This document shows positions 1-64,000 of a stretch of DNA of 64,000 bases, piece by piece. Origin of the DNA: Sialis fuliginosa (taxonomy: Eukaryota; Arthropoda; Insecta; Megaloptera; Sialidae); the NCBI GenBank assembly GCA_961205875.1, contig OY540822.1:1180501-1244500 (forward strand), written 5' to 3'. The translations under genes were made by a program, and so were the position numbers. Position 1 is the stretch's first letter, and every line of letters starts with the position of its first letter. A model generated the notes under the pieces. It saw only the letters and a program-made list of their open reading frames with translations, ran no database searches and had not been told where the DNA came from.

Positions 1-902
1 TGATCTAAACATAAACTGTCACTGGACTCACATGAATATAGCTCACGTACCGCCACTGATATCTTATTAATTAATATTTATTTACAGAAAGACCTTGTTA
101 ACTTTTGTCTAAATAATCAACGTATCTGAGCAACATGAAGACAAGCATTGGACAAATGTAAGCAGTGCTAACTTCTAATGTCCGGGTGAAGGTGTTTGGT
201 TCCCCGTTGTGTTGAGTTTTATCTGACAGATCCCACGTTAGATCTACGTCAAGTTTATGCAGACATTTATTTAACCCTGGCAGATTTCCTATACCTGTTA
301 TAACGAAAGCTTTGAGTGTAAGTAGTTGTAAGTTATTTAAACCATTTAGAATTTAATTTTTAGTGTTCAGAGCCAAACGAATCACCTCAGTGTCCATCCG
401 TCTGTCACAGGTGATTTTATCTGAAACTGTTTGATGTAAAAATTTGAAATTTAGCAGTGAGATAGAGTGTGATGGCCCAATTGTAGACGTCAAGTACAAA
501 AAGTAGAATTTTTATTTTGGAGGTTAATTTCAGGGGTTAAATTGGGAAATGGAAAAAAAATCAAGGGCATCGTGTAGGGTGTCAAATGAAGGCTTATTGA
601 AGCACAAATTCAACAATAAATATGATGATTGTCTTTTACATTTTAGATAAATAATTAAATTTTCTACAATTTTAATCAAAAATGAATGAATATTTCATAA
701 AAGAAACCCAAACAGCTCACAGGGAGGTTAGATCAGTTGCTGACGAGTTTTACGAAGAAATTTTGTACGGATCTGAAATCGCTGATTAGCCGTAAGTTTT
801 TTATTTCCACATTTTTCTCAAAACGATATTTTGCACCTGGCGCTGGTGATTGCGCAAAAACTATTTGTCCAATTGATCTGTGTCTGGCTGGCGTGAAACA
901 CT
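1..902. other. No gene seen; AT-rich intergenic DNA
   Basis: I see no convincing reading frame, RNA gene or bounded repeat here. It is AT-rich spacer with short homopolymer runs. Confidence 0.5.
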
Positions 903-1160
903 AGACGTTATCATTGAGTAAAGAATAACAAGAGAAACAACGCAATGTATTTTGATGAAACGGGGACGATGTTCCAAGCTCTAGATGGCAGCACTCAAGC
1001 CATCTTACAATCGGAACTTGAACTAACTTATTATCCAAGATACAAAATTATCCGTCCCGTACCCCTCGCTTGACAGCTCGCTAAGCTTAAGCTCCGCCTT
1101 TACCCAAACCAGTTTAATGTATTTATTACTATTTTCTGTTCATGTTAATGTAAACATCGA

Positions 1161-1415
1161 CGCTTAACTATTCACACGTTGTGACTTGTGATTCGTATTA
1201 TCATTTTATTTTTAACCTTCCGTCGGGCGCGACTGATATATTTGATACATTTCTAACATGAATAAGTATTTATATGTAATTGAAAAACGCTTAACTATTT
1301 CACACGTTGTGACTTGTGATTCGTATTATTATTTTATTTTTAACCTTCCGTCGGGCGCGACTGATATATTTGATACATTTCTAACATGAATAAGTATTTA
1401 TATGTAATTGAAAAA
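1161..1415. repeat. 127-bp tandem duplication
   Basis: Two nearly identical units start at 1161 and 1288, both beginning CGCTTAACTATT and ending in TATATGTAATTGAAAAA. Each contains a GC-rich island, CCTTCCGTCGGGCGCGACTG. They differ by only a few bases, so the duplication is recent. No coding content was seen. Confidence 0.85.
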
Positions 1416-1492
1416 GTTATGTTAGTAGTTGGAAAATTTATTGGTATAATAAATGTATTATTAAAACTAAAATAATGAACAAACTCTTTTTT

Positions 1493-2310
1493 AGGGTTCC
1501 GAAGAAACCCTATTAATCTCACTTTGTCGTCCGTACGTCCGTCATTATCAGTCAAAGCAAAATATCTCGTTAACTATATAAGCGAATAACTTGTTTTTAC
1601 TGAACATGTAAAATAATGCCTTCTAGTAAAAGATGTACTTTGTTGAAAAAATAATTTTTCAGGGTTGATACTAAAGAGAAGCTAGGTAAACAAAATATTT
1701 TTTTTATATCAAGGCATGTGGCACGTTAAAATGTATAACCAAACCAGTGGAATTTCACGCTTTTTCTTATATTTTTTTTAAATCAAAAATTGCGCTAGCA
1801 GGGAGCTTTAAAGCAAATCAAAAAAAAAAAAATTGTATATCAAGACGTGTGGGATATCAAAATGTAGATTTCAATAAGTAAAATTTGACCCTATTTTTTT
1901 ATATATTTTTTTCTAACTCAAAAATAGCGCCAGCAGGAGGCTAAAAGCAGTTTTTAATTTTGTCCCCCCTCTACCTCGGTAACTACTGGTTCAAAAAATC
2001 TGCAAAAATTTTGTAACGTGGCTTTAGTGAGACTACCAACGACAAATACTAAAGTCAATAATATCATTTTAAATTTTGGAATAATAGGGACGGGTGTCAG
2101 AATTTTTAATTTTAATTTTCATATCTAGGCATGTGGGTTGTCGAAATATAGATCTCAATTAGTAGAATATGACCATATTTTTTTTTTTTCTAACTCAAAA
2201 ATGGCGCCTGTAGGAGGCTAAAAGTAGTATTTTATTTTGTCCCCACCCCCCTCTAACTTTGTAACTACTGGCTCAAAACATCTGAAAAAAAAATGGTAAT
2301 GAGGCATTAA
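1493..2310 (+). mobile_element. Helentron-like non-autonomous element (TTCCGAAG family), 3' part lost
   Basis: The 5' end is AGGGTTCCGAAGAAACCC followed by a stretch of CCGTCCGTC type, as in copies at 3633-4713 (reverse), 36628 and 59197. The body shares phrases such as TCTAACTCAAAAATGGCGCC with those copies. The subterminal inverted repeat and hairpin that end complete copies are missing here; the sequence drifts near 2310 into another repeat (ATTGGATCCGGCGGGAAAAA) that is also present at 22.2-24.9 kb. Confidence 0.6.
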
Positions 2311-3632
2311 TATTTCACCCCCTGTCACATATGAAGAGTTGTAATTGGTTTCATTGGATCCGGCGGGAAAAATACTACGTGGGTAGGGGTTTTAGGGGGA
2401 AAATCAACCCCCTAACTTGCATGGGATTCGAGATATTTACAATTTTGTATAATGAATGAAAACCAAAAAAAAAAATTTAAAAAAATATATTCACATATAG
2501 AGGGTTGTGGGAAAAATTCTACGGGAATGGAGGTTTAGAGGGAAAAACAGCCCCCTATCTCACATAGGAGTCGAGATATTTACAATTTTGTATAATGAAT
2601 GAAAACCAAAAAATAAAATAAAACATTTATATTTCACCCACATTCTCATATCAAGGGTTGTTTAAGTTTCATTCGATCTGACGAGAAAAATACTATGCGA
2701 GCGAGGGTCAACAACCCCTTATCTTACATAGGAACCGAAATATTCCGTACCACTTTTTTGGGTAACGGTTATTTAACCCATTAAGGACCAAAATAACAAT
2801 TTTTTTCGTCAATCTTTGAGCTCCAAACTCATTAAGAATAACGGAAGTAATATAAATAAAAGTCATGTATTTTACTATTTTCGAGTGTGCTCTTTCGATT
2901 TCCGGGTTCAAAATTGCATTTTTATGGCTCTGAAAAAAATATGGCGGATTTTAAGTCGAAAAGTATCCAAAAATAAGAGATTTTGTATTTTCACTTTTTT
3001 TTTCGAGTCGAAAGAGTATCAGAATTGAATTGAAACTATGATCAACGGTGATCGGAGGTATCAGAGTTTAAGAAAATTTTTTTTTCTCACCTTAAACCAT
3101 TTTAACTCACCAAAATGGTAAAAATAATAAAAAAATTTGTAAAATTCAGATTTTTTTGTATTATTCTGCGATAATCATGCTTTTATGAGCTACTTATAAT
3201 AAAAGTGAAATTCTATGTTAGATACACTATTACAGTAAATATTTTCACTCATTCCCCGTTTTTAATTCAATATGGTGGGGATAAAAATTAAAAAATCATC
3301 ATTTTTTTCGGAATTTTTAGTGATGAGACTTTATAAACTACATGTTTTATATCTTTCAGTCATTCAAATTACTGTGTACATTTTGGGCTGCTTTTTTATT
3401 GAGTCCCATTGCCTCTCACTGATAGCTGACTTATTTTAGTGTTTGTTTTTGAAACACTTATCGCAAAATCTCGTCACATTCCTTACACATTATTCTAGTT
3501 CTTATTAGACGATTTGAACAAGCTTACAAAAATAAAAAAAATTTGGATGATATTTGGTTAAAAGTAATTTTAATATCTAATATTTGAGAAATAAAAAAAA
3601 ATATTTTTTAATTTTCATTGAAGAAGATAAAA
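2311..3632. other. Repeat-derived DNA, no gene seen
   Basis: The first ~400 bases hold two diverged copies of a module (CGAGATATTTAC followed by TTGTATAATGAATGAAAACC) related to the 408-bp Foldback units at 22-25 kb. The remainder is AT-rich and unassigned. Short open frames here have no coding character. Confidence 0.5.
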
Positions 3633-4713
3633 AAAATAATTCGGGCAAGACATACACGAGTGTATAGTAGTAAGGGTTCCGAAGTACGTACTACGTGAAA
3701 TGTTTGGAACCACTTACGGGTGCATTTTTAAGTAAAAGTTAAAATATAAAAAAATGTCAAGTTCTACTAATTGAGATCTATATTTTGACATACCACATGC
3801 CTAGATATCAAAATAAAAAATTCTATGACGCCCCTCCATATAATTCTAAAATTTAAAATTATATTGTTGACTTTAGTATTTATCGTTGGTAGTCCCACCA
3901 AAGCCTCGTTACCAAATTTTTTCAGATTTTTTGAGCCGGTAGTTACAGAGTTAGAGGGAGGGGGGACAAAATAAAACACTGCATTTAGCCCCCTACAGGC
4001 GCCATTTTTGAGAAAAAAATAAAAAATATGGTCATGTTCTACGAATTGAGATGTACATTTTGACATACCACATGCCTAGATATGAAAATAAAATTTTTTA
4101 ATTCTCTTACACCCCTCCCTATTATTCCAAAATTTAAAATTATATTGTCGACTTTAGTATTTGTCGTTGGTAGTCCCATCAAAACCTCGTTACCAATTTT
4201 TTCAGATTTTTTGAGCTGGTAGTTACAAGAGTTAGAGGGGGGGGGGGGGGGCAGAATAAAATACTGCTTTTAGCCCCCTATAGGCGCCATTTTAGAGTTA
4301 GAAAATAAATAAAAATATGGTCAAATTCTACTAATTGAGATGTACATTTTGACATGCCACACGTCTTGGTATACAATTTTTTTTGGTTTTTTGGGATTTG
4401 CTTTAAAGCCCCCTACAGGCACCATTTTTGATTTAGAAAAAAATAGAAAAAAGGTCAAATTCCGCTTGTTTGGTTATACATTTTAACGTGCCACATGCCT
4501 TGGTATAAAAAAAATAGCTCCTTATTGCCCCTCTTGAAAAATTATTTATTCAATAAATTTGTACATATTTTACTAGAGGGTGTCATTTTACATATTCAGT
4601 AAAAATTTCAAGTTTCTAGCTGATATAGTTTACGAGTTATTTGGCTTTGAGTGAAAAGGACGGACGGACGGACGAACGACAAAGTGACATTAATAGGGTT
4701 TCTTCGGAACCAT
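3633..4713 (-). mobile_element. Helentron-like non-autonomous element (TTCCGAAG family), near-complete
   Basis: Read on the minus strand it starts GGTTCCGAAGAAACCCTATT at about 4713. It ends with the internal complement CTTCGGAACCC, then a small hairpin (ATACAC/GTGTAT, near 3655), then CTTGCCCGAATTATTT. A 5' terminal repeat whose complement lies just before a 3' hairpin is the published layout of Helentron-associated elements (HINE/DINE-1). The assignment rests on that architecture; no protein is encoded. It carries a long G homopolymer near 4240. Confidence 0.6.
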
Positions 4714-5461
4714 AAAAACTTATTTTGTATATATTGTTATATGTAATATGTATCGGTCCACAATCCATATTTTATGTTTAAAGCAATGTAGATACAAAAA
4801 ACCGCAGAACCATATTTTTAGTTTTGATATATTTTTATATTAATTTGAAATGAATAAAACGATCAATCTAATTTTAATTATATCATCAGTAATGTAACAT
4901 CGCGTCACAAATTTAAATTTCTTACAACTTATAAAAACCTACTTTAAAGCAAAAATCTATTATATTATTGATAGCAGCAATTATCTCAAATAATTTTAAC
5001 ATTACAAATTTTTTTTGTTTTATTTAAAAGAAAAATATAATATTAACGAATAATTTCTTGCAACGTTTTTGTTGCCTTTGTATCACGTATCAGCCGACTT
5101 AAAATAATGTAAACAAGACGTTCGTAAATCATTTTAGAGGGGCGGAGCTTAGAATCTGACGATTTAGTAGAGTCGAAAACCAAATATTTCATATGTATAA
5201 TTAATAATTTTTTCAATAGATACCAGCACTTCCTGGAACTCAAATAGTGCATGGTTCATATATCTACTGCGTTTCAGCTCTCCCGTATACGTTGTTTCTC
5301 TTGTTATTTTTTACTCAATGACGTTATTCACGTCAAAAAGACAGCTTATATTGAAAAATTAATAACTTTCTTCATAAAACCAAAACAATGAGTTAAAATA
5401 ATTTGAGTTTTTTTTTAATTTTTATTGACAATAATGTATTAATTGAATAGTTGAGTCGTGG

Positions 5462-5828
5462 GCTAATACGGAGACTCTGGGGGTCCTCTGTCAGTTTTGT
5501 GAATAATTACGTATATAGTTTTTCAGAATAGGGTTGACGCGCATGCGTGACTAGATCAGTGTTAACAACTTTTATAAATCACGCATTTTATAAAACGACT
5601 GACCACGTTTAGCTACTGTGTTATATTTAATTATTTAGTTTATGTTAGAGTAGTCCAGATAGATTGGTTCGTTTTCAGGTAGGGTTAGGTTAGGTTTATG
5701 AATTTCTGTTTATGCACTAAATAATATATGTATTAACATAGATACAACATACTCTACTCTATTCTAACACATCAACACGTGACTTTTAGAGTTTTTGACA
5801 GAGGACCCCCAGAGTCTCCGTATTTACC
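5462..5828. mobile_element. MITE with 9-bp target-site duplication
   Basis: The 367-bp element has ~32-bp terminal inverted repeats (outer part G[C/G]TAA then TACGGAGACTCTGGGGGTCC). It is bracketed by perfect 9-bp direct repeats GAGTCGTGG at 5453-5461 and 5829-5837. A 9-bp duplication fits Mutator-like elements best among cut-and-paste superfamilies, but no transposase is present to confirm this. Confidence 0.85.
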
Positions 5829-6021
5829 GAGTCGTGGCCTTCATTATTTGATAATTCTTTAAAATATTGTTCTGATCAAATTATTAATTATTACAACAAA
5901 GCTTTGTGAAAAAGTTTGTTCCAAAGTTTGGGGAAATTTAAAAACAATGAAAAGTATGGAATGTACCTAATAGAATCTTCTGATTTATTATCAAAATGCA
6001 TATGACAGCTACCTTGATAAA

Positions 6022-6060
6022 ATCATATATTAATCTACTAGTAGTAGATTAATATATGAT
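6022..6060. repeat. 17-bp-stem perfect hairpin
   Basis: ATCATATATTAATCTAC is followed by a five-base spacer (TAGTA) and its exact reverse complement. No coding or transposon context was recognised. Confidence 0.8.
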
Positions 6061-6276
6061 AAAATCCAAGTATATTTGCAATAATCACTTTTTTTAAATC
6101 TGTTTATTCAAAAATATAATTTTTTTTTGAATAATTGTTAAAGTTACATATTTTTGCTATTTTATGTATTTTACTGCATGTTTGGGGCTTATGTCCTGCA
6201 TATTTTAACAATTTTTTGTTGCATGTAGTCCAGGCATTAATAATATTATAGTGGCATGTACTTCAATTCATGTAAA

Positions 6277-7050
6277 CCCTAACGGATTCGGGTACACGCG
6301 TATACTGTGTGTATACGCGCAGTATACACACAGTATATGGCGTGTAAACGCTGTATGCGCATAAAGTCTGTGTAACAATCGTGTAAACACCCGGTATACG
6401 GCGTGTGCTTGGGAAAATTATATACGCGCGTTACACTGTGTATAGTGCGGTATACACGCGATTCATACGCAGTAAACTCTGAGTAAACACTTGTGTTATA
6501 CAGTGTTTACGCGTGTAAACACTGAGTAAAAACTCGGTAAAAACACAATGTACTGGGTATACCAAGAAGTTATTCTTCGTGTAAATTCGGTGTATATGCG
6601 AAGTTTATACGCTATAAAAAACATAAACCGCAAGTTACCTCTCGCTAGGGAATCATGTTTGTGGTTTTTATAAAGGCTATAAATGTTACTTGTTTTTTTA
6701 AACGAAAAGTAGGGCTGTAAGTATAAATACTGTTAACATACACGGTTTATTCGACGTAATCACTGTGTAAATTCTATTAGTTACACGTCTACTACACGTA
6801 TGAAAACGCGATACATTCGAATAATCACTGTGTAAACTGCGTGTAAATTCTATAAGTTACACGTATGAAAACGCGATACATTCGGAATAATCACCGTGTA
6901 AACGGCGTGTATACATCGCATAAACGCCGTATAAAAAATTCCCAAGGACACGTCATATACACGGTGACTACACCCCATAAAAGCGCAATAATCAGCGTAT
7001 ATACTGCGTGTATACCGCGTGTAAACCGTGTATGATCAAAACCGTTAGGG
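6277..7050. mobile_element. TIR-bounded element of alternating GTATAC / GTGTAAAC repeats
   Basis: It is bounded by CCCTAACGG (6277) and CCGTTAGGG (7050). The interior is a degenerate array of words such as GTGTAAAC, GTATACGC and CGTGTATA on both strands. That is largely alternating purine-pyrimidine sequence and more GC-rich than its surroundings. No clear target duplication and no reading frame. Superfamily unknown. Confidence 0.6.
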
Positions 7051-7394
7051 AATATTCATAACCACAATAGTATAATATGATCGCTTGAATAAACTTGATT
7101 TTTATTTTATTGCAGATATCTAAATATGACGGACTTACAAGCACAACATGTGGAAATTGTACAAAGCAATGAAAAATAATATTTTACTTATCTTTTAAAA
7201 AACTAATTATTTAAAAAGTGTGAATTGTAAGAAGAGATTCTAGAACCTACATCTCCAGAGAAATGAAGGTATATACTCAAAATAATACAAATATATTAAG
7301 TGAGATTATTATTAATAACTCTGCTGTCCTGAGCCCAAAGGGCATAAATAAAAAACAAAAAATAAAAAATGGTTCTTGGCTTCTGGGTGTAAAC
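7051..7394. other. AT-rich spacer, no gene seen
   Basis: A short frame opens around 7263, but its apparent coding character past 7376 belongs to the Penelope fragment read on the other strand. Confidence 0.5.
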
Positions 7395-7600
7395 CGCGTC
7401 GGTTTGGTCGTGTTATCGGTCAACGTTTCGTCACACATTGCAGTGGACATCTTCAGGGCTCTTCTAAATGCCCTCGTGCCGTACAGTTGTCGCCAGGCGC
7501 TGCTGAGTTGATATCCGTCGTCTCTGTTTATGTTATTTTTGTTTTTGAGAATCTCGATCGATTCTCGGATAATGCAGAGGTAATAGCGGGATGTTTTCGC
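7395..7600 (-). pseudogene. Penelope-like element fragment: C-terminal endonuclease tail plus ribozyme-bearing end
   Basis: On the minus strand the first ~45 codons read in the style of the C-terminus of Penelope-like (PLE) proteins, including REAIEI-like and NRDDGYQLSSAW segments. They are followed by non-coding sequence with a hammerhead core. The GIY-YIG part that should precede this tail lies immediately adjacent but on the plus strand (7630-7743), so the element is broken by an inversion. No start codon or reverse transcriptase remains. It is a dead fragment of a retroelement that would encode a reverse transcriptase plus GIY-YIG nuclease. Confidence 0.75.
7420..7460 (-). ncRNA. Hammerhead ribozyme core (Penelope terminal repeat)
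   Basis: Reading the minus strand, CTGAAGA fits the conserved CUGANGA box. It is followed by a stem II that folds as GTC/GAC plus CAC/GTG with one bulge, then GAAAC. Hammerheads are known in PLE terminal repeats. Flanking stems I and III were not verified, so activity is unknown. Confidence 0.55.
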
Positions 7601-7629
7601 TAGGACCTCGGTTTCGTCGAATCGGATTC

Positions 7630-7743
7630 GTGTATATCGGCCAAACCGGACGTACTATAGGGACACGGGTGCAAGAGCATGCCAGACAGACACGTCTAAA
7701 ACAATTATACAAATCTGCGTTGGCAGAGCATGCGCACACGCAG
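7630..7743 (+). pseudogene. Penelope-like GIY-YIG endonuclease fragment
   Basis: An open stretch of 38 codons reads VYIGQTGRTIGTRVQEH and continues to an AEHAHTQN segment. This is the GIY-YIG nuclease core in PLE style: the YIG half-motif, the catalytic arginine in the TRxxEH region, then the AEH element. It is in opposite orientation to its own C-terminal tail at 7395-7600. Upstream reverse transcriptase is absent. Confidence 0.75.
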
Positions 7744-7957
7744 AACCATAGTATCCGTTAGGGTTAGTGTAGTGTCCAGCATGTATAGTACCGACATAGA
7801 ACAATGTATGTATGATGGTGGCACTAACGTGAAGTTAGTTAGTTAGCATAGAGTGGACACAACCATAATATAAACTTTTAGTGCAAGAAATGGGAATAAA
7901 AGAAATTATGAAATCAAAAAACTATACAATACAGTAATTTGTATATTATATAAAAAA
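7744..7957. other. Spacer, no gene seen
   Basis: It contains CCGTTAGGGTTAG, reminiscent of the terminus of the 6277-7050 element, and otherwise nothing assignable. Confidence 0.4.
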
Positions 7958-9374
7958 CTAGGGGCTTTGCCCCTGGGCGCTTCGCGCCCCAACCCCTTAT
8001 CGCGCCACATTTGATTGATAAAATATAAATTATTTTTTTATATTAACTTTTGTCTTTTCAAATTTTTATAAAATATTTCATTGTTTTAAATGCTGATAAG
8101 TAAATAATTCTTGAATTTGGCTGTGATAATCATTTATCATTATTACATTTCCAGTAATGTTACTATTTACATATACAAATCACCCTAACCTCAGACGTAC
8201 TTGGGTCTCAGCCTTCGGCTGCGACCCTCGTATAAATCGTAATTTATACCTTTACCATTAATTTTGATAATACCTTTAAGAAATTACCAAAAAATCATTG
8301 TGAATATCAATTTCCATACTTTTTTGCATACAACATATTCAAAGAATGCGTTGAAGCAATTTTCAAGACCACACTCCTGACTGACTTATTTATTATTTTT
8401 ATAAATTTACTAAGTTCTTAACTTTTGTTCAATTTCAATCAAATCATTTTTTTTTCGTCACGATTAAAAAATAACAATTTTAAATATTTTATAATGCGAT
8501 GCCACTGACAATACTAAAAGAATTAATTAAATAAATTTTTTAAATCGCAAAAAAATTTTTCAACATATCTCATTGGTGTTTCCCCTTAATACCCCACCCC
8601 TGTCTTTATAATTATTTAGTATAAATTGTTTGATACATTACATATTTGAACTATCAAATGATTTTCAAAATTGTTTATTATACAACTCTTAAAAAAAAAC
8701 AATATAATTATTTTTTACTACGCCGCACCTGACTTAATTGTTAATAAATATTAATTTTTGGGCAAATTACATCAATCCCCAATGACTAATATAACTTTTT
8801 CATTTTAATACAATTATATGAAAAAAAACAATAAAAAATGTTCTTGTAACCACGCTCCTGACGTAATTCTTATTAAATATAAATTATTATACTAATTTTA
8901 TCAATAAACTAACCAATTTTGGTTAAAATTTTCATTTATAAACAATTTAATTGGAATGTACCAATTTGACACATTTCTGTACACGCCCCTGACGTATTTC
9001 AAATAAAAAACAGCTGTTTATGACAGGCAAATATCAAGTCCACGTGGAGTGTTTAAAATTCATACTAAATGCCCATTTTCAACCAATCACAGCGACGAAA
9101 TTCTAAGAATTCCAAAAACAAAAGCCTAGTGTCGAAACTGCTAAATTTCAAATCAAACGTCAGAAAGCAAAATTTTGTGCCAATTTTACATGTCGTTTCT
9201 CGGAAAAAAATACACAGCACAGAAACTATTCTAGTTTTGCATAAGAATATAAGCCTGTTAACTGCATCAAGGACGAATCTAAAAACAGGCAAAGTATGAA
9301 AAAAATCCAGTGAACGGTTTAACGGGCTATAAATTGATTGCTTCCGGACAGACATACAAATATATATATAAATA
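7958..9374 (-). mobile_element. Helitron, non-autonomous, copy 1 of a head-to-tail pair
   Basis: On the minus strand the 3' end is a GC-rich hairpin (GGGGC-AAA-GCCCC) followed at once by CTAG and then T in the flank, the canonical Helitron terminus. A second hairpin (GGGCGC-GAA-GCGCCC) lies just inside. The interior is a degenerate ~130-bp array carrying a CCTGAC box at about 8377, 8505, 8603, 8727, 8859 and 8991. No Rep/helicase is encoded; open frames over the far end are not protein-like. The exact 5' terminus is not resolved. Confidence 0.75.
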
Positions 9375-10554
9375 CTAGGGGCTTTGCCCCTGGGCGCTTC
9401 GCGCCCCAACCCCCTATCGCGCCACATTTAATAAAATATTGATTGATAAAATGTAAATTATTTTTTTATATTAACTTTTGTCTTATCAAATTTTCATAAA
9501 ATATTTAACTGTAATTGTTTTAAATGCTGATAAGTAAATAATTCTTGAATTTGGCGGTGATAATCATTTATCATTATTACATTTCCAGAAATGTTCCTAT
9601 TTACATGTACAAATCACCCTAACCTCAGACGTACTCGGGTCTCAGCCTTCGGCTGTGACCCTCGTATAAATCGTAATTTATACCTTTACTATTAATTTTG
9701 ATAATACCTTTAAGAAATTACCAAAAAATCATTGTGAATATCAATTTCCATATTTTTTTGCATACAACATATTCAAAGAATGCGTCTTTATAATTTTTAG
9801 TATAAATTGTTTGATACATTACATATTTGAACTATCAAATGATTTTCAAAATTGTTTATTATACAACTCTTAAAAAATAACAATTTAAAATATTTTTTAC
9901 TACGCCGCACCTGACTTAATTGTTAATAAATATTAATTTTTGGGCAAATTACATCAATCCCCAATGACTAATATATCTTTTTCATTTTATTAAAATTATA
10001 TCAAAAAAAAACAAAAAATGTTCTTGTAACCACGCTCCTGACGTAATTCTTATTAAATATTAATTATTATACTAATTTTATCAATAAACTAACCAATTTT
10101 GGTTAAAATTTTCATTTATAAACAATTTAATTGGAATGTACCAATTTGACACTTTTCTGTACACGCTCCTGACGTATTTAAAATAAAAAACAGCTGTTTA
10201 TGACAGGCAAATATCAAGTCCACGTGGAGTGTTTAAAATTCATACGAAATATCAATTTTCGACCAATCACAGCGACGAAATTCTAAGAATTCCAAAAACA
10301 AAAGCCTAGTGTCGAAACTGCTAAATTTCAAATCAAACGTCAGAAAGCAAAATTTTGTGCCAATTTTACATGTCGTTTCTCGGAAAAAAATACACAGCAC
10401 AGAAACTATTGTAGTTTTGCATAAGAATATAAGCCTGTTAACTGCATCAAGGACGAATCTAAAAACAGGCAAAGTGTGAAAAGAATCCAGTGAAAGGTTT
10501 AACGGGCTATAAATTGATTGCTACTGGACAGATATACAAATATATATATAAATA
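9375..10554 (-). mobile_element. Helitron, non-autonomous, copy 2 (internal deletion)
   Basis: It repeats copy 1 with the same CTAG-plus-hairpin end starting at 9375, directly abutting copy 1. It lacks about 250 bp of copy 1 (roughly 8350-8600). The remainder is very similar. Direct head-to-tail adjacency is a known product of rolling-circle transposition. The right limit is approximate. Confidence 0.7.
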
Positions 10555-10606
10555 TACTCACGGTTTATATAATAGAGGGATACTCACGGTTTATATAATA
10601 GAGGGA
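10555..10606. repeat. 26-bp perfect tandem duplication
   Basis: Two identical units begin TACTCACGGTTTATATAATA at 10555 and 10581, abutting the outer end of the second Helitron. They may mark an end-repair or target rearrangement at that insertion. Confidence 0.85.
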
Positions 10607-11218
10607 TAAAAATACAACAGATTAAGAAGCAGCTGGATTCTTTTTAAATATTTGATGTCGACAATTTGGTCATTTTAGCCCAATCATTTTAGATTTTTTC
10701 ACGAAAAAAACCGCCTAGTCGAAACTTTTGATGCAGTTGTGTGTCCTCGGCGGAGTAGATGATGAAATCACTTTCTTGCCCATAAATTAGTTACCGGAAG
10801 TGTCCGCCATCTTAGATTTTGTGTTTTTGTCGATTTGAACGCGTATTTTACATTTCTCGATAAAAAGGTTAATAACAATTTTATAGAGAATTCAATTCTC
10901 TACAATCTTTATACAGTCAATATTATTGAAAAAAACATTATTTATTGCTAATAATAAGCAAAAAGTGTTAAAAATTAGAAGAGTGGCGCAGTTTTTTCAA
11001 CTTTTATGCCATTTTTATTGAAAATAAGTGGCACATCTAAATGACAAAGTTGTAGAGGACTCAATTCCCAACAGCTTTTGTACAAACAAGTTTTTCGTAC
11101 GACGTGTTCATCTTATGTTGATGTACAAAATACATCACTTGAAGATGCTATGGGTTCAATGGTTTGACGGAGTCCGTCGTTGAAGGATGCAGAGCGAAGA
11201 GAGCTGCAGTGACAATAA
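10607..11218. other. Repeat-like DNA, no gene seen
   Basis: The stretch has short inverted words (GAATTCAATTCTC) and phrases such as AAGTTGTAGAGGACTCAATT that look repeat-derived. No bounded element or coding frame was established. Confidence 0.4.
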
Positions 11219-11460
11219 GGTACAGCGGAAGTTGTCTACACCAAACTGTGCCAACAGGTATCCAATTCTGGCCTGCCCGTGGTGGAAATCATACAGAACC
11301 CGTCCCGAGCTTCATTCGGAGTTGTCTACCAGCTCGCAGAATGCTATGAGTTCGTGGTACTGGAGTCTTGTGATGATCTGTGGGATGTGGACGGATGTGG
11401 AGACATGGAGGATAAATCGCAGTCAGCCAATGTAAATATTAACCTTATTGATCCAAAGTC
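11219..11460 (+). CDS. Exon-like open stretch ending at a splice donor, product unknown
   Basis: The frame is open for 80 codons without an ATG, from just after a TAA at 11216. Its composition is mixed and protein-like (segments such as VVYTKLCQQVSNSGLPVVEI and ECYEFVVLESCDDLWDVDG), more GC-rich than the surroundings. It runs to AAGTC|GTAAGT, an ideal 5' splice site at 11461. I do not recognise the family. No good polypyrimidine-AG acceptor precedes it, so it could be an internal exon with a weak acceptor, or an exon fragment captured by a mobile element. No downstream partner exon was found. Confidence 0.3.
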
Positions 11461-14230
11461 GTAAGTGCACTCAAAAAGCGCACATTGTTTCGAAAAGGTA
11501 ACCAAGTTATTATTTTAAAGGAGAAGATAAATTTCTAGTCTTTTTTTTTACTATTTTCTTTGAGTCATGTTTTAAAAGTACTTTGAAGTTAGCGTATTAG
11601 TGTAACGCGTTTTCTTTTACTATTAGTTAGGGTTATCGAGAATCACAATTTAAAAAATTTAATTATCACTTACCTTTGTAAGATTATTTTTATTTTGACC
11701 ACGACGAGAAAAAAAAAAGAAGTTTGGGAAGTAATTTTTTTTGGTCATTAATTGTTGTTGTTTGGGTCAAGTATCTTGATTTTAACTTGACGAATTTTGG
11801 CATTTTGCAGAAGCCAACATTGTTGTTAATTTGTAATTGACTTTCATTTTGTGCATAGACGAGGTTTGGTCCTTTTGATCAACCCTTGATTTAGTACACA
11901 GAGGAACTCCCTCGTACAGAGTGAGAGACTTGTTAGCTAGGGAATTTTAGATGTATCCCAACCTGGTTCACAAGTTCTCTAGGTATTTTGAAATTGATTT
12001 TATAGAGATTGTTCATAAGGATATTAAAGATTTAAAGAGATATTATTTATTGCTTAATGTTAAAGTAGTTGAAAGAAAGTTGTAATTGATGATGTGAGGT
12101 TTTCCCATTGATTTTATGTGTGATAATCGGGACGTGGAGGAAACAGAAACCCAATCCATACATGCCAGTCAGGAGAAGAAGAAGTTTACCCAAATGTATT
12201 TATGGTTGGTTGTCAATGGACTATCGACATCGGAGGACTGGTTATATTTGAGATGATGTTGCCCATGGAATATATATCATTGTTCACCCTGCGGTTGAAC
12301 AATCCCCAGGTGGCGGAGACTGTGACGTTGTGAAATTTCACTCGTCACATTTTTTTTTGAAGGCGCACCAATTAAACGTATTTGTCCAAAATCAAAATGA
12401 CAAATAACACAGGTCGCTAGATTGAAGCATTAGAACACGTGAACGCATCCATTTTGCGAGGCGCAAGCGCAGTGAATGATATATTTAAGTCACAAGTTGA
12501 TTAGACGGAAGCTAATTATTCTCGATATCGCCGCTGAAGAAGACAGACGTATTGTTTTGGGAGATGATTCCCGATAACGTCACGGAAGGAGGCAGACGTT
12601 CCGTTAAGATGGAGATGCAGGAAAATTTATAACACCAACTCAAATCCGAATCCAATTATTTGAGATGTCATCAGTAAACCTGGAATTCATCAGGACATCG
12701 AGGGAACATGTAAACGCACCAAGTATCAATTTCACACATATATTTTTTGACTCTTTATAAATTTGGGAAAACACGTTTTTTTTTTATTGTATTTTGTATG
12801 TAACATGTAACTTAATTTGCTCATATCTCTTTATCTCTATTTTAGTTCATTCCATTAATAATGTATTTTCATATTTTAAAAGCTAAGGCTATATTTCATT
12901 GTTTAAATTGTTTCTTTAAGTTTTGTGAGGTTAGGTTTAACATTGCTCATCGTGAAGGACATTGTCGAGTATTTTGTATAACATGTGCTTTATTTTGGGT
13001 TATATTGCTTAGCGGGGTTTTTTTAGATGAAAGTTAGTTTTTATTGATAATCTCTTTTGTATCGGGAAAGGTCGAATTTTGATTTGTATAGATTGTAGAT
13101 TTTGTTCTCTGTTGAACGTTGGCGTTCCGGGATTTTGTATTTGTTCTACGCTGTACAAATATTTTTGAGATATCATTTTTTATAACTTTCAGTCTAATGT
13201 TTGTGAAGTGTTTGTTTCGAGGCAATTAATCTTTTGTTGTTTATATTTTTCGTACACAGTTATACAAGGTATCTCTCTATATTTAATTCTGTTTTCATTT
13301 ATTCTTCTTGCATTGTTTTGAGCCTTCACGTTGAATGTCAAGTCACATTCGTTTTGTACTTTTATTTAAAAAGCTATTGCTAGCATTTAAGATTATTTCC
13401 ATTGACGTGTTATATCAATTTGAATTTTAATATTACCGATAATACAGATCTCTATCTAGTAATTATTTTTTTGAAGTTTGTCTATGGCGACTGTTTTAAG
13501 TGACGTTTACTTGAAATTTGTTCATGCTGTAAGTGAGTACAGCCTTTTTTTATATGCTGTATTGTCGATAATTAATTATATATTTCCTGTTCACGTGTGA
13601 GTGTAACAGTGTTACTTTACGTTTTGAATTTATTTATATTATTTGAGTTTTGACATTTCTCGTACAGAAACTTACCAGTTCAGAACTTTGTCATATTAAT
13701 CAAGTCAACATTTCAATTTTATACTTCAACCAAAGACTAGAATATAATTATTGTAACTTATGAATGTGAAGAAAATTTATATATCTCTTATTGTGTGAAG
13801 ATTTTATTCTACGAAAGTCAATAAATTGTTATTATGAATTTTTTTTTATATTTTCTTTATCACGTTTTAGTTTTCAGATACGTATATAATATTAAGACAT
13901 GTGTTTATAAGGGAATAGCATCCTCTTAGTCCAGGATTCACAAACACTGGAATTCCCTGGAATACTACTCAGGCCTAGTATGTTTTAAAACTGTGCCATT
14001 CTGCTATATACATCCTTGGTGACTCATAAGGGACTTTATCCTTAAGTATAAATTTTATTTATTTAATTTTATATTTCATTTATTTACATTACGCAATTTT
14101 GTATTTGTTATTATTCGCGGTTGTTGGTCATTGTCTGTTAAAAACTGATCAACTGGTAGCAGAGAATTTGTCTCGCTACGTGTCACCAAAGCCTTTACAT
14201 ATTCCTATTGAATTTTTTTTTATTCAGCTA
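11461..14230. other. Unassigned, possibly intronic or mobile-element DNA
   Basis: Long AT-rich stretch following the donor at 11461. At 12100-12660 composition is more balanced (for example TCACCCTGCGGTTGAACAAT), which hints at decayed element or exon material, but no frame holds. No bounded transposon was recognised. Confidence 0.4.
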
Positions 14231-14458
14231 AGGTAAAGGCACCAGTGGTGGCCACTATAAGAGCAAGTTTTCAGTTTTTTTGGATTAATGAGCTTGTATT
14301 TTGTAATTTTCATGAACTCGTTACTAATAAAACAAGTAATTCTTTATTTAATCAATTTCATTACCAAAATCCGCAAATATAGTTTTTTTCTTTAAATTAT
14401 AGCCTTTTATACAATAAATAAATAAGTAAATAGATTACATTTTTAATTAGAGCAGGGT

Positions 14459-15330
14459 CGTATTAAGTAAAATTTATAGTTAATGTTTAATAATAAATCA
14501 TAAGTAATTAAATACTAAGCAATGGAACTTTTGAAATCGATGTAATTAAACCGATAATGTTATTGAATATTTAAGCCAGGCACGTATTAAGAAGAATTTA
14601 CAATTAGTATTTTCTCATAAAATTTGTTTAAAAATGAAAATGTTAACCAATGGAAGTTGTTATATCTATGTAATTAAACTTATAATGTATATTGAATATT
14701 TAAGCCAGGCACGTATTAAATAGAATTTAAAATTAATTTTTCCAATAAAAACTGTATAAAACGAAACCATTTAGTAATAAGTTATGGAATTAATGTAGTT
14801 AATACGAAAATGTATATATGAATATTTTAGTCAGGTACGTATTAAGAAGAATTCATAATTAATATTTTCCAATAAAAACTATATAAAAATGAAACAATTA
14901 AGCAATGACAGTTATGACATTGATGTAGTTAAACTGAAAATGTATATATGAATATTTTAGTCAGCTACGTATTAAGAACAATTTATAATTAGAAAATTTT
15001 CTGATAAAAATTCTATAAAAATGAAAATATTAAGTAATGGTAGTTATGACTTTGATGTAACTAAACCAATAATGCATATTGTATATTTAAGCCAGGCACG
15101 TATTAAAAAGAATTTATAATTAATATTTTCTAATAAAAATTGTATAAAAATGAAACCGTTATAGCATTGATGTAGTTAAACCAAAAATGTATATATTAAT
15201 ATTTTAGTCAGGCACGTATTAAGAAAAATTTATAATGAATATTTTTTCATAAAAATTATATAAACATGAACATGTTTACCATCCGCAGTTGTTATATTGT
15301 GATTTTTGAGTCAGGGGCGTATAAAGAAAA
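14459..15330 (+). repeat. Left ~127-bp satellite of the AGGTAA element
   Basis: The box CAGGCACGTATTAA and close variants recur with CGTATTAA near 14459, 14583, 14712, 14838, 14968, 15099 and 15215, plus a degenerate copy near 15318. Units are separated by ~103-131 bp of AT-rich, partly conserved sequence. All copies point the same way. Confidence 0.85.
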
Positions 15331-16345
15331 ATATACAATTAATATTATCTAATATAATTTGTGCAGATGTTTTAGTAAAACACATGTGTGATAGTTACAC
15401 AATTAAATTTATTTTTTTAATTAACAAATTATAAATCACAAATAATAAGCAAGTATTTAACTAACAATTAATTATAAAAATTTATAAATTATAAATTTAT
15501 AGTAAGCAAGTTAATTAACAGTCGTCTTTATGTTAACCACACTTTCTTCTGATGATGAATTCACATCACATATGTTATGCCAGTATCTTATAATGAATAA
15601 AAAGCAAAAAATATACTAAAAATTATATTTCAACTAGCTCATTGGCCCGGTGTTACTCGGGGATATTAATTTAATTAAACATAAAGTAATCATGCCCACC
15701 TGACATGCCCACCCAACATGCTAACAACACACGGTTCACCACGAATTGTTTTTTCCGGCTTCATGAAATTTACCCAAAATATCCACAAATTATACACCTA
15801 AAGTTAACCTATCCATTAGTGAAAACCGGAATAAAATCCATTCAGTAGTTATTGAAAAAATCGTTTAAAATTATGTTTTCTCCCAGGAAACACCAGATCT
15901 TATCTTAGAATTTGTATGAAAATCAAAAATAAATAAATAGGTTACCTTTCTTGGAAGTTCTTTATTGTAATTTATAAAAATCCGTTTATTTATATTGTAA
16001 AATGCATATTTTTTCATTCAAACTCATGGTGGAAAGATAATTTGTAAGTATCATGATTCAAACTGACATTCACATATTTATAGTAATTGTTTTCAGCGTC
16101 TTATATCCCATAGCTACTGTGTTTTTCTATAAATGACAGTTCTATGCTCTGACATCATAGAAACAAAAGACGCTGTGCAAAAGATTCTTTTTCATCTTTT
16201 GATGTTAAATTTGAGATTTTCATAAAATATTATTAGCCACGATACTGCTCGTAAAAATTATCTAACTATTGGTGAAAACCGTATTGAAATCTGTTCAGTA
16301 ATTCCCGAGTCTATAAGACACACACAAACGAACATTCATTTTTAT

Positions 16346-16578
16346 GTTATTATTGATATTTCCACAGACTGGTATATATGTTAAATCAACTTCCCGGTAT
16401 GTACTGTGATTATTTATTTCTGGACAACGTTTATAATCTTGACATGTAAACAGTTTTGTTCGCAGAATTATTTTTTGTATTTACATTGTATTTTTTGGTA
16501 CCTGATGATGGGCCGTAATAACGGCCCGAAACGTTGTCCAGAAATAAATAATCACAGTACATACCGGGAAGTTGATTT
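16346..16578 (+). mobile_element. Penelope-like terminal-repeat insertion with 15-bp target duplication
   Basis: The insert is flanked by perfect direct repeats AACATTCATTTTTAT (16331-16345 and 16579-16593). It contains ~50-bp inverted arms (around ATTTATTTCTGGACAACGT and its complement), with a hammerhead core just inside the right arm. Inverted partial terminal repeats and ribozymes are typical of Penelope-like elements. It is nested in the Helitron, hence younger. No coding sequence survives. Confidence 0.8.
16500..16534 (+). ncRNA. Hammerhead ribozyme core
   Basis: CTGATGA (16502-16508) is followed by a perfect 6-bp stem II, GGGCCG-TAATAA-CGGCCC, and GAAAC: every invariant core block of a hammerhead. 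It sits in a Penelope-like terminal repeat, where such ribozymes are known. Stem III flanks were not fully traced. Confidence 0.75.
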
Positions 16579-17309
16579 AACATTCATTTTTATATATATA
16601 GATATATTAAACACATTCAATTCAAAATTTTAAATGACATTTAAAAATTTAAAAAATAATCAATAAAATATAATGAATCCATAGTTACGACATTTGCAAT
16701 TAATTTAGTAGATGCTTAAAGCGCATTATATGTAAACGTATTTTGTTTATTTTCTCCTCTTTAACATATCTTTTTCAATAATCAGACACGGGTTCATGGT
16801 TATCAATTAACCAAAGTATTTAAAAAAAATTAAAAAAATCTAATATCGGTTTTCGTTTTGATACTTTTTTACATCAAAACTTTTCTTTTCCTTTTTTTTC
16901 ATTTTTTTTAAATCTGAAATTTGAACCTTACATTATATCGCCCAAGGAATATAAAAAAAATAATAAAAAAATTGTAACTTTTTTTTGAAAAATTGGGGGC
17001 TCCTTGTTACCCCATTTATAAACTTATTCAAAAAAGGCCCACTAGTTGTTATTTTTTACCCTCAAGGAATGTATATACCAAATTTCAAGGTTCTCCGATG
17101 AGTGGAAATGGTCAACAAAATTATTGTGAGTCAGTCAGTGAGTGAGGACACTTCGTTATATATAGTAGATATCTATCTTAAAATAATATTATTTCTACTG
17201 TTAATAAGTATAAAAAATTATACAACGCGAGCGAAGCGGGTACGTCCAACATAACTATCATTAATTTTTCTTTTTTTGTATTTTTTACGATAAAAATCAT
17301 TTGTAAATT

Positions 17310-17715
17310 TTCGTTAATACAGGCCTGCCTAAACTGCACAGTTCTATATTTTATTTAAATTATATCAACATAACTGTCTAAGTTTTTCTTTAAATTTTTG
17401 TATATTTTAAATATAAAATATTATAAATTTTCGTTAATACGGGCCTGCTCTAAATTTTCAATATTATAATTTATTCAAATACTGTCAATATAACAACTAT
17501 TTTTTTACCTTATAACTATAGAATATAGTTTTTTAGAAAATATTATTTAAATTACTTCCTTAATACGGATCTGCCTTAATTATTCAAAATTTTTTTGTAC
17601 ATTAAACAATTCAAACAAACATAACAATTATCTTAAATTTGACTTTATGTTTTTATATATTTTTGCATAAAGTAATATCAATCGTAAATTTTCCTTAATA
17701 CTTACCTGACCTAAT
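17310..17715 (+). repeat. Right ~125-bp satellite of the AGGTAA element (mirrored)
   Basis: The box occurs as TTAATACAGGCCTGCC, TTAATACGGGCCTGCT, TTAATACGGATCTGCC and TTAATACTTACCTGAC at about 17314, 17434, 17560 and 17695. This is the reverse orientation of the left array, so the two arrays face each other across the element. Confidence 0.8.
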
Positions 17716-18272
17716 TTGAATATGTTAATTGCAAATTTATCTTTAGATTTATAATTCACTATATATTAATAATTTCAACCCGCCTGCTTAACATTTTTCA
17801 CACCTAGTAATGAAAACTACATTTGAAAACATCGCTGCCACTACTGGGTATTAGTGAAAAATGAATACCCAGTAATGGTTATTGAACACAAAACCCCTCC
17901 TAGAACAATAAAATTAAATTTAGTGGTGACCTTATCTTTAAGATATGTTCAAGAATGAAACATATTAATTTCACTTCAAAAAAAAAAATTTAAGCAGCAT
18001 AAAAATCACTAATAATTGAACTCGCTCCACTAATCATTTACATAAGAAAATACACACTACGTAAATTTCGACTGATCCGCGATGTTCAAATGTCCACCAT
18101 TTTGACACCTATTGGCCGATTGTCATCAAATCACGCTGTAAGACAGTTAAATATACATAGATTAATATTCAGAAATGATTATAATCAAATATCATCACAT
18201 ATTTGAAATTCAGGACATTTAATTAAACATTTGCCATTACTGGGGTGCTTGCCAAGACCGGTGCCGTTACCT

Positions 18273-20306
18273 TACCATAGTTTTTTTTTATCTATATTTT
18301 ACCAATGAAGCGGCACCCGTCGAGATAGATGATTTATCATGGATGCTACGTCTATCTCTTTACACGGGGTTCCTCATAGGAGATAAACCTGTGAGGCGGC
18401 TAAAACTGCCAAGTCGTCGCACTACATTAGATTGATTGTACAATGAAGCCAAATAGTTTAATGTGAGGTATACCTGTTCCCTGTGTATGTAATTACTATA
18501 AAATGCAAATCGAGTATTATTCATTTATTTAAACTATTGTTAAGGCTTCCGCGGTTTGTAATTTATAGATAAATAACATACATTTTATGAATTTTCGTAA
18601 CATACATATAACTAACATGTAATGTAATGTAATAAAATATTGTAATATCCGAAATGAAATGAAAAAATACAATGGTATTATTAATTAAATATGTTCTGTA
18701 AAACAAAAACTATAACGGAATTTAGTCAGATGTGTATTAAGTTAGATTTAATATCACTTTACTTAATGTAATGTAATGTAATCTCAGAAACAAATGCATA
18801 CATACTATATTCTATCGTGTGGGGGCAAACAGTCATATGTACGAATTTCTTATTTTACAGTACGGCAAATTTAAAGTTGGAAACATAATAATAAAAAATA
18901 TATTTCATATTGTTAAGTTTTTATTGTTGATTAAATTACATTAATAATATAACTTTAGTTATATTAAACTTAAATTTTAAAAATTTGCCCTGTTAGAAAA
19001 TTGAATGACATATGACCTTTTGAACATTTGCTTTTGGACAGGTAAAAAGTCATAAATACATATATTACTTTTTGAACGTTAGTATATTATATTATTTCAA
19101 GTTTTATGTACACATGTGATTTTTTGAATACACATAAACAAGTGATATTTATATATTTTACACAATAGGTGCATTTTACAAAACTTCATCCCATCCATTT
19201 TTTATGCGACAAATTCTGCGTTTTTATGTGAATCTAATGTATATGTGTTTTATATATGTACGTAGATTGATTCCAAATGATAAAAAATCGCGTAAAACAT
19301 AAGTATTTTAAGAACGTTAAAATTGTGCTATTTTTGTGCCAAATAAGTTTTAATTCTTTATTCCCCGCGTAAAAAATGGTTGGGTGTAGGTGTATTATTT
19401 TTTAATTTTCCGAGCTATTATAAAAGTAATTTTCATCAATTACATCTGGATCTGTATTATATGTTTTATCTTCTGTTTTTAAATTTAAATAAAAATCATA
19501 ATATATCCTATCTATATATGGTAATAATTGAAATAAATCTTTTTTTTCTCTTCGCTAATAAGAAGCGTTGTATTATCTATAACCAATTAAATCAATAGTA
19601 TTTTTTTATACCACGACGTAGGTTAAAATTAGTTAATATCTCAGCTAATACTTTATTCAATGTTTTCTGGGTTGCTGAAAAAAGGATTTTATTAGTTAGC
19701 AGCTATCAAATAATAAATAAAATTAACATTGCTTATATTTAGCTATATTTTTTGCTTAATCGGGTTGAACAGATTGACAAAAAATTTAAAAATAAAATAA
19801 ATTAAAATAAATTACAGCCTGTACACTGATTTGAACCAAAAAAGTCACTTATGCCCAATTGTGCGCCGCCCAACCTGACCTGGCGCCCCGGGCAGTTGCC
19901 CTGGTTATATGATATATCAGATAAATGTGTTTAAAATAATGAAAATATAGTAAGTATATTAACTCATCACACATCAGACCAACCCTGTTTTTAACGGTCT
20001 GAAAGACGCTGACCAACACTTCAATATGTGATAATAACAGATTGTTTCACAGGTAGTCAAGTTAATATGTATATTATCTTTAACGGTTAAGATTTCTTTG
20101 AAATTGCTGACCAGCACATCTATAACTTTATATGGAACGTACTTGTAAATTTAAAAAATACTCATTTATTTTCTCTAACAACCTTTTATTTATTCACAAT
20201 TATCACCGATATGTATAACAGTCGATATTCTTCTGTGAAATATGTAAATCTATCAACATAATATATACACATAATCTACCCCCACCACATTTCTACAATT
20301 TTTCAG
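18273..20306. other. AT-rich spacer with short repeats
   Basis: A ~130-bp more GC-rich patch at 18300-18430 (GTCGAGATAGATGATTTATC, GAGGCGGCTAAAACTGCC) is unexplained. Short (TGTAA)n tracts occur at about 18620 and 18770. One lone satellite box (CAGATGTGTATTAAGTTAG) lies near 18728. No gene was supported. Confidence 0.45.
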
Positions 20307-20341
20307 TATAAATAACTATCGGAATTTAATATATTGTCAGT
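20307..20341 (+). promoter_or_regulatory. Candidate TATA plus initiator core promoter
   Basis: TATAAATA (20307-20314) is followed by TCAGT (20337-20341). That places the initiator A 32 bases after the first T of the TATA box, the arthropod spacing. It immediately precedes the coding-like fragment at 20375-20614. Chance occurrence in AT-rich DNA cannot be excluded. Confidence 0.4.
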
Positions 20342-20374
20342 CAACGTAAAACAAGAAGTTACTTACTTACTTAT

Positions 20375-20614
20375 TTGCTTAATATAATAATAATAATATT
20401 AAAAGCTGGTGAGATAAAAAATAAACAATTGAAATTTTTTTCTGAATTAGTACCTTTTGAAAAATATCTTATTGAAAACATCAAATCAGTCTCCACCCGG
20501 TTTGGGAAAAAGATACTGGTTAGTACTCAAGATTTTTTTATTTTTCTACCATTACGATTTTCTAGTCTATTAGATGAGGAGTTAATCGAAATCAACAATG
20601 CATCACCAATATAA
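20375..20614 (+). pseudogene. Small coding-like fragment, possible OB-fold-type module
   Basis: The frame has no ATG. From ~20405 it reads as convincing protein: LKFFSELVPFEKYLIENIKS, then TRFGKKILVSTQDFFIFLP, then an RFSSLLDEELIEIN segment before the stop. Hydrophobic alternation with a TxFGKK turn and a 'FLPxRF' strand resembles small OB-fold-like ORFs that I associate with arthropod mobile elements. This is a recollection of style, not a search. It may be an exon (several AG dinucleotides precede it) or a relic. Function unknown. Confidence 0.35.
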
Positions 20615-21194
20615 ATGATGTAAAGCGGTGAAAATGAATTACTGAAGACATCGGAGATTGTATTTTCAGATAAATAAAGTAAGTAAAATATTTTAATTTA
20701 ATTTATATTTAATTAAATCCGTGCCTGACACTATCACTTCTTCGTTCTTATTATTATTATTATTTAGATAAGAAATGTCCGTTACATTTGTGTTTATCCC
20801 AACCCTAAACGTTCACATAAAAATGTATGGTGTTAAAACCAGATCCTTTTATTGTCATTAATAATATAATTAGTGAATTATTCGGTGCTGTACTTCATTT
20901 CACTTGGCGTTTCGATCAACATCTCGTGGTCTTCAAACTAATATTATTATGTTATTATTGATGTTTCCAATAAATAAGTAAGTATATTTTATTTTATTTT
21001 ATAATAATAATTTTTATTATTAAAATTGTGATGTTAAATTTTAATTAGAAAATTTTATTATTATTATTATTTTTATTTCATTACATTGGATTATTATTAT
21101 TATTTTTTAATAATTTGTTAAAGATCTGTTGTGTTTTAGATAGTTTTCGATGTTGTATCTTCTAAATTAATTACAAATATAAATAATTTCGATG
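20615..21194. other. AT-rich spacer with TTATTA microsatellite
   Basis: Runs of ATTATTATT occur near 20750 and 21060-21105. A single CCGTGCCTGAC word near 20717 matches the recurrent satellite box. No gene was seen. Confidence 0.5.
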
Positions 21195-21486
21195 TACAGT
21201 CGCCTGTAGAACTCGTCTGGCACCCTAAAGGCTAGAATCGCTTACAACAGATTCCAAATTTAAAGACAAACATCATCGGTTATCTTTTTCTATCAAGTTT
21301 AATATATTTCAAAACTAAAATTCGGAATATCAAATATTTATTGCCACAAAATTTACGTATACAATTTTCAATAGATTTACATAATAATTTAATTGCACAA
21401 ATATATATGAGTACCTATTATAAACGAAGAGTAGTTCTTTATCTAGCAAATGAATTTCAAAATATCTGTCTTTATTTGGGGTTCCG

Positions 21487-21867
21487 GTCAATTTATCGTA
21501 AACAATTTATCGTAAACAGTTTATCGTACAACAGTTTATCGTAAAACAATTTACCGAACGAACAATTTATCGTATGAACAATTTACCGTAAGAACAATTT
21601 ATCGTAAAACAATTTATCGTAAGAACAATTTATCGTATGGACAATTTTCCGTATGAACAATTTATCGTAAAACAATTTATCGTAAGAACAATTTATCGTA
21701 TGGACAATTTACCGTATGAACAATTTATCGTAAAACAATTTATCGTAAAACAATTTATCGTAGAACAATTTATCGTAAAACAATTTATCGTAAAACAATT
21801 TATCGTAAAACAATTTATCGTAGAGCAATTTATCGTAAAACAATTTATCGTAAAACAATTTATGTAT
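21487..21867 (+). repeat. Foldback left minisatellite (CAATTTATCGTAAAA units)
   Basis: About 21 tandem 15-20-bp units of CAATTTATCGTA with variable linkers (AAA, AGAA, TGAA, TGGA). The repeat happens to be open in one frame and spells KQFIV/EQFIV repeats. That is a by-product of the repeat length, not a gene. Confidence 0.9.
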
Positions 21868-22132
21868 TATTATTGTCACAGACTCCACTGGACTTTCTTA
21901 TACGTATTAAGGTCAAATCAATTATGAAAATATTATATAATATATTATTATATAGAAACCTTGTTTTCTAATTTTATCAATTAAAAAAAATGTACAGATG
22001 CGTATTAAGTTAGATTTTAGGCCCAAATTATTAAAATAATAAATACACATTACATATAAATAATATATATAAACCTTATTTATTATTTAATCAATTAAAA
22101 AAAATGTACAGAAGCGTATTGAGTAATTATTG

Positions 22133-23356
22133 AGACCCGTGTATTAAACTAATTAATAAACTCACAACTCGCCCCCTGTCACAGATGGAGGGTTGTAACT
22201 GGTCTCATTGGATCCGGCGGGAAAAATACTATAGGATTCTAGGGGAATGGGGGGCAAAACAACCCTCTATCTAGCACAGGAGTCGAGATATTTACGATTT
22301 TCTGTAATGAATACCATAAGTAGCGAAACAGAAAAATTCAATATTTACAATAAATACTGCATATAAACATAAGATATTATTATTTAATTTAATAGAATGA
22401 AATAAAAAGTTCAGGCATGTATTAAGTGATATTTTAGGCCCGTATTGTTAAAACAACAAATACACATATGTACATAGAAACCTTGTTTATAATTTAGTCA
22501 GTTAAAAATAATTGTACAGAAGCGTATTGAGTGATTTTTGAGACCCGTGTATTAATCTAATTAATAAACTCACAACTCGCCCCCTGTCACAGATGGAGGG
22601 TTGTAACTGGTCTCATTGGATCCGGCGGGAAAAATACTATAGGATTCTAGGGGAATGGGGGGCAAAACAACCCTCTATCTAGCACAGGAGTCGAGATATT
22701 TACGATTTTCTGTAATGAATACCATAAGTAGCGAAACAGAAAAATTCAATATTTACAATAAATACTGCATATAAACATAAGATATTATTATTTAATTTAA
22801 TAGAATGAAATAAAAAGTTCAGGCATGTATTAAGTGATATTTTAGGCCCGTATTGTTAAAACAACAAATACACATATGTATATAGAAACCTTGTTTATAA
22901 TTTAGTCAGTTAAAAATAATTGTACAGAAGCGTATTGAGTGATTTTTGAGACCCGTGTATTAAACTAATTAATAAACTCACAAATCGCCCCCTGTCACAG
23001 ATGGAGGGTTGTAACTGGTCTCATTGGATCCGGCGGGAAAAATACTATAGGATTCTAGGGGAATGGGGGGCAAAACAACCCTCTATCTAGCACAGGAGTC
23101 GAGATATTTACGATTTTCTGTAATGAATACCATAAGTAGCGAAACAGAAAAATTCAATATTTACAATAAATACTGCATATAAACATAAGATATTATTATT
23201 TAATTTAATAGAATGAAATAAAAAGTTCAGGCATGTATTAAGTGATATTTTAGGCCCGTATTGTTAAAACAACAAATACACATATATTAAATAGAAACCT
23301 TGTTTATAATTTAGTCAATTAAAAATAATTGTACAGAACCTTATTGAGTGATTTTT
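22133..23356 (+). repeat. Three 408-bp tandem units, Foldback left arm
   Basis: Units start AGACCCGTGTATTAA at 22133, 22541 and 22949 (period 408) and are nearly identical. The last is slightly truncated. Each contains ATTGGATCCGGCGGGAAAAA, CGAGATATTTACGATTTTCT and boxes of the CGTATTRAG type (CAGGCATGTATTAAG, CAGAAGCGTATTGAG). Confidence 0.9.
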
Positions 23357-23689
23357 GAGGCCCGTGTTTAATTAATAAACTCGCCTCTGTCACGTGATGA
23401 AAGAATGTAATATAACATTGTTTTACATTGAACTGTTTACCATAAATTGAACGCAAATCGATTAAATAATATTCAATGTTTCTAAATAGTAGGTATACGT
23501 GAATTTGTTATTTTAAGAATACAGGCCTATATTATCACTTGATATACATCTGTACATTTTTAAAATTTATTTTTTTAGTAATAATATCTAAGGTATATTA
23601 TTATTGTGTAAGAGGTGGATATTGATTTTGTTTCTTTTTCACTATTTATTCATAATAGAAAATCGTAATTAACACGTCACCTATACGAG
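23357..23689. other. Central single-copy spacer of the Foldback element
   Basis: AT-rich, non-repeated sequence between the inverted arms. It holds no coding frame, so no transposase is carried. Confidence 0.7.
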
Positions 23690-24955
23690 TAAGGGGGTTG
23701 TTTTTAATTAGTTTAATACACGGGACTCAAAAATCACTCAATACGCTTCTGTACAATTATTTTTAACTGACTAAATTATAAACAAGGTTTCTATATACAT
23801 ATGTGTATTTGTTGTTTTAACAATACGGGCCTAAAATATCACTTAATACATGCCTGAACTTTTTATTTCATTCTATTAAATTAAATAATAATATCTTATG
23901 TTTATATGCAGTATTTATTGTAAATATTGAATTTTTCTGTTTCGCTACTTATGGTATTCATTACAGAAAATCGTAAATATCTCGACTCCTGTGCTAGATA
24001 GAGGGTTGTTTTGCCCCCCATTCCTCTAGAATCCTATAGTATTTTTCCCGCCGGATCCAATGAGACCAGTTACAACCCTCCATCTGTGACAGGGGGTGAT
24101 TTGTGAGTTTTTTAATTAGTTTAATACACGGGCCTCAAAAATCACTCAATACGCTTCTGTATAATTATTTTTAACTGACTAAATTATAAACAAGGTTTCT
24201 ATATACATATGTGTATTTGTTGTTTTAACAATACGGGCCTAAAATATCACTTAATACATGCCTGAACTTTGTATTTCATTCTATTAAATTACATAATAAT
24301 ATCTTATGTTTATATGCAGTATTTATTGTAAATATTGAATTTTTCTGTTTCGCTACTTATGGTATTCATTACAGAAAATCGTAAATATCTCGACTCCTGT
24401 GCTAGATAGAGGGTTGTTTTGCCCCCCATTCCCCTAGAATCCTATAGTATTTTTCCCGCCGGATCCAATGAGACCAGTTACAACCCTCCATCTGTGACAG
24501 GGGGCGATTTGTGAGTTTATTAATTAGTTTAATACACGGGTCTCAAAAATCACTCAATACGCTTCTGTACAATTATTTTTAACTGACTAAATTATAAACA
24601 AGGTTTCTATATACATATGTGTATTTGTTGTTTTAACAATACGGGCCTAAAATATCACTTAATACATGCCTGAACTTTTTATTTCATTCTATTAAATTAA
24701 ATAATAATATCTTATGTTTATATGCAGTATTTATTGTAAATATTGAGTTTTTCTGTTTCGCTACTTATGGTATTCATTACAGAAAATCGTAAATATCTCG
24801 ACTCCTGTGCTAGATAGAGGGTTGTTTTGCCCCCCATTCCCCTAGAATCCTATAGTATTTTTCCCGCCGGATCCAATGAGACCAGTTACAACCCTCCATC
24901 TGTGACAAGGGGCGAGTTGTGAGTTTATTAATTAGTTTAATACACGGGTCTCAAT
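23690..24955 (-). repeat. Three 408-bp tandem units, Foldback right arm
   Basis: Reverse complements of the left-arm units, with only scattered substitutions, showing the arms are recent or homogenised copies. Confidence 0.9.
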
Positions 24956-25225
24956 AATTACTCAATACGCTTCTGTACATTTTTTTTAATTGTTTAAATA
25001 ATAAATAAGGTTTATATATATTATTTATATGTAATGTGTATTTATTATTTTAATAATTTGGGCCTAAAATCTAACTTAATACGCATCTGTACATTTTTTT
25101 TAATTGATAAAATTAGAAAACAAGGTTTCTATATAATAATATATTATATAATATTTTCATAATTGATTTGACCTTAATACGTATAAGAAAGTCCAGTGGA
25201 GTCTGTGACAATAATAATACATAAA

Positions 25226-25597
25226 TTGTTTTACGATAAATTGTTTTACGATAAATTGCTCTACGATAAATTGTTTTACGATAAATTGTTTTACGATAAA
25301 TTGTTTTACGATAAATTGTTTTACGATAAATTGTTCTACGATAAATTGTTTTACGATAAATTGTTCATACGGTAAATTGTCCATACGATAAATTGTTCTT
25401 ACGATAAATTGTTTTACGATAAATTGTTCTTACGGTAAATTGTCCATACGATAAATTGTTCTTACGATAAATTGTTTTACGATAAATTGTTCTTACGGTA
25501 AATTGTTCATACGATAAATTGTTCGTTCGGTAAATTGTTTTACGATGAACTGTTTACGATAAACTGTTTTACGATAAACTGTTTACGATAAATTGAC
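25226..25597 (-). repeat. Foldback right minisatellite
   Basis: Tandem TACGATAAATTG units, the inverted counterpart of the left minisatellite. The open frame across it is again a repeat artefact. Confidence 0.9.
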
Positions 25598-25771
25598 CGC
25601 AAATCCTTTATTTGATACATGGAGAAATGATTTAAATATTATAATAATCAAATGGGAGGAGCCTACTAAGTTTGTGATAAACGAAAATGAATACAAATGC
25701 AAGACCATTAATGCAGGAGACTGTACCTACAGTTTTTAACTATATACAATTTTTATTATTTCAGAATTAAA

Positions 25772-26239
25772 ATGGATTGTGGTGATATCGACTGCCAGAT
25801 AGTATCGGTGACCATCGGTACACAAACCGAGGAAGATGTCGGTTTGTGTAACCGATGCCATCGAGTATTGGCCGAGGATTCCGTGGCTTCAACTGAAGCC
25901 GAAGCAGTAGTGTCGACCTCGGAGATGATGACGACATCACAGCAGTCGATTTTTAATGCATTATTCGATGTGTACGGGGAAAATTCTTCTTCGATATCGA
26001 CATGCCAGACTCCGCATTTGGTGACATTGGCGGAGTTCTTGGGGCACGTTGTCGAAGAAGACGTCCCCGTAACCATCGAAGATCTTATGTTGACGACCCC
26101 TTTCCAAGAAACTGTGGTGGTAGAACCAGATAAGCGGTTAGATAACCCCAGTTATTCACCATTATCGATTGACGATGATTTCGATTGTGGTAGTGACTGG
26201 GAGTTTGACGACGACGGTATGGTGAAGGTAAATCAATAG
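25772..26239 (+). CDS. Orphan acidic protein, 155 aa, with a TQT (possible dynein light-chain) motif
   Basis: The complete frame from ATG to TAG encodes an acidic, Ser/Thr-rich protein I do not recognise. Visible points are IGTQTEED at residues ~16-23, the core of the TQT motif bound by LC8 dynein light chains; a CNRCH cysteine pair at ~27-31; and a strongly acidic C-terminus (IDDDFDCGSDWEFDDDG). No signal peptide or membrane segment. A polypyrimidine-TTTCAG acceptor ends at 25764, seven bases before ATGGA, so the leader is probably spliced. AATAAA occurs at 26310. The codons are visibly more GC-rich than all neighbouring DNA, hinting at selection or foreign origin. It lies between a Foldback-bearing element and a broken orphan frame. 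Confidence 0.6.
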   Translation: MDCGDIDCQIVSVTIGTQTEEDVGLCNRCHRVLAEDSVASTEAEAVVSTSEMMTTSQQSIFNALFDVYGENSSSISTCQTPHLVTLAEFLGHVVEEDVPVTIEDLMLTTPFQETVVVEPDKRLDNPSYSPLSIDDDFDCGSDWEFDDDGMVKVNQ

Positions 26240-26979
26240 ATATTACCACTACCACCACAGTTGTTTTATGTATATATGTATAAATAATATTAATATGTAT
26301 TTTAGTATAAATAAATAATAACAAAAATAAATTCTTTTTTAATTTATTCAGTACCTTGTTTCTAATTATAATTGAAATGGTTAGACTTACCCCAACAATT
26401 GATAGTTTTGGGTTTACACAAAACATATTTAAACTTGACTGATTCATACACATATACACAACACATAACAGCATATACACTACACCTGTTTGAAATTTTA
26501 GTTTTCTACAACATCATCATTAATTAATCACTTGATCCATGTTTTAATCACAGATATATATCCACACATTCAAACACACATACACACACATATATAAAAA
26601 CTTTAGTATTCCGTAACACCATTATATGATATTATATTCGATATACAAAAGTAAGTATACGATATATCCAATTATATAATAATAAAATATTGACTGGGTT
26701 TTATAAGTTGTACGAATTAAATTCAAATATTATTGAGTTTGTGTTATGTACATATAATATAATCATACTCGGAATTAAATTTATCTCCGTCTACATGGTA
26801 ACATTACCGTATCTAGAACGTAGTATCGAGTTTTGTCTTTCAATTTTAATAAATTATTATTATTATAAGCTTCTTTTTTTATTTTATTTTAGATCCTCGA
26901 TATATTGGTGTTTATATAAGTTGATATAATTCAACTATAATGAAATTTTATTTTATAATTATAAAGTTAGGTAGTTATT
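26240..26979. other. 3' flank of the 155-aa gene, AT-rich spacer
   Basis: It holds AATAAA signals (from 26310), short ACACA/TATACA runs at 26450-26600, and a TTTTATTTTAG acceptor-like site near 26892. No bounded element was seen. Confidence 0.5.
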
Positions 26980-27503
26980 ATGGATCAGACACTTGGTTCA
27001 TTGTTGTCGGAATATAGCGTATCACCTATCTTAAAATATCAAGTGCGGTTATTCTATAAAGATTTGAAAATGTGTATTTCTTGGAATGATTACAATACTG
27101 TGAAGGAATTTTTATCAGATCGCTCTGGAATAATAGATGAAAGTTTTATAATATATGCTTCTCATTGGAACACCTCTAGAGATATTTTTGTTTTATTATA
27201 TGAGTCTTTACAACTGAAAGAATCCGACAAGATTTTCAAAATACTGTGTAGTTGTTTGAAAATTACATTGTTGTATGCTAGTCCCGAGATCTTAAAAATT
27301 ATTTTCAACATACATAGCTAGTGAAAATAATGTAACGTTAATATTTGACCCTGTTAAGAACGATAAAGATAAGATTGCTTGGAAATGGATTCTGGAAAAT
27401 ATTGAAAATTCTAAAAACAACCGAAGAATTGGAATACGATGCTGTGGTGATTCCTCGCCATGGCCTAGTGATTATATACATGGCTGATTCTCAAAAAAAG
27501 TAG
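26980..27503 (+). pseudogene. Orphan gene with two apparent frameshifts
   Basis: An ATG frame of 113 codons (start MDQTLGSLLSEYSVSPILKY) has protein-like composition and ends at 27321. Coding character continues without a break in a second frame (ASENNVTLIFDPVKNDKDKI, then AWKWILENIEN). It then moves to a third (KTTEELEYDAVVIPRHGLVI) ending in TAG at 27503. Two indels, near 27300 and 27405, would explain this. The helical heptad-like spacing around CISWNDYNTVKEFL recalls degenerate ankyrin-type repeats, but I cannot assign a family. An AG acceptor ends nine bases before ATGGA, as for the ankyrin gene at 54681. Confidence 0.45.
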
Positions 27504-28281
27504 AAAAATGATTTTGTTTTATTGGGTTTTTTTTTTTAATAATGTACAATTTCTTTCGTAAATATAATAAAACATAGGGTAATTTTCTGAAGGGTTATAG
27601 TGGTCCCCAATATTTTTGACTTTAAAGGGGGTTAAAACAAAAATTCAAAAGTGAGGATATGATAGCTTAGTGTATTAGTGAGGGAATGATCACTTTGTGA
27701 GGGAATGACGAGCGAAAATGTAAATTTGGATAATAATACTTTAAAACAATTTCAACACTCAGCCCTTTCGCCATATTTATTTTTTAATGTCAGTATTGCC
27801 ACATTATAAAAACAATAACACTGCGTTCAGATAGATTTAAAATTACGGTCTAATTTCACTGTTATAGAAATTGTGAGGGAATGATTCGTTTTTTAAGGAC
27901 ATACTTGTAAATTTATTTTCTGTTTTTTTCTGTTTGTGTTTTACTTACTGTTGTACATTTTTAAATAGAGAATATTGTTATAAATGAATAAATAATAAGT
28001 TATTAAACACATTCTAGAAAACTTTTCGAAACAAATTAGAAATGTATTTAAATTTGGTGGTTGGGACACAGTGAGGGAATGATTTTTGAGGTATAAATTT
28101 TAATATATTTTGACAATTTATAATAACTGAAATAAAATTAATATACAATTTGGTACACCTAGTGATGTAGTTTCATAAGAGAATCTCCTTAACTTGAATT
28201 TTCGATCTCGTTTTATAGAAATCAAAAAGGACAACAATTTAGATTTTTTTTGAGAATTAGCCACGTATGTATGTGATTATA
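27504..28281. other. AT-rich spacer with four GTGAGGGAATGA words
   Basis: GTGAGGGAATGA recurs near 27680, 27698, 27867 and 28070 in otherwise AT-rich DNA. No gene was recognised. Confidence 0.5.
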
Positions 28282-28852
28282 CACTCACGGAAAAAATTAA
28301 AGGACCACTTTTATTTTTCGAAAAAATTGCTCATTTTCTAAGTAATGCCGATAGGTCAAATATGATCCTTTTTTTACTTATAGGATATGAAAATTGAAGG
28401 AAATTATATCATCTTTTCGAATTTGGGGGTATTTTTGTGTTTTTAAACTTATTTTTGTGACAAAATCGCGGTTTAATAAAAAATAAAAAAATTAATTTTT
28501 TTTCGCAATTTTGATAGTTACCCACGGGGATGTTAAAATTTTTTTTTTTAATTTCAAGGCAACCATTTTGTAGGAAATTTTTTCAGCTTTAAATCACTTC
28601 TTCAAATTTGTTTTATAATTTTTTGTTGTCGCGATATTTGAGTTTGAATGAAAAAAGTACCAAAAAGTTTTAAACGACCATAAAGGGCCTAATGTTGGTC
28701 GCACAGAAAAGAAAAAAAAGAATATTAAAGCTTAAATAATCACCTATTATCTAGTAGAATTTAAAAAGTGTTTAATTGTAACTTAACCCTTCAAATACGA
28801 AAAACAAAACAATGTTCGAATTTAAATAATCCTGTAAAAATAACCTTTTTTA

Positions 28853-29849
28853 GGTTTCCGTAGAAAACTAGGAAACCTTATAGTTTCGCCATGTCCGTCC
28901 GTCCGTCCGTCCGCCCGTCCTCAAAAATTTTAAGCCGATTAAGATGAAATTTGGTATACAGACGAAGACTGATAACCCAAAAACAGAAATGATAATATTT
29001 TTGAAAAAAAAATTTTTTGGATCCCCTTTCCATAGACTGAAAAGTATTTTAAAAAAAAAATTTTCACTTAATCCATTACGTGGGGAGTCTTTAGATAGGT
29101 CTCCTAAAATGCAATAAAAAATGCAATATGACATTTTGATTTTAACCCTTCAATCACGATATAATTGCGTTCAAAGTCGTAATAAAAGCGTCCCCCCCAC
29201 CCTAATTTCTAAACTATCAATTTAAAAAATCTGAAAAAATTCATGAATGTAGCCTTTAATTAGTACTTCCACTGAAAATTATAACGAATACTGTCAAAAT
29301 TATTTTGGCCCCCACTCCCATTGACTGAAAAATGAACTCACAATTTTTTGTTCACATATCCCATTGAATGTGCTGTCATTGGATAGGTATCCTAAAATGC
29401 AACAAAAAATGTTAAATGATCTTTCGATTTTAACCCTTCAGTCACGATATATTTGCATTTAAATGTCGTTATCAGAGCGTCCCCCCCACCCTAATTTCTA
29501 AACTATCTATTCAAAAAATCTGAAAAAAATTCAGAATATAGCTTTGAGTTAGTACTTTCACTGAAAATTATAACGAACACTGTCAAAATTATTTTGGACC
29601 CCCTCCCATAGACTGAAAATTGTTCTCAAATTTTTTTTCACTTAACCCATTGAGTGTGGTATCTTTAGATAGGTCTCCTAAAATGCAACAAAAAATGTTA
29701 TATAACCTTTTGATTTTAACCCTTCAGTCACGATATATTTGCATTTAAATGTCGTTATCAGAGCGTCCGTTGAAATAATTCTTGTTTATAAATCGTAATG
29801 ACTACGGAAACCTATCATGTGCGTGCCCAACACGCACTTGGCCATTTTA
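28853..29849 (+). mobile_element. Helentron-like non-autonomous element (TTTCCGTAG family)
   Basis: It starts GGTTTCCGTAG. The complement CTACGGAAACC lies ~40 bp before the 3' end, followed by a perfect hairpin GTGCGTG-CCCAA-CACGCAC and TTGGCCATTTTA. Subterminal inverted repeat plus 3' hairpin is the Helentron/HINE layout. The empty site in the right arm of the host palindrome (near 31045) reads CCTTTTTTAATCATAG, consistent with insertion in a T-run or a TTTA duplication. Internally it has three diverged copies of a ~275-bp unit containing CCCCCCCACCCTAATTTCTA or close variants. Confidence 0.75.
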
Positions 29850-30661
29850 TTTAATCATAGATCTAATGTTTAAAATGTATCCAGAAATTAAGTTCTATCA
29901 AAGAATATGAAAATTAGACTTATTACCTTCTATGTGAACAAAGATTCCAGAAAAAATCTTTTAATTTGGCTGAGAAATTGCATTTTGAATTTTTTGTATA
30001 CGTTTAGGACTTGACCGTACTTTATATAACAAGTTTTTCTTTGGGATTTTTTTTTCGAAAAAAAAATCAATTTTTGAGAAAAATTGTAAGAGGGAGAAAG
30101 TTTTTCTTTCTTGTTAAAGAATATTAATAATTTTTTTCAGATGTTTTATATCAATATTGTGGGATCAAGTTTATTTTTAGCTGAGAAAATTTACTACATC
30201 CCAGTGTGAAATTTCTATAACTGCAAATAAATATTTAATTTTTTTTAGTCAACTACGTGTGGACAAAAAAAAATTCAGTTACTTTGAACGAATAAGCGTG
30301 AAATTTCAATGAAAATTAATTTAACTGTCGAAATCAATAGTCTTTCATATGTACGTTGTTGAACGTTTTTTCATGACCACACGCAGTTGACTAAAAATTG
30401 AAATTTTTTGCAAAAATGGAAGTTTCACACGGGGATGTATGATTTTTTTTTTAATTCCATGATATTCATCATTTAGTAAATTTTCTCAGCTTTAAAATGC
30501 TTCTTAAATAATGATTGTCACATTTTTTGATGCCGAAATATTCAAGTTTGAATGAAAAAGTACCTTATTAAAAATAAACTTGATCCCACAATATTGATAT
30601 AAAACATCTGAAAAAAATTATGAATATTCTTTAACAAGAAAGAAAAACTTTTTCCCTCTTA

Positions 30662-30800
30662 TGCCGTGTTCAGACCGAAAAAACAAAACAACAACATCGT
30701 GTCTTTTTGACAAAAGTGCAATAAAGCCTATGCATTTTTAAATACGACGTGTTTTCAAACACCGTGTTGCTGTTTTGTTTTCTTTGGTGTGAACACCGCA
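30662..30800. mobile_element. 139-bp MITE, TTA duplication (Harbinger-like)
   Basis: Termini TGCCGTGTTCAGACC and GGTGTGAACACCGCA are flanked by TTA on both sides. The opposite arm of the host palindrome (near 30084) carries the uninterrupted CTCTTACAATTTTTC. A three-base TTA duplication is typical of PIF/Harbinger MITEs; the family is inferred from that. Confidence 0.8.
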
Positions 30801-31597
30801 TTACAATTTTTCTCAAAAATTGAATGTTTTTTGAAAAAAAAAAATCACAAAGAAAAACTTGTTATAAAGAGTACGGTCAAGTCCTAAACGTATACAAAAA
30901 ATTCAAAATGCAATTTCTTAGCCAAATTAAAAGATTTCTACTGAAATCTTTGTTCACATAGAAGGTAATAAGTATAATTTTCATATTATTTGATAGAACT
31001 TAATTTCTGGATACATTTTAAACATTAGGTCTATGATTAAAAAAGGTTATTTTTACAGGGTTTTTTAAATTCGAACATTGTTTTGTTTTTCGTGTTTGAA
31101 GGGTTAAGTTAAAATAATTTTTTTTTAAATGCTACTAAACAATAGGTGATTATTTAAGCTTTAATATTATTTTTTTTTATTTTCTGTGCGACCAACATTA
31201 GGCCATTTAAAACTTTTTGGTACTTATTTCATTCAAACTCGAATATCGCGACACCAAAAAATTATAAAACATATTTGAAAAAGCGTTTTAAAGCGGAAAA
31301 AATTTCCTACCAAACGGTTATCTTGAAATTTTAGAAAAAAAATTTTACATCCCCGTGGGCATCTTTCAAAATTGCAAAAAAAATCAATTTTTTTATTTTT
31401 TATTAAACCGCGATTTGGTCACAAAAATAAGTTTAATAACACAAAAATACCCCTAAAATCGAAAAGATAATAAAATTTCCTTCAATTTTCATATCCTATA
31501 AGTAAAAAAACGATCATATTTGACCTATCGGCATTACTTTGAAAATGAGCAATTTTTTCGAAAAATAAAAGTGGTCCTTTAATTTTTTCCGTGAGTG

Positions 31598-32349
31598 TAT
31601 TATTATTTTCATTACATTTGTATGTTCCACATATGTTCTAAATAGTGTTATTTAAAAATATTTTAATTTATGTCATTTATAACAATAAAATACTTCTTTT
31701 GTTTTTATAGCTAACAGATGAATTCAAAATAAAATGTTTTCGTATTATCAACATAAATATGAATTTTTTGGCTAAAATTCTAAAATAACAGTCAATAATT
31801 GGAAATATGCTTTTAAACAAATGTATTAATATATGTAGTTTATGTAGTATATAAACCAATTTGACTTTCTTATAAGCATTTAAAGTGAATAATTCATAAT
31901 TTGATTTTGATCGTTCATTGCATCTAGATTTACAATATTTTTGACTCAGACTGTACGTGCCATACATCTTTAATTGAACATATATGTAACACCGGGTCCA
32001 ATGCGCTAGACCAAAGCAATTTTTTTTTTTTTGGTTTTAAAAGGCAATTTTTTTAATTGTTATGCCTTATATATTTTGAGTTTTTCGTTGTGCATATTCA
32101 AAGAATTTTTGTTAGCAAACTTGTTTTGGCTCATCACCAAAAAAAATCATAGATTTCATAGCGGGAGAGGGCCCGTTGAAAATCCTGGACTAGTGGCCCG
32201 GTTGTGTGTGAGGGGAGGGGGGGAGGGTAATTTAATTCTACAATTATTACACAGAACCACAAATTAATTTTCTAGTACTCGCTGCCAGGACCAGCTGTTT
32301 CGAATATCATATCAAGGTTTTGATCTAAAGTTTAAAATCAAAATTTATA
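31598..32349. other. Spacer with a GC-rich patch, no gene seen
   Basis: A GC-rich stretch at 32160-32230 (GAGAGGGCCCGTTGAAAATC, GGGGAGGGGGGGAGGG) stands out from the AT-rich background. No coding or RNA assignment can be supported. Confidence 0.45.
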
Positions 32350-34931
32350 AGGTAACGGCACCGGTCTTGGCAAGCACCCCAGTAATGGCAAATGTTTAAT
32401 TAAATGTCCTGAATTTGAAATATGTGATGATATTTGATTATAATCATTTCTGAATATTAATCTATGTATATTTAACTGTCTTACAGCGTGATTTGATGAC
32501 AATCGGCCAATAGGTGTCAAAATGGTGGACATTTAAACATCGCGGATCAGTCGAAATTTACGTAGTGTGTATTTTCTTATGTAAATGATTAGTGGAGCGA
32601 GTTTGATTATTAGTGATTTTTATGCTGCTTAAATTTTTTTTTTGAAGTGAAATTAATATGTTTCATTCTTGAACATATCTTAAAGATAAGGTCACCACTA
32701 AATTTAATTTTATTGTTCTAGGAGGGGTTTTGTGTTCAATAACCATTACTGGGTATTCATTTTTCACTAATACCCAGTAGTGGCAGCGATGTTTTCAAAT
32801 GTAGTTTTCATTACTAGGTGTGAAAAATGTTAAGCAGGCGGGTTGAAATTATTAATATATAGTGAATTATAATTCTAAAGATTAATTTGCAATTAACATA
32901 TTCAAATTAGGTCAGGTAAGTATTAAGGAAAATTTACGATTGATATTATTTTATGCAAAAATATATAAAAACATAAAGTCTTTAAGGTAATTGTTATGTT
33001 TGTTTGAATTGTTTAATGTACAAAAAAATATTGAATAATTAAGGCAGATCCGTATTAAGGAAGTAATTTAAATAATATTTTCTAAAAACTATATTCTATA
33101 GTTATAAGGTATGTTATATTGACATTATTTGAACAAATTATAATATGGAAAGTTTAGAGCAGGCCCGTATTAACGAAAATGTATAATATTTTATATTTAA
33201 AATATACAAAAATTTAAAGAAAAACTTAGACAGTTATGTTGATATAATTTAAATAAAATATAGAACTGTGCAGTTTAGGCAGGCCTGTATTAACGAAAAT
33301 TTACAAATGATTTTTATCGTAAAAAATACAAAAAAAGAAAAATTAATGATAGTTATGTTGGACGTACCCGCTTCGCTCGCGTTGTATAATTTTTTATACT
33401 TATTAACAGTAGAAATAATATTATTTTAAGATAGATATTGAAATATAATTTTTTTTATATTTTTTGCTTTTTATTCATTATAAGATACTGGCATAACATA
33501 TGTGATGTGAATTCATCATCAGAAGAAAGTGTGGTTAACATAAAGACGACTTTTAATTAACTTGCTTACTATAAATTTATAATTTATAAATTTTTATAAT
33601 TAATTGTTAGTTAAATACTTGCTTATTATTTGTGATTTATAATTTGTTAATTAAAAAAATAAATTTAATTGTGTAACTATCACACATGTGTTTTACTAAA
33701 GCATCTGCACAAATTATATTAGATAATATTAATTGTTATTTTTCTTAATACGCCCCTGACTCAAAAATCACAATATAACAACTGCGGATGGTAAACATGT
33801 TCATGTTTATATAATTTTTATGAAAAAATATTCATTATAAATTTTTCTTAATACGTGCCTGACTAAAATATTAATATATACATTTTTGGTTTAACTACAT
33901 CAATGCTATAACGGTTTCATTTTTATACAATTTTTATTAGAAAATATTAATTATAAATTCTTTTTAATACGTGCCTGGCTTAAATATACAATATGCATTA
34001 TTGGTTTAGTACATTTTTATCAGAAAATTTTCTAATTATAAATTGTTCTTAATACGTAGCTGACTAAAATATTCATATATACATTTTCAGTTTAACTACA
34101 TCAATGTCATAACTGTCATTGCTTAATTGTTTCATTTTTATATAGTTTTTATTGGAAAATATTAATTATGAATTCTTCTTAATACGTACCTGACTAAAAT
34201 ATTCATATATACATTTTCGTATTAACTACATTAATTCCATAACTTATTACTAAATGGTTTCGTTTTATACAGTTTTTATTGGAAAAATTAATTTTAAATT
34301 CTATTTAATACGTGCCTGGCTTAAATATTCAATATACATTATAAGTTTAATTACATAGATATAACAACTTCCATTGGTTAACATTTTCATTTTTAAACAA
34401 ATTTTATGAGAAAATACTAATTGTAAATTCTTCTTAATACGTGCCTGGCTTAAATATTCAATAACATTATCGGTTTAATTACATCGATATCAAAAGTTCC
34501 ATTGCTTAGTATTTAATTACTTATGATTTATTATTAAATATTAACTATAAATTTTACTTAATACGACCCTGCTCTAATTAAAAATGTAATCTATTTACTT
34601 ATTTATTTATTGTATGACATTTCATGATATTTACCTTTAGTTTAAAAAAAAAAATTTTATAACAAAGTACTAGAAATATCATTTTGCCATCACTGGGTTG
34701 CCATAACTGGTTTTACCTCTGCCACTACTGGAGAAAAAACATGATCAAAATAAAAGGCTATAATTTAAAGAAAAAAACTATATTTGCGGATTTTGGTAAT
34801 GAAATTGATTAAATAAAGAGTTACTTGTTTTATTAGTAACATGAGTTCATGAAAATTACAAAAAACAAGCTCATTAATCCAAAAAAACTGAAAACTTGCT
34901 CTTATAGTGGCCACCACTGGTGCCTTTACCT
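32350..34931 (-). mobile_element. AGGTAA-family TIR element, copy 2 (inverted)
   Basis: Reverse-complement copy of 14231-18272 lacking the Helitron. It starts AGGTAACGGCACCGGTCTTG and is flanked by TA on both sides. Compared with copy 1 it has ~137 extra bases near 34610-34740 that include GCCACTACTGG and GCCATAACTGG words. Both mirrored satellites are present (boxes at 32920-33300 and 33730-34590). No transposase. Confidence 0.8.
33730..34595 (-). repeat. ~127-bp satellite in AGGTAA copy 2
   Basis: Seven or eight TTAATACGTGCCTGACT-type boxes in one orientation, matching the array at 14459-15330 in complement. It is shortened by about one unit near 34000. Confidence 0.85.
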
Positions 34932-35645
34932 TATCACGATTTTTGACAACGTGGAACATCAAAATTTGACTTATATTTAAATATTAGTTTGGGTTTTAGA
35001 ACGTCCAAATACATGCGGAACTTTACGTTCAAGAACTTTTAAAGTTGTGGTTCTATGTTATTAAGATTGTTTTTTAAACTATATTGGGTGTTTTGTAATA
35101 AATGTAATGTTTATGTATTTATAAATAAATAATATATAACTTAAATTGTATAAATGTTTTCTATCCTTATATTGTTGGTTCAATTGTTATTACTTTGGAA
35201 ATATATTAGTTAAGTAAAAACCTTATACTTATAAAAATGGGACCATTAAAAAAGTTGTTTATAATGTTATATTTAATAAATTTTAGAATATTACGGAAAG
35301 TCCCAAAAATGTACAAAATATACATAAAAATAACCAGAAGAATGAAATTTTTTTATAATTAAATTAAAAAATTAGATTAATTTTGTGAGTAGTTTTCAAC
35401 ACTTTGAAGCGATTGTGTCGCGGTTGAGAACCACTGGTTTGTAGCAGATGTCCACCATTGGTAACTAGCGACTAGCGAGTGATCAGTGAACTACAATACA
35501 TCAGTTTCCGCTGTACTCTAAACGTTGATTGTTTGTTAACACTATGTATTATTTCTAATATTATTTGGATTATGAAGTCCAGAGTTGCAGTTTTACTTAA
35601 ATAATTTATAATATATTGTAAGATTTTACTTGAAAGTGTACAAAA
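34932..35645. other. Probable hAT relic and upstream region of the zinc-finger gene
   Basis: Near 35421-35436 the sequence GCGGTTGAGAACCACTG is the complement of a common hAT terminus (CAGTGGTTCTCAACC). Its partner end was not identified. The ~200 bases after it form the presumed promoter and 5' untranslated region of the gene starting at 35646; no clear TATA box was seen. Confidence 0.4.
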
Positions 35646-35747
35646 ATGATTCATGTGAAACAAGAAGATATACAAGAAGAAAGCGATCTTCTTCAAGATG
35701 TAGAAATTTATGATGAATTTCAAATATATTACAAGCAAGAATACCAG
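35646..35747 (+). CDS. C2H2 zinc-finger protein, exon 1
   Basis: This exon encodes 34 residues beginning MIHVKQEDIQEESDLLQD, an acidic, glutamate-rich N-terminus of the kind that precedes C2H2 arrays in insect zinc-finger families (VKQE-type start). The ATG is preceded by ACAAAA, a good insect context. The exon ends CCAG|GTAATT, a consensus donor in phase 0, matching the phase-0 acceptor at 37780. Joined to exon 2 it gives a 535-codon frame up to the stop at 39283. Confidence 0.7.
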
Positions 35748-35805
35748 GTAATTAAATACAGTGTTCAATATTGAATAATCAGAGTAATATTACTATAATA
35801 AGGTT

Positions 35806-36448
35806 CATGGGCGTAGCCAGGATTTTGTTCAGGGAGGGACAAAAATTTTTTTTTTGAAACCGATTGGTCGGTGTGTTTTGCCTAGGACCCCGAGGTAATG
35901 AGAGAGGGGTGAGCAAAAAAATCTCTCACATTATTATCGTAACCTTACCTAAAAGTTTTATAAAAAAATGTTTTAATAAAAATATTTTCAATGGGCCTCA
36001 AATTTTTTGCTTCTGGGACCTCGAAATGTGTAAGAACGGCTCTGATAAATGGCCATTAATGTAAACATTTGGTAAATCCTTTTTTTCTTAAATTTAATTC
36101 TATCGTTTCGTTGCAACTTGGAACTTTGGCTCGTGAAAATCCGTGATTTTCATTAGCTTAATAAATTAATTTTTTGGTGTGTTCTTGATTATTATCGAGG
36201 AATTGCAAAAGAGCAATGAAAAAATTAACATTTTCATTATTTATTATATCTCTAGATAGGTGCGCAAAAAGTAACAATGAAAAGTCATTCTTTTTTTCAT
36301 TTCTTCTTTTATTTTCGCCACATTTTTTTCAATCAATTAAATTTATATGTATGTGCATATCTTTTTGAAGACATAATCCTCTACAAAAATGTACTCTACG
36401 TTGCTATTTTGGCACCCTCCCCCCTGCCCCACCCTGGCTACTCTCATG
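35806..36448. mobile_element. hAT-type non-autonomous element
   Basis: Termini CATGGGCGTAGCCAGG and CCTGGCTACTCTCATG are imperfect inverted repeats flanked by perfect 8-bp duplications ATAAGGTT (35798-35805 and 36449-36456). The GCGTAGCYAGG terminus is also seen at 58927. The 8-bp duplication indicates hAT. No transposase. Confidence 0.85.
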
Positions 36449-36627
36449 ATAAGGTTATGTATTGATTGGTAATGAAATGTTTGACATGTTACGCGCATGC
36501 GCGAATGTAAAGAAAAGACATCAGTTCCAAAACAATTGTATTAAAATAAATTTTCTTTTTATTATATAAATAAATTTAATTTAGAATTTAGATGCATTTT
36601 AAAAACAAAACTGTTTGACTTATTTTT

Positions 36628-37427
36628 AGGGTTCCGAAGAAACCCTATTAATCTCTCTTTGTCGTCCGTCCGTCTTTTTCACTCAAAGCTAAATAGCTCG
36701 TAAACTATATAAGCTAGAAACTTGAAATTTTTACTGAACATGTAAAATGACACCCTCTAGTAAAATATGTACAAATTTATTGAATAAATAATTTTTCGGG
36801 GGGGGGGGGGGGCAATAAGGAGCTAAAGCTAGGTAAAAAAAATATTTTTTTTTATACCAAGGCATGTGGCAAGTTAAAATGTATAACCAAACAAGCGGAA
36901 TGTGACTCTTTTTCTATTTTTTTTTCTAAATCAAAAATTGTGCCTATAGGGGGCTTTAAAGCAAATCCAAAAAAACAAAAAAATTATATACCAAGATGTA
37001 CATCAAAATGTACATCTCAATTTGTAGAACATGACCATATTTTTTATTTTTTTTTCTAACTCAAAAATGGCGCCGGTAGGGGGCTAAAAGCAGTGTTTTA
37101 TTTTGTACCCCCCCCCCCCCCCCCCAGCCCTCTAACTCTGTAACTACTGGCTCAAAAAATCTGAAAAAAATTTGGTAACGAGGCTTTGGTGAGACTACCA
37201 ACGACAAATACTAAAATCAACATTATAATTTTAAATTTTGGAATTATAGGGAGGGGCGTCATAGAATTTTGTTATTTTGATATCTAGGCATGTGGTATGT
37301 CAAAATATAGATCTCAATTAGTAGAACTTGACACTTTTTTATATTTTAACATTAACTTAAAATTGCAGCTGTAAAAGGTTCCAAACATTTCACGTAGTAC
37401 GTACTTCGGAACCCTTATGGCATACAT
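36628..37427 (+). mobile_element. Helentron-like element (TTCCGAAG family) in intron
   Basis: It starts AGGGTTCCGAAGAAACCC and has the complement GTACTTCGGAACCC just before its end. TATTTTTAG occurs on both sides (36621-36629 and 37428-37436), either as a duplication or as terminal similarity. Homopolymers of C (near 37110) and G (near 36800) are shared with sister copies. Confidence 0.65.
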
Positions 37428-37780
37428 TATTTTTAGACATATAGTTCGATATTATCAAAATTAATATTCTAAAATGGCCAAAAGACTTCCATTTAAATGC
37501 TTCATTTTTGTGCAGTAACTTTACCATCACATGGATTTAAACATTTTTTTGACGTTAATTTGAATTCAGAATATTAGAAACCGTAGGTAAAGGTGAATGA
37601 AAATGTAAAAAAGTAATATAAAATAATTTGGGTTGCTAAAACGATAAATAACATGATATTTTGTTAAGTATAAAAGGTATTGAAAATGAGTATCTTTGAA
37701 CATTATCTCAAAATTCTATTCATATTCACGTAAAATCGTCAAATGCTCGTTTTATCGACTTATCCATTGTTGTTTTGCAG

Positions 37781-39283
37781 GGGGACTTGCAAGTTAAAGA
37801 AGAAAATCTGCTAGACACCGACATTAAAAATGAGCCAAAAGAAAACGAAGATATTAGCGAAGAAACAAAATACAGTGATGAATATTTAAATGCAAATAAT
37901 GGAAATAAAATACAACATTCTGACCAACGACCTTTCAAATGTAACCAATGTGAATTCAGTTGTAAAACAACAGAAGATTTGAGTAGACATAAATTAACAC
38001 ATTCTGAACAACGCCCTTTTAAATGCGACCAATGTGAATTTAGTTGTAAACAAATAGGAATTTTGAGTAGACATAAATTAAAACATTCTGATCAAGGCCC
38101 TTTTAAATGCGACCAATGTGAATTTAGTTGTAAACAAATACGATTTTTGAGTACACATAAATTAAAACATTCTAACGAACGTCCTTTTAAATGTAATCAT
38201 TGTGAATATAGATGTAAACTAATAAGTAGATTGACATCTCATAAATTAACACATTCTGATCAACGACCTTTTAAATGCGACCAATGTGAATTTAGTTGTA
38301 AACAAATAGGAATTTTGAGTAGACATAAATTAAAACATTCTGATCAACGCCCTTTTAAATGCGACCAATGTGAATTTAGTTGTAAACAAATACGATTTTT
38401 GAGTACACATAAATTAAAACATTCTAACGAACGTCCTTTTAAATGTAATCATTGTGAATATAGATGTAAACTAATAAGTAGATTGACATCTCATAAATTA
38501 ACACATTCTGATCAACGACCTTTTAAATGCGACCAATGTGAATACAGTTGTAAACAAAAAAGTAGTTTGAAATATCATAAATTAACACATTCTGATCAAC
38601 GACCTTTTAAATGCGACCAATGTGAATTTAGTTGTAAACTAAAATCTGGTTTATATGATCATAAGTCAACACATTCTAACCAACGTCCTTTTAAATGTAA
38701 TCATTGTGAATATAGATGTAAACTAATAAGTAGATTGACATCTCATAAATTAACACATTCTGATCAACGACCTTTTAAATGCGACCAATGTGAATACAGT
38801 TGTAAACAAAAATGTAGTTTGAAATATCATAAATTAACACATTCTGATCAACGACCTTTTAAATGCGACCAATGTGAATTTAGTTGTAAACAAATAGGAA
38901 TTTTGAGTAGACATAAATTAAAACATTCTGATCAACGCCCTTTTAAATGCGACCAATGTGAATTTAGTTGTAAACAAATACGATTTTTGAGTACACATAA
39001 ATTAAAACATTCTAACGAACGTCCTTTTAAATGTAATCATTGTGAATATAGATGTAAACTAATAAGTAGATTGACATCTCATAAATTAACACATTCTGAT
39101 CAACGACCTTTTAAATGCGACCAATGTGAATACAGTTGTAAACAAAAAAGTAGTTTGAAATCTCATAAATTAACACATTCTGATCAACGACCTTTTAAAT
39201 GCGACCAATGTGAATACAGTTGTAAACTAAAATGTAGTTTGGAATCTCATAAATTAACACATTCTGATCAACGCCCTTTGTAA
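37781..39283 (+). CDS. C2H2 zinc-finger protein, exon 2 (16 fingers; premature stop)
   Basis: After an acidic linker (KEENLLDTDIKNEPKENED), 16 tandem fingers follow from about residue 80 of the joined protein. Each is 28 residues with C-x2-C-x12-H-x3-H ligands and a HSDQRPF-type linker in place of the usual TGEKPF. Every ligand is present in all 16 fingers. The protein is probably a nuclear DNA-binding factor; target unknown. Fingers 2-4, 5-7 and 12-14 are nearly the same three-finger block, showing block-wise duplication or gene conversion. An extra G at 39280 turns the finger linker into RPL-stop. Two further fingers lie out of frame downstream. Confidence 0.8.
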   Translation, partial: GDLQVKEENLLDTDIKNEPKENEDISEETKYSDEYLNANNGNKIQHSDQRPFKCNQCEFSCKTTEDLSRHKLTHSEQRPFKCDQCEFSCKQIGILSRHKLKHSDQGPFKCDQCEFSCKQIRFLSTHKLKHSNERPFKCNHCEYRCKLISRLTSHKLTHSDQRPFKCDQCEFSCKQIGILSRHKLKHSDQRPFKCDQCEFSCKQIRFLSTHKLKHSNERPFKCNHCEYRCKLISRLTSHKLTHSDQRPFKCDQCEYSCKQKSSLKYHKLTHSDQRPFKCDQCEFSCKLKSGLYDHKSTHSNQRPFKCNHCEYRCKLISRLTSHKLTHSDQRPFKCDQCEYSCKQKCSLKYHKLTHSDQRPFKCDQCEFSCKQIGILSRHKLKHSDQRPFKCDQCEFSCKQIRFLSTHKLKHSNERPFKCNHCEYRCKLISRLTSHKLTHSDQRPFKCDQCEYSCKQKSSLKSHKLTHSDQRPFKCDQCEYSCKLKCSLESHKLTHSDQRPL

Positions 39284-39482
39284 ATATGACCAATGTGAAT
39301 ACAGTTGTAAACTAAAATGTAGTTTGGAATCTCATAAATTAACACATTCTGATCAACGACCTTTTAAATGCGACCTATGTGAATATAGTTGTATACGAAA
39401 AAAATGTTTAGATTTACATAAATTAACACATCCCAATAATGTTTTGAGTGAATGGTTTAGACAATCGATCGAAAAAGAATAG
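39284..39482 (+). pseudogene. Out-of-frame C-terminal tail of the zinc-finger gene
   Basis: Ignoring the extra G at 39280, the frame continues through two more complete C2H2 fingers. It ends in a unique C-terminus, LSEWFRQSIEKE, then TAG at 39480-39482. AATAAA follows at 39503. The intact downstream coding sequence means the frameshift is recent, or an assembly error in a highly repetitive exon. Confidence 0.8.
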
Positions 39483-39502
39483 TTCGAAATTTTACATTAA
39501 AA

Positions 39503-39508
39503 AATAAA
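39503..39508 (+). terminator. Polyadenylation signal AATAAA
   Basis: It lies 20 bases after the ancestral stop of the zinc-finger gene, the normal place for this signal. Confidence 0.5.
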
Positions 39509-40280
39509 TTCCAGGTTAATTTGATATAAATTACGGAAATGTATTAACTTGAAATTTTATGTAATATTTGAATATTTCGAAATATTCATTTCAAGTAACT
39601 AAATGTAGTTTAATAATAATACAAATTGAAAGAAAACAACAATTAAACGTGTGAAAATTGACAGTTATAAATTGTTAAAGAAGAAAATAATTGAAAAATT
39701 ATCAAATTTTGTATAAACATCAGGTACTTACATGTAATGTTTATTTTCTATAAAACCATTTAATATTTTTGGTTGAGGCATACTGGTATACAACTATTGT
39801 AAGTTGTAACGACCTATAACTTATTGTTACCAAAAAAATCAATATTAATAATTAGAATTATTTGAAACTTTGTCTTTATGATTTTTTTTCTATGTGATTT
39901 AATGTGATTAATATTACTTATTGTTAGTAAATAAATGTCAATATGTATGGCAGATAATATTATATCAAATTAATAATCTGCCGAAAGTAAATTTCTGTGA
40001 TGTATTCTGTGGGCTTTAATTGTACCCTCCTTAAGGAATGATAAAAAGATAAAATTCTATTTTAACCAAATTATAGTGTTTATTTAGTAATGGGGGTCTA
40101 CGACAAAAGACTGATAGGTCTACAGAAAAAACTCTGTACCAAAAATGGTTCGTTTTTAAATTAGGTCAAACCAATATTAATCAAAATTTACAATTGATAT
40201 TTTTTATATAAATAAATATAGGTATATACAATAAATAAATATAAAGTAAAAATTTAATAAAATTATTATATTTATATAGC
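39509..40280. other. AT-rich spacer, no gene seen
   Basis: No coding frame, RNA gene or bounded repeat could be supported. Confidence 0.5.
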
Positions 40281-40387
40281 TTAACCCTTTGGACGCGTAA
40301 CACGAAAAAAAATATGCTCTAAAAAATGCAGTTTTGCCACCAAAAATAAAATGTTCCAAATTTTTTTTTTATTATGTACTTCATGTA

Positions 40388-41621
40388 GGAGACCGGGGTA
40401 TTGTGAGCCACTTTTTTATATGCTCAACGGGCTGCCATAAAATCAAGTTTTCCTTCAAATTTCAACGCGGGATGTTGAAGTATGACTAATTACCTTTCTT
40501 TTAGTCACAATAGTTTAATCGAATATCTCTGAACTGGATGAACCCCAGACGATTGCAAAAAATGTGCATTTTCTCAAGTTTGAAAAATCTCGGGGAATTG
40601 TGAGCCACGTGTTTTAAATTAAATAAAAATAACAATTTTTGTTAGAAAAGGTTTATTTATGTCTCTGAATGGCAAAATAATTTTTAATCAATAAGAAAAA
40701 AGTAAAAAATGATGAAAATCAATCTGAAATACAATGCTTGCTAGTCCAATAACTTGCGGTCATATTCCGATATATCGATAAAATAAAATCAGGATGTACG
40801 ATATTTTTTAAAAATATCGATATTTATCGTTGAATAAAAAAATATCGATATTTATCGTCAAGAAAAATCAAGTAGCCGATAAATATCGTTGGAAAATATC
40901 GATATTTTGATATATCGATAGAAAAATATTTTGTTCATTGATTCGTATTTTATAAAAATTCAAGTATTGAACAAATAAATAAAAATGTCATTTAAGAATA
41001 TCGATATCTGATATTTTTTTATCGATATTCGATATTTAAAAAAATATCGGATATTAATAATATCAGCGATAAAAATATTATCGCAAAATATCGATATCGT
41101 CAACAAAAAATATCGATATTTTTAAATATTGATAAAATATTTACATCCCTAGTGCTTACATTTTGCATAAACAATCATAAAGAAACATCAAACAAGTGAA
41201 GTTAGCTCGTTAAATGTCAAAAACCGAGTGGCTCACAATTCCCCGCGAAAAGTGGCTCACAATTCCCCGAACCCCTATTTTTACAAAATAGCCGCAAATA
41301 AATTACGCAATGCTAACTTCAGGCAAAATTTCTTTTTTATTTCGAAAGCTTGAAGTGACACGAATATTATAAACATAGTTACCTGCGTGGATTCCCAGAG
41401 ATGTATCACAATAATAGACCAAACACGAAGTGAAAATGATACATCGAGAACAACAAATTTTTATTTGTTGACAGAGCAAAATAACGTTTACTGATCATGG
41501 AAATATTAGCTTATCATGAGACAAGTAGATGACAGTTGTTCGCAGCTGTCATGATTCACTAGGAAAAAAAATATGGCGCTGGCTCACGATTCTCCGTGGC
41601 TCACAATACCCCGGTCTCCCC
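40388..41621. mobile_element. Nested TA-target TIR element
   Basis: Termini GGAGACCGGGGTATTGTGAG and their complement GGCTCACAATACCCCGGTCT...CCCC are flanked by TA. Variants of GGCTCACAATTCCCCG also occur internally (near 40600 and 41230-41270), resembling subterminal transposase-binding repeats. No coding sequence. Confidence 0.75.
40773..41118. repeat. Cluster of nine TATCGATA palindromes
   Basis: Nine TATCGATA octamers, mostly inside AATATCGATATT, lie within ~345 bp. TATCGATA is the Drosophila DRE element bound by DREF, and CGATA is bound by BEAF-32. Whether that applies in this species is inference. The palindromes can also arise by slippage of a simple repeat. Confidence 0.8.
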
Positions 41622-42972
41622 TACTTAATGTAAGGCATCAAATAAAATATTTACAAAACATGGGCGTCGCATGGTTTTAGTTTTGAAGGGGGTAGAAAGA
41701 ATCAAAAAATTAATTAAAGAAAACAAAACAGCAATTATTAAATAAATTAAACTTTATAAGAGTAACAGTATGAACATACATATATATAAAAATGAAATTA
41801 ATTACAACCTTCCATACGCGACAAGGGGTGAAATATACAATTTTTCCATTACTTGATTTTTATTCGATATATAAAATCGTAAATATCTCGGCTCCTATGC
41901 GAGATATGGGTTTTTTTTCCCTCCTAAAACCCCCTCCCCCGTAGTATTTTTTCCACTGGATCAAATAAAACTAATTCAACCCGCCATACGTAACAGGAGA
42001 TGAAATTTAAAAAAATATTAAACATTATACAATGTCGTAAATATTTTGGATCTTAGTTGAAAATTGCAAAAACCCACCCCCTGTCTACCCTCGCCATTAG
42101 GGATTGAATGTCGAAATTTTTATTTTTTTTAAGACTATTTTGCCCGAATTATTCTTTATGCAGATAAACATATCAAAAACCCACCCTCGACCCCTTCCTA
42201 CACTATTAGGGTTGAATGTAAATTTTTTTTTATTGAATATTATTTTGACCAAATTTAAAAATTTAACACCAATCCCCCCCCCCCCTACTCCCTAGGGGTC
42301 GAATTTTCGAAAATGCTATTTGTAGAGTACCTGTGCCAAGTTTCATTCGAGTAAATAAAAAAAAAATATTTTTCTCATACAAACTTTTCCACCCCCTTGC
42401 AACATCTTAAGGGTTGAATTTTGGGAAATGCTGAAATATATTTTTCATTATATGTATGGTAGAGTATTTATATTAAATTGGTGTGGTTGAATTTTGGTAA
42501 ATGTTTAAATACGTGTTTCATTATTTGTATAGCTTTTTAAGTTTCAAGTAACCACCAAAAAAAATATTTTTTACCATACAAAATTTTACAACTCTTTTTA
42601 CCCCCGTGGGGGTTGAATTTCGAAAAATCCTTTTTTAGTGGGTGCTTACATCATAGAAGGAAGACACCTCTGAAATTTCATGATTCTAGGTCCACGGATA
42701 CATTTTTTATAAGCCGTGGACTATAGTCGATTTACGCGTTGAAAGGTAATAAAAAAACAAACGACTTTAGTCCCTTTACGCGTCCAAAGGGTTAAGGAAA
42801 TAAATTAGAAAATAATCAAAAAGGTTATGGAATAAACCATTTGTATGTAAGAAAAAATGTAGTCTGATAAAAAGTGTTCAACAATGCAATTATATTAATC
42901 TTACACAAAATTAGTCTTAAAATAAATAAATAAATAATTTAATTAATTAATCGGACAATAAATTAATAAGTG

Positions 42973-45590
42973 TACAGTCACCTGCATTAATGGTCTTGCA
43001 ATTTGTATTCATTTTCGTTTATCACAAACCTCCCATTTGATTATTATAATATTTAAATCATTTCTCCATGTATCAAACAAAGACAGATATTTTGAAATTC
43101 ATTTGCTAGATAAAGAACTACTCTTTGTTTATAGTACTCATATATATTTGTGCAATTAAATTATTATGTAATCTATTGAAAATTGTATAAGTAAATTTTG
43201 TGGCAATAAATATTTGATATTCCGAATTTTAGTATTTAAATATATTAAACTTGATATAAAATTATATGTCTCATTAATATGGATAAGGTGAAGATTAAAA
43301 CGTTTTGAAGGGGGGTAGGAGTATGTAATCCCCCTCCCCCCACTGAAAGGCGAAGGATATTCGTTTTATGTTATGCTCCCCTTAAAAAAATTTATAAATT
43401 TAAAGCAATTTAAATAAAGGGGGTGGGATCATAGGGGTCATACCCAATAAGAAACACCAAATGTAAAACTATAGCAAATCAAATAAAAATTTCTTAATTT
43501 AATATACTACAATTCTTTTACTTCGAACTTCAAAACTTGTTTTGTCTACCCCCCTCTCAAATTTGAAGTTAATATTGTTAAACCATTTTTTTCAATTTCG
43601 GATTTTGATGCCAATATTCATTTTAACCTTCTCTGAATCCATTCTGATTATTTTCGACTTGATGGCTATGTGCCGATCTGTAGTCGTTAAAAAACACCTT
43701 TTTAAATGTAATTTAAAAAAATTTTAATTTTAAACGTGCCATTATAATGCCTAATGACTATAAAAAAGGAATTTGAAATTTTTATATTTTGTTAAATATG
43801 TATACCTACGAGTGGGTTAAAATTAACGCATGTGTTATTGCAAAGGTAATGATTTTATTGTTTATATTTATATTACAAGAAACGCAAATTATTATTGCAA
43901 ATAAACTGCCCTGGTTGACACAAGACTTAAAATTACATTAGTTAATATGTACTTTCTGCTAAGAAATTGAATATAAACTACTTTACATTAATTGTTGTTT
44001 TTGTTAATGTTCGATATATATTTTAATTCTATTCTGTGATTTTATTTCAAATGTTTTTATTATAAATCTCTATAATCATTTTTATGTTTAAAAAAATGTT
44101 GTTTTGTTAATGGCTTCTTATTTATTTAATATTTCAACAGTTTGGCACGTTTTAGATATTATTATTTCTATACATCTATTTAATTGACAGTTATAATAAT
44201 AAATGATTTTATTTTCATAAATAACTATATAGACTTCATATTATTAAAATTAATTTTAAATAAAAACTAAATTATTATTTTTGGTCAATTCATAAAAGAT
44301 ACAAAAGAAGAATAGAACATAAATTATAGAAAATAATGTTCTCTACAACTTTTATAGTCCAGGTTGTGGAGGCTAAAACAGATTATTTTTGAGTAGGTAC
44401 AGTTTTAATACTAACAGCATTTATTACAAATATGGTGAAGAATAATACCATATATTAAACATTGCTCCGATTTTGGTTGTCCGCGACAGGAGTTATCCAT
44501 GGTTCATCTACAAAATTCTTAAGATTTTCTGATTTTTGGTAAATAGCGGTCTAAATAAGTATTACCTATACCTATACAAAAAAAAATTCATGTAAAATTT
44601 TGAAAAAAATTTAAAAAATCATTTGTTTATCCGTTACGCTGATTAAAATGGCTGAAAACATACTCTTTTAAGCTGTAATAACTAATAAAGTTTAACGTTT
44701 TTTAAGTTGATATCCCTAGAAAATAAACATTCTGTAGTACAGAACATTAACTGAATATTAGGACCTGATATCTTCAATTGTTTTTGTTTAATTAAATTAT
44801 TAATAATGGAATCATGCTTGTTTATGATTCACAATACAATTTTTTGTAAAACCTTTATTTTTGTAAAACTGCTTGTATGTATTTCTAAAGACTTATATAA
44901 TCGATTGTCGCCATAAAAAAGTAAAATTTATCAATTGGGCAAATAGTGGCATTGAAATCTTATTGTTGAGTTTTTTTTAATATAAACAAATACAGTTGTT
45001 TCATAGAACCAGCAACATTAAAAAAATAATAGCCAAAAACCTGCTCCGAACAATTATTTATCTATTGGTGAAAGCCGCATTAAATTCGGTTCAGTAGTTT
45101 TTGAGTTATTTTACTGTATAGTACACACTATACAATTTTTATAAAAATTGAATGTTTATACAATTAATTAATTAACTACGTTTACATAAAAAAAGCTTAT
45201 TTTTGTATCTTTTACCGCTTATCTCGAAAAATATGATGTATAAAACGTAAAATGTAATAGCAAAAAAATAATATATTAATATTTAATTGTTAAAATATAT
45301 AAAATAACATCCAAATCCAATATAAATTGTAGATACATATTAGATTTAAAATATACATAAGTAAATAACCATAATAAATATAAGAAATTAGGTAACAAAA
45401 GCAAAATTTGTAATAATAAATCATGATTTGAAATGGACGTATATTTATTGTTTTTATTTAAAATGTTATAACTGTAAGTATAAGCTCCGCCCTAGAAAAA
45501 GATAACCGATGATGTTTGTCTTTAAATTTGAAATCTGTTGTAAGCGATTATGGCCTTTAGGGTGCCAGACGAGTTCTGCAGGTGACTGTA
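42973..45590. mobile_element. TACAGTC-TIR element, copy 2, with a 2.2-kb insertion
   Basis: Ends TACAGTCACCTGCATTAATG and TTCTGCAGGTGACTGTA match the 21195-25725 copy in complement. This copy lacks the Foldback and so preserves its empty site. It is interrupted after AAACTTGATA (~43257) until GAAAAAGATAACC (~45499) by unrelated AT-rich DNA. That insert includes a Helitron-like motif near 45050-45110 (TTCGGTTCAGTAGTTTTTGA) and ends next to TAAGCTCCGCCC, a word also bounding the 1-5 kb inverted repeat. Confidence 0.65.
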
Positions 45591-46184
45591 CCTATTATCA
45601 ATTAAATAACCTTCATGTATGTATAAATATATATATATATATATAATGTATTAATGAGTTTTAATCGAAATCCTAATTAACATCAGTACTAGGGCAAAGG
45701 AGTTCCTGGTGCACTAGCGAATTACAGAGCAGGTAAATATGTTTGTTTTTTATAATTATGTTAGGAAATATTTTTAAAATAAAACTTCTTTATAATAAAG
45801 TAATAAATAATATTTAATTGTTCAATATTAAAAACATAAGCTCGCAAGCAATCTTGCATACAGGACCTCTGATAATCAAATGTGTATTTCTTTGTGCATC
45901 TGCATCTCATTGTCAGATCCACTTCACAAACGTAAACATTATCACCAGGGCTAGGGTGAATAGACTAAACAAACTACGTCTTATCTCATAACATTATTGA
46001 ATATACACGTATATGTGTATATGTACCTATGTATTAAAAATTCCTTAATATTTAAAACTTCTTAACAAATAGTTCATCAAAATAATGTTAATTAGCAATG
46101 CTGTTCATTATATTATTACTTGCTAATTTCAGTAACATATTGTAATACTTATATTTTACAAATAAATATATTTTTCTCTACATG
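45591..46184. other. AT-rich spacer, no gene seen
   Basis: It contains a short TATATA tract near 45628. No bounded element or coding frame was seen. Confidence 0.5.
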
Positions 46185-46546
46185 TCCGTCCGTCCTTTTC
46201 ACTCAAAGCTAAATAGCTCGTAAACTATATAAGCTAGAAACTTTAAATTTTTACTGAACATGTAAAATGACACCCTCTAGTAAAATATGTACAAATTTAT
46301 TGAATAAATAATTTTTCAGGGGGGGCAATAAGAAGATAAAGCTAGTTAAAAAAAATATGTTTTTTTATACCAAGGCATATGGCACGTTAAAATGTATAAC
46401 CAAACAAGCGGAATTTGACCCTTTTTATATTTTTTTTCTAAATCAAAAATGGTGCCTGTAGGGGGCTTTAATTCAACAATATTTTTTTTAAATCCTAAAC
46501 AATAATTCCGTAGTCCACGCGAGCGAAGCCGCGCGGGCCCAGCTAG
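46185..46546 (+). mobile_element. Truncated Helentron-like fragment fused to a Helitron 3' end
   Basis: From 46185 to ~46470 the sequence matches the TTCCGAAG-family body (GTAAACTATATAAGCTAGAAAC region) without its start. It then runs into CCACGCGAGCGAAGCCGCGC, GGGCCCAGCTAG and T, a Helitron terminus related to the one at 50190 in reverse. It may be a Helitron that captured the fragment; the 5' end was not found. Confidence 0.5.
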
Positions 46547-46597
46547 TAATTAATATAATAAAAACATGCATTACTGTGTAATGTATTTGCAGGAAAC

Positions 46598-47067
46598 TGT
46601 AATGACCGTAATATATCTTTTCCTATGTGTAAAAATCTACAATATATCTATTATAAATCATTACACAATAGCTCAAAGGACGAGGGTTGACATCTAAATT
46701 GTTTATTACTATTTTGTAACAAGTACAATATTTAAACCCATTTATTTTAAACACACTTGTACATTTAGGGTCGACATAATTTTATTACTAGAGCCATGAC
46801 AATTTATGAAAGGAACAACCATCTATCCTATGTACAAGACAAGGTACAATACATATTGGATATACATATATAAGGTTAACTTAGAAAATACTAGATCATT
46901 ATTATTATGAACACATTATTATGAAGACTTGAACATGAAGATACAAACACTAAGATATACACATTAAGACTTTAACATCATGTAACAACTTGTAAATAAA
47001 TAAATATAATACAATTAAATTGTTTTCTTGTGGATTATTTCACGACACGATTACAACGAATATTACA
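46598..47067 (+). mobile_element. LTR of a retrotransposon (solo or internally deleted)
   Basis: It starts TGTAATGACC and ends GAATATTACA, giving TG...CA with matching inverted TGTAAT/ATTACA. It holds a TATATAAGG box (~46868) and AATAAA near its 3' end. A tRNA-type primer-binding site follows within four bases. No gag/pol or second LTR was seen downstream. Confidence 0.55.
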
Positions 47068-47070
47068 AAT

Positions 47071-47124
47071 TTGGTGTCAGAAGTAGTTGGGACCAAATCA
47101 TTACAAAATTGGTATCAGAAGTGG
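47071..47124 (+). promoter_or_regulatory. Primer-binding site, present twice
   Basis: TTGGTGTCAGAAGT (47071) resembles the complement of a tRNA-Leu 3' end, as used by some Ty3/gypsy-type elements. A second close copy, TTGGTATCAGAAGTGG, lies at 47109. Both are preceded by ATTACAAA, so the LTR/PBS boundary is duplicated. Confidence 0.5.
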
Positions 47125-48108
47125 GATACCATTACAACTGCACTAAAAATGTATCACTGTTCACGCGAGCTTACATTTCGTCAATTAAATTCAATTACTG
47201 AAAGATAAATACGTTAATGTTTGTATAGGTAATGTATTGCTTTAAAAAAATGTTTTTTATAAAAGATTAACCAGAATAACATGTTTTATTGTTATAAGAA
47301 ATAAAAAATACACCATTCCATTTAAGAAAAAAAAGTAGCCTATACCGACTGCGCGAAGTTTTATAAATTTGGATGCCGATATTCCTCTTCAAACTTATAT
47401 GGCAACATAAAGTTTAAATTTGCAGCGGACAATGTATTTGCCATAATAATACAATGTATTTTAGTAGAGCAAATAATTGCACGTATGTGACATAATATTG
47501 ATTTTGTTGTGAACCATAGTTAGATTCTACATCAGTGGCGAGAGGGGTATTGGGGGGGGGGGGGGGGGGGGCAACTATTCACATAAAAATAGAAGGTACA
47601 AAATACAGGGCTAGACTAAAGTAAAAATATGCGGAACTATATCAAAAAACCGAATGAATTCAAGCAAAGTTATTTAGTCAATCATGTGTTCTTCTTCTTC
47701 TTTCTTCCTTTCTTGGCTTGCTTTAGGGTTATTTGTTTTCTTTTTCATGAACAGTTATGACGTCATGAAACCTTTTTCTAAATGTCGGTCATTTTTGGTA
47801 TCATTGGAATAACATTTTATTTATTCTGACATAACCCTAATAGACCAAGAGCTGACTGCAAAAAAACTAGCCTATCGAGTAACAGGGTAAAATGTTTTTT
47901 AAATGTTAGTACCCATAGCGACCATGAGAAAAATCATTTTGTGCCTGGGCGGACCTTGTTGATGTAATAAAACCAGGTGTAAAAGTTTGTGTAGATGGCG
48001 CCTTATACCAGACATAACTAATCCGGTTTATTTATGCTATTCTTCTTGGTCCACATAGGAATAGCATAAATAAACCGGAATAGAGCAGGAATAAAAATGC
48101 GTGTTAAC
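47125..48108. other. Spacer with a poly-G tract and a 20-bp-stem hairpin
   Basis: A long G run lies near 47550. At 48023-48078 CCGGTTTATTTATGCTATTC pairs perfectly with 48059-48078 across a 16-base loop. No gag/pol remnants follow the LTR and no gene was seen. Confidence 0.6.
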
Positions 48109-48699
48109 CATAGACATAGAGAATGGACAGTGCATTCTGTATTAACACAATGGTGTAACATCTGTTCAAAAAGTGAGAGAGAGATGCAGTGTAGTTTGGA
48201 ATATATCTAGCTCTTTTTCTAAGAATCTGATTGGTAGCTTACTATAGTTCAGGGTAGCATTTCTGTCCGATATATTTTTGTACATACATATTACATATAT
48301 CTATCTTGTGATTTTTGTGCAATAAGTTTTTTATTAGAAAAGTAAATAATATGAACAATAAACATACTATAATGTATATATTTCATCGAGGAAATTTAAA
48401 AAAACATCAATTAATCTGATAGAAATTTGCAAAATTATGAACGGATATTCCGGGAAAATAATATTTTTGCTACCAAAAATATTAAATATATATTTAAAGA
48501 AAATAGTTTTAAATCAATTCCCATGTGGTTGCTACAAAATGATGAGGTGGATTGCTACACTTACAAACAGCACATACAAGATTTACTTAACAAAATTTTA
48601 AATATTTTTTTTGATTTTCTTCTGTAGGCTTTCGTGGCCGTTGTCCATAGTAGCTAACTTTTCGGGCTGTTGTCCATTTGTCGTATTTTTACACTTGAC

Positions 48700-49265
48700 G
48701 TTTCGATTCTCATGTCGGAGTCTTCAAGTGATTCTGAAACTGGTGTCTTCCTCCTGTGTCGGTTCTTATATACCTGTGTTGTCTGTGGTCATGCGTGACG
48801 TACCGGATGACTGGTAACCACGCCTTCGCTAGTTCAATCCCCTTGTCGCGATTGAAGTTGTCGGGATGCTTTTGAATCTCGATGGCTTCTTTATACAGCC
48901 TGGGCCAAAATCTTGATTCCCTAGCGAGTATTTTTGTATCCTCGAATTTGATGGTATGTCCTGTGTGGGTTTGGTGTTCTGCCACTGCCGACTTTTCCCA
49001 GTGTTGGTGTTTGGTTTGGCTGATGTGCTCCTTAAGTCTCGTGCTGATGTGTCTGCCAGTTTGGCCGACATAAACTTTCCCGCACGTGCATGGTATACTG
49101 TATACGCCCGGACCTTGGAGTTGCTGGTGTTCACCTCACGCTTTTGGAAAATGCGATGCTAGCTTTCTATGAGCTTTGAAAACTGTTTTAATTTCATGTT
49201 TCCTCAGGAGTCTGGCAATTTTGTCGGTGCAACCTTGGACGTATGGTAGGTAAGCGAACGAGAAG
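48700..49265 (-). pseudogene. Penelope-like element: linker, GIY-YIG endonuclease and 3' end
   Basis: On the minus strand LPYVQGCTDKIARLLRKHEI and following residues form the region after the reverse transcriptase. A frame break follows near 49140, and then a near-complete GIY-YIG domain: GVYSIPC, KVYVGQTGR, STRLKEH with the catalytic Arg region, and the AEHQTHTGH segment. The typical tail EAIEIQKHPDNFNRDKGIEL follows. Non-coding sequence after the frame (near 48735-48705) has GAAGA...GAAACG blocks of a degenerate hammerhead. The element is dead through the frameshift and loss of upstream sequence. Confidence 0.8.
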
Positions 49266-49289
49266 AAGGTAGATTTCTACCTTCTTCTC
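49260..49289. repeat. Palindromic junction between inverted Penelope fragments
   Basis: GAGAAGAAGGTAG-ATTT-CTACCTTCTTCTC is a perfect 13-bp stem exactly where the minus-strand fragment meets the plus-strand fragment. It looks like a fold-back (snap-back) priming event during retrotransposition. Confidence 0.8.
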
Positions 49290-49290
49290 A

Positions 49291-49455
49291 TTCGACGATG
49301 AGTTCTATGAACAAACAGAAGGGGCAGCCAAGGGATCACCATTATCACCAGCTATAGCGAACATCTTCTTGGAAGCATTTGAAAAAACAGCCTTAGACAC
49401 AGCACATCTGAAACCTAAATGCTGGCTGCGCTACGTAGACGACACATTCATGGGT
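49291..49455 (+). pseudogene. Penelope-like reverse transcriptase core fragment
   Basis: The open stretch has GSPLSPAIANIFLEAFEKTA (the conserved SPxxAxIF region) and YVDDTF, the catalytic aspartate pair of reverse transcriptases. It ends abruptly at ~49455 where the AT-rich element body resumes. It is in the opposite orientation to its own C-terminal half. Confidence 0.85.
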
Positions 49456-49688
49456 CAAAAAATTCGAAACTTATATTATTTAGAAATCAATAATTGTTTT
49501 TTTTTAAATAAAATTTTTTTATAACGTTAATAATTTTATTGTTTTTTAACCTCTTTGTATATATCTATGAATATTTTTAATAGTAGTTAGGACAAGTATA
49601 TTCCAAACCTGTTTCCATCTCTTTCTTTTGACACGACTCTGTTTTCGAGTCAGATGCGTGGTCCATTCTCTATGTCTATGGTGTTAAC

Positions 49689-50189
49689 TGCATTGACATA
49701 GTTATACCTATTTAGCCAACCTCAAAAAATATAAGTATCTACGGAGCATAGGGATTTCATCGTAATGTACTTCGCATTAACATTGGAAAAATGTTGTCAG
49801 TTAAAATATGGTTAAAACACCCGAGACGAAAAGATGGAAATAAAAGAAAACGTGATTCGTGGGACGTAAAGGAGACGAAGTATTTTTGAGATTTCTTGTT
49901 GGTACGCCATCGAAGTTATAGCGTACTTCAAATCGGAATTATAATTCCAGCTGACATCACTTATTCTCGTATGTGTAAACAGCACCACTTAAAACGGTTT
50001 AACTACATCGGTTATAATAAAACCGGAATAACAGCGCTGTGTAAACGTACTCATATATTATTTAAGAATAAATTACTTAATCACGCTCACGTCGGGTTGC
50101 AGCGTGAATCGAAAAAATTCACGTCCCACGCCTAGCATATTTTGTGTATTTACATAATTTTCACAATTAAAATAACTTTTATTAAATAA
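49689..50189. other. Spacer, no gene seen
   Basis: Moderately balanced composition (for example CCGGAATAACAGCGCTGTGT) and a 79-codon open frame at 49896-50135. The frame has no ATG-supported coding character that I trust. Possibly decayed element DNA. Confidence 0.4.
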
Positions 50190-51056
50190 CTAGCTATACC
50201 AAATACCCGCGCGGCTTTGCTCGCGTGGACTACGGAATTATTATTTAGAATTTTTGAATATTCAATGTTCAATATAAGTACAAACACGATTAATTATTAT
50301 TGTAATAATAACTTATCAACACCTAAATTACCTAACAAAAACGAATCAGAACAAAAAGTACAAATTATTTTTGTTCTGTTTAAATTTGAAAGTTAATTAT
50401 TGAAAACAAAATAAACATCCGAATACCGGCCGAGCGCAAACAAATCGTTCCCTCTGCCCCGCTACGACGCTGCACTTCTTTAGTTCACGCGTTATTAATA
50501 ATATTTTACCGTATATAACTTATTAACAGTTATTTCCTAAACTAAAAGATCAAATTGGATGCTGTAAAGGACAAATTATATCTACATTAAGTACTTATAA
50601 CGATGAAATCATTTATTTCGATAAGGATAATTGTTTTTCAGGCAGGTCATAAGTCCGCATGTAAACAAAAACCAAGCATTTTAAATTTGAAACATAAAAG
50701 CAGTTTTGTCGCTTAAATATAAAAGTTAGATATATGGTATCGCGAACTTTTGATTATATATAATCAAAAGTATAGAATTGTGTATACACAATTCTATACT
50801 ACATTATTTTGTTCAATATTTAACAGTTTAGGCAGCGTAATGCAAAAGAGAGCGCTCGTGGCAAACGTTTTCCGACTTGATTTACTATTATCGTCACTGC
50901 TTATTTCTATTTTACCTAACGTAACAAAATATATCCTATAATCTGACCAGAGAACATATCTATGAATTAAAAAAAAACGTAAATCGAGTTATAAGCGCAT
51001 TAACGGACAGACAGACAGGCAGATATACGTTGAGTTTTATATACATATATTAAGGA
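50190..51056 (-). mobile_element. Complete non-autonomous Helitron
   Basis: On the minus strand it begins TCCTTAATATATGTATATAA and ends with a GC-rich hairpin region (CACGCGAGCAAAGCCGCGCG) and TATAGCTAG. It sits between A (50189) and T (51057). The 867-bp body has no Rep/helicase frame. The terminus resembles the Helitron end at 46543. Confidence 0.8.
50747..50800. repeat. Two overlapping perfect palindromes (24 bp and 32 bp)
   Basis: Positions 50747-50770 (centre TATATA) and 50769-50800 (centre GTATAC) are each exactly self-complementary and share two bases. They lie inside the Helitron and could extrude as adjacent cruciforms. Confidence 0.9.
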
Positions 51057-51422
51057 TTAATAATAATTAAGAATTATAAAATCCAGATAAATATAAAATA
51101 TCTACATTATTCGAGATCTCTCCCCTTCCCCATCGAGATTATACTAAAAGCGCTCAAGTTTTGCATCGGACCTCGCGATTTCCGAGTCGGCTCTGGAGAT
51201 GTTCTAGTTTTAAGATGATTCATAATTTCCCAATGCACTCACTCATCCTGTGACGGACAGAATCACAATTGCATTCGCTCTTTGCAAGCGTTGGAGTTAA
51301 CAAGTGCTTTTCCACACATACAATTAAATATTATAAAATAGTCAATATACAAGACAATTTATTACAATGTAAGTATTATAGAATGATTTTATTTCTTGTT
51401 TACACAATATTATTAACAAATA

Positions 51423-52137
51423 AGGTACTGGCATCAGTATGGCTATTTTTAAATTAAATGAACTGAATTGGAAATATTTGTTAATATTTGATTACTACAA
51501 TTTCTGAATATTAACCTATATACATTTAACTGTCTTACAGCGTGATTTGATGACAATCGGCCAATAGGTATCAAAATGGTGGACATTTCAACTAAACTAA
51601 TTATTAGTATAACTTATTTATGAATTATTATATTATTATCATAATATTATCAACTGCTTTACATTATTTCAAATTTGTCGATTCTTTCTTTTATATCTTT
51701 TGTGTTGTTAGTACTTATCATTTTGTAATCATTAAGAAGTGTCCATCACTGTGTGCTCATTACTGGTTTTACTTTATCCATTACTGGAGAAAAAGCATAA
51801 ACAAAACAAGCTTGGGGTGGGGTGAGACCCTTTAGGTCCACACAATCAACTTCCCAACACAGTATGATTATAAATACTTGAATACTGATTATTTATTGCT
51901 TTCGTTTTTTATTTTGATTTTCGGACCGATTGCAATAACTTCCAGTTGGGAAGTTAATAAAAGGTTGTAATTAAAAAAAAAAACAAATTATATTTGCGGA
52001 CTTTGGTAATTAAATTGATTAAATAAAGAGTTGTTTTATTAGTAACATGAGTTCATGAGAACTATAAAAAAGAAACCCGTCAATCACAAAAATAATTAAT
52101 CTTGCTCTTATAGCGGCCATAACTAATGCCAGTACCT
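51423..52137 (+). mobile_element. AGGTAA-family element, short copy 3
   Basis: Ends AGGTACTGGCATCAGTATGG and ATGCCAGTACCT are flanked by TA. It keeps the subterminal parts shared with copies 1 and 2 (AGCGTGATTTGATGACAATC; TTTGGTAATTAAATTGATT) but lacks the satellites. The arrays are therefore dispensable for mobilisation, or were deleted. Confidence 0.75.
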
Positions 52138-52882
52138 TATGTATGTATTTGTTGTAGTGTACGTCATGCTTTACATAAAAATATGCGCATTTTTTAAAAA
52201 TATATTTTATGTGGCATTTAAAGTGAAATAAATTTTTATCTCTTTGTCAGAATTTTCGCATATTTAAAAACTAGGTGTGCCTGCGACTTCGCATTATGGT
52301 TTAGGATTTTTGAAAAATATAGGGTCAAATGGGGTAAAAGTGAAACAAAATACAAATCTTTCATGTTTTTTCACAGTTAACGAAACAAATTCATACTTTA
52401 ATTTTTTTCTACTAGATGCGCTTATGAATAACCATTTTAAATACTTTCGTGATTTGAACTGTACGATACAACACGGACTTTAAAAATGAAAAAAGTGTGT
52501 TTTTCATTTTTAACCTCTAATTTGGGAAAAAGTTTTGACATCGACTAACAGGGAAATCTGTAGGGGTGACACATAACTTATTAGGCGATTCATATTTTCA
52601 GGTCGCTTTAACAAACCTTTAATGATGATGTCAGTTTTTATAATTCTCCTATAAAAAAATTAGTTTTTTAGTTGCAAGCCTGTTTCACTTTTACCCCATT
52701 TTTTTGGTGTTTCATATTTACCCCGTTCGACTCTAGGTGAATCTTTTTATTCTACACAATTATTTACTACTTATCTACTACCGGGTGTTCCAGACCACCC
52801 GTCCACTATGTTTTACGCCTAAACTATTGAATATAGAGTTTTATGATATCAAATTTACTATATAATAATATATACATATATA
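52138..52882. other. Spacer, no gene seen
   Basis: Sparse features. GGGTGTTCCAGACCACCCG near 52784 resembles a repeat end that recurs as GGGTGTTCCATTT at 53270. Confidence 0.4.
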
Positions 52883-53176
52883 ACGTTTGAAAATTGACAT
52901 TTTGAAATACACACAAGTCAAATAAAATGTTTAAATTGAAAAAATAAACTTTGAACATTTTTTTAAAAGCCAACAAGAACATCCTAATATTGCAAAAAAA
53001 GAAAAAAAGAAGAAAAAAAAAGAAAAAACATTGAACTTTTTTTTTCCTTTTTTTTTCTTTTTTTTGCAATACCAGGATGTTTTTGTTGGCTTTTAAAAAA
53101 ATGTTCAAAATTTATTTTTTCAATTTAAACATTTTATTTGACTTCTGTGTATTTCAAAATGTCAATTTTCAAACGT
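52883..53176. repeat. ~290-bp hairpin element with poly-A/T loop
   Basis: Arms of ~115 bp (starting ACGTTTGAAAATTGACATTT) pair around a purine/pyrimidine-rich centre of A/G and T/C runs. The lysine-rich and phenylalanine-rich frames across it are by-products of those runs. Confidence 0.75.
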
Positions 53177-54473
53177 CATTATTCCAAAAACCACTGATTT
53201 TAGAGATATGATATGCTGTGCAAAAAGTGTTCAGAATTTATCGCACAATTCAAAAATGATATAATATATAGGGTGTTCCATTTAAAAAAATCAATGATGA
53301 CTGTATATGTTCGAGCGTTTTTGCACAAAATAATTACCTGAATTTTAAACGAATTTGTTCCTTTCATCGTGAACGCACTGTATATCGACCCTAAAGAATA
53401 TCAGGAAAATATTTTCAACCTCCTAAAACTCCCCCTGGGGGGTATTTTTAGTGGTACATGCCTGTTTCTCAGCAAAATCAAATGGAACGGTATATCCAAA
53501 AGTAGATAATTATAAAGATAATAAAAAAGTAAGAAACTTTTGTAAAAAAATTTTTTTCATACATTCAATTGTTTAGAAAATATGGTGACTTGTTCCCAAA
53601 TTTTAGGGTTTTACGAAAAAAACTGCACTTTTTGATTGGGGTATGACACTTTCTGTGCTCATAGATAAGATCAATGGAAAGATTTTCAGATAGGGAGCTA
53701 CTTTAAAATCCGTGTAGAACACCATGATATCGGCTATTAAAGGTGGCCCCCACCGTTTTTATTAAATTGACTGTATCTCAGCTCCTAGTCATCCGATTTA
53801 AATTTTCTTTTTGTTTGTTTTGAAGTTCTTATTGAGAAGATTATTTTTCGTAATTATTCAGTTTTCTTTAAATCCTAAGGGTTCCCCACAATTTTTGAAA
53901 ATCTGAAAATTTTACTTTTCTTACGAACTTAATTTTTATATAACTTTTTTATTGTGCCCAATATCATTTTTTACCTCATATAAAAAAGAAATACATTTTT
54001 TTCAGCGTTCCACTGATAACATGATAATACTGTTTTAATTAACAACTTCTTTGGAAATAGCGTGTTAAACTAAGAAAAATGGACTAAGTTTGGATCATTC
54101 CAAGTCAAGTTTACCTTTTATCGTATGACATTTTTTGTTGAGATCAATTTTCTCATATGGCATAGTTAAAAAGTTGAAAAATCTGCCGTGGATGTCACTG
54201 AACTTTCTTATACAATAAATATAAAATATATGACCACAGAAAGTGGCATACTCCAATCAAAAAATTGCAGCGTTTTGGCTGTATTTGCCACGAACCATAG
54301 ACGTACTATAAAGTAGGTAACACAAAGTTATGAAATTTTTTCTGGCAACCTTTGAAAGGTCATTATTTTCATCTTTCTGATTGTAAATCAAAATTATAAC
54401 AAACACTATAACAAAAATAGTTTATGAAACATTTTGGAATAATTTTTTTTTATAATTCGTAGTGAGAATTACT
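53177..54473. other. Repeat-derived DNA with an internal inverted pair
   Basis: TTTTTGATTGGGGTATGACA near 53632 and its diverged complement near 54255 flank this area. It begins near a GGGTGTTCCATTT word (53270) common in dispersed insect repeats. No gene. Confidence 0.45.
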
Positions 54474-54525
54474 ACGGAACACTATCATGTGCGTGCCCAA
54501 AACGCACTTCGGCGTTTTATTTTAA
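54474..54525 (+). mobile_element. 3' end of a TTTCCGTAG-family Helentron-like element
   Basis: CTACGGAACACTATCATGTG is followed by hairpin-type GTGCGTG-CCCAAA-ACGCAC and TTCGGCGTTTTATT, matching the last 50 bases of the 28853-29849 element. Its 5' partner was not identified. Confidence 0.6.
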
Positions 54526-54680
54526 ATACATATTATAATTCCCAATGCATAACGTAAGACGATTAATTATATTTCAATCGATGTAAGATTTAAAATTTAA
54601 ACAACATATTTTTATATAATGAAAGTAATATCGCTATTTTAATAGCATTATTAAATTCTTTTTATTAACAGATATCAATC
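54526..54680 (+). other. Upstream region of the ankyrin gene with splice acceptor
   Basis: AT-rich sequence ending in TTTTTATTAACAG at 54671, a good 3' splice site nine bases before ATGGAT. The 5' untranslated leader is therefore probably spliced from an unseen upstream exon. Confidence 0.45.
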
Positions 54681-57600
54681 ATGGATCATACAAGAGAAAC
54701 TGAAAATACCGATAACATGCATACTGAAAACTTACATCAGGCTATTGAAAACGAAGATTTAGATCGAGTCCAATCACTTGTAGAAGAAGGTGTTAATATA
54801 AACGCCTTAAAAGATAAAGGAGATTTGCCTTTAAATTGTGCTATTAAAACTAAGAACATAAACATTATTGAATATTTACTAAACCACGGAGCCGATGTAA
54901 CTGCATTAGATTACAATGAATCCACACCTCTACATCATGCTGTCGCAATGAGCGATATAAATATCGTAAAACTTATAATAGATAAAGGTGCAGACGTCAA
55001 TGCTGTAGATGTCAACAATACATCGGCACTTCTCATGGCAATAAAACAAGAAAACTTAGAAATCGTCAAATTATTAGTTGAAAAAAACGCAGACCTTAAT
55101 GTCAGAGATTGTGATGATAACACTGCACTTCACGCGGCTGTTGAAACAGGCCTACAAGATCTAGTTAAATGTATAGTAGAATTTGGTATCGATATAAATG
55201 CAATAAATAAATATTTACAAACTGCTTTATTTTTCGCTGTTAAATCTGTAGAGAACAAAGAAATTGTGTATTATTTAATCGAATGTGGAATTGACGTTTG
55301 TACTACAGATGATTCCAATCAGACAGCGTTGTTTGCAGCCGTCGAAGTAGAGGGTAATCTTGAAATAGTTAAACTATTAGCAGAAAACATGGAGGATTTA
55401 AATATCGTAGATGAAACAGACAATACAGCATTGAATAATGCAGCTAGTACGGGTGATTTAAGTATAATTGAATTTCTTGTAAATTCTGGAGCTTGTTCAT
55501 ATATAAACGAGCAAGGAATTGATGGAATATTATATAGCGCGGTCAAATCTGGTAAATTAGAGGTGGTTAAATATTTTATTGACAGGGGTGCAGATATTAA
55601 TGCTATGTACAATAAAAAATCATTTTTATATTCAGCTGTTAAAAGAGGTTATTCTGAAATAGTAAATTATTTACTTGAACTGGGAGCGACGGTGAACGAA
55701 CATGAGGCACTTTTACATAAAGCTGTTCAGAAAGCACACTTGTCTGTTGTTAAAGCTTTAGTTGAGTATGGGATCAATGTAAATGTGTGTGATGCTAGAG
55801 GAGATATACCGATGATTTATGCATTAAATCACAACAAAAAAGATATTATAAGATTTTTGTTAGAACAAGGATCTGATGTAAATTTTATAAAACGTTTTGA
55901 AAAAATATTTATTAAAAAAAAACGTGATTCAGACGTAAGTTCTGCAACAGATTTTAATAATATATTTTTTACAGCCGTCGAAACGTGTGATTTAGAAATT
56001 ATCAAGTCCTTTGTTGAGAAAGGGGCTGATATAAATGCAAGAGATTATTTCGGTCGCACAATCCTTCACATAGCAGTCAATGGAGATAATTTTGATATAA
56101 CTAAATATATTGTTGAACTAGGAGTCGATGTCAATGTCATAAGTGAGGTTGAAGAAACTGCTCTGTCAGTGGCCGTAAAAATTAAAGGAAATATTGAAAC
56201 AGTAAAGTATTTGATTGATCATTCAGGCAATATTAATTTTAAAGATGAACAAGGGTTAACACTTCTTAATTGTTCGTTGTATTCGAATGACTTAGAAATT
56301 ATTAAACTTTTGGTTGAAACCGGAGAAAACATTCATGCTGTCGATTATGATGGCAATACAAACCTTCATATTGCGGCCTCTCAATGTGGTTATGATGTTA
56401 TAAAATATTTGGTAGAATCAGGGATTGACATTAACACTCTCAATCATGAACAAGAGTCAGCATTAGCGATTGCAGCCCGAAATGATAAGGTTGAAACCTT
56501 TTTGTATTTGATAGAACAAGGTGCTGATATAGAAAATGTAGGAAATGACAAAATAAATATATTTTTTGCAGCTGGCCGTGATGGCAATTTAGAAGCTTTA
56601 GAATTATTTATTGGTTTAGGGTTTGATATTAATTCTACAAACAAGAATGGTACTAAAATAGATAATGATAAAATAGAAACCGTGTGTTCTGTAAACAGTG
56701 AATACAATTCATATTCTTCGATTTTCAATTATGAATATAATAGAACTCGTGATGACAGTTTAGAATTTTCATTTGGAAATGATACAAATTCTACAAATGA
56801 CAATAGTGCTGAGTTAGAAAATGACGGAATGAAAGTAATTGAGTCAGAAGATAGCGAAGACAATTTAGAAGATGAAGTAGTTGAAAATGAATATAGTACT
56901 AGTTGTACAGATGAGAATGATGCTGAGATAAAAAATGGCGAAATAAAGTTATCAGATGATAGTAAAGTCATTTTAGAAAATTTGGTGGTTGAAAATGAAA
57001 GTGATACAACTTCTACAAACGTGAAGGGATCAACATTACTACATTTGGCGGTTCAAAAGAAAAACAAAGAAATGTGTGAATATTTAATCAATAAAGGAAT
57101 TCTTATAAATACATTTGACAATGACGGAAACACGCCTTTACATTACGCTGTATTATCCTGTGAATTTGACTTTGTAGAACTTCTCATTAACCACGGAGCT
57201 GATGTACATGTTACCAATAATGAGGGTGATTCGTATTTACATGTTGCCTGTAAAAAGGAAAACTCTGGTGGTCAGACATGTTTAGTAGTAAAGTATCTTA
57301 TAGAAAAAGGTGTTGACGTAAATGCGAAAAACAACACAGGTTCCACAGCCTTGCATTCTGCTGTAAGACTTCATAAACTACATATCGTCAAACTTCTAAT
57401 AAAGAATGGCGCTGATGTAAATATCCTTGATAATGAAGGTTGTACAGCGTTACATGCTGCAGTAGAGTATAATAATTTAAATGTCGTTAAATTTCTAATC
57501 GCGAAAGGCTCTGATATCAATGCAGTAGACTCGAAGAAGTTATCGGTGTTACATTATGCTGTATTTGTAGGACACACCAATATTGTAAGATATTTGATAG

Positions 57601-58721
57601 AAAATAGTGCTGATATTAATACAAAGAGTATCGATGGATCAACAGTGTTACATACAGCAGCTGAAAAACACAGTTTATGTCTAGTTAAATGTTTAATTGA
57701 TTTAGGAGCGAGCATCGATGCTGTTAATTTCAACAACAAAACAATTCTACATTCTGCGATTGAATACGGTGATACCAGTGTTATTTTATATTTATTGAAA
57801 CTTGGTATAAATTATAATCTCAAAGACATTGATGAAAATACTGCATTGCATTATGCTGCACGATCCAGAAATACAATATCGATGAAAATTCTAACAAAAC
57901 AAGGCCTAGACGTGAATGCAGTCAACACTCAAGGTTGTTCTGTTCTACACGTAGCAGCAGCGAAATTTTGGTCTTTATCACATTTGCAGTATTTAATTGA
58001 AAATGGAGCTGACGTTGATGCAAAAGACAATGATGGAAATACAGTATTACATTTTGCAATTAGAGACAGTTTTGGTTTGAAAAAAGTAAAGTATTTAATT
58101 AAATATTTTAAAAACATTAATGCTACTAACCATAATGGGGCAACTGCTTTACATTTAGCAGCTGAAAAATGCAGTTACAATGTAGTGAATTATTTGGTAA
58201 ATAACGGAGCAGATGTTAATATGGTCGATAACGAAAATAACAATGTATTACATTATGCAATGAGAAATTCATATCTATTTAAATTTTTTAAATATTTTGT
58301 AAAACATAATGTTAACGTTAATATAATGAACAACCACCAGAAAACTCCTCTGGACTATGTCATGATGCAAGGTGATGTAAGAGATTTAAAATATTTAGTG
58401 CGTCACGGAGCAAACATCGATTCTATTAGAAACGATAAAAAATTATTGTTCCATTATGTTTCTGAATCAAATGTAGATATGTTGAAATTCCTTTTAGATT
58501 GTGGTGTAGACATTGATTTACGAGATATAGACAACAACACTGCTTTACATTTTGCAGCTAAATCTAATAATATAAGCGTTATAGAGTTCCTGATAGAGAA
58601 TAAAGCAAGTATAAAAGCTGTTAATAATGATGGAGTAACGCCTTTGGATTTAGCGACTATACATCAACATTACGATATAATTAAATACCTCGTTGACCAT
58701 GACGCTGATGTGAACGCTTAA
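54681..58721 (+). CDS. Giant ankyrin-repeat protein, 1,346 aa, single exon
   Basis: Start MDHTRETENT. The protein has about 19 ankyrin repeats at residues ~17-650 and 17 more at ~775-1346. Most carry the TALHxAV and VKYLIExGADVNA signatures at ~33-residue spacing. The blocks are separated by an acidic, Ser/Asn-rich spacer (~655-775, e.g. ESEDSEDNLEDEVVENEYST). There is no signal peptide, membrane helix or additional catalytic domain, so it is probably an intracellular protein-binding scaffold. There is no intron in 4 kb. Stop TAA at 58719 falls inside another repeat (see 58722-58814). Such large intronless ankyrin genes occur in insects, their endosymbionts and large DNA viruses; AT-rich codons match the local DNA, so host or long-resident origin is favoured. 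Partners unknown. Confidence 0.8.
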   Translation: MDHTRETENTDNMHTENLHQAIENEDLDRVQSLVEEGVNINALKDKGDLPLNCAIKTKNINIIEYLLNHGADVTALDYNESTPLHHAVAMSDINIVKLIIDKGADVNAVDVNNTSALLMAIKQENLEIVKLLVEKNADLNVRDCDDNTALHAAVETGLQDLVKCIVEFGIDINAINKYLQTALFFAVKSVENKEIVYYLIECGIDVCTTDDSNQTALFAAVEVEGNLEIVKLLAENMEDLNIVDETDNTALNNAASTGDLSIIEFLVNSGACSYINEQGIDGILYSAVKSGKLEVVKYFIDRGADINAMYNKKSFLYSAVKRGYSEIVNYLLELGATVNEHEALLHKAVQKAHLSVVKALVEYGINVNVCDARGDIPMIYALNHNKKDIIRFLLEQGSDVNFIKRFEKIFIKKKRDSDVSSATDFNNIFFTAVETCDLEIIKSFVEKGADINARDYFGRTILHIAVNGDNFDITKYIVELGVDVNVISEVEETALSVAVKIKGNIETVKYLIDHSGNINFKDEQGLTLLNCSLYSNDLEIIKLLVETGENIHAVDYDGNTNLHIAASQCGYDVIKYLVESGIDINTLNHEQESALAIAARNDKVETFLYLIEQGADIENVGNDKINIFFAAGRDGNLEALELFIGLGFDINSTNKNGTKIDNDKIETVCSVNSEYNSYSSIFNYEYNRTRDDSLEFSFGNDTNSTNDNSAELENDGMKVIESEDSEDNLEDEVVENEYSTSCTDENDAEIKNGEIKLSDDSKVILENLVVENESDTTSTNVKGSTLLHLAVQKKNKEMCEYLINKGILINTFDNDGNTPLHYAVLSCEFDFVELLINHGADVHVTNNEGDSYLHVACKKENSGGQTCLVVKYLIEKGVDVNAKNNTGSTALHSAVRLHKLHIVKLLIKNGADVNILDNEGCTALHAAVEYNNLNVVKFLIAKGSDINAVDSKKLSVLHYAVFVGHTNIVRYLIENSADINTKSIDGSTVLHTAAEKHSLCLVKCLIDLGASIDAVNFNNKTILHSAIEYGDTSVILYLLKLGINYNLKDIDENTALHYAARSRNTISMKILTKQGLDVNAVNTQGCSVLHVAAAKFWSLSHLQYLIENGADVDAKDNDGNTVLHFAIRDSFGLKKVKYLIKYFKNINATNHNGATALHLAAEKCSYNVVNYLVNNGADVNMVDNENNNVLHYAMRNSYLFKFFKYFVKHNVNVNIMNNHQKTPLDYVMMQGDVRDLKYLVRHGANIDSIRNDKKLLFHYVSESNVDMLKFLLDCGVDIDLRDIDNNTALHFAAKSNNISVIEFLIENKASIKAVNNDGVTPLDLATIHQHYDIIKYLVDHDADVNA

Positions 58722-58814
58722 GATCATAAAGGAAACATCAGTTTACACATTGCTTCCGATTTAAATAAGATCGAACATGGTGCTGTTATGATTGCCAAAA
58801 AGCCTCTTTTGTAG
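58722..58814 (+). pseudogene. In-frame ankyrin continuation beyond the stop
   Basis: After ...DADVNA-stop the same frame continues DHKGNISLHIASDLNKIEHG and on to TAG at 58812-58814. That is the expected next ankyrin repeat. One base change (for example AAA or CAA to TAA) would explain it. Either the last ~31 residues were recently lost or readthrough/polymorphism exists. Confidence 0.75.
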
Positions 58815-58926
58815 AAAATATGTTCTATTTTTTAGCTTCGATCTTTCTTTTTCTTTTACTTCCATGTTCCGAAGAAAATTAAAGTATAGGGGGAATAAAT
58901 CATCGTAAACAGATACTATGTAAATT

Positions 58927-59128
58927 CAGTGGCGTAGCTAGGAGTTGGAAAATCCGGCCCCTGTCGTGACGCAAGATCTGAGGTGGGAGGGAGGTCTAAA
59001 AAATTTAGTAGAAAAGCTTTATGAGGTGTAAAAACCGACATGACAAAAACAAAAATATTCAATAACACCAAGGTAGGGCTCTTGTATGTGTTCACCGAGG
59101 GCGCAGCAACCTCTAGCTACGGACATTG
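58927..59128. mobile_element. Short hAT-type MITE
   Basis: Termini CAGTGGCGTAGCTAGGAG and CCTCTAGCTACGGACATTG (complement CAATGTCCGTAGCTAGAGG) are flanked by near-perfect 8-bp repeats TGTAAATT / TCTAAATT. The CAGTGGCGTAGCTAGG terminus is typical of hAT families. Confidence 0.75.
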
Positions 59129-59196
59129 TCTAAATTGAGAATATGCGACTTATTATGAAACCAGTAACTGGTAATATTAAACTAACAAGTCTTTTT

Positions 59197-59986
59197 AGGG
59201 TTCCGAAGAAATCCTATTAATCTCACTTTGTCGTCCGTCTTTTTCACTCTAATGTAAGCTAAATATCTAGTAACTATATAAGCTAGAAACTTGAAATTTT
59301 TACTGAATATGTAAAACGATTCCCTCTAGTAAAAAATGTACAAATTTGTTGGAAAAATAATTTTAAAGGGGGGGGGGGGGGGGGCACTAAGCAGCTAAAG
59401 CTAGGCAAAAAAAATAATTTTATACCAAGGTATGTGACACATTAAAATGTATAACTAGCGGAATTTGACTCTCTTTCTTTTTTTTTTAAATAAAAAATGT
59501 TGCCTGCAGGGGGCTGTAAAGCAAAAAAAAAAAAAAAAAATATATATACCAAGACGTGAAGGGTATCAAAATGTAGGTCCCAATCAGTAAAATTTGACCA
59601 TATTTTTTTTTAAATTGCGCCTGTAGGGGGCTAAAAGCAGTATTTCATTTTGCCTCACCCACCTTCTAACTCGGTAACTACTGGCTCAAAAAATCTGAAA
59701 AAAATTTGGTAACGAGGCTTTGATGGGACTACCAACGACAAATACTTAAATCAACAATATAATTTTAAATTTTGGAATAATAGGGAGGGGTGTCATAGAA
59801 TTTTTATTTTTATTTTCATATCTACGCATGTGGGGTGTCAAAATTTAGATCTCAATTAGTAGTATATGACCCTATTTTTATATTATTTTCTAACTTAGAA
59901 ATATACCTGTGGCTCCAAACTCCACGTAGTACGTAGGTACTTCAGAACCCTATGACATACACCCGTGAGTTTTGCCCGAATTATTT
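59197..59986 (+). mobile_element. Helentron-like element (TTCCGAAG family), complete-looking copy
   Basis: It starts AGGGTTCCGAAGAAATCC. The complement TTCAGAACCC and a degraded hairpin (ATACACCCGTGAGT) precede the terminus TTTTGCCCGAATTATTT, which is the same 3' end as the 3633-4713 copy. It holds an 18-G homopolymer near 59370. Confidence 0.7.
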
Positions 59987-61033
59987 ATAAGTATTTTTGT
60001 CTGTTTATTGAACATAGAATATATTATTATATTAAAATAATATACAGGTTGTGATAAAAGTAAATAACGAAAACGAAACGTTTCTGAGAAAAATAGTTGG
60101 AACCAAAGTTATAGGGTTTAAAAAGTTCTATTTAATGTTAATATCCATTTGACCTTGAGTTGAGGGGTCAAGACCAACATGATTTTTTAATCGGAACAGA
60201 AATTTTATTACACAGTGTTAAAGATACAGCAAGAAGTTTCCAAAACACTACTCGATTACCTATTTTTGTTGAAAATTGTTATGAGTTTTAATTTATTTGT
60301 TTGATATTAATAATAATTAAAATATAACAAATTAAAAAATCAATTGATTAATTTTTTTTTTACATAAATATGCTTTTTGCTACAAAATATTTTTATTTTA
60401 ATATGAATAATTATTCTTTGTGGACCCCCTAATCTATGAGCCTTACTCCATGTATGATACTCCACTGGTAATATACGTATGTATTTTTTGCTTAAAACTT
60501 GCTTGAAAACTTCTAACGTTATTAAAAGTTCAATGTGATATTAAAAACGGTGCTTTAAATAAAACAATATTTACCTACATGTCAGTTATTAGAAGTATAA
60601 GTAATTGTATTAACTCAGGTTTTAAAGTAGCAAAGTTCTAAACCTTATCCAGTTGCGCGTTATGATAGTCGGGGGTCTCCAGCAGAATAAATATTCGGGC
60701 TCCCGATTTTTTTTGACATAAAGAAAATTTCAAAATGTATATTAACATTGAAAAACATTTCATAAAACAATATTTGATAAACTTTTTTTTGCTTTTTGGT
60801 TTTGATTTGAAAAGTAAAAGAAGTCTAAATATTTGTTTCCTAAAATTTATATATATTTTTTTCTAAAGTAACACCTATTTTATGTTCTATGTAGACATCA
60901 GAAATGAAAATACGACATACATAACATCAAAAAAAAAATCGTACGCCTCTGGATTGTCTCATTTAATACTTTGTTTTACATTAAAAAATGAGTATTGTTA
61001 TAAAAATCAGTCTATATTTTATTATATTTAAAT
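59987..61033. other. AT-rich spacer, no gene seen
   Basis: Includes a repeat-like stretch near 60050-60200 (GAAAACGAAACGTTTCTGAG). No gene or bounded element was supported. Confidence 0.45.
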
Positions 61034-61105
61034 ACTCGAGTAAAAAAAAAACACGGCCGCACCACGGCCATAGCACAGGCGGCCGTATTTTTTTTTTACT
61101 CGAGT
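61034..61105. repeat. 72-bp hairpin with CGGCCG and XhoI-like ends
   Basis: 27-base arms (ACTCGAGT, ten A, then CACGGCCGC) pair with one mismatch around an 18-base GC-rich loop. It is the most GC-rich spot in several kilobases. It may be a tiny MITE or a solo hairpin. Confidence 0.85.
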
Positions 61106-61561
61106 GATATCAATAATGTATATTATTATTCCAGTAACTTTAGATTGAACCTCTTGACTAAATTGAAGCTGACAAATTTTTTTGGGAAAAATATTTCGGG
61201 GGTGCATTTTTACATAAAAAATTAATAACATCATGTGGTGCATGTTTTTTACGTAAAAATCAACTCAATTTTGTCAGAATTTTCATCATTTTTGATCTAC
61301 AGTAATTGGACTACATATAAGGTATATAAATATTTGCCAACTTGTGGCATATTATGTGTTTATTAATTAATTAATTTTATAGTGTTATTACAGCTATTAA
61401 TGTTTATTTATTGATATAAATATATTAAATTATCAACCAATTGTATTTAAAATTATTTTTTCATTTTTATATACCGAGGCCCCTATGTCAGTTCAAGGGC
61501 TTGGGCCCTTTTTGCTCATAGGTTAACGCATCACTGCAAGATTGAATAATTCCGTGACATG
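61106..61561. other. AT-rich spacer, no gene seen
   Basis: Only one short phrase (AGTTCAAGGGCTTGGGCCC near 61491) departs from the AT-rich background. Confidence 0.45.
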
Positions 61562-62088
61562 CAGTGTTGCCAGTATGAACTCCCTAAAAAGTACGATAAG
61601 CTTACCAAAATGGTACGAAATTTGACAAAAAGGTACGGTTTCAACTGTTGTGATTAAAGAAATTTTTTTGTCACATTTTGTCGCCCCCAACCCCTGATAC
61701 TACAAATGTTAAAATTGTTAGAAATGTATTTGAATTATTATTTTTTAATTAATTATATTCTTTATTTTATTTTGTGTTAAAAGACATCAATTATTATCAA
61801 TTAATTAATGGACGCTCCTCAGAACATTTTATGTTCCGTTCAAAAAATACTGAAAAGTAGATATAGACGAAAAAATTAAGGTACGTTTTGTTTTTACTTT
61901 AATTTTTATTTGTATTATTCAGAATAAACATTTTATTTTTTATTATTTTTTACGTAGTGAAACTGAATAAAAGCTTGTAAAAATCTTTGTGAGGCAAAAG
62001 GTACGGTTAGAGCTGAGGTACGATTTTGGTACGGTCGGGTCATGAATAGTACGAAAACCGTACTAAAAAGTACGTTCTGGCAACACTG
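61562..62088. mobile_element. TIR element with CAGTGTTGCCAG ends and GTACG repeats
   Basis: Outer inverted repeats CAGTGTTGCCAG / CTGGCAACACTG bound 527 bp. GGTACG or AGTACG words recur at both ends (for example AAAAGGTACGG, GAAAACCGTAC), resembling subterminal binding sites. No clear duplication was found, so the superfamily is uncertain. No gene. Confidence 0.6.
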
Positions 62089-64000
62089 CGGACCAGTCAC
62101 GTAACGTCATGCGTTCATCAGAACCGTGTAGTGAACATGACCGTTTTTAGAGATCGATTCTGGAGCTCATCGTTGCCTTAACTCGGCATACTTTTTATTA
62201 TTTTAAATGCAAATTATAAAATATAATGTTTAAAAATTAGTAACAATTTGAAGACTATATTCAGTTTTACATATGAAAATGAATTAAACATGAATTTACA
62301 TACGTGTTTGTGTTCGCCACAACTCAAGTTTTTCACATCTTACTAAAAAATCCCAGTAAATATGATCGATTAGACATGTATTGTATCAAGAACAGATATA
62401 TACTATTACTAAATTATAAATACAGTAGTCGATATATGAGAAGATTGGATACACTGACGTTTTAAAAATCGACCGCTCGAACAGATAGAATCTGTTAAAT
62501 GTTACCATACCAAGCAATGGGGAAATACATAGAATAATTAAGAACTATTATTTTTTATTTCAAATATCTATCACCAAGAACTTAATTAAATATTAACGTT
62601 AGAGTACATATGGAATTTTTTTTCAATCGCAGATATACTAAATAACATTGAATTGTATATAATTTATTATTTAAAATATATCCTGATTTAAATGCCACTT
62701 TTATATGAGTACAGAACTAAATTGTATAATTGTGAAATAAAATTCAAACCGTTAAACTTATTAAATTAAATAGGGGCGAGTCCATGGAATGGATTTTACA
62801 AGTTTATACTAATCAAAACGGTATTTTCGATATTAATATTAATTTATAATATGAAATAACACCTGAAAAGGAACTGATTTTTTATTTACTTCACCATGTT
62901 ATAAGGAGAATTTATTATTATTATTATTATTATATTTGTAAAATACTCATAAGTACCTGTAACGGGCGTTACAAATTTCGGAAGGCTATTTAAGTTATTA
63001 AGTCAGGTAAATCTGGAAAATCTCTTAATTCTATTTTTTTTTTTTTTGTATACTGTGACTATTAATATAGGCAGATATAAACATAGAAATGAAGCTAGAT
63101 TGTATGTTTATTTTTACACACAATTGATAGATAATTTTTACTTCATTGCTTGGAGTTGTTAAATGTAAAAGTGATTTTAAAATCAATATGTAATAATGAA
63201 AAATGTGTTCTTTCTTACTGTTTCTTACCATTTGGGCGTCAATTTATCAAGATGTGAACTTTTTACACAAAAAATAAATCAAATAAAAAGGTCCGTTAAA
63301 AGTAGCGGTGTCTAGAAAAAAGCGTAAAATTATGAAGAATATTAAAAATTAATGTTAGTTTCAGGTAGCCAATAATATGATAGTTTTAGAATTGTATAAT
63401 GCACACTAAATAAATTTATTTTTAATATTATTTTATACCTATATTTATTATGTTATAAGCAGGGACCTGAACTCGAACCCGAACCCGAACCGTTATATTT
63501 CAATGCCACCGAACCTGAATCTGAACCCGAACCTTTATATGAATATCCGGTAACCATATATTTTTAAAAGGTTCAAGATTTTTTTTTAATATTTTACCAA
63601 TTTTCTTTAATTGATTTTAAAATATTCAAACTGGGAATCGGTTTGAATTTCGCGGAATGATGTGACTTACATATATGTATGTACTTTAATATGCATAAGT
63701 ATCAAACCAATTCGATTTTTACACGATTTTGAAATAGCACGGTCGATAACAATAAAATAAAAATTTCTTATACACGTATTGATATGATTTTACACGAAAT
63801 AGTGTAAAAATACAATTTATTATTTTCGTACAGTGAAATCATTTTTTTTTTGTTATATTTTCTTTTTAAATTAAATAAATACTTTTTACACAGGTTATAG
63901 GCTATACGTATCTACCGTGTTATTTAACAAAATTGGGTGTACGTTAGCGATTCTCAACCTGTGGGGCGTGATAAAACTAAATGGGGGGCCCGAGCATATC
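62089..64000. other. AT-rich spacer to window end; minor repeats
   Basis: GAACCCGAACC-type tandem words lie at 63465-63540 and a TTATTA microsatellite at ~62908. Near 63955 GCGATTCTCAACCTGTGGGG resembles a degraded hAT terminus whose element would extend past the window. No gene was seen. Confidence 0.45.

Follow-up and report, generated by a model that had tools for sequence, protein, structure and literature searches.

Introduction

The available passages of PMC7492417 describe Cg_HINE elements of Crassostrea gigas, non-autonomous Helentrons whose satellite-like central repeats have monomers averaging 140-180 bp. Helentrons and HINEs, in the part of PMC4067079 consulted, are characterized by inverted repeats in sub-terminal position and by insertion into T-rich DNA. 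For Meloidogyne, the portion of PMC3694981 at hand reports conserved motifs within otherwise different satellites, one of them similar to the CENP-B box. Here we analyze a 64-kb window (the whole stretch of Sialis fuliginosa DNA under study) in which a 16-base word, hereafter the box, had been reported from TIR elements, Helitrons and a Foldback element. Our analysis points to a satellite-like array with a monomer of about 128 bp, carried by both TIR elements and Helitrons and formerly under constraint at its box, as the probable explanation.

Results

With up to three mismatches the box occurs 32 times in the 64-kb window, against a chance mean of 1.06 and a maximum of 4 in 100 shuffles; two of these matches (18725 and 20714) lie in no array. 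A genome-wide count, which the initial annotation had proposed as a check, likewise places its frequency above chance, with 253 exact matches against 0 for the reversed control word and 3061 against 74 with at most two mismatches. Box pairs at array spacing number 458, against 0 in the controls; in a list of 100 of them, the 80 given with letters belong, by eye, almost all to unit types found in one and the same TIR array. The reported box is real, but the word was overstated for the Helitrons and the premise about inter-box DNA was wrong for TIR elements versus Helitrons. No Rfam family reached gathering score between positions 8000 and 35000, and a literature search with box and TIR words of 12-15 letters returned only single 12-letter matches in papers on unrelated subjects. 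Zinc-finger relatives, at least 120 in number, come from many animals and are 23-46% identical. The CENP-B box is a 17-bp motif with essential bases; judged by eye, our box does not seem to fit it.

TIR element A (14231..18271, forward strand) starts with AGGTAAAGG, ends with CCGTTACCT, and has TA flanks. Its left-arm array (14451..15325, reverse strand) holds eight outward boxes in units of 103-131 bp, its right-arm array (17314..17710, forward strand) four outward boxes. Element B (32351..34931, reverse strand) is an inverted copy of A that is missing the insertion nested in A at 15634..17168 (reverse strand). Over 412 bp, the right part of this insertion shares 94.7% identity with the upstream end common to two Rep-encoding Helitron copies. 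Because B is an inverted copy of A, its right-arm array (32911..33293, reverse strand, four boxes) and left-arm array (33745..34573, forward strand, eight boxes, one unit cut to 85 bp) form with those of A one pair in two copies. The ends AGGTAA...TTACCT and the TA flanks, seen by eye in most of the copies printed, identify A and B as cut-and-paste elements; neither contains an ORF of at least 150 aa. As the initial annotation had described, the arrays are mirrored, with the boxes of both arms pointing outward. Within the TIR arrays, neighboring boxes lie 85-135 bp apart, with 15 of 20 spacings at 116-132 bp. A nucleosome core measures 147 bp, and the term "nucleosome-scale" used earlier is doubtful for boxes spaced more closely than this. 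Classical satellite DNA forms long homogeneous arrays in heterochromatin, whereas the arrays of the window and of the loci read have eight boxes at most.

Helitron copy 1 (7958..9374, reverse strand) has CTAG together with a GGGCGCTTCGCGCCC hairpin as its 3' end, on the left; for its right boundary, placed by eye, we took the next copy's CTAG. Copy 2 (9375..10610, reverse strand; right boundary approximate, by eye) follows in tandem and closely resembles copy 1. The assignment to Helitrons follows from the 3' end, where, upstream of the boxes, GGGCGCTTCGCGCCC adjoins the CTAG that lies at 7958; sites combining hairpin and CTAG number 0 on both strands of eight arbitrary loci (48 kb). Helitrons carry TC at the 5' end and insert between A and T; in these tandem copies, with their approximate boundaries, inspection by eye of the right ends revealed no clear TC. 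Since no 150-aa ORF that could encode a Rep/helicase lies within 7958-10610 and PF14214 was found elsewhere in the genome, we regard the copies in the window as non-autonomous.

The six positions reported for copy 1 match the box at 9, 8, 8, 10, 11 and 11 of 16 bases and are spaced by 124, 95, 129, 129 and 131 bp. In 48 kb of arbitrary DNA, matches of at least 11/16 occur at close to the chance rate (37 against an expected 26), and a core like CGCnCCTGAC is, by eye, common to the last three positions only. The exact 16-base word is absent from the Helitron interiors (8-11/16), but phase and inter-box DNA do agree with the TIR arrays. The copy 1 units homologous to TIR units extend over 8589..8993 (forward strand; boxes at 8589, 8718, 8847 and 8978), and the repeat units of copy 2 over 9900..10173 (forward strand; boxes at 9900, 10027 and 10158).

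A box-less profile built from six left-arm segments matches Helitron segments in copies 1 and 2 of the window and in loci L012 and L024 (eight matches). Seven of the eight are flanked on both sides by a word of at least 10/16 at the expected place and the eighth on one side; the four matches in the window are individually weak (E 0.32-7.9). Scored pairwise against the TIR-arm segments, again without boxes, five of nine Helitron units reach z values of 2.55-6.72, and the reverse complements of these five range from -1.16 to 1.62. With boxes removed, the five aligning segments score higher than any of the 9424 windows taken from the arbitrary loci, of which there were eight, and so do the three right-arm units of the TIR element. 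Two points count against the shared repeat: the other four Helitron segments in this comparison (H1_0, H1_1, H1_5 and H2_2) do not align with TIR-arm segments, so that the homologous stretch comprises about three units, and copy 2 nearly duplicates copy 1. The inter-box DNA of TIR elements and Helitrons is homologous, on one strand and in phase, and both classes therefore carry one repeat of about 128 bp. The initial annotation, according to which inter-box DNA differs among classes, erred for this pair. Between the two interpretations it offered, the homology supports, for TIR elements and Helitrons, the capture of a shared satellite, and convergent recruitment is not needed there. To judge from the sequences, the box would be common to both classes mainly through common descent of one old repeat.

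The arms of the Foldback element (21485..25599) are 98.3% identical over 1.9 kb and contain box-like words that point outward, including six of 14/16, with a 14/16 word once per 408-bp unit. The outward strand of the arm at 24517-25215 has nine words of at least 10/16 against 1.3 in shuffles (0 of 500 reach nine), and the other strand has no word above 9/16. Through the 408-bp unit, two of these nine words repeat exactly, and another two occupy the same places as variants. Capture of whole monomers leaves the box-like words of the Foldback element unexplained. Its inter-box DNA gave no alignment against the monomer, and the earlier claim of box-like words set in other DNA stands so far for this element.

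Convergent recruitment, in which unrelated elements each gained a box recognised by one host DNA-binding protein, would account for an outward Foldback strand rich in box-like words without monomer alignment, and also for a box that is the best-conserved segment among units (see below). We nevertheless judge it very unlikely, given the in-phase homology of TIR and Helitron inter-box DNA and the lack of constraint on the box in recent copies. A putative site for a host chromatin or replication factor, used by several classes, with the monomer shared by Helitrons and TIR elements and the box alone gained by the Foldback element, we consider quite unlikely; if it were true, selection would have acted on the box in founding elements and not in dead copies.

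Conservation of the box was compared at two time scales. Among the 12 units of element A, box identity is 0.80 against 0.58 for the rest, which ranks the box first of 114 windows. The same rank is obtained for element A together with the six units of Helitron copy 1 (0.66 against 0.54, 1/115) and for the 19 boxes of L015, L018 and L021 (0.88 against 0.68, 1/113). An earlier subset of units (six of eight left-arm, three of four right-arm and three of six Helitron copy 1 units) gave rank 1/112 for nine units. With only the six left-arm units the box ranked 5/114 by identity and 1 by information, and once the three Helitron units were added it ranked 4/112 by identity and 2 by information. Similarly, the earlier comparison of L015, L018 and L021 took 13 of the 19 boxes, and its repetition with none dropped still ranks the box first. 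Gapped pairwise identity is uninformative, as shuffled DNA also reaches up to 0.78. The initial annotation had named one ordinary satellite without excess box conservation as an outcome that would contradict it. Half of this outcome applies: the repeats do form one family, but in comparisons among units the box clearly exceeds the remainder in conservation. At the recent time scale, eight copies have changed by 0.0142 in the box, 0.0141 in inter-box DNA and 0.0127 in the end region, and recent element copies show no current constraint on the box.

The latter result is what a purely neutral passenger would leave behind, its apparent box conservation being due to higher G and C and to the cutting of units at reader-chosen boxes, which anchors them there in the alignment. 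This explanation is unlikely, however, because in each of the three full-unit sets, with no unit dropped, the box leads all windows on identity as well as on information measured against base composition.

Stretches paired by the same TIR motif include seven without a box of at least 13/16 and eight with 3 or 10 boxes, and the non-coding upstream region of the Rep-encoding Helitron, to where two copies stop matching, has no match above 11/16. Neither transposase therefore seems to need the box. Transposase binding, with boxes as putative sub-terminal sites that the TIR transposase or the Helitron Rep protein would require, would suit the position of the boxes in the arms, their outward orientation and their conservation among units, but against these box-free sequences it is disfavored and appears extremely improbable. 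Within the Rep ORF of the autonomous Helitron, a 14/16 match lies at L034:3121-3136 and recurs in L035, L036 and L037; about 0.0007 such matches are expected in 3.6 kb from the reversed-control count. Neither the long flanks of this match (z of -0.19 and 0.21) nor the short ones (0.14 and 1.66) align with the monomer, and for this reason we take the match as a coincidence in coding DNA and reject a coding origin of the box.

Ten of the 20 loci fetched around exact boxes have one to six boxes outside any recognised TIR array, which speaks against the shared-satellite reading. Near the isolated boxes lies the word AAAATCGGTTCAGTAGTTTT, with 2692 matches at no more than one mismatch against 0 in controls. 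CTAG plus hairpin within 4 kb of an isolated box, on the expected side, was found at one of nine loci (L006; L004 and L022 left out). As only this one locus has a 3' end in range, and a AAAATCGGTTCAGTAGTTTT variant with three mismatches also lies within the nested insertion of element A, near its other end, a reading of the isolated boxes as Helitron 5' ends, with a putative resemblance to insect Helitron ends, is not upheld.

Discussion

In the shared-satellite scenario, one satellite-like family with a monomer of about 128 bp would occupy the non-autonomous Helitron interior and both arms of one non-autonomous TIR family. One carrier would have acquired the array from the other, the most likely direction being from a Helitron-type source to the TIR element, which may then have carried its array, fixed at 8 + 4 boxes, across the genome. 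While the arrays were being built, the box was possibly held by protein binding, with a host factor more probable than either transposase, and present-day copies would be passengers.

The in-phase homology places one short satellite in rolling-circle and cut-and-paste elements of the same genome. It also separates two time scales, with a box conserved while units diverged and free in present copies, and makes the upkeep of satellite boxes by protein binding testable with one motif. Should the Foldback element have gained the box alone, it would illustrate how different elements come to use one host factor convergently.

Sharing of a satellite by two element classes is unusual in detail and known in kind. 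The Tetris Foldback transposon of Drosophila virilis (PMC4079207) is reportedly likewise linked with tandem repeats. The Meloidogyne satellites, as the available text of PMC3694981 presents them, also keep a short motif while the rest of the monomer diverges, but the carriers here are transposons. In miDNA4 of Xenopus, with its MITE-borne arrays (PMC12628747, available sections), a non-autonomous TIR element likewise carries and spreads a captured tandem repeat, whereas our arrays lie in both arms, in mirror orientation, and their repeat is common to Helitrons. Cg_HINE shares with our elements short arrays of mostly up to five monomers, rolling-circle dispersal and constant orientation within an element, according to the passages of PMC7492417 at hand; in contrast to these, the monomer described here is about 128 bp long and also occurs in both arms of a TIR element.

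Results

With up to 3 mismatches, the 16-base box TTAATACGNGCCTGAC was found 32 times in the window (C14:1180501-1244500), against a chance mean of 1.06. Genome-wide searches covered 392 Mb on 20 contigs and returned 253 exact boxes versus 0 for the reversed word, which served as control; allowing up to 2 mismatches, TTAATACGTGCCTGAC gave 3061 matches (1554 + 1507) versus 74. The box is thus commoner than expected across the genome. No box match with up to 3 mismatches was present in eight arbitrary 6-kb loci, where 11/16 matches stayed near shuffle level (37 versus 26).

TIR elements A (14231-18271) and B (32351-34931; inverted) of the window have AGGTAA...TTACCT termini, flanked by TA on each side. 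Their arms carry eight boxes on the left and four on the right, every one directed outward. Element A holds a nested insertion (15634-17168) which is missing from B, whose alignment is unbroken across that point. Over 412 bp, the right part of this insertion is 94.7% identical to the upstream end common to a pair of Helitron copies that encode Rep; similarity between these copies is 99.6-99.9% in and near the ORF and 97.1% in the final 413 bp of the upstream stretch they have in common. Most Helitron Rep matches (PF14214) are on contigs C3, C9, C12, C13 and C14 (27 of 30), ten of them on C14, the window's own contig. The insertion also contains an inverted repeat (16380-16580) with CTGATGA...GAAAC, a putative hammerhead ribozyme core as in Penelope-like elements; an Rfam search of 8000-35000, including this repeat, gave no match at the gathering score.

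According to the initial annotation the tandem Helitrons (copy 1, 7958-9374; copy 2, 9375-10610; right bounds judged by eye) carry the same box within inter-box DNA that differs between element classes. The word itself is matched there at just 8-11 of 16 bases, and it is the DNA between the boxes that is alike. A profile built from six left-arm TIR segments with the boxes taken out matched the window Helitrons at 8747-8815 (E 0.32), 8872-8966 (E 4.6), 9928-9961 (E 4.2) and 10063-10148 (E 7.9), and had two matches each in the fetched loci L012 (E 0.0016 and 0.81) and L024 (E 0.0044 and 0.0082). A word of at least 10/16 lay within 12 bases of its expected place on both sides of seven of these eight matches and on one side of the eighth, a level reached by about 5% of random places. 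In direct box-less alignment five inter-box units of the Helitrons scored above shuffles (z: H1_2, 2.55; H1_3, 6.72; H1_4, 4.32; H2_0, 5.55; H2_1, 4.7), their reverse complements gave z of -1.16 to 1.62, and H1_0, H1_1, H1_5 and H2_2 reached just 1.06, -0.83, 0.05 and 0.77. All 9424 real windows taken from the arbitrary loci scored below each of these five, and also below the three right-arm TIR units. Since copy 2 is closely related to copy 1 (92.5% over 427 bp in their left part), the five units amount to about three independent comparisons. By these alignments, the TIR and Helitron arrays have one repeat in common, in phase, and not just one word.

Within this shared repeat the box is the best conserved part, in alignments whose unit cuts were placed at the boxes and are therefore biased in its favour. 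Identity was 0.80 in the box versus 0.58 elsewhere for all 12 boxes of element A (1st of 114 sliding windows), 0.82 versus 0.64 for 10 units with a box at both bounds (1st of 114), 0.66 versus 0.54 for element A together with the complete six-unit set of Helitron copy 1 (1st of 115) and 0.88 versus 0.68 for all 19 boxes of loci L015, L018 and L021 (1st of 113). The box also ranked first in all four sets by information relative to base composition; earlier runs with selected units gave the same picture, although in two of four the box ranked somewhat lower. An ordinary satellite with no excess conservation of the box is hence not what the units display. Pairwise comparison of eight element copies gave per-site differences of 0.0142 for the box (resting on 106 of 128 box columns), 0.0141 for inter-box DNA and 0.0127 for the end region. 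As the box varies like the rest among these copies, its constraint belongs to the past or only to elements still active.

A gapped pattern search for two boxes whose starts lie 109-139 bases from each other found 458 places genome-wide (261 + 197) versus 0 for the control. By eye, nearly all of the 80 box pairs read out of 100 places listed are unit types of one TIR array (exception: L017), so that among these places the genome-wide spacing is largely one array copied. Twenty loci, hand-spaced picks on contigs C1 and C2 from 100 listed among the 253 exact boxes, contained the full array in six cases (L010, L011, L013, L014, L016, L025), a related array with TIR-end matches in four (L015, L018, L021, L023) and one to six boxes in the remaining ten, including L022, which also has Foldback-type boxes.

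The related words proposed for the Foldback (21485-25599) held up as words: on the outward strand of 24517-25215 nine matches reach at least 10/16 (best 14/16) versus 1.3 in shuffles, and the opposite strand has no match above 9/16. A 408-bp unit accounts for two of these matches as exact repeats and for two others as variant forms at the same positions. Box-like words are in excess here; five segments following them, aligned with units of the TIR and Helitron arrays, gave z of -2.56 to 0.97 and thus no sign of descent from the ~128-bp monomer. A tandem unit at 2365-2623 looks by eye like part of the 408-bp Foldback unit (22067-25020).

Discussion

The initial annotation had also considered recruitment of one DNA-binding transposase or host protein. 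Pairing of TIR end motifs (up to 2 substitutions; individual pairs could link ends from different copies) gave eight stretches with boxes (seven have 10, L023 has 3) and seven without a box of at least 13/16 inside (window 51421-52139; two in L006; one each in L008, L012, L013 and L027). The autonomous Helitron has no match above 11/16 in the region upstream of its ORF, as far as its two copies can be matched; its Rep ORF has one 14/16 match (L034:3121-3136) with flanks unrelated to the monomer. Box-free TIR pairs and a box-free Helitron upstream region make it unlikely that either transposase would need the box. A host factor may bind it.

Further open frames of the window are a GIY-YIG domain frame at 48713-49135 on the minus strand (PF01541, E 4.1e-5) and, on the plus strand, a 502-aa C2H2 zinc-finger ORF built from an 84-bp tandem repeat (37775-39283) and a 1346-aa ORF, ankyrin-like by eye (54681-58721).

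A monomer common to a Helitron and both TIR arms was not found in the available text on three known systems, which describes the following: rolling-circle elements with short satellite-like arrays in oyster Cg_HINE (PMC7492417), MITEs capturing satellites and one array type in different Helitrons (PMC12628747), and short motifs kept across otherwise different satellites in Meloidogyne (PMC3694981).
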